This document shows, piece by piece, positions 1-20,900 of a stretch of 20,900 nt of DNA. Source of the stretch: a virus. The notes beneath the pieces were generated by a model. The model saw only the letters and a list, made by a program, of their open reading frames with translations, made no database searches and had not been told where the DNA came from. The DNA is taken from positions 1-20,900 of the IMG/VR virus record IMGVR_UViG_3300042556_002100. One strand, 5' to 3'. Positions within the stretch are counted from its first letter, which is position 1, and each line of letters begins with the position of its first letter. Made by a program: the position numbers and the translations under genes.

Positions 1-10
1 AACGTGTTGA

Positions 11-601
11 TTACGCCACGCGGCCGAGCGGGTATTTCTGCCGCGCCTCGGCGAGGGAGAGGCCGATGGGGCGCTCGAAGTGCGGGCGGTCGATGATGCT
101 TTTGAAGTCCCCTCCCCAGCGCAGGCCGAGGTCTTTGCCGATCTGGCCGGCGATGGCGTAAGCGGGATGATCCCACACGGGGTTCTTTTCGCCCTGAAAA
201 AGCGTCACGTCGAACGCCAGTCCAAAGTTGTGCCACGAGTAGCCGGGGCGGGCATTGGTGACGCGCTTGCCAGGCGCCGTGCGGCCTTGGGCGTAGAGCG
301 CGGCTTGCTCCGCGAACGTGCGCGTGCCGCTCGTGACTTTGAAATTGTAGCCCTCGGCGGCGAGGCGGCGGAGGAGTTCAGTGGCGAGCTTGGCCGTGGT
401 CGGCTCAAGCGTGGCTATGTTCCGCGCGCTTCGCGGGTCGGGTTGCCACGCTGCGGCTTTCGCTTCGCTGAGTGCGGGCTTCGTCGGCGCGGCGGTGGAT
501 TTCGGCGTGGATGAGGTTGAGGAGGTCGGCGAGGTCGCCGGTGGGCCAGCGTGAGATCGCGCGGGCGATAGTTTTTGTAAGAGCCATGAAAGGAAGATCA
601 T
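11..601 (-). CDS. M15-family peptidase endolysin (L-Ala-D-Glu peptidase / VanY-like)
   Basis: This enzyme is expected to cut peptide cross-links of peptidoglycan at the end of infection. Seen: the zinc-site pattern S-x-H-x-x-G-x-A-x-D (SWHNFGLAFD, His124 and Asp131 of the 196-residue form) and a second zinc His at 174 in RPHFE. The SGTRTFAEQ and YAQGRT stretches before them are typical of phage M15 endolysins. The catalytic domain covers roughly residues 50-185. I place the start at the ATG at 601, which overlaps the TGA of the upstream lipoprotein gene (ATGA) and suggests translational coupling; no ATG, GTG or TTG lies further in before the domain. The first 45 residues (MIFLSWLLQKL, then Pro/Ser/Thr-rich) look unlike a folded domain and overlap a better-looking frame, so the true N-terminus is uncertain. 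The enzyme class is secure; the exact bond cut is inferred. Confidence 0.85.
   Translation of the reverse strand: MIFLSWLLQKLSPARSHAGPPATSPTSSTSSTPKSTAAPTKPALSEAKAAAWQPDPRSARNIATLEPTTAKLATELLRRLAAEGYNFKVTSGTRTFAEQAALYAQGRTAPGKRVTNARPGYSWHNFGLAFDVTLFQGEKNPVWDHPAYAIAGQIGKDLGLRWGGDFKSIIDRPHFERPIGLSLAEARQKYPLGRVA
405..587 (-). CDS. Possible 60-residue protein overlapping the endolysin N-terminus
   Basis: This is a short ORF in the +1 frame relative to the endolysin. It begins MALTKTIARAISRW and has an amphipathic, helix-like stretch (GDLADLLNLIHAEIHRRADEA). Over codons 7-38 its third positions are almost all C or G, as in neighbouring genes. Over the same DNA the endolysin frame reads as Pro/Thr/Ser-rich low complexity, the usual look of a shadow frame. 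The last 22 codons lose this bias, where the endolysin frame takes over. It could be a separate small gene, or the true N-terminal part of the endolysin joined by a frameshift (biological or a sequence error). No Shine-Dalgarno sequence is visible. I recognise no family. Confidence 0.4.
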   Translation of the reverse strand: MALTKTIARAISRWPTGDLADLLNLIHAEIHRRADEARTQRSESRSVATRPAKRAEHSHA

Positions 602-735
602 TTTTTGTAGCCACCGGGCTGCGGGAGTTCGCCCGAGACGGTCCACTGCTTGGTCAGCGGGTTGTAGCCGAGGGACCATTTGAGGCCCGCGCATCCGGTG
701 AGTGCGAGGGCCGCAATGATGCAGAGAAGGCGCAC
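598..735 (-). CDS. Small lipoprotein (45 aa), candidate outer-membrane spanin
   Basis: Reading from GTG at 735 gives a 45-residue protein that begins MRLLCIIAALALTGCAG. It has a basic start, a hydrophobic core and a clear lipobox L-T-G-C with the lipidated Cys at residue 15, leaving a mature peptide of about 31 residues ending PGGYKK. A GGAG Shine-Dalgarno sits 8 nt before the GTG, and the start is 4 nt after the stop of the holin-like gene. Its TGA overlaps the ATG of the endolysin. Small lipoproteins in lysis cassettes of phages of Gram-negative hosts are usually o-spanins (Rz1-like) that pair with a membrane-anchored partner to fuse the two membranes. That role is inferred from position and lipobox; the mature part is not notably proline-rich. 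It would imply a host with an outer membrane. Confidence 0.7.
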   Translation of the reverse strand: MRLLCIIAALALTGCAGLKWSLGYNPLTKQWTVSGELPQPGGYKK

Positions 736-739
736 GATT

Positions 740-901
740 TCAGCTCCGGCGAAAGACGTTGATGACACCGACGAGCGCGATGGCGGCGGCGATGATGGCC
801 TCGTTGTGCTCTGGCGAGAGTTGCCAACCGAGAGCGCCAGCCAGCAGAATAAGACCGCGCCACGTCGAGGACTGACCGAGTTGATCGAGCAAGTAGTTCA
901 T
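740..901 (-). CDS. Small two-helix membrane protein, candidate holin (53 aa)
   Basis: The product is 53 residues, starting MNYLLDQLGQSSTWRG and ending INVFRRS. It has two hydrophobic segments, about residues 15-28 (GLILLAGALGWQLS) and 35-50 (AIIAAAIALVGVINVF), joined by a short charged turn (PEHNE) and ending in two arginines. Size, two membrane spans and position just before a lipoprotein and an endolysin fit a class II-type holin, which makes the inner-membrane lesion that releases or activates the endolysin. No specific holin family is recognised. The TTTGACA motif lies 13 nt before its ATG, in the short gap after the preceding stop. Confidence 0.65.
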   Translation of the reverse strand: MNYLLDQLGQSSTWRGLILLAGALGWQLSPEHNEAIIAAAIALVGVINVFRRS

Positions 902-914
902 GCCCTCGGCGGCA

Positions 915-921
915 TGTCAAA
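915..921 (-). promoter_or_regulatory. TTTGACA start-site motif before the holin gene
   Basis: On the coding strand TTTGACA ends 13 nt before the ATG at 901. It is intergenic, lying after the TGA of the TM/coiled-coil gene. It is one of ten copies placed the same way (see findings). Confidence 0.6.
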
Positions 922-924
922 GGG

Positions 925-1107
925 TCAGCGTGTGTTGCGGAGGTGGTGCTCCCAGAGCGTCTCGACGCGCTCTTGCACCTGCTCGAGGTTGGCCACGCGA
1001 GAGTCCACTTTTGCCAAGAACCAAATGAGCGTGCCGGCCTGCATAATGAGGACGATGGACACGCTGGCCAGCCACGACTTGACCCAGTTGCTCTCACGCT
1101 CGCTCAT
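925..1107 (-). CDS. Single-span membrane protein with coiled coil (60 aa), candidate inner-membrane spanin
   Basis: The ATG at 1107 overlaps the stop of the upstream gene (ATGA), with GGGAGG about 10 nt before it; a longer in-frame start would add only six residues. The 60-residue product has a polar N-terminus (MSERESNWVK), one membrane span at about 12-32 and then a helix with heptad-like hydrophobics (V34, V38, L41, V44, V48, L51). This N-in, single-span, coiled-coil plan is that of i-spanins, and a lipoprotein candidate lies two genes on. It is shorter than a typical Rz-like protein, so another lysis-accessory role is possible. The spanin assignment is inferred from topology and context, not from a recognised family. 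Confidence 0.6.
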   Translation of the reverse strand: MSERESNWVKSWLASVSIVLIMQAGTLIWFLAKVDSRVANLEQVQERVETLWEHHLRNTR

Positions 1108-1487
1108 AATTCCAGCGCCTCCCATGCTGCGAGCAACCCGTCGCGCAGTGCGTCCGGCAGGCTCTCGCTGCTGGCGTTAAAAGTGCGGGAGCCCAGCGGG
1201 GCATGCACGCTCACAGCGGCGTTGAGCACGCTGCGAAACTCCACCGGCACCGACACCTCATTGCCCTCGTCGTCCGTGGTTGTTGCGTAGGCCGTCGCCA
1301 CGTTGCCCGCCTCCTCGATCACAACATCGGCCAGCGTCTCGCCCTCGGCGAGTTGTGCCGTGAGCCAAGCCAGCAGCCCTTCCGCCACTGCGGCGAGGTC
1401 GCCGACCAGCGAGACGGCATCGTCGGCGGAGTAGCCGGATCGCTCGACGTAGCGGGTCAGCGTAGAGTTGGCAAGGCGGAGGGTCAT
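1104..1487 (-). CDS. Hypothetical protein (127 aa) between fibre and lysis genes
   Basis: The start is the ATG at 1487 (MTLRLANSTLTRY), which overlaps the fibre gene's stop as ATGA. The longer in-frame extension upstream is an Arg-rich shadow of the fibre gene. The 127-residue product is acidic and rich in Ala, Leu, Val, Glu and Asp. A helical first half (AVSLVGDLAAVAEGLLAWLTAQLAEGETLADVVIEEAGN) is followed by a segment with beta character (ATTTDDEGNEVSVPVEF) and a helical C-terminus (DALRDGLLAAWEALEL). It has no signal peptide or membrane span. Its TGA overlaps the next start. I do not recognise the family. Fibre chaperone or small tail accessory protein are possible roles by position only. 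Confidence 0.75.
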   Translation of the reverse strand: MTLRLANSTLTRYVERSGYSADDAVSLVGDLAAVAEGLLAWLTAQLAEGETLADVVIEEAGNVATAYATTTDDEGNEVSVPVEFRSVLNAAVSVHAPLGSRTFNASSESLPDALRDGLLAAWEALEL

Positions 1488-2743
1488 CGGGCGACGGTCT
1501 GGTTCCACGCGACGAGATCCACGTCGCACGTTCTGGCGGCGCTGGTTTGCGTGCCGACGATCACATAAAATAAACCGGCGTTGCTGGAGGTCGGCACGTT
1601 CGTTGAAGAGGTCAGCCAATTTCCGCCATTGAGCCGAAACTCAATCGTGCCAGCCGTGACACAGCGCATTTCAAATTTGTAAAATGTGTCGGCGACCGGC
1701 GCGGTGCCGCTATCCACTAATGTAGTCAGAGTTGAAGACGCGTATGCCGTACCGTCGTTTTTCGTGACGAACTGCCAGTTTGTATCCACGCCCGCCTTGA
1801 ACCGCCAACCGATGAGGCGCGAATTAAAGTCGAGGTCGAGCGGGTTCGCGGAAAATCCCGCCGACACGGTCACGTTGGTCACGTCGGGCAACGCCATAAT
1901 GGCCAAGGCGTGCCATCCCGCGACCGTCGCCGGGTTGCTGGCGCCGAAAATGCCGTTTGCCGTGTAAATTCGCAAATAGTTGCCAGCGGTCGCTCCTGTC
2001 GTTAGCCGCAAAGCTGTGTGGTGCGGCATAACACCAACTGTAGAGCGCTCTACCAGTGTTCCCCCGCCCGCGTTGCTCGTCCCCCAGCCCGTCTCGCCAA
2101 TGATGCCGTTGGTGCGTCCGCCGTTGAAAAAATCGTCGCGAAACCGGATTATCCGCGTGTCGAGAAAGGCGTCGTCGAGGAGTTGGCGAGTTATAATTGA
2201 ACTCGAACTCGCCGCCGTCTGGTTCGGGGCGGTCGAATTGGTGCCGTTGAGGGTGAGGTTTTCGGTGAGCGAATTGGCCAGCGTCGTCCAAGAGCCCGAG
2301 ACGCGGGCCACGGTGACCGGCCAGCGCGAGGCCGCGTAGGCCACACCGTTGACGGTGACTGTCCCCGAGGCCACCACGACTTGAAACATCTCGCCGTCGT
2401 TGCCGCTGGCGGGATTCGTAACGGTGAACGTGCCGCTGGCCACGTAGCGTCCGCCGCTGACGGCAGTGAAGGCGGTCGTCTTCGCCTCCCACAGGGCATT
2501 TTTGAGGTTGCCGAGGGTAAGAGTTTTCAGCGCATCGCTGGCCGCGCTGTCGAGGATGGCAAATTTGTCGGCATCGACGGGCGTATTTTTGCTGCCTGTG
2601 ACGCCGGAAAGCGTGCCTGCCGGTCCCTGCGGGCCAGCGACCGCGACCTCGAGCACCTCTGGTTGGTTCGGCGGGGTGACCGGGACGACAACCTCCACCA
2701 CATCGGTTTGCGTCGGCGCAACGATTTCGATGACGTCGCTCAT
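1484..2743 (-). CDS. Tail fibre / receptor-binding candidate with short collagen-like segment (419 aa)
   Basis: The N-terminus (MSDVIEIVAPTQTDVVEVVVPVTPP) is followed by a short collagen-like GPQGPAG at about residues 37-43. A helical or linker part comes next (ALKTLTLGNLKNALWEAKTTAF), then a beta-rich body full of Gly, Thr, Asn and Ser. The C-terminal half, from about residue 195 (DTRIIRFRDDFFNGG) to the end, reads like a single jelly-roll or lectin-type domain, as in phage and bacterial adhesins (FKAGVDTNWQFV, VADTFYKFEMR, GTIEFRLNGG). An attachment linker, Gly-X-Y segment and C-terminal binding domain make up the usual layout of a host-recognition fibre. Binding target and fold are inferred. 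No Shine-Dalgarno sequence is visible; the ATG is 4 nt after the upstream TAA. Confidence 0.75.
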   Translation of the reverse strand: MSDVIEIVAPTQTDVVEVVVPVTPPNQPEVLEVAVAGPQGPAGTLSGVTGSKNTPVDADKFAILDSAASDALKTLTLGNLKNALWEAKTTAFTAVSGGRYVASGTFTVTNPASGNDGEMFQVVVASGTVTVNGVAYAASRWPVTVARVSGSWTTLANSLTENLTLNGTNSTAPNQTAASSSSIITRQLLDDAFLDTRIIRFRDDFFNGGRTNGIIGETGWGTSNAGGGTLVERSTVGVMPHHTALRLTTGATAGNYLRIYTANGIFGASNPATVAGWHALAIMALPDVTNVTVSAGFSANPLDLDFNSRLIGWRFKAGVDTNWQFVTKNDGTAYASSTLTTLVDSGTAPVADTFYKFEMRCVTAGTIEFRLNGGNWLTSSTNVPTSSNAGLFYVIVGTQTSAARTCDVDLVAWNQTVAR

Positions 2744-2749
2744 GGTAAA

Positions 2750-3535
2750 TTATTGGGTGACTTCGGGCGAGACGATCACTTTGCCTGCGATGAGGCGGCG
2801 CACGGTGGAACCGACGGTCAGTTCCAAGTCCCACACGTAGGTTCCCGCCGCCAAGTCGGCAGTGTCCTCGGCGGAGATGTCGAGGGTGATGGTGCCGTCC
2901 TCGCCGCCCAGCGTGATTCCTCCATTTTCGGTCGTCAGGTCGAATAAAGTTGTCTCGCTTGTGTAGGTGGCGCGCGCCTGCGCTTGCGCGGTGTAGCTCG
3001 TGAGGTCCACCTCGGTGAGCGGGTCGCCGGTTTTCCACACGAATTCCTGCGAGAACGTCGAGCCTTGCAGGATGGTCAGGCGCACGTTGGCCACGCCGTC
3101 GCTGCCGGGGGATTGCGCGCGGATGACGTCGTTGTAAACGGTCGCCGCGCACGGCAACGTGGAAGAAACCTGCGTGGAAACCGTCCATTCAAGTTCGCAA
3201 ATGGCCGTGACAGATTCCTCGTCGTCCTGCGGGAAGAGGTCGTCCAGCTCGCTGCTGTTGACGGAAAGGGTGAATGTGTAAATCGTGCTGGTGGTGCTTC
3301 CGCTTTTCGTCCACGACCCGGCATAAGCGAGATAATCGCCGTCATAGCTGCCGGCCGCCTTGATGGCGAATCGGCCGGTCGCGCCCGCTCCAAGCTCTTG
3401 CACGGTGCCGTTGCGCACAAATTGCACTTCGAGCGGCAGCGCATCGCGGCGGGTGAAAAATAATTGTGTCACCCGCTGCAAAAGCGTGGGCGACACGACA
3501 AAAGCTCGAGAGTCGAGGTCAACGTAAACGCGCAT
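2750..3535 (-). CDS. Tail/baseplate-associated protein with two beta domains (261 aa)
   Basis: The product has two beta-rich halves. Residues 1-130 include SRAFVVSPTLLQRVTQLFFTRRD and a large Ser/Thr-rich strand region. From about residue 150 (VRLTILQGSTFSQEFVWKTG) to the end there is a pattern common in phage tail proteins and in the N-terminal domain of BppU-type upper baseplate proteins: QG-tf---f-w then VDLTSYTAQAQAR, then GTYVWDLEL and a closing GKVIVSPEVTQ. It probably links the tail tip or baseplate to the adjacent fibre. The domain match is from memory of the pattern. The ATG at 3535 follows a TTTGACA copy by 16 nt and is preceded by a second possible ATG within the gap. Confidence 0.7.
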   Translation of the reverse strand: MRVYVDLDSRAFVVSPTLLQRVTQLFFTRRDALPLEVQFVRNGTVQELGAGATGRFAIKAAGSYDGDYLAYAGSWTKSGSTTSTIYTFTLSVNSSELDDLFPQDDEESVTAICELEWTVSTQVSSTLPCAATVYNDVIRAQSPGSDGVANVRLTILQGSTFSQEFVWKTGDPLTEVDLTSYTAQAQARATYTSETTLFDLTTENGGITLGGEDGTITLDISAEDTADLAAGTYVWDLELTVGSTVRRLIAGKVIVSPEVTQ

Positions 3536-3551
3536 GATGACTTTGCCGCCA

Positions 3552-3558
3552 TGTCAAA
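3552..3558 (-). promoter_or_regulatory. TTTGACA start-site motif before the 261-aa tail gene
   Basis: This intergenic copy ends 16 nt before the ATG at 3535. It lies downstream of the TAG of the glycosyltransferase-like gene, so it carries no protein-coding constraint here. Confidence 0.6.
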
Positions 3559-3567
3559 CATGCGAGG

Positions 3568-4608
3568 CTACACCGGCATCCAAGGTTGCTGCCGCACGCG
3601 GAGGTGGCCGCGATACTCGCCCTCGGTCTCATGGAACGCGCGATAATGGATCACCGGCGGAGCATCGGCGGGTGCGTCTTTTGGCCGGTGTTTCACGTGG
3701 TCGGCAGCCGTGTGCGGTATAGCGGCGATGCGTAGCCCGGCGGGGTGCCAGCGGTGCCAGCACAAAAAGAGGTCTTGCGTGCCGCGACCGTCGTAGCCCT
3801 CGAAGGTGGCCAAAGCCAGCGCGCGGGCGGAAAGCAGCGTGCAGCCGAGCCCGCACCAATCCGACGGCACGATGGCCCCGCGACCGATGCCGGGATAGGC
3901 AAAGTCCATCCAACCGCGACGACGCCAGCCGTGCTTAGCCGTGACCTCCCACACGTTGCCCTCCGGCGGGCAGCGTTTCACGCGCTCATGCAGTCGGTGC
4001 AGGCGTTTGCCTTCGCGCTCGCTGATCTGCGGGTCGGTGCAGTCTTTGAGCCGCGCGCGGCAAGCGGCCAAGGCACGGACAAGACGCGGCGGCAGCTTGC
4101 GTTCCTTTTCGGTGAAGTCCTCGGCAATGGGATTCTGCGGGGTGCCAAAGCCGCCCAAGAAAAGACCGTTCGGATACGTGACGGCCGCGATGTCGTAGTA
4201 GGGTGAACCGTCCTCCGTCGGCATTTGCAAGGTCCACTCCGCCACGCGCAGAGCGTCGGCCGGGACAAGCGTGTCGGACTCGACCGACCACAGCATGCTG
4301 GCACGAATCTTTCGCGCAGCGGCAAAGGCCGCACCCTGCAACGCGGCGATGCGCATTTGCGCGGGCTCTTTGTAATCTTTGCCCTCCGGCCCGCCGTCCT
4401 CGAGCGGTAGCTGCACGGCTTGGATGCGCCAGCCCTCCGGCAGCTCCACCCGCGCCGCCTCGATGGCCTCTTTTGCTTCCTTGCTCTGGTCCGTGGCGAG
4501 AATGAAGTGCGCCTCGGCGTGGTGTCCGGCGGCAGCGGCAATGCGGCGCAAAAACTGCGGCCAACAATGAAAATAAGCCTTGGTTGCGTATGTAGCTATC
4601 GCCAGCAC
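3568..4608 (-). CDS. Glycosyltransferase-like protein (GT-A fold, 346 aa) in the tail-fibre module
   Basis: The start is GTG at 4608 (MLAIATYATKAYFHCWPQFLRR), 16 nt after a TTTGACA copy. Features fit a GT-A glycosyltransferase: an N-terminal strand/helix start, HFILATD at about 34-40, a DxD-like acidic triplet at 110-112 in MLWSVESDTLVP, PNGLFLGGFG near residue 145, a Cys-rich WCGLGCTLL segment and GYDGRGTQDLFLCWHRW. The last of these resembles the acidic acceptor/metal region of GT2 enzymes. Such enzymes move a sugar from a nucleotide-sugar to an acceptor. It lies directly after the Ser/Thr-rich 609-residue tail protein and before fibre genes, so modification of tail proteins is a natural guess. 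The family assignment is by motif only; a non-catalytic sugar-binding relative is possible. Confidence 0.6.
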   Translation of the reverse strand: MLAIATYATKAYFHCWPQFLRRIAAAAGHHAEAHFILATDQSKEAKEAIEAARVELPEGWRIQAVQLPLEDGGPEGKDYKEPAQMRIAALQGAAFAAARKIRASMLWSVESDTLVPADALRVAEWTLQMPTEDGSPYYDIAAVTYPNGLFLGGFGTPQNPIAEDFTEKERKLPPRLVRALAACRARLKDCTDPQISEREGKRLHRLHERVKRCPPEGNVWEVTAKHGWRRRGWMDFAYPGIGRGAIVPSDWCGLGCTLLSARALALATFEGYDGRGTQDLFLCWHRWHPAGLRIAAIPHTAADHVKHRPKDAPADAPPVIHYRAFHETEGEYRGHLRVRQQPWMPV

Positions 4609-4624
4609 TCAGCCGCGCGGCAGA

Positions 4625-4631
4625 TGTCAAA
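4625..4631 (-). promoter_or_regulatory. TTTGACA start-site motif before the tail-module glycosyltransferase gene
   Basis: This copy ends 16 nt before the GTG at 4608. The TGA within it is the stop codon of the 609-residue gene (CTT TGA CAT). Confidence 0.6.
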
Positions 4632-6456
4632 GCTCGTTGCGGCGTTCGGACCACACAATGCGGTCTGCGGTGGTTCCAAAAGTTTGATTGCCGCCTGCGC
4701 GCAAATAGGGGACGGCCGTAAAACGACTCAGCGGCGCGGTTTGCTCGCCGCTATATGACGTGTCGTGACCAAGGAAACTGGCGGTCGTGTCGTTTATCAT
4801 GTCGCTGTAAGCGGCAGCGGGCAACGGCTCCTCGATAACTGTCCAATTTTCGGCAAACGGCCCGCCGCCAAAATGACGGATGCGCGATGGTAGACCGCCC
4901 ACTTCTTGAAATATGTCATTTACGGAAAACGTAGAAAGCGACCCGCTCACGCCGATTGGGTAACTGGAAGTTGTGGCGCTCGTGGCGTAGGTCACACCGG
5001 GCGGCGCGGTGCGCGTGGTGGTCGTCGGCACGCTGCCCGAAAGCGTAGTCGCGGTGGTGGTGTGTGAGTTACCGCGAATGGTGAAACGGCTGTCCGCTTG
5101 GTCGAGCACAACTTTTATGCCGGCCGTGCTGCTTGCGCTGAAAAAAAGGCCGATGAAGGCGGACGATGGCCCCGTGGAGGGAGCTGTGTAAGTGCGCCCT
5201 ACCGAGCCGTTGACCGCCCAGCCGCTTTTGCCGTAGGTAATCCTGCGAGTTCCGTAATAAGTGCCTTCTGCGCCTGCGTAACTCGTTGGGTAAATCAAAA
5301 CTGGCAACTCTGTGGCCAGCGCGGTGTTGCGAATGACGGTTTGCCCCGATGCACCTTGTGTGCTGGTCGTTCGCAAAGTTTCGCCGCTATAGGTTGCGCT
5401 GCTGTTGCTGCTGTTAAGCGTAGAAGATGCGGTCGAAGAGCCGGAAGACGATGCGGTGACTGACCAGTTGGCCGTGACTGACCTTGTGCTCGTCGCCGTG
5501 ATCCAGCTGGTATCGCTGGCAGAAGATGACTGGCTCAATGCGCCTCTTTTGGAAAAGGTGAAATTTGTCGTGCCGCTCAAGGCTTGCGTTATGGAAGTGC
5601 TGAATGACCCAAGCGTTGTTGACCATGCGGCCGTCGTGGTCGTGACGATGGCTTCTTCGATTGTCGCAGTAGGATAGACGGTGATGCGGGTTGCCGTTTG
5701 CGCCAGCGATCGCGCGTCCACCGGCGCGCTGTAAAATGTTTGCGGGCTGGTGATCTCGTAAAGCGCCTCGTGGCGTGCCGTCTGGTTGTTGTAGATTCCG
5801 GCTCCGAATGGCCCGCCCGCTTGATAGATCGTCGCGGCGGCCATAGCCGTGTGCGTGCCGGTGCTGACCACGCCGATTTCGGGTCGTGTGAGCGTGCCGG
5901 TCGAGAAGAACCAATAAGTCAACAAACTGGTTGCGGTGGTGGACCGGTAGAACGTGGACGTTCCCGACGCGGCGGTGGTGGTGGCCGTGGTGACGGTCAA
6001 GCCCAAGGTTGCATGGACCGGCGGAAAGTTGAAGTTGAGGTTCTCATCATACAGGTCGGCAAAGTCGATATAATCCGTGTCGCTGTAATCTATGCTGGGA
6101 TACGCCGTGCTCGACATAAACGAGCCATAAAGCACGTTAACCGTTGCGGTTTGGTTGGTGGTTGTGAGTGCAGACAGCGCTTGGGTGAAGCGCGCTGATG
6201 TCGTGCTGCCGCTGACGGAGACAGTCCCTTCTGCGCTGGAGGTCGACCGCAAATAATGCGTGCTGTGCATCTCCTCGGTCGAGGCGCTCGAGGATGTATA
6301 GGAGAAAGTCGTCGAACCCGACGAAGATGACGAACCACCCGAACCAAATGTTTGCGAAGCCGTAGAGGAGGACGTAGATGCGCTGCTAAACGACCGAGTG
6401 AATAAGTTGCGTGAAGTGGTCACGGCTACCGTCGTAGGCACGGTCCATGAGATCAT
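4627..6456 (-). CDS. Ser/Thr-rich structural protein, tail fibre or tail-tip decoration candidate (609 aa)
   Basis: The ATG at 6456 overlaps the upstream stop as ATGA. The protein is extremely rich in Ser and Thr: by hand count 43 of the first 80 residues are one or the other, with runs such as SSASTSSSTAS and GSGGSSSSSGS. The rest alternates T/S/A-rich segments with aromatic beta-strand patterns (YGTRRITYGKSGWAVNG, TGPSSAFIGLFFSAS). The C-terminal 120 residues are less biased (VGGLPSRIRHFGGGPFAENW, FTAVPYLRAGGNQTF). It has no signal peptide or membrane span. Position between distal tail genes and fibre genes makes it a virion surface protein by inference. The bias and the glycosyltransferase-like gene next to it make it a possible O-glycosylation substrate. 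No family is recognised. Confidence 0.7.
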   Translation of the reverse strand: MISWTVPTTVAVTTSRNLFTRSFSSASTSSSTASQTFGSGGSSSSSGSTTFSYTSSSASTEEMHSTHYLRSTSSAEGTVSVSGSTTSARFTQALSALTTTNQTATVNVLYGSFMSSTAYPSIDYSDTDYIDFADLYDENLNFNFPPVHATLGLTVTTATTTAASGTSTFYRSTTATSLLTYWFFSTGTLTRPEIGVVSTGTHTAMAAATIYQAGGPFGAGIYNNQTARHEALYEITSPQTFYSAPVDARSLAQTATRITVYPTATIEEAIVTTTTAAWSTTLGSFSTSITQALSGTTNFTFSKRGALSQSSSASDTSWITATSTRSVTANWSVTASSSGSSTASSTLNSSNSSATYSGETLRTTSTQGASGQTVIRNTALATELPVLIYPTSYAGAEGTYYGTRRITYGKSGWAVNGSVGRTYTAPSTGPSSAFIGLFFSASSTAGIKVVLDQADSRFTIRGNSHTTTATTLSGSVPTTTTRTAPPGVTYATSATTSSYPIGVSGSLSTFSVNDIFQEVGGLPSRIRHFGGGPFAENWTVIEEPLPAAAYSDMINDTTASFLGHDTSYSGEQTAPLSRFTAVPYLRAGGNQTFGTTADRIVWSERRNEL

Positions 6457-7061
6457 GGCGCCAGGACAAAGTAGTCGTTGAATTGCGATTCACCCGGCAG
6501 CGAGTCCTGCCGAGGCTCAGAAAACCAGACGCGCGGCGTGCGCTCGATGTTGCCCGCCGCGATAGTGCGGACGGCCTGCCCCTCGATGAACATGCCAAAC
6601 AAAACATCGATGTTGCTTTCGACGGCAAAGAGCGTCGGCGTTTGCGACACCGGAGCAGTCGTGTCGATCTCGATGGTGACGCTGGTGATTTCCCGCCCAT
6701 CCGTCGCCACCACGGCCTTCGCGTAGTGCAAGCCAGTCGCCGCCACGGTGAACTCGTCGTCCCAATTCGTCGGCAAAACCCCGCTGAGAGTGCCAGCCTG
6801 CACCCGCAGGATGTATTGACTTTCATTGTCTGGGTTAAGCGTAGCGGTAATGTCCCACGGCTGTTTTGCCACAGGTTGCGCGCCGCCGCGCTGTGGTGGC
6901 ACGGTAATTTCCGTGCCGCCGGGCAATTTGCGCACGGTCCCGTTGACGACGCGCGTGATGCGCAAAGATTCCAACTCCTTGCGTATATCGTTTAGCGTGG
7001 CGGCCGTTAATTGACGATCAAGCGGCTGGCGGGGGCGAAACTCTGGGATGCCGTGACGCAT
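6453..7061 (-). CDS. Putative minor tail protein (202 aa)
   Basis: The start is ATG at 7061 (MRHGIPEFRPRQPLDRQLTAATLNDIRKELESLR), 5 nt after the upstream TGA. The N-terminal 35 residues are helical. After a linker (VNGTVRKLPGGTEITVPPQRGGAQP) comes a beta-rich domain (ITATLNPDNESQYILRVQAGTLSGVLPTNWDDEFTV) with many alternating hydrophobic strands to the end. The helix, hinge and beta body plan fits a distal tail or fibre-attachment protein. Its stop overlaps the start of the Ser/Thr-rich gene, suggesting coupled production. No family is recognised; the function is from position only. Confidence 0.65.
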   Translation of the reverse strand: MRHGIPEFRPRQPLDRQLTAATLNDIRKELESLRITRVVNGTVRKLPGGTEITVPPQRGGAQPVAKQPWDITATLNPDNESQYILRVQAGTLSGVLPTNWDDEFTVAATGLHYAKAVVATDGREITSVTIEIDTTAPVSQTPTLFAVESNIDVLFGMFIEGQAVRTIAAGNIERTPRVWFSEPRQDSLPGESQFNDYFVLAP

Positions 7062-7066
7062 GGTTG

Positions 7067-7759
7067 TCAGGTGTAAATTTCAAAGTCTGCGTTCCATCCA
7101 CGCGGGCCGCTGGCCAGCCATTCACGGGTGACACGCCAAAAGGACGTTCCGGTATCGGGACTGTAAACTTTGTTCGATCGGACGCCAATGAGCAGCCAAT
7201 TTGACCCCGAAGGGATGCGTGGTGCGTCCGTCGGAGGACGGTCGACGGTGCAAAGCTCATTTAGGTCGGGCTTGGTTGTTTCGTCGAACGTCTCGGAATA
7301 AGTGATGCCGCTTGGGGTGTAGTAATGCGTGACGCCCTTGAGCATGAGAGAATAAAGGTTCTCTGCTGCTGTTTTGTTTATGCCGGTCCCAGTAAATACT
7401 GGCGTGCCACCGTCGCTCAATGCTTTGCGGATGGCGGCAAGGTCTGCGTCGTTTACCGTGCCAAAACCTTCTTGTCCGTTGAATTTCGGGTGCGTCTCAA
7501 TCGGTTCCTGCGCGGCGGTGCCATTGATTTGTATTTGTGAATCGCCGGGTGTGCTGCCGTTGGATTCAAAAATGAAGTTGTAGTCGCGGCCGCCGTCGGC
7601 GCGAATCGTATATTCGTAGGACACCAGCCTTGTTCCGCTGGGCGCGGTCGGGGCAGAGGCGGCTTCGTCGACTCCAGTCGTGCTGACGGGGATTTGCACG
7701 ATCTTCCGGCCTTCCGGGGTGATCGTGGTGCGTGATCCTGCGGTGAGTATTGAGGCCAT
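7067..7759 (-). CDS. Putative distal tail protein (230 aa), downstream of tape measure
   Basis: The start is ATG at 7759 (MASILTAGSRTTITPEGRKIVQIPVS), 3 nt after the tape-measure stop. The protein begins with a beta-rich part (LVSYEYTIRADGGRDYNFIF). A central helical part follows (VNDADLAAIRKALSDGG, AAENLYSLMLKGVTHYYTPSG). The C-terminal beta segment carries conserved-looking aromatics (GSNWLLIGVRS, TSFWRVTREWLASGPRGWN). Genes right after the tape measure usually encode the distal tail or tail-tip ring. The length fits, but no distal-tail (Dit) signature is recognisable, so the role is inferred from order alone. Confidence 0.65.
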   Translation of the reverse strand: MASILTAGSRTTITPEGRKIVQIPVSTTGVDEAASAPTAPSGTRLVSYEYTIRADGGRDYNFIFESNGSTPGDSQIQINGTAAQEPIETHPKFNGQEGFGTVNDADLAAIRKALSDGGTPVFTGTGINKTAAENLYSLMLKGVTHYYTPSGITYSETFDETTKPDLNELCTVDRPPTDAPRIPSGSNWLLIGVRSNKVYSPDTGTSFWRVTREWLASGPRGWNADFEIYT

Positions 7760-7762
7760 AGC

Positions 7763-9364
7763 TTAAGCGGGCATGAGCGCCATTTGCTGCGGCGCGAGTT
7801 TGTTTTCGATGCGTGACAAAATGTTGTTGGTCTTTTGCTGCTCGCGCACGGCTTGCGCAGCAGGATTCGCCGCGTCGGAGAAACGGGCAAAGGCCGCGCC
7901 GCCACCGACTTTTTGCAAGCTCTGGGCGATGATGCCCGTGTTGCTCTTGCCGGCCGATGCCTCGAGGTCTTCCATGAGCGGTGTCTGTGTCTTGGTCGCC
8001 TCAAAGCGCGCGCGGGCCGCTTCGCGGTTGGCTTCCATCTGCGTGGTGATTTCGCCGATCAAACCATCGCGGGCGGCTTGCAGTTCGGTGGTGTCGATAG
8101 CCTCGCCTGCCGACTCCATAGCAATCGCAGCGGCATTGACGGCGTTGTCTAAAGACTGTGATAGACGATCTTTGATCCTTGCTATCGACTTATTTTCACC
8201 AAGCATTTCCTCCAAGATGTCTGCATTTCTTTCGTAGGTGGACGCACCTTGCCTCAAAGTGCTTGCTCGATTTGCGCGTCCTATACCAACCCCCGGAACC
8301 ACGCTTAACGCATCGTTTATATTCGCTAAAATACGATCTAAAGCTGCACCTAAACGATAAGATGCAATCTTAAAAGCTGTGTCTATACCTTTCCAAAAAT
8401 CAGGCGTAGCCATTTCTGCCATGACCGTTGAAAAATCGCCTGCAATATCAACAAAGCGTTGACCCAAAAACGCAACAGCGCCTTTCATTCCTGTCACAAG
8501 CAAATTAACAAACTGAGCGCCGGATAGCTTGAGTTGCGCTGTGAGCATGTTGCCCAAGTTTCCCGATGTGATGATGGTAAGACCAAAGGCGATGGCGTTG
8601 CCCAGGTCTTGACCGAGACCGGAAAGGTCGATGCCATCGGCCGCCTCGAGGAGCGGCATGAGCGCGGGGACCAGCGTGTCGGCCACGCCGACGAAAAAGC
8701 CCTGCATCTTGGTGGCCACACTGCCGAGGATGTCGGAGGCTTGGTCGAACAAGTTAGCGTTGCGGGTCAGGATGTCGGCCTGATCGCCCACGCTGCGGGC
8801 AGCTTCTGCCATTGCGCCCGAGTTGGCAAAGAGGGTGAGCATCTCGCCACCCGAGCGCCCGAAGAGCTGCATGGCGGCGGCGGCTCGCGCGGCGGGATCG
8901 GGCAAGGCGTTGATGGCGTCTCCGATGGCCGAAAACTGCGAGGAGGCATCCATGCCGCGCAGGCTGTTTAAGTTAAGCCCAAGGGTGTCGAAAACGCGCG
9001 CGGTCTCGCCGCCCTTTTCTCCCGCCTCAACCAAGGCTCGCTGCATTTTGTTGATCGCTGGCCCGACTTGCTCGGCAGACAGTCCGTTTCGGGCAAAGGC
9101 TTCTTGCAGGATGCGAAGCTCGCCAGCGGCCACGCCTGTGCGCGTGGAGAGGTCGGAGAGCGCCCCGCCGAGGTCCAGAGCGCCCTTGACCCCTACGGCG
9201 AGCCCTGCGGCGGCTGCGGCTGCTGCGGCAAAGCCTGCGGCAATGCCCGCCATGACGGCAGGGCCAGCAGATGCCTTGAACTTGGAAAGACTACCTTGAG
9301 CCGTCTTTATTCCTCTGGTAAATCCAGAAGCGTCTAAGACCAGTTTTGAGGTTACGGATGCCAT
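7763..9364 (-). CDS. Tail tape measure protein (533 aa)
   Basis: This protein sets tail length and is packed in the tail lumen. The N-terminus MASVTSKLVLDASGFTRGIKTAQGSLSKFKAS is a typical tape-measure opening, followed by a very Ala/Gly-rich hydrophobic stretch at about 35-65 that is probably membrane-active. The segment from 75 to 215 (STRTGVAAGELRILQEAFARNGLS, FSAIGDAINALPDPAARAAAAMQLFG, GEMLTLFANSG) matches the conserved helical part of phage minor tail / TP901-type tape measures. The rest is helical, with a charged coiled-coil zone near 385-470. It follows the chaperone genes, as expected. It is short for a tape measure, implying a short tail. DNA for residues about 280-400 is visibly richer in A and T than the rest. 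Confidence 0.88.
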   Translation of the reverse strand: MASVTSKLVLDASGFTRGIKTAQGSLSKFKASAGPAVMAGIAAGFAAAAAAAAGLAVGVKGALDLGGALSDLSTRTGVAAGELRILQEAFARNGLSAEQVGPAINKMQRALVEAGEKGGETARVFDTLGLNLNSLRGMDASSQFSAIGDAINALPDPAARAAAAMQLFGRSGGEMLTLFANSGAMAEAARSVGDQADILTRNANLFDQASDILGSVATKMQGFFVGVADTLVPALMPLLEAADGIDLSGLGQDLGNAIAFGLTIITSGNLGNMLTAQLKLSGAQFVNLLVTGMKGAVAFLGQRFVDIAGDFSTVMAEMATPDFWKGIDTAFKIASYRLGAALDRILANINDALSVVPGVGIGRANRASTLRQGASTYERNADILEEMLGENKSIARIKDRLSQSLDNAVNAAAIAMESAGEAIDTTELQAARDGLIGEITTQMEANREAARARFEATKTQTPLMEDLEASAGKSNTGIIAQSLQKVGGGAAFARFSDAANPAAQAVREQQKTNNILSRIENKLAPQQMALMPA

Positions 9365-9366
9365 GA

Positions 9367-10044
9367 CTAAGTTGCTTCAAATCCTGCGCCCTTTGCGGCC
9401 TTGTGTATAAGAAAATTGACGCGACTCATCATTGTTCTGGCGCGATACCGAAGCGCGTCGTCTACGCGCCTTTCGACCAAAAACCTTGCGCCGGGATAAA
9501 CCACGTTGTTGGAAAGCTCGATTGTCAGTTTTTCTCCGTTAAGCAATACGCGCCCCTTTCCTGCCGCGCTGTGTTTAGAAATCCAGACAGGAAGGTTGAT
9601 TCCGAGTGAAGCTGCGGCGGCTTTCCAGCCCGCCGCCATATAGCCGACGCGCGCTTGCATTTTCTTTTTATATTCGGCCAAGGTGGCAATTCTGATTCGT
9701 CTATCGGTCTTACCCTTGTTTAGGTTAAACCTTACTCGTCCTCGCTTGTCTCGAAACCTTTTGTGAAATGTTTCCGGTTTAGCAGTTCCTCTTTTGCTTT
9801 GACGAAAAATTTTTGCCAAATCGTTTGCGACGGTTTTTTTGCCACCAGACAGATTGTATGTCGGATTGATCTCGCCCTTTTTGTTTTCTTTCTCTTTGTT
9901 CGGAGGGGTAAGCTGGACAATGGCTTTGACCAATCGCTTTCCCTCGTCTTTTAAGTTGTTAGCAACGGACTTGCGACTCGTCGCAAAAAACGCTTTCAGC
10001 GCTTGCTGAAATTCGGCGTCATCTACGTCAAAAGTCGCTTTCAT
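9367..10044 (-). CDS. HK97 gp10-like / minor tail protein (225 aa), low-GC gene
   Basis: The N-terminus reads MKATFDVDDAEFQQALKAFFATSRKSVANNLKDEGKRLVKAIVQLTPPN. This is the pattern of gp10-like and gpZ-like proteins: a first strand, a long helix, then an (A/V)xxxTP motif. Unlike the usual 110-190 residues it is 225 long, with a Lys/Arg-rich middle (KEKENKKGEINP, RRIRIATLAEYKKKMQARVG) and a beta/helix C-terminus. Base use differs sharply from neighbours: lines 9,721-9,840 are about 39% GC by hand count. Its placement between the chaperones and the tape measure is unusual, as these normally adjoin. Its ATG overlaps the stop of the frameshifted chaperone and is 17 nt after a TTTGACA copy. The gp10-like call is moderate. 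Confidence 0.6.
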   Translation of the reverse strand: MKATFDVDDAEFQQALKAFFATSRKSVANNLKDEGKRLVKAIVQLTPPNKEKENKKGEINPTYNLSGGKKTVANDLAKIFRQSKRGTAKPETFHKRFRDKRGRVRFNLNKGKTDRRIRIATLAEYKKKMQARVGYMAAGWKAAAASLGINLPVWISKHSAAGKGRVLLNGEKLTIELSNNVVYPGARFLVERRVDDALRYRARTMMSRVNFLIHKAAKGAGFEAT

Positions 10045-10684
10045 TCTGTCTCAAAGCGCTCTGTCAAAGCTGCGAGGCGATCGAAGGCCGCAGAGTTTTC
10101 AGCAGACGGCGGACCGGGTGGTACGGTCCAGACATCGTTGGCGCGCAAAGCGCAGTGTTGGTATTGCAGGAGGCGCGCCAGCGGGAGTTCCCAGAGAATG
10201 TAATGCTCGGGCCAGCCGGTTTCTCGCGCCAGCGTGAAGGCAAAGGTTGCGATCCACGCTGGCTCAATTAGTTTCCCGGCGGCGATTCCTGGCGTTGCCC
10301 GCTGCTGGGCTTCTCGACGATCTCGACTTGCGCGGCGGCCGCCATATCGCTGACGCGTTGAATCTCGGCCATGACTTCCGGCAGGATATTGAGCGGGATG
10401 GAAAGCTGGTAGCGCAGCAACTCGTCTTCGATCTTCTGCGGGTCGCGGATGACTTGCAGGATGCGGTCGATGGGCTCGCAGTGCGCCCAAAGAAAACCGG
10501 ACACCTGACGCATTTGCTCGATCTGGTCGATGGGCTGCGCGGGCGCCTCGCCGGTAAATTGCGTGAGGCCCAGCTTTTTGCACAGCGGCAAGCTGCCGAC
10601 GGTGAAGGGGCGCAGCTTGAAGTCGCCGATTTCTTTGAGGCGGGGCTCGATAAAAGCATCTTCGGTTAGAGTAGTTTTAGCCAT
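10041..10684 (-). CDS. Tail assembly chaperone, -1 frameshift fusion (gpGT-like, about 214 aa)
   Basis: This is the long product formed when ribosomes slip back one base at 10,271-10,277. It shares residues 1-138 with the short form, then continues LIEPAWIATFAFTLARETGWPEHYILWELPLARLLQ to ERFETE. The extension has no start of its own; the ORF that runs further upstream in this frame is an Arg/His-rich shadow. By analogy with lambda gpG/gpGT, the short and long forms in a set ratio bind the tape measure and recruit tube subunits, and are absent from the virion. The signals (GGGAAAC, immediate TAA, 7-nt spacer, 9-bp stem) are all visible. Lambda uses the closely similar GGGAAAG. Confidence 0.85.
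10062..10068 (-). promoter_or_regulatory. TTTGACA start-site motif before the gp10-like gene
   Basis: This copy ends 17 nt before the ATG at 10,044. It lies inside the frameshift extension, read as GCT TTG ACA (A-L-T). A variant, TTTGAGACA, follows closer to the start. Confidence 0.55.
10228..10263 (-). promoter_or_regulatory. Frameshift-stimulating stem-loop
   Basis: In the mRNA, GCCAGCGUG and CACGCUGGC form a perfect 9-bp stem with an 18-nt loop. The stem begins 7 nt after the slippery heptamer, the spacing expected for a -1 frameshift stimulator. A pseudoknot with downstream sequence was not evaluated. Confidence 0.75.
10268..10684 (-). CDS. Tail assembly chaperone, short form (gpG-like, 138 aa)
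   Basis: The start is ATG at 10,684 (MAKTTLTEDAFIEPRLKEIGDFKLRPFTVGSLPLCKKLG). A good Shine-Dalgarno, GAGGAA, sits 8 nt before it, inside the end of the 147-residue gene. The protein has a beta start and then an acidic, helical body (IDQIEQMRQVSGFLWAHCEPIDRILQVIRDPQKIEDELLRYQ), typical of the G-type chaperone. The C-terminal tail KPSSGQRQESPPGN runs directly into the slippery site. Gene order (tube-like proteins, chaperone, tape measure two genes on) supports the role. The long in-frame ORF starting near 10,852 is an overlap with the previous gene and is not the start. Confidence 0.85.
   Translation of the reverse strand: MAKTTLTEDAFIEPRLKEIGDFKLRPFTVGSLPLCKKLGLTQFTGEAPAQPIDQIEQMRQVSGFLWAHCEPIDRILQVIRDPQKIEDELLRYQLSIPLNILPEVMAEIQRVSDMAAAAQVEIVEKPSSGQRQESPPGN
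10271..10277 (-). promoter_or_regulatory. -1 slippery heptamer GGGAAAC
   Basis: In the zero frame the codons are CCG GGA AAC TAA, which fit the X-XXY-YYZ rule as G GGA AAC. Slipping back one base re-pairs both tRNAs on GGG AAA and continues with CTA ATT GAG. The zero-frame stop is the very next codon. Confidence 0.85.
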
Positions 10685-11109
10685 TTTGCTTTTTCCTCGG
10701 GTGTGGCATTGGAGCGCATTTTTAAAACGCGCTGCCCTTTGCGCATCATGATCATCGGCTTGTTTTTGCGAAAATGCTCCCGCCACAAGCTGACGTTCTC
10801 GTGGTGGTGACGCAGGTTGGCGATGGGCGAATCGGCATGCTCGTCGCACCATTTCAAGTCGTTAAAACGCTGCAGGAAGTCTTTGAGTGCGACATTCTCG
10901 CCGGCAATGTTGGCCGTGCTCAGATCATTGAAAACCCAAAGGGTCTCGCGGTATGCGCCTCCTGCGGTTTCTTCGACGTAATCTTCAAAGTTTTTCGCCT
11001 CGTCCTTGGGAATGAGCTTGTAGCCAAAGGTCAAGGCGGCAATGGCTGCGGCCGCTTCAAGGCTTGCGAGCGGGTTGTCGGCCCGCGATTTCACCACTCG
11101 AATTTGCAT
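10666..11109 (-). CDS. Hypothetical tail-module protein (147 aa) upstream of the chaperones
   Basis: The start is ATG at 11,109 (MQIRVVKSRADNPLASLEAAAAIAALTFGYKLIP), 6 nt after the upstream TAA. An N-terminal beta strand and Ala-rich helix are followed by an acidic segment (KDEAKNFEDYVEETAGGAYRETLWVF). The rest is charged and helical (ALKDFLQRFNDLKWCDEHADSPIANLRHHHENVSLWREHF), ending in a basic tail (MIMMRKGQRVLKMRSNATPEEKAKWLKLL). Cys/His residues near 88-103 (CDEH, HHH) could bind metal, but the spacing matches no motif I know. It ends inside the chaperone start. I recognise no family; a tail assembly factor is suggested by position only. Confidence 0.7.
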   Translation of the reverse strand: MQIRVVKSRADNPLASLEAAAAIAALTFGYKLIPKDEAKNFEDYVEETAGGAYRETLWVFNDLSTANIAGENVALKDFLQRFNDLKWCDEHADSPIANLRHHHENVSLWREHFRKNKPMIMMRKGQRVLKMRSNATPEEKAKWLKLL

Positions 11110-11115
11110 GAAAAC

Positions 11116-11436
11116 TTAGGAAGCGCCGGGGAAGTTGCGCATGGTAAATGACCAGTCGGGGTAGTCCTCGTTGCGCTCGGTTTGCGAAATGTTTGTGATG
11201 ATGGAGACGCCACCGGAAACACCGGAAATGCTGGCCGTGCCGCCCAGCGTGAGCGCGGGCAGGTCGCCGCGACCGCTGACGGACACCTCAAAGGTCGGGT
11301 CGAAGGCTTTGCCCTGCCCATAGGTGCCGTCTTTTTCGGCAATATCCAGCTCTTCAAGAGACTTGCTGATCTCGACGCTTTGCGTGAGGTTGTCCGAATA
11401 GGCGGTGACGCCGATGTCTGCAACGGTGGAGGGCAT
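11116..11436 (-). CDS. Tail-tube-like small protein, second tandem copy (106 aa)
   Basis: The ORF begins MPSTVADIGVTAYSDNLTQSVEISKSLEELDI and ends SQTERNEDYPDWSFTMRNFPGAS. It is beta-rich with Gly/Ser turns (FEVSVSGRGDLPALTLGGTASISGVSGGVSIITN). It lines up along most of its length with the 103-residue protein before it: E-x-SK near residue 23, a GRG turn near the middle, an A-x-S/A-I-S segment, and a (Y/F)-P-(D/S)-(W/Y) motif near the end. The pair looks paralogous. Position between the tail-terminator-like gene and the chaperones is that of major tail-tube genes, but about 105 residues is short for a tube subunit. Tube, tube-accessory or decoration protein are all possible. Confidence 0.65.
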   Translation of the reverse strand: MPSTVADIGVTAYSDNLTQSVEISKSLEELDIAEKDGTYGQGKAFDPTFEVSVSGRGDLPALTLGGTASISGVSGGVSIITNISQTERNEDYPDWSFTMRNFPGAS

Positions 11437-11439
11437 GGC

Positions 11440-11751
11440 TTAGAGGTCGTCTTTCTGAGTTGAGGTGATTTCGTAGCTGGGAAAATCGTCGGCGGTTTGC
11501 GTATTGCGTACCGACAAGATTTTGGCCGTGCCTTCGGAGATGGCTCCCGCTGTCACGTCAGAGAGGCTGGCGGCTCCGCGTCCGCGACGGGTAAAAGTCG
11601 TGGTGCCGTAGCCAAGTGGCGTCGCGTGTTTGGTCACGCCGGTTTTGTCGCGCAGGGTGACGATCTGAACGCTTTGCTCTTTGCTGAACTCCTCAGTCGT
11701 GGAGTTCGACGGCTCGGCAATGTCGGTTAAAGTGATACCGATGGAGGGCAT
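11440..11751 (-). CDS. Tail-tube-like small protein, first tandem copy (103 aa)
   Basis: The ORF begins MPSIGITLTDIAEPSNSTTEEFSKEQSVQIVTLRDKTG and ends FPSYEITSTQKDDL. It is beta-rich with the same layout as the following 106-residue protein. The central TTTFTRRGRGAASLSDVTAGAIS aligns with that copy's VSVSGRGDLPALTLGGTASIS. Both genes open with the same nine bases (ATGCCCTCC). Possible roles are the tube subunit, or two proteins that alternate in the tube. A TTTGACA copy ends 14 nt before its ATG, and that copy contains the stop of the upstream gene. Its own stop is 3 nt before the next start. Confidence 0.65.
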   Translation of the reverse strand: MPSIGITLTDIAEPSNSTTEEFSKEQSVQIVTLRDKTGVTKHATPLGYGTTTFTRRGRGAASLSDVTAGAISEGTAKILSVRNTQTADDFPSYEITSTQKDDL

Positions 11752-11765
11752 ACGCTTAAGGAGCG

Positions 11766-11772
11766 TGTCAAA
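11766..11772 (-). promoter_or_regulatory. TTTGACA start-site motif before the first tube-like gene
   Basis: This copy ends 14 nt before the ATG at 11,751. The TGA inside it is the stop of the tail-terminator-like gene (ATT TGA CAC). Confidence 0.6.
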
Positions 11773-12193
11773 TCGTGCCGATGCCCACGGCGACCTCGGC
11801 CGCGTTTATCCACGACCGGTCGCTAGTGGAAGTGCTGATGGAGCGCACGTAGCGCCCGTTAAAAGTGATGCCCAGCGCCCCGGTGCTGATGGTCGAGGTG
11901 AAGCTCGAGGCCATAGACGATTGGTTGTTGAGCGCACCGGCAACCAAGGACCAACGGGAAAGGTGGTCGGCTTGGGTGACGGATAGCGCGGGACTGCGCA
12001 GGCTGACGTTGACGGTGGAAAGATAAAGGTTGCCGCTCGTGTGCTCGGTGTTTTCGGCTTCAACGACGATGGCAGATTTTTCCAAGTCGATGTCGTCGGC
12101 GGTGATGGACTCATGCACCGGGATGACGTTGGCGATGCCGGTGACGCTGCGCAAATAGACGGCCATGCACTTTTCGACGTTCAGCGGGTTCAT
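11768..12193 (-). CDS. Tail terminator-like protein (141 aa)
   Basis: The start chosen is ATG at 12,193 (MNPLNVEKCMAVYLRSVTGI). It overlaps the upstream stop as ATGA and has GGAGGT 9 nt before it; the ORF could start 24 nt earlier but without such a signal. The body follows the tail-terminator / tail-completion pattern: an N-terminal helix, HESITADDIDLEKSAIVVEAEN, strands NLYLSTVNVSLRSPA, then a helix (TQADHLSRWSLVAGALNNQ) and closing strands. Such proteins cap the finished tail and bind the head connector. Position between the stopper-like gene and the tube-like genes agrees. The assignment rests on pattern and gene order. Confidence 0.6.
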   Translation of the reverse strand: MNPLNVEKCMAVYLRSVTGIANVIPVHESITADDIDLEKSAIVVEAENTEHTSGNLYLSTVNVSLRSPALSVTQADHLSRWSLVAGALNNQSSMASSFTSTISTGALGITFNGRYVRSISTSTSDRSWINAAEVAVGIGTI

Positions 12194-12537
12194 GGCGTGC
12201 CGACCTCCAAAATCCACTCTTGGGCAAGGGGGGTGAAGTTTTGACGCACGGAGAATATGCGGTAGTTGCGACCTTCAATGCTGATAGCGCCTTTGGTCTG
12301 CGGGGGGGATGGTTTCCAGTTGGTGAAAGGCGCATCGGCGGCATCGGCCTTGGCAATGCGGACGACAAATTCCACCGGCTGGCTAAACCCGCCCGACTCG
12401 AGGTTAAGCTCCGGCTCGCCGGTGCTGACAACCGCGCGAAACGAGCGGCCGTCAATGACCACGGTTGAACCGAAAATGTCGGCCAGTTTTGCGGCTAAGT
12501 GGTCGCGGCAAAATGCGGCAACGGCAGCTGAGGTCAT
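12190..12537 (-). CDS. Head-tail connector/stopper-like protein (115 aa, gpFII-like)
   Basis: The protein begins MTSAAVAAFCRDHLAAKLADIFGSTVVIDGRSFRAVVSTGEPE. An N-terminal helix is followed by strands, a loop (KADAADAPFTNWKPSPPQTKGAISIEGRNYRIF) and a last strand pair (FTPLAQEWILEVGTP). The layout is that of gpFII-type head-tail attachment proteins, which sit below the portal and seal the packaged head: helix, FDxx-like strand, long loop, then '(G)xxYRI' and a closing strand. The length, about 115, fits. In lambda this gene follows the capsid gene; here two glycosyltransferase genes intervene. Its ATG overlaps the upstream stop (ATATGA) and follows a TTTGACA copy by 13 nt. Confidence 0.6.
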   Translation of the reverse strand: MTSAAVAAFCRDHLAAKLADIFGSTVVIDGRSFRAVVSTGEPELNLESGGFSQPVEFVVRIAKADAADAPFTNWKPSPPQTKGAISIEGRNYRIFSVRQNFTPLAQEWILEVGTP

Positions 12538-13118
12538 ATCGGCCGGCCAGTGTCAAAGGTCGGGTCACCTTTTTTGCTCACGTAATCGTAAAAATAGACC
12601 GGTTCGTCCCCGCTCCATTCCTCTGTTTTAAGGTGCGGTAAAATCCCCAGGGCAAAGCGGAAATCCTCTCCCCACATGAGATCGGGAAAACGGCTTTGCA
12701 GGGCGATGGTGCGGCGCAGCGGGCAAAGGTGGTGCGGCGTGCGGTCTTGGCCGTGCCAGACAAAGTTTTCTCTAAATCGCAGGCTGTGGCGAAAGATAGG
12801 CGATGGGTGCCAGTCTTGGCCGTCCATGGTGACGTGCATGGTGATCCCTACGCAATCGGGGCGTGACGCGAGGCAAGGCACGATGCGGTCCAAGTAGTCG
12901 GCTGACACCATGTCGTCATCATCGACAAACGCGATATAGTCCGCCTCGGCCGACTCGATCATGCGCTGGCGTTTTGCCCCGATGGTCCCCTCGCCTGCGT
13001 CGATCAAATAGCTGGCGGACGGATGCTGGGCCAGTTGCGGTTGCAGTGCTTTGAGCAAACGATCCAACATGGCCGCGCGGGACGGCATGGTCGGAATGAG
13101 GATTTGCAGCGTTACCAT
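12534..13118 (-). CDS. GT2-type glycosyltransferase (194 aa)
   Basis: This is a compact GT-A enzyme. The N-terminal strand VTLQILIPTMPSRAAMLDRLLKAL is followed by GAKRQRMIESAEADYIAFVDDDDMVSADYLDRI. The aspartate run at 66-69 matches the metal/nucleotide-sugar DxD site of family 2. Later, LMWGEDFRFALGI near residue 148 supplies the (E/D)D acceptor-side acidic pair typical of GT2. It lacks a membrane segment, so it is cytoplasmic. Its start overlaps the stop of the larger glycosyltransferase (ATGGTAA) and its end overlaps the stopper-like gene. Being locked between head and connector genes, it should be expressed late, together with virion proteins. Sugar and acceptor cannot be read from sequence. 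Confidence 0.82.
   Translation of the reverse strand: MVTLQILIPTMPSRAAMLDRLLKALQPQLAQHPSASYLIDAGEGTIGAKRQRMIESAEADYIAFVDDDDMVSADYLDRIVPCLASRPDCVGITMHVTMDGQDWHPSPIFRHSLRFRENFVWHGQDRTPHHLCPLRRTIALQSRFPDLMWGEDFRFALGILPHLKTEEWSGDEPVYFYDYVSKKGDPTFDTGRPI
12551..12557 (-). promoter_or_regulatory. TTTGACA start-site motif before the stopper-like gene
   Basis: This copy ends 13 nt before the ATG at 12,537. It lies inside the glycosyltransferase gene, read as TTT GAC ACT (F-D-T). Confidence 0.6.
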
Positions 13119-14818
13119 CCGGCGGCGACGGCATCGGGAGCCACCCGTTCAAAGACCGCGCGGCCTCGGCGCTCGGCTTCGGGGTTTTGCTGGCGCATAT
13201 ATTCGGCATCCGATTTTGCGCCGGTAAAAATCGGGTGGTCGTGATAAAAGTTGATGTGCCGCGCGTCCTTGACCACGCCTTCCTTGTAAGCGCGCCACGA
13301 CCATTCGGTGTCGCTCCAATACCCGTCGAACTCGGGGTTAAACAGCCACGGCCGCCCCGCCCAGTAATGCCAGTTGAAGCAGGGCAGAACCATGATCTTG
13401 TCGCGGCGGAAGCCATCGAAAACGTGCAGGACGGTCGGCTTGCCTTTGTGCGGTTCCATAGCTTGCACGATTTGCTCGTCCCAGCCGTGCGGCGGGTAGC
13501 AATCGTCTTGCGCCATGAGAACGATCTTGGCCGACTCGGCGGCGGCTTTGGCTGCGACGTTGTAGTTCGCTACGGCGGAGGAATAACCGGCTGGCACGGC
13601 CTCGCTGACAGCGTGCGGATAGTGCTTGATGCCTTCGACCACGGTGGTGTCGCCTTCGTTGACCCCAAACCAGTAGGAAACAAGCTCCGGGCGCGCGGCG
13701 CGCTCAAGGTAAAGCTCGCGCATTTTGATGGCTTGCTCCGGGCGGCAAGTCGGATGCCCAACGGCAATGCGCGGGCGGTAGCGTTTGCGATATTCGCGGC
13801 GGGCTTTGTCGGCTTCTTTGGTGCGTCCCGACTTGGCCAGCGCGGCACACTTCAATTCATGCGCTCGCCAACCGTAGAGGCTGGCGTCGTGAATCCATGA
13901 GGCATCGTCGGGATCGTCGTGCGCTTCCATGCTCTTGCACCACGCCACGGCTTTTGCGGCATCCCCACGGGCCAGATGCACCTTGGCAAGCTCGGCGTAG
14001 CCTTCCCTGCGGTGCGGCATGAGTCGCACGGCCTCAAGCAACGGGCGCTCGGCCTCCTCGATGTCTTTGAGCCAGCGTCCTATCGAAAGGTAAGCCAGAT
14101 ATTTTTCTTCTTTGGCCAGATCGTCGCGGCCGGTGGCCACCACGGCGGCGGTTAACGCGCCGGTGATGTCACCTTGCATTTCACACTCGCGGAAAAGGAA
14201 CCACCATTCCCGCCCGGTGCGCTTGTCCTCGGGGATGGCGGTTAAAATGCGCTTGTTGCGTTCGACGCTGCCGCGCTTGTTGACGGCCGGCATGTGGATG
14301 ACTTGCAACTCTTGGCACCATGCGGCATGCGTATCGGGCTTCACCTCGATGTCCTCGTGGATGCAGTTGATCCAGCGGTCGTAAACTTCCCGATGCACAA
14401 GACGGATGCGGCGTGCGTAGCTGCCCTGCATGGATGTCACATAAGGGGCGTAGACGGCCTGTTTCGCATCCAGCTTGCCTGCTCGTATCTCGGATAGCAC
14501 TTGCGCGCCCGTAGGCGCCAGCAGGTCGTCGCAATCGGCCCACATGAGCCATTCGGCATCGGCGGGAGCCAAGGCAAAGGTCTGGTTGCGCGCGGCGGCA
14601 AAGTTGTCCACGTGCGGCCAGTCGTTGCCCGGTGCGTTGAAATACTCGCCGGTAATGCAACCGCGCGCGCGGGCAATGTCCAAGGTGCGGTCGGGCATCT
14701 GGTTGCCTACCGCGCGAACGACGCTGATCGAATCTACGTGCGGCTGGAAGCTGTCGAGGAAGCGGTTGATGTAGTCCGCTTCGTTCCCACAAATGATCCC
14801 AAGGTGAATTTTTGCCAC
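13112..14818 (-). CDS. Two-domain glycosyltransferase with central helical repeats (568 aa)
   Basis: The start is GTG at 14,818. Residues 1-130 form a GT2-type domain (IHLGIICGNEADYINRFLDSF) with D-rich motif WADCDDLL at 93-100, resembling the SunS/beta-1,4-glucosyltransferase group. Residues about 205-345 are helical with TPR-like character (LAKVHLARGDAAKAVAWCK). Residues about 348-568 form a second GT-A domain: RIAVGHPTCRP, a QDD site at 437-439 in VLMAQDDCYPPHGW, and FDGYWSDTEWSWRAYKEG as the likely acceptor-side acidic region. Two catalytic domains could build a disaccharide or act in turn. The gene lies between the capsid gene and head-tail connector genes. No good Shine-Dalgarno is visible and a terminator lies just upstream, so expression may be low. 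Substrate unknown; a virion protein is a reasonable inference. Confidence 0.82.
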   Translation of the reverse strand: MAKIHLGIICGNEADYINRFLDSFQPHVDSISVVRAVGNQMPDRTLDIARARGCITGEYFNAPGNDWPHVDNFAAARNQTFALAPADAEWLMWADCDDLLAPTGAQVLSEIRAGKLDAKQAVYAPYVTSMQGSYARRIRLVHREVYDRWINCIHEDIEVKPDTHAAWCQELQVIHMPAVNKRGSVERNKRILTAIPEDKRTGREWWFLFRECEMQGDITGALTAAVVATGRDDLAKEEKYLAYLSIGRWLKDIEEAERPLLEAVRLMPHRREGYAELAKVHLARGDAAKAVAWCKSMEAHDDPDDASWIHDASLYGWRAHELKCAALAKSGRTKEADKARREYRKRYRPRIAVGHPTCRPEQAIKMRELYLERAARPELVSYWFGVNEGDTTVVEGIKHYPHAVSEAVPAGYSSAVANYNVAAKAAAESAKIVLMAQDDCYPPHGWDEQIVQAMEPHKGKPTVLHVFDGFRRDKIMVLPCFNWHYWAGRPWLFNPEFDGYWSDTEWSWRAYKEGVVKDARHINFYHDHPIFTGAKSDAEYMRQQNPEAERRGRAVFERVAPDAVAAGW

Positions 14819-14824
14819 TGGTTC

Positions 14825-14864
14825 AAAAAGGAAAGGGCCACGGCGAGTGGAACCGTGACCCTTT
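14825..14864 (-). terminator. Second hairpin before the glycosyltransferase gene, possible terminator
   Basis: In minus-strand RNA AAAGGGUCACGG pairs with CCGUGGCCCUUU (12 bp, one U-G) around a 9-nt loop. It is followed by CC and five U. The U run is 6 nt before the GTG at 14,818, so the hairpin could also affect initiation of that gene. Confidence 0.6.
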
Positions 14865-14883
14865 GGGTCGAAACCCTAATTGT

Positions 14884-14919
14884 TAAAAACTCCCGGCGGA
14901 CCACTCAGACCGCCGGGAG
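14884..14919 (-). terminator. Rho-independent terminator after the major capsid gene
   Basis: In the coding direction CTCCCGGCGG and CCGCCGGGAG form a perfect 10-bp GC-rich stem with a 10-nt loop, followed at once by TTTTTAACA. It begins 15 nt after the capsid stop codon. This is the clearest terminator in the window and implies a transcription boundary or partial read-through point within the structural operon. Confidence 0.85.
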
Positions 14920-14934
14920 GATGAACACACAGAC

Positions 14935-15786
14935 TTAGATGATGAGCGCCATCGTGCCGCTGGTGACACCGGCTCCCGCACCGAACATGACTTCGATGGA
15001 GGCGTTGACTTGGCGGTTGTTGGTGCTGCCCCAGACGTTCCAGTAAACGGAGAGTCCGAGTTGATCCAGAGTCACCACTTGGTTGCTGATCTGGAACTGC
15101 GAGGAGACGGCAGGGTCGATGGCCGGTTGAGCCGAGGCCACGCACACCGCTTCACGCGAGCAGGCGAAGCCGTCGAGGCCCGCGACCGCGCCGCTGAAAC
15201 TGTTGGCGTAGTAGATGCCCTGGTCGAACCCGTAGGCTCCGTTCTGCAACGGGAGGAAGTCCGCGTTGGTCGGGATGAGCGCCGAGTAGATCGAGGGAGT
15301 GACCACCAAGCCCTTGTTTGGGGACTTGGAGAGGGCGCTCCACAGCGTAGCCAAGTGGCCGCTGCCGGGAGTGATCGTGGTCGTGGTGACCGAGGCCGCC
15401 CCGTAGTTGACCGTGGTGATCGGCGTGATGGCGATGGACCAGAGTTTGTCGGCCAAGGCATCGACGTTGATCTTGATGAGGTTTTCGAGGCGATGGCCGA
15501 GGGCGAGGTCGCTTTGGCTAATGCCGAAAAACTGAACAACGTGATCCAATGTGACGGTGGCTTTACCCACGGTCACGTCCGAGCCGGGCTCGAAGTTGGT
15601 GGGGTTGACCGCTGTGGCGGCTGTCGCCGACACAATGGGAACTTGGATGGTGTCCTTGGGCTTTTTGACCTCGTTGGAGAAGTCAGTTGTGAAGAGTCGC
15701 AGAGGGGCGAGGCGGTTAGCCAAGACCGTCTGGACTTGCTGCGAGATGGTGGAGACCACCAGTCCCGAATCGAATGCGTTAGCCAT
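14935..15786 (-). CDS. Major capsid protein (283 aa)
   Basis: This is the shell subunit of the phage head. The sequence begins MANAFDSGLVVSTISQQVQTVLANRLAPLRLFTTDFSNEVKKPKDTIQVPIVS, the usual opening of P22/HK97-fold coat proteins: an N-arm helix, then a 'kp-GDTI-vP' strand. DVTVGKATVTLDHVVQFFGISQSDLALG and a long spine helix (LENLIKINVDALADKLWSIAI) follow. The A-domain comes after (NKGLVVTPSIYSALIP, GAYGFDQGIYYAN), with an ending of FGAGAGVTSGTMALII. At 283 residues it is on the small side. It lies just after the protease/scaffold gene and is followed by a strong terminator, as expected for the most abundant product. Its start has a C/A-rich leader and no Shine-Dalgarno sequence. Confidence 0.88.
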   Translation of the reverse strand: MANAFDSGLVVSTISQQVQTVLANRLAPLRLFTTDFSNEVKKPKDTIQVPIVSATAATAVNPTNFEPGSDVTVGKATVTLDHVVQFFGISQSDLALGHRLENLIKINVDALADKLWSIAITPITTVNYGAASVTTTTITPGSGHLATLWSALSKSPNKGLVVTPSIYSALIPTNADFLPLQNGAYGFDQGIYYANSFSGAVAGLDGFACSREAVCVASAQPAIDPAVSSQFQISNQVVTLDQLGLSVYWNVWGSTNNRQVNASIEVMFGAGAGVTSGTMALII

Positions 15787-15830
15787 ATTTTAGTTGGTTT
15801 GTTTGGGGTTGGTTTTGTTTGGGGGATTCC
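15787..15830 (-). promoter_or_regulatory. C/A-rich, G-poor leader of the capsid gene
   Basis: The 44-nt gap before the capsid ATG reads, on the coding strand, as repeated CCAA/CAAA units (for example ACCAACCCCAAACAAACC) ending CTAAAAT before ATG. The 38 bases next to the ATG contain no G at all, so no Shine-Dalgarno is possible there and little structure can form. It may be an unstructured translation enhancer for the most abundant protein. No promoter elements are convincing. Confidence 0.5.
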
Positions 15831-16340
15831 TCAGCTGGTGGCCTTGGAAAGTCGTTCGCGGGCGGCCCAGATGGCGCGCTTGTGGGAGGCGTAAAGTTTG
15901 CCGGCGGCGGCGTAGTCCTTGCGCTCGATGGCGTCCATCCACTCGGCGACGGGATCGGACTTGTCCTCTTTGCTCATGGACGGGACAACCGAGGCGGAGG
16001 CAACGCCCATGCCGCGCTCGAGGGCGGCATGCGCTTCTTTGAGCTTGGAAAATTCGGCGGAGGCTTTTTCGGCCTCGCTTTCACGCGCGGCAACTTCGGC
16101 TTTGAGCGCGTTGATCTCCTCGTCCTTGCTGGCGCTTTCGGCGATGAGGCGCTCAACCTCTTGCTTGAGGGCGGCGATCTCTTCGGCGGATGCGTCGGCC
16201 TGCGGCTCCTCGGCAACGACGGCGGGTGCGGCGGGTGAATCGGTGACCGACTCCACGACCGGCGCGGCTTCGGCTTCAATGGCGGGGGCTTCCGAGGCGA
16301 TCACCTCGGCTTCGGACACGACGGAATTTTTCACGGTCAT
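15831..16340 (-). CDS. Nested capsid scaffold protein (169 aa) from an internal start in the protease gene
   Basis: An in-frame ATG at 16,340 (residue 199 of the protease) would give MTVKNSVVSEAEVIASEAPAIEAEAAPVVES to the shared C-terminus. The product is acidic, Ala/Glu-rich and strongly coiled-coil (IAALKQEVERLIAESASKDEEINALKAEVAARESEAEKA), ending in a basic helix (ERKDYAAAGKLYASHKRAIWAARERLSKATS). That is the make-up of phage scaffolds such as lambda Nu3, which is likewise an internal in-frame product of the protease gene C. A TTTGACA copy ends 14 nt before this ATG, the same placement as at nine other gene starts. Independent translation is inferred from these two facts; no Shine-Dalgarno sequence supports it. 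Confidence 0.6.
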   Translation of the reverse strand: MTVKNSVVSEAEVIASEAPAIEAEAAPVVESVTDSPAAPAVVAEEPQADASAEEIAALKQEVERLIAESASKDEEINALKAEVAARESEAEKASAEFSKLKEAHAALERGMGVASASVVPSMSKEDKSDPVAEWMDAIERKDYAAAGKLYASHKRAIWAARERLSKATS

Positions 16341-16934
16341 GGCCTTGCGGAAATTGTCAAACCGCGCGCGCATATCGGAGGCGCTGGCGGCGGCGGGGAT
16401 GCCGTCTTCGATGGCGTCGATAAACCCAAGCGCGGCGGCTTCGGTGGCATCGAGCCAGGTCTCTTCGTCCATCAGCTTGGCGATGGCTTTTTCCTCCATG
16501 CCGGTTTTCTTTTGGTAAGCGCGGACAAGGTTGGACTTCATGGTGTCCAACAGGTCGGCTTGCTTGCGGAGGTCTTCGGCCTCACCGGCGGCCATGGTCC
16601 ACGGGTTGTGGATCATCAGCAGGGCGTTGTCGGCCATGTAAACGGGGTCGCCCGCCATGGCGATGACGCTGGCCATGCTCGCGGCCAAGGCGTCGATGTG
16701 AACGGTCAAGCCGCCTTCGTGGCGGGTGAGCGCGTTGTAGATCGCGCTGCCTTCGATGATCTCGCCACCGGGGGAGTTGAGGCGCAGATGGATATGCTGG
16801 CCTTTGTAGCGTTTGAGTTCGGCGATGAACTGCTTTGCGCCGACGCCCCAAGCGCCGATCTCGTCGTAGATAGAAAGTTCAACCTCGCCGCTTTCGTCGG
16901 CAATGTTCTTAAACGCATACCATTTTCGGGCCAT
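15831..16934 (-). CDS. Head maturation protease, ClpP-type, fused to scaffold domain (367 aa)
   Basis: This is a serine protease of the ClpP/S49 type that trims scaffold and capsid proteins in the prohead. Seen: LNSPGGEIIEGSAIYNAL (53-70), the nucleophile Ser86 in ALAASMAS, His109 in ALLMIHNPW, and a likely Asp162 in ETWLDATEA, which together form the triad. The protease domain covers about 1-185. The remaining 180 residues are Ala/Glu-rich coiled coil with a basic end, a scaffold domain that may also be made alone from residue 199. The start is ATG at 16,934, after a TTTGACA copy by 13 nt; that copy holds the portal stop. Order portal-protease-capsid is standard. Confidence 0.9.
   Translation of the reverse strand: MARKWYAFKNIADESGEVELSIYDEIGAWGVGAKQFIAELKRYKGQHIHLRLNSPGGEIIEGSAIYNALTRHEGGLTVHIDALAASMASVIAMAGDPVYMADNALLMIHNPWTMAAGEAEDLRKQADLLDTMKSNLVRAYQKKTGMEEKAIAKLMDEETWLDATEAAALGFIDAIEDGIPAAASASDMRARFDNFRKAMTVKNSVVSEAEVIASEAPAIEAEAAPVVESVTDSPAAPAVVAEEPQADASAEEIAALKQEVERLIAESASKDEEINALKAEVAARESEAEKASAEFSKLKEAHAALERGMGVASASVVPSMSKEDKSDPVAEWMDAIERKDYAAAGKLYASHKRAIWAARERLSKATS
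16355..16361 (-). promoter_or_regulatory. TTTGACA motif before the internal scaffold start
   Basis: Inside the protease gene, read as TTT GAC AAT (F-D-N), this copy ends 14 nt before the in-frame ATG at 16,340. It is the only copy not at a conventional gene boundary and supports a nested gene. Confidence 0.55.
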
Positions 16935-16947
16935 GCTTGGCCGCTTG

Positions 16948-16954
16948 TGTCAAA
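16948..16954 (-). promoter_or_regulatory. TTTGACA start-site motif before the protease gene
   Basis: This copy ends 13 nt before the ATG at 16,934 and contains the portal stop (GTT TGA CAC). Similarity to the portal copy extends further: both read ACGTTTGACACA, two variable bases, CG, then CC and AGC just before the start codon. Confidence 0.6.
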
Positions 16955-18452
16955 CGTCGGAGGTGAGTGCGGCTTCGCCTTCCGCATCGTCAGCCGGTGC
17001 GGCGGACGGCGGAATCGGCGAGCCGGGCGCTGGGGGGAAAACATCGGTGACGGCCAAGCCTGCGGCTTCGCACTTTTGCTTGCGGCGAACGGCAGCGGCA
17101 ATGGCCGCGTCTTCCTCGGCTTCTTCGTCCAGACCGTGCATCTCGGCAAAGCGGCGGGTGGACATGGCCCCGGTGCGGACAATCTCAAGGAGGGCTTTGG
17201 TGTCGCGCCCGAAGTCCACCGTGGCGCGGGCGGGGGTGATGAAATCTACCCTCCACCAATCCTCGCGCAACGGAAGACGACCGGCTTGGATCTCCGACCA
17301 CACCCAGTATTTCCAAAAGCGACGGCAGAATTGATTGACCAGCCAGTCTTGCAACTCGGAGAAAAACACCTGGGCGTCGGCCAGCACATAACGCGTATTG
17401 GCCCCGCCGATGCCGGCCACGCTCCAGAGCATCTCGGGCGAAAGGCCGATGCCCCATGAGATGTCGCGGGCGAGGAAATCGAGGAACGCTTGAAAGTTAT
17501 TGCCGGGGTGCTCGTTCTTAAACTGTTGGAGCTTGGTGCCGGGCGGCAACTGCATGACACCGCTCTGGCCATAGAGCTTGTCGATGGTGACGCTGCCCGA
17601 TCCTTGGTCTTGCTTTTTGAGTGCGGCGCCCATGCCGATCTGCATGGCGTCGGGCGACTCGATGATAAAAGCGGGTTGGCTGGCGAGTTTGAACGTCTGC
17701 TTGGTGAAGGCGACGATGTCGGCCATGTCGTGCAAATGCAGGGCCGCACGGGACAACCAAGACGGGCTGCGGGTGTAGCCGATGCGCGCGGGGCGGCGGA
17801 AGTGCAGGATGTCGTCGGCTGATACGTCGGTGAATTTGCTGCGGTCTTCGCTCGTAAGCAGGCGGTATTGCGTGGGCTTGCCGTATTTATCGGAGCGCAC
17901 GCCGTCTTGCCATTCATCCTGATTAAGGCCGGTCGTAGCGTTGCCGACCGACTCCGCGCCGATGAAACGCACGAGCGCGCGCCCGTTGTCGCTTTTGACG
18001 AATTGGGCAAAGAAATCGCCGTCGATGGCGACATGGCGAACGATGAAATTTTGCGCCTCGTAGAAGTTGACCTGTCCTGCCGCGTCGAAGCCGAACGCCT
18101 CGCGCCCACAGCTATCCTCAAAAAGTTCCTCGGCTTGCTTGTTCCATGCTTCGTCGGAGGTGCGGGCGGCGGGGATGATGCCGGTGCCACAGGTGTAGCG
18201 AGCCACGCCATCCACCGCGCGGGCAGCGAGCCCGACGTTGTTATAGAGCCAGCGCGCTTTGCGCATGATGTTGGTGCGCGTGCCGCTCTGGAACTCCTGC
18301 CGAGGCTCGACCGTCGGCATGTAAATGAGCGTCCGCCCCGGCTGGTAAAGCTCGGCAGCTTCAAAGGCGGCATTTTTGGCCGCGCTTTTCTTGGGTCGCC
18401 CCGCGTTCGGGCGATACCCGCCGCGCTTTGATTTTGCTTTGATTTCCGCCAC
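16950..18452 (-). CDS. Portal protein, lambda type (500 aa)
   Basis: This is the dodecameric ring at the head vertex through which DNA enters and leaves. Recognisable lambda-portal features are TRTNIMRKARWLYNNVGLAARAVDGVARYTCGTGI (about 58-92), FYEAQNFIVRHVAIDGDFFAQFV, RYSR-like regions replaced here by DDILHFRRPARIGYTRSPSWLSRAALHLHDMADI, and a C-terminal FLARDISWGIGLSPEMLWSVAGIGGANTRYVLADAQVFFSELQDWLVNQF. The N-terminus carries a basic GGYRPNAGRPKKS motif, an AT-hook-like element more often seen on small terminase subunits. The start is GTG at 18,452; there is no Shine-Dalgarno, but a TTTGACA copy lies 13 nt upstream. About 500 residues is the normal length. Confidence 0.92.
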   Translation of the reverse strand: MAEIKAKSKRGGYRPNAGRPKKSAAKNAAFEAAELYQPGRTLIYMPTVEPRQEFQSGTRTNIMRKARWLYNNVGLAARAVDGVARYTCGTGIIPAARTSDEAWNKQAEELFEDSCGREAFGFDAAGQVNFYEAQNFIVRHVAIDGDFFAQFVKSDNGRALVRFIGAESVGNATTGLNQDEWQDGVRSDKYGKPTQYRLLTSEDRSKFTDVSADDILHFRRPARIGYTRSPSWLSRAALHLHDMADIVAFTKQTFKLASQPAFIIESPDAMQIGMGAALKKQDQGSGSVTIDKLYGQSGVMQLPPGTKLQQFKNEHPGNNFQAFLDFLARDISWGIGLSPEMLWSVAGIGGANTRYVLADAQVFFSELQDWLVNQFCRRFWKYWVWSEIQAGRLPLREDWWRVDFITPARATVDFGRDTKALLEIVRTGAMSTRRFAEMHGLDEEAEEDAAIAAAVRRKQKCEAAGLAVTDVFPPAPGSPIPPSAAPADDAEGEAALTSDV

Positions 18453-18465
18453 GCTCGGGCGGATG

Positions 18466-18472
18466 TGTCAAA
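18466..18472 (-). promoter_or_regulatory. TTTGACA start-site motif before the portal gene
   Basis: This intergenic copy starts 2 nt after the adapter gene's TGA and ends 13 nt before the GTG at 18,452. The region down to the start codon closely resembles that before the protease gene. Confidence 0.6.
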
Positions 18473-18474
18473 CG

Positions 18475-18768
18475 TCAGAGCCGCGCGAGGGATTCGCTGT
18501 AATCGGCATAGACCATGCCCGCGCTGCGGACTTGGGTGGCCACAGTCGTGGGGTCGATCTGGGCAATCAAGTCTTCGACGATGTTGAGCATGTCGGCCTT
18601 GCTGTATCGCCGCGCCTGCCCGCTGGTGCTGCCGCCCTCAAATCCCGCGTTGGTGATGACCACTTCGCTGTCGGCGATCGTGTAAAGCTCGTCAGCAAGC
18701 TTTTTCAACTGCGATAGATTCTTTGTCCGCTTGAGATATTTGCGGATGCCGGCCAGTTCGGAGGTCAT
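18475..18768 (-). CDS. gpW-like head-tail joining protein (97 aa)
   Basis: This is a small helical protein between terminase and portal genes, the position of lambda W. It begins MTSELAGIRKYLKRTKNLSQLKKLADELYTIADSE. A central strand segment, VVITNAGFEGGSTSGQARRYSKADMLNIVEDLIAQID, has the Ser-rich, 'R-Y-S-(K/R)-x-D-L' pattern of gpW-like proteins. The C-terminus is DYSESLARL. Lambda gpW (68 residues) is shorter; the extra length is at both ends. It would bind the portal to complete the connector. The ATG overlaps the terminase stop (ACATGA), and a TTTGACA copy lies 14 nt upstream within the terminase gene. Confidence 0.7.
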   Translation of the reverse strand: MTSELAGIRKYLKRTKNLSQLKKLADELYTIADSEVVITNAGFEGGSTSGQARRYSKADMLNIVEDLIAQIDPTTVATQVRSAGMVYADYSESLARL

Positions 18769-20483
18769 GTCTCTGGGGCGGCTGTCAAAGGTTCGGGCTC
18801 GGCTTCCTCAAAGTGCGTGCGCATTACCCACCACGTGACAAGGTGGAGCTTGGTGCAGTCGCCGTAGTGGTCGCCTGCGACCTTCTTCCAGACTCGGCCT
18901 TTGGTCTTTTCGCTCTCGATGATCTTTTGCCCCATGTGGCCAAGCAAAAAGTCTTCACTGGCATCGCTGGGGAAGTGAATCAATGGCGGGGCTTTTTTGG
19001 CGATTCGCTCGATGTAAAGCGCGACCTTGGCCGAAAAGTCCACGTAGCGGTAAAGGACAAGGGTCGGATAGTCTTTTAAGTGCGAGGCGTCCCACGTTCC
19101 GGCCTGTGCTGCCGATCCCTTGGACGGAAAGAACAAGCCGCCCGACCGCGCGCACGTCGCATAAACGCGCTCGGTAAAGTCGCCGGAGTCAATCAATCCG
19201 CACATGACTCGGGCCGGATCGTCGCGCCCTTCCAGCGGCCATTCCATGCGAGAGGCAATGCCGATCAAATCTTCAATGGCAAAGGTCGTGCCGTATTCGA
19301 CGATGTAGCCTTCCCCTTGCGCTGTCCACGCCATGACCGACCAGTGTGTCTGCATTTGTCCTGGGTCGGCGCAAAATGTCACCAATGCCGGGGCAACCGG
19401 CATCTGGCCGCGTTTGTAAGATGGGTTGCGCAAAGCAACCACCGCATCGTCGCTCACATGCGCGGTTCGGTCTTCCCACCGCTGCGCCATGCGCTTTTGC
19501 AGGAATTGCTTGCGCGGTTCGCGGTCGCCGCGTTGCCACGCTTCTTCAGCTCTCACCCATTCGGCAGCGAGCTTGCCCCACCCAATCCACCACACGGCCA
19601 GCGCGTTCCAGTTGAAGGCCAACCGCCCGTTCATGCCGTCAGCCACTTTGATGTAATCGCTCGAGGCGGACAGCTGTCGGCGCGTTTCTGCCGTGTCTTC
19701 AAATCGGGCGTCGCACCCAGCGCAAAGCATGTGGGTTGTCGCGGCCAGCCGCTCCCAATCCATGCTTCCATCGGGCTTGCGTTCGCGTTCAAAGCGCACC
19801 ATCTCAAATCGCCACGGCTGGCGGCGCTGGCAATGCGGGCAACACCATTGCCACTGCCACTGCTCGCAAAGGTCTTGTGCTGCGTGAAAGTCGTCGCCCT
19901 CCTCGCCGCCCTGGCTCACCAAAACCACGCGGCTGTTCCAACGGTCATGAGTGCGACGGCGGAACTCTTCAACCATGCCATGCTTCCACCGCCACACTTC
20001 GTCACCGATACACCAGCGGATAGATTTTTCTTGCAGGTTGCTAATGTTGGCGCCGCCGATGAATAGCGGCATGTGGGGGAATAAAATTTCGGTTTTGCGT
20101 TTGGCGTGCCGATCTCGGGGAAAAAGCCTCGCCACGGGAGCCGATGCTTCAAACACTGGGCCAAGCCGCGTCTCAGCCCACTCTTTTGAAAGCTCGTCTG
20201 TCTGCCCCGCAAACAGTGACGGCCCCGGCGCTTGCGCTACCACCCATGCCAGCAAGCACTCAAAGAGAGTTGTTTTTCCCGACCCTACCGGGGCGCAAAT
20301 CACTACCTCGTCGTTGGTGTCTTTGGCGATTTCTTCCAGAGGGCGATTTAGCCACGGAGCCGTCTCCCTACGGAAGCGCGGGTTGCGGGCCGAGTGCGGC
20401 AGTTCGACGTTGGCTTCAATCCAATCGACAATGCCAAGGCGGTCTCCCGTCTTAACGCTTTCGCTAAATCCCGGTGCAAGCAT
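18765..20483 (-). CDS. Terminase large subunit, GpA family (572 aa)
   Basis: This is the ATP-driven DNA-packaging motor and end-cutting nuclease. Seen: Walker A-type APVGSGKT at 64-71; Walker B WCIGDE at 157-162; a motif III-like VVLVSQGG at 186-193; and a zinc-ribbon-like pair of CPHC (215-218) and CAGC (254-257), characteristic of GpA enzymes. The C-terminal nuclease half has VTFCADPGQMQTHWSVMAWT near 368-387 and GLIDSGDF with conserved aspartates. Length fits the family. The start chosen is ATG at 20,483, which overlaps the end of the small-subunit gene by 20 nt and has AAGGAG 11 nt before it. The stop overlaps the adapter start. Confidence 0.95.
   Translation of the reverse strand: MLAPGFSESVKTGDRLGIVDWIEANVELPHSARNPRFRRETAPWLNRPLEEIAKDTNDEVVICAPVGSGKTTLFECLLAWVVAQAPGPSLFAGQTDELSKEWAETRLGPVFEASAPVARLFPRDRHAKRKTEILFPHMPLFIGGANISNLQEKSIRWCIGDEVWRWKHGMVEEFRRRTHDRWNSRVVLVSQGGEEGDDFHAAQDLCEQWQWQWCCPHCQRRQPWRFEMVRFERERKPDGSMDWERLAATTHMLCAGCDARFEDTAETRRQLSASSDYIKVADGMNGRLAFNWNALAVWWIGWGKLAAEWVRAEEAWQRGDREPRKQFLQKRMAQRWEDRTAHVSDDAVVALRNPSYKRGQMPVAPALVTFCADPGQMQTHWSVMAWTAQGEGYIVEYGTTFAIEDLIGIASRMEWPLEGRDDPARVMCGLIDSGDFTERVYATCARSGGLFFPSKGSAAQAGTWDASHLKDYPTLVLYRYVDFSAKVALYIERIAKKAPPLIHFPSDASEDFLLGHMGQKIIESEKTKGRVWKKVAGDHYGDCTKLHLVTWWVMRTHFEEAEPEPLTAAPET
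18783..18789 (-). promoter_or_regulatory. TTTGACA start-site motif before the gpW-like gene
   Basis: This copy ends 14 nt before the ATG at 18,768. It lies inside the terminase gene, read as CCT TTG ACA (P-L-T). Confidence 0.6.
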
Positions 20484-20874
20484 CAGCCATCGCGCTCCTT
20501 GCTTTGTGGACTTCTTTTTCGATTACCGGGGCCATCTGGGCGGCAGATAATCCCTCGAGTTGTCCGGGCAAAACTGCGACTAAAGCATCTAAGCAAGCTG
20601 CAACGACCGCGCCCAACTTGATCCCCTGCTCGCGCACCTCATCTCGTGCCACATATTTGCCGTTGTCGATTTCCAGTTGGCGAGCGATGCGCTGGCACTC
20701 CAGTTTAACCTTCAACAACTTTGCCTCAGTCAGATCTTTAACTTTGGCGATGTCCTCCACCTCGCCGGCCAATTTGAAAGACTGCGAGCGGCCAAGGCCC
20801 GTCTGCTTTTGAATAGCATTGGCTACCTTGGCTCGCTTGCCCCGCTTAGTCCGATTTTTTTGCGGTTCGCTCAT
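20464..20874 (-). CDS. Terminase small subunit candidate (136 aa)
   Basis: The start is ATG at 20,874 (MSEPQKNRTKRGKRAKVANAIQKQTGLGRSQSFKLAGE), giving a strongly basic N-terminus followed by a helix-turn-helix-like stretch suited to binding the packaging site. The middle is a helical dimer or oligomer segment (LTEAKLLKVKLECQRIARQLEIDNGKYVARDEVREQG). The end (AAVVAACLDALVAVLPGQLEGLSAAQMAPVIEKEVHKARSAM) is typical of Nu1-like small subunits from phages with GpA-type large subunits. It directly precedes and overlaps the large-subunit gene. No TTTGACA copy is near its start. The window ends 26 bases upstream, so its promoter is not visible. Confidence 0.75.
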   Translation of the reverse strand: MSEPQKNRTKRGKRAKVANAIQKQTGLGRSQSFKLAGEVEDIAKVKDLTEAKLLKVKLECQRIARQLEIDNGKYVARDEVREQGIKLGAVVAACLDALVAVLPGQLEGLSAAQMAPVIEKEVHKARSAMADACTGI

Positions 20875-20900
20875 AAATTAACACCAAATGACGCCCAAAC

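Follow-up and report, generated by a model that had tools for sequence, protein, structure and literature searches.

A TTTGACA heptamer before about ten genes in viruses of Verrucomicrobia, hosts that hardly use Shine-Dalgarno sequences, probably tells ribosomes where to begin

How starts are chosen in bacteria that keep the anti-Shine-Dalgarno (anti-SD) sequence yet hardly use Shine-Dalgarno (SD) sequences is an open question. Among viruses, T4 RegA and the coat proteins of RNA phages are phage proteins that read an RNA element beside a start codon, and the TURBS of caliciviruses is an upstream element at a restart site that pairs with 18S rRNA. Coupling of neighbouring genes is also described in bacterial termination-reinitiation (PMC6728339). 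Some Verrucomicrobia were listed in a survey among the SD-scarce organisms that retain CCUCC (PMC10783764), and in Bacteroidota non-SD starts have A-rich upstream regions, the anti-SD being held by bS21, bS18 and bS6 (PMC9976891, PMC3155529). The heptamer described here, locked to starts in many phages and absent from sampled host genes, offers a concrete and testable signal; among the papers searched, none describes a TTTGACA start motif.

The window, that is the whole stretch of DNA analysed, is a 20.9-kb virus record. The ten minus-strand TTTGACA coordinates given in a preliminary description all proved exact, the plus strand holds 0 copies, and the distances reported from the end of the heptamer to the start codon (13, 16, 16, 17, 14, 13, 14, 13, 13 and 14 nt, in order of coordinate) were correct. 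The sites and their state in orthologs are as follows.

18783..18789, minus strand: TTTGACA 14 nt before ATG 18768 of a 97-aa gene in the gpW position; TTGACA in 30/30 orthologs
18466..18472, minus strand: TTTGACA 13 nt before GTG 18452 of the portal gene; TTGACA in 32/32 orthologs
16948..16954, minus strand: TTTGACA 13 nt before ATG 16934 of the ClpP-type head protease gene; 26/26 orthologs
16355..16361, minus strand: TTTGACA within the protease gene, 14 nt before the internal in-frame ATG 16340; 12/12 orthologs
12551..12557, minus strand: TTTGACA 13 nt before ATG 12537 (115 aa); 14/14 orthologs
11766..11772, minus strand: TTTGACA 14 nt before ATG 11751 (103 aa); 10/16 orthologs
10062..10068, minus strand: TTTGACA 17 nt before ATG 10044 (225 aa); TTGACA in 12/17 orthologs
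4625..4631, minus strand: TTTGACA 16 nt before GTG 4608 (346 aa); TTGACA in 7/7 orthologs
3552..3558, minus strand: TTTGACA 16 nt before ATG 3535 (261 aa); 6/7 orthologs
915..921, minus strand: TTTGACA 13 nt before ATG 901 of a 53-aa protein; 8/8 orthologs

The TGA within the heptamer at 16948..16954 is the stop codon of the portal gene. A 36.4-kb IMG/VR contig, whose TerL and portal are identical to those of the window and which represents the same phage, carries the ten sites of the window plus one gene-strand copy away from any start and, on the opposite strand, a single copy with a GTG start 13 nt further on; 11 of its 12 gene-strand TTGACA copies sit 12-18 nt before a start.

The phage encodes a GpA-type TerL, a lambda-family portal, a ClpP-type head protease and a tape measure protein, and an integrase in the 36.4-kb contig; it is lambda-like in layout and probably temperate. 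Within the structural operon, two glycosyltransferase-like genes (13112-14818 and 12534-13118, minus strand) separate capsid from connector genes. The closest cultured TerL match is Akkermansia phage Moulinsart (29%), which has just three motif copies, 0 of them at a start; a TerL search of the genome collection and one more search of viral contigs each returned no match. Portal alignment found relatives in contigs of Opitutaceae, Rariglobus and Verrucomicrobiaceae metagenome-assembled genomes (MAGs), and the hosts are therefore most likely Verrucomicrobiota, an assignment based on MAG contigs. One such phage of Verrucomicrobiota type sits in a contig (L056, VERI01000017.1) of a MAG labelled Burkholderiaceae, a label that is probably a binning error.

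Across about 50 portal-related viral loci, in which gene starts outside annotated records were taken from a simple ORF caller, the gene strand holds 248 heptamer copies and the opposite strand 5, and their distances to starts peak at 13 (93), 14 (77) and 17 (30) nt. Counted over unique upstream regions, TTGACA is nearly all-or-none at orthologous starts, being complete for seven genes, partial for three (starts 11751, 10044 and 3535) and present in no ortholog upstream region of TerL, major capsid, tape measure and others. The preliminary description had allowed that relatives might lack the heptamer at orthologous starts or carry it just as often elsewhere; orthologous starts retain it, and most copies lie at starts. 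At spacings of 13 and 14 nt, TTTGACA, ATTGACA and GTTGACA occur 123, 26 and 6 times (backgrounds of 3.8, 0 and 0.4) and CTTGACA is also found; as these variants share one spacing, the core is TTGACA with a preferred T before it.

The motif is retained in divergent relatives with 41% portal identity and in prophage-like contigs of other Verrucomicrobiota, while many other portal-bearing Verrucomicrobiota loci lack it. It is used on both strands and outside late genes, including a few non-structural genes. A metallophosphoesterase-like gene on the strand opposite the late genes, for example, carries it in two loci (L146:2993-3733, plus strand; L134:11150-11896, minus strand). IMG/VR was also scanned with the pattern TTTGACA-N10-GGCATGA, which itself selects for the motif, and with a shifted control spacing. 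Among the matches listed, the match opens an ORF of at least 60 aa in 43 of 78 (26 of 78 for the control), and 12 loci have at least two start-linked copies (0 for the control); given the scope of the matches listed and the motif-selecting pattern, the scan speaks for breadth rather than frequency. The association between motif and starts is real and very strong.

Selection acts on nucleotides at the motif sites. Upstream of the gene in the gpW position, the motif persists whether TerL reads through it or has already ended. Within the protease gene, the two motif codons are TTT in 33/33 and GAC in 33/33 sequences, against the Phe column three residues on, which is split between TTT (18) and TTC (15); just 11 of 130 conserved columns of the protease alignment use a single codon throughout. 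ATG 16340 and its orthologs are in-frame internal starts that lie inside the head protease gene, 14-17 nt after the motif; in the window this ATG opens the following frame.

15831..16340, minus strand: nested in-frame ORF of 169 aa with an in-frame ATG and the motif conserved upstream

In lambda C/Nu3 a nested scaffold begins inside the head protease gene, and by this likeness the 169-aa ORF is a putative scaffold gene.

Presence of the motif follows the distance to the preceding gene. Of the starts with a stop codon 0-12 nt upstream, 1 carries the motif and 73 lack it; where the stop is 13-40 nt upstream, 99 carry it and 12 lack it; short gene overlaps are mixed (28 with, 39 without), and these counts include non-independent orthologs and in part reflect the room that an intergenic motif needs. 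In relatives, start 11751 is preceded by the motif or else, in most cases, by a stop codon only a few nt away. The simplest rule would be that the motif marks starts that are hard for a terminating ribosome to hand over to. The major capsid gene has a leader of another kind (15787-15830, minus strand, before ATG 15786), which is A/C-rich with almost no G, is conserved in relatives and contains neither SD nor heptamer; it is perhaps a different strong initiation region.

The spacer between heptamer and start codon has features of its own, as before the gene for the 53-aa protein.

902..914, minus strand: spacer TGCCGCCGAGGGC, hairpin-prone, with GGC directly before the ATG

Spacers have a GC content of 70% and usually end in GGC ahead of the start codon; GGC and the 13-nt spacing were both present before the IMG/VR scan, though adding its loci to the set partly selects for them. 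Hairpins are in excess in the spacers (p=1e-5), most strongly in a class of 50-60-aa genes (spacer energy −3.6 versus −1.8 kcal/mol for shuffled sequences), yet the small hairpin is not universal and some spacers do not fold. The heptamer itself has no special single-strandedness. In two loci (L014 near 4268 and L028 near 3295) it lies in the loop of a predicted hairpin (GCGTTCACC ... GGTGAACGC).

An initiation element that pairs with 16S rRNA, one version of an idea in the preliminary description, was rejected. Two 16S genes of the phylum, compared at the 3′ end, offer the heptamer no 7-mer or 6-mer complement even if two G-U pairs are allowed, and the duplex energy is −0.9 to −2.4 kcal/mol versus −11.6 kcal/mol for SD. 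The heptamer is thus not itself a Shine-Dalgarno sequence, having no 16S complement and a spacing of 13-17 nt rather than about 5-10 nt. The remark that heptamer-bearing starts lack SD is broadly right, but some spacers contain SD-like tetramers. SD is scarcely used in the two host MAGs sampled, at 14.5% of starts versus 12.8% of control positions in one and 11.9% versus 14.3% in the other. A host-wide start signal was rejected, as TTGACA was found at this position before no starts in the two MAGs, the motif is absent from host ribosomal-protein operons and, across 150 genomes of one family, its pattern is no commoner than the control; a search of 388 genomes of the phylum yielded a few scattered hits, partly repeats.

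That the copies arose by chance or as a protein-coding artefact is refuted by the conservation data and has next to no probability. Codons for Phe-Asp or Leu-Thr can account for parts of the heptamer, but no dinucleotide shuffle out of 100 gave as many as ten copies (mean 2.1, maximum 8, both strands together), and the sites fall in differing frames, over stop codons and between genes; strand bias and start-locked spacing are seen again in relatives, and the virus collection shows no such pattern at the shifted control spacing. A transcription element, namely a promoter near each start that depends on a phage or host factor and gives very short or leaderless mRNAs, is improbable as well. The core TTGACA is the consensus −35 hexamer of sigma-70, which speaks against a role in initiation of translation, and some sites directly follow strong terminator-like hairpins. 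However, −10-like hexamers (at least 4/6 matches, N16-18) are rarer at the sites (7 of 204) than in control windows (57 of 612), no second element was found within 60 nt upstream of the heptamer, the spacer is GC-rich, and avoidance of starts near a stop codon is hard to explain by transcription. A sigma-70 promoter with its −10 box inside the gene was rejected, TATAAT-like hexamers being rarer than in control windows. The transcription explanation is kept mainly because the hexamer is shared with the cultured Verrucomicrobia phage P8625 (NC_029047.1, L427), where four annotated starts have TTGACA exactly 30 nt upstream, three of them in an arrangement resembling leaderless promoters.

5412, 10736, 15558 and 22406 of NC_029047.1: TTGACA in P8625
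near 5423, 10750, 15573, 17515 and 9634 of NC_029047.1: dyads in P8625

As read from the sequence, these three TTGACA sites are followed by a GTAT-N11-ATAC dyad and a hexamer starting with TAT at N17, and are possibly leaderless promoters with a common operator. The annotated P8625 start at 9620 may be wrong. Less probable still is RNA processing, in which cleavage of the polycistronic mRNA close to the heptamer would release the start that follows. Some sites have strong hairpins or tRNA-like 3′ ends immediately before them, as would suit a cut, but strongly stable upstream folds (z below −2) occur at only about 16% of sites, a cut at the nested site would destroy the protease mRNA, and the spacing is tied to the start codon.

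The main rival, though unlikely, is a translational operator, in which a phage RNA-binding protein would bind TTTGACA plus hairpin, cover the start and so repress or time the genes together. The strict sequence with a hairpin beside the start codon, the absence of the motif from sampled host genes and the consideration that coupled genes would need no operator of their own all suit it. GC-rich hairpins beside a start usually inhibit translation, so that a repressor fits as well. On the other hand, the motif-bearing starts have no other consistent initiation signal, a few non-structural genes also carry the motif, and unfolded spacers are among those found; we know of no RegA- or coat-like reader protein for TTTGACA phages. 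Of the three readings offered by the preliminary description, the RNA-level initiation element fits best, with the regulatory target and the processing site standing as the rivals weighed above. We consider it somewhat better than an even bet that (T/a)TTGACA is an RNA-level signal promoting translation initiation at uncoupled starts. Action in RNA is favoured by the start-locked spacing, the internal and overlapping starts and the GC-rich, hairpin-prone spacer, and a role in initiation fits best with the nested start, the avoidance of coupled starts, the SD-scarce host and the missing promoter structure. Since there is no 16S pairing, a promoter is unlikely and the host hardly uses SD, the best guess is a recruiting signal read by a protein. 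We infer, from sequence patterns, action in RNA, activation rather than repression, and a protein reader.

The proposed element would consist of (T/a)TTGACA, then 13-17 nt often holding a 3-4-bp hairpin and ending in GGC, then ATG or GTG. It would act in transcripts from a broad group of Verrucomicrobiota tailed phages, aiding initiation at starts for which no ribosome can be counted on to terminate shortly before them. During initiation on the 30S subunit the heptamer would occupy about −20 to −14, close to the mRNA exit site, and the hairpin would take the usual place of the SD helix; a protein, phage-encoded or ribosomal, would read the heptamer. Host ribosomes alone may be unable to read the motif, as sampled host genes do not use it. 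Among ten non-structural proteins searched for a reader, no phage-encoded RNA polymerase, sigma factor or translation factor was recognised; the matches were SSB-like, exonuclease, methyltransferase, integrase, ParB-like and terminase-small-subunit-like. A broader statement, that this is a sequence-specific, non-SD bacterial initiation signal read by a protein near the 30S mRNA exit site in many phages of an SD-scarce phylum, is offered tentatively, as an idea with less than even prospects. These environmental phages form a large group whose annotation is poor, and the motif would improve the prediction of their starts, those of nested scaffold genes among them.

Compared with known systems, TTTGACA resembles the Shine-Dalgarno sequence in being short, at a fixed distance upstream of starts and present before many genes per genome, but it has no 16S complement and, at 13-17 nt, lies farther from the start. 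The non-SD contexts of Bacteroidota likewise belong to SD-scarce organisms that keep the anti-SD, yet they are a matter of composition whereas here a fixed heptamer is found, in phages and not in the sampled host genes; only the major capsid leader resembles the A-rich kind. With the sigma-70 −35 box and the P8625 sites it shares the hexamer TTGACA at a fixed distance from starts, but it lacks a −10 hexamer, has a GC-rich spacer and, relative to P8625, sits 17 nt nearer the start. The operators of T4 RegA and RNA-phage coat proteins are also RNA elements beside the start codons of phage genes, while the motif is stricter in primary sequence and spacing and is spread over many phages. Finally, as in TURBS and bacterial termination-reinitiation, an element lies upstream of a start and the choice is between coupled and uncoupled starts; TURBS differs in pairing with rRNA, to which TTTGACA has no complement, and TTTGACA is found at starts without close coupling.
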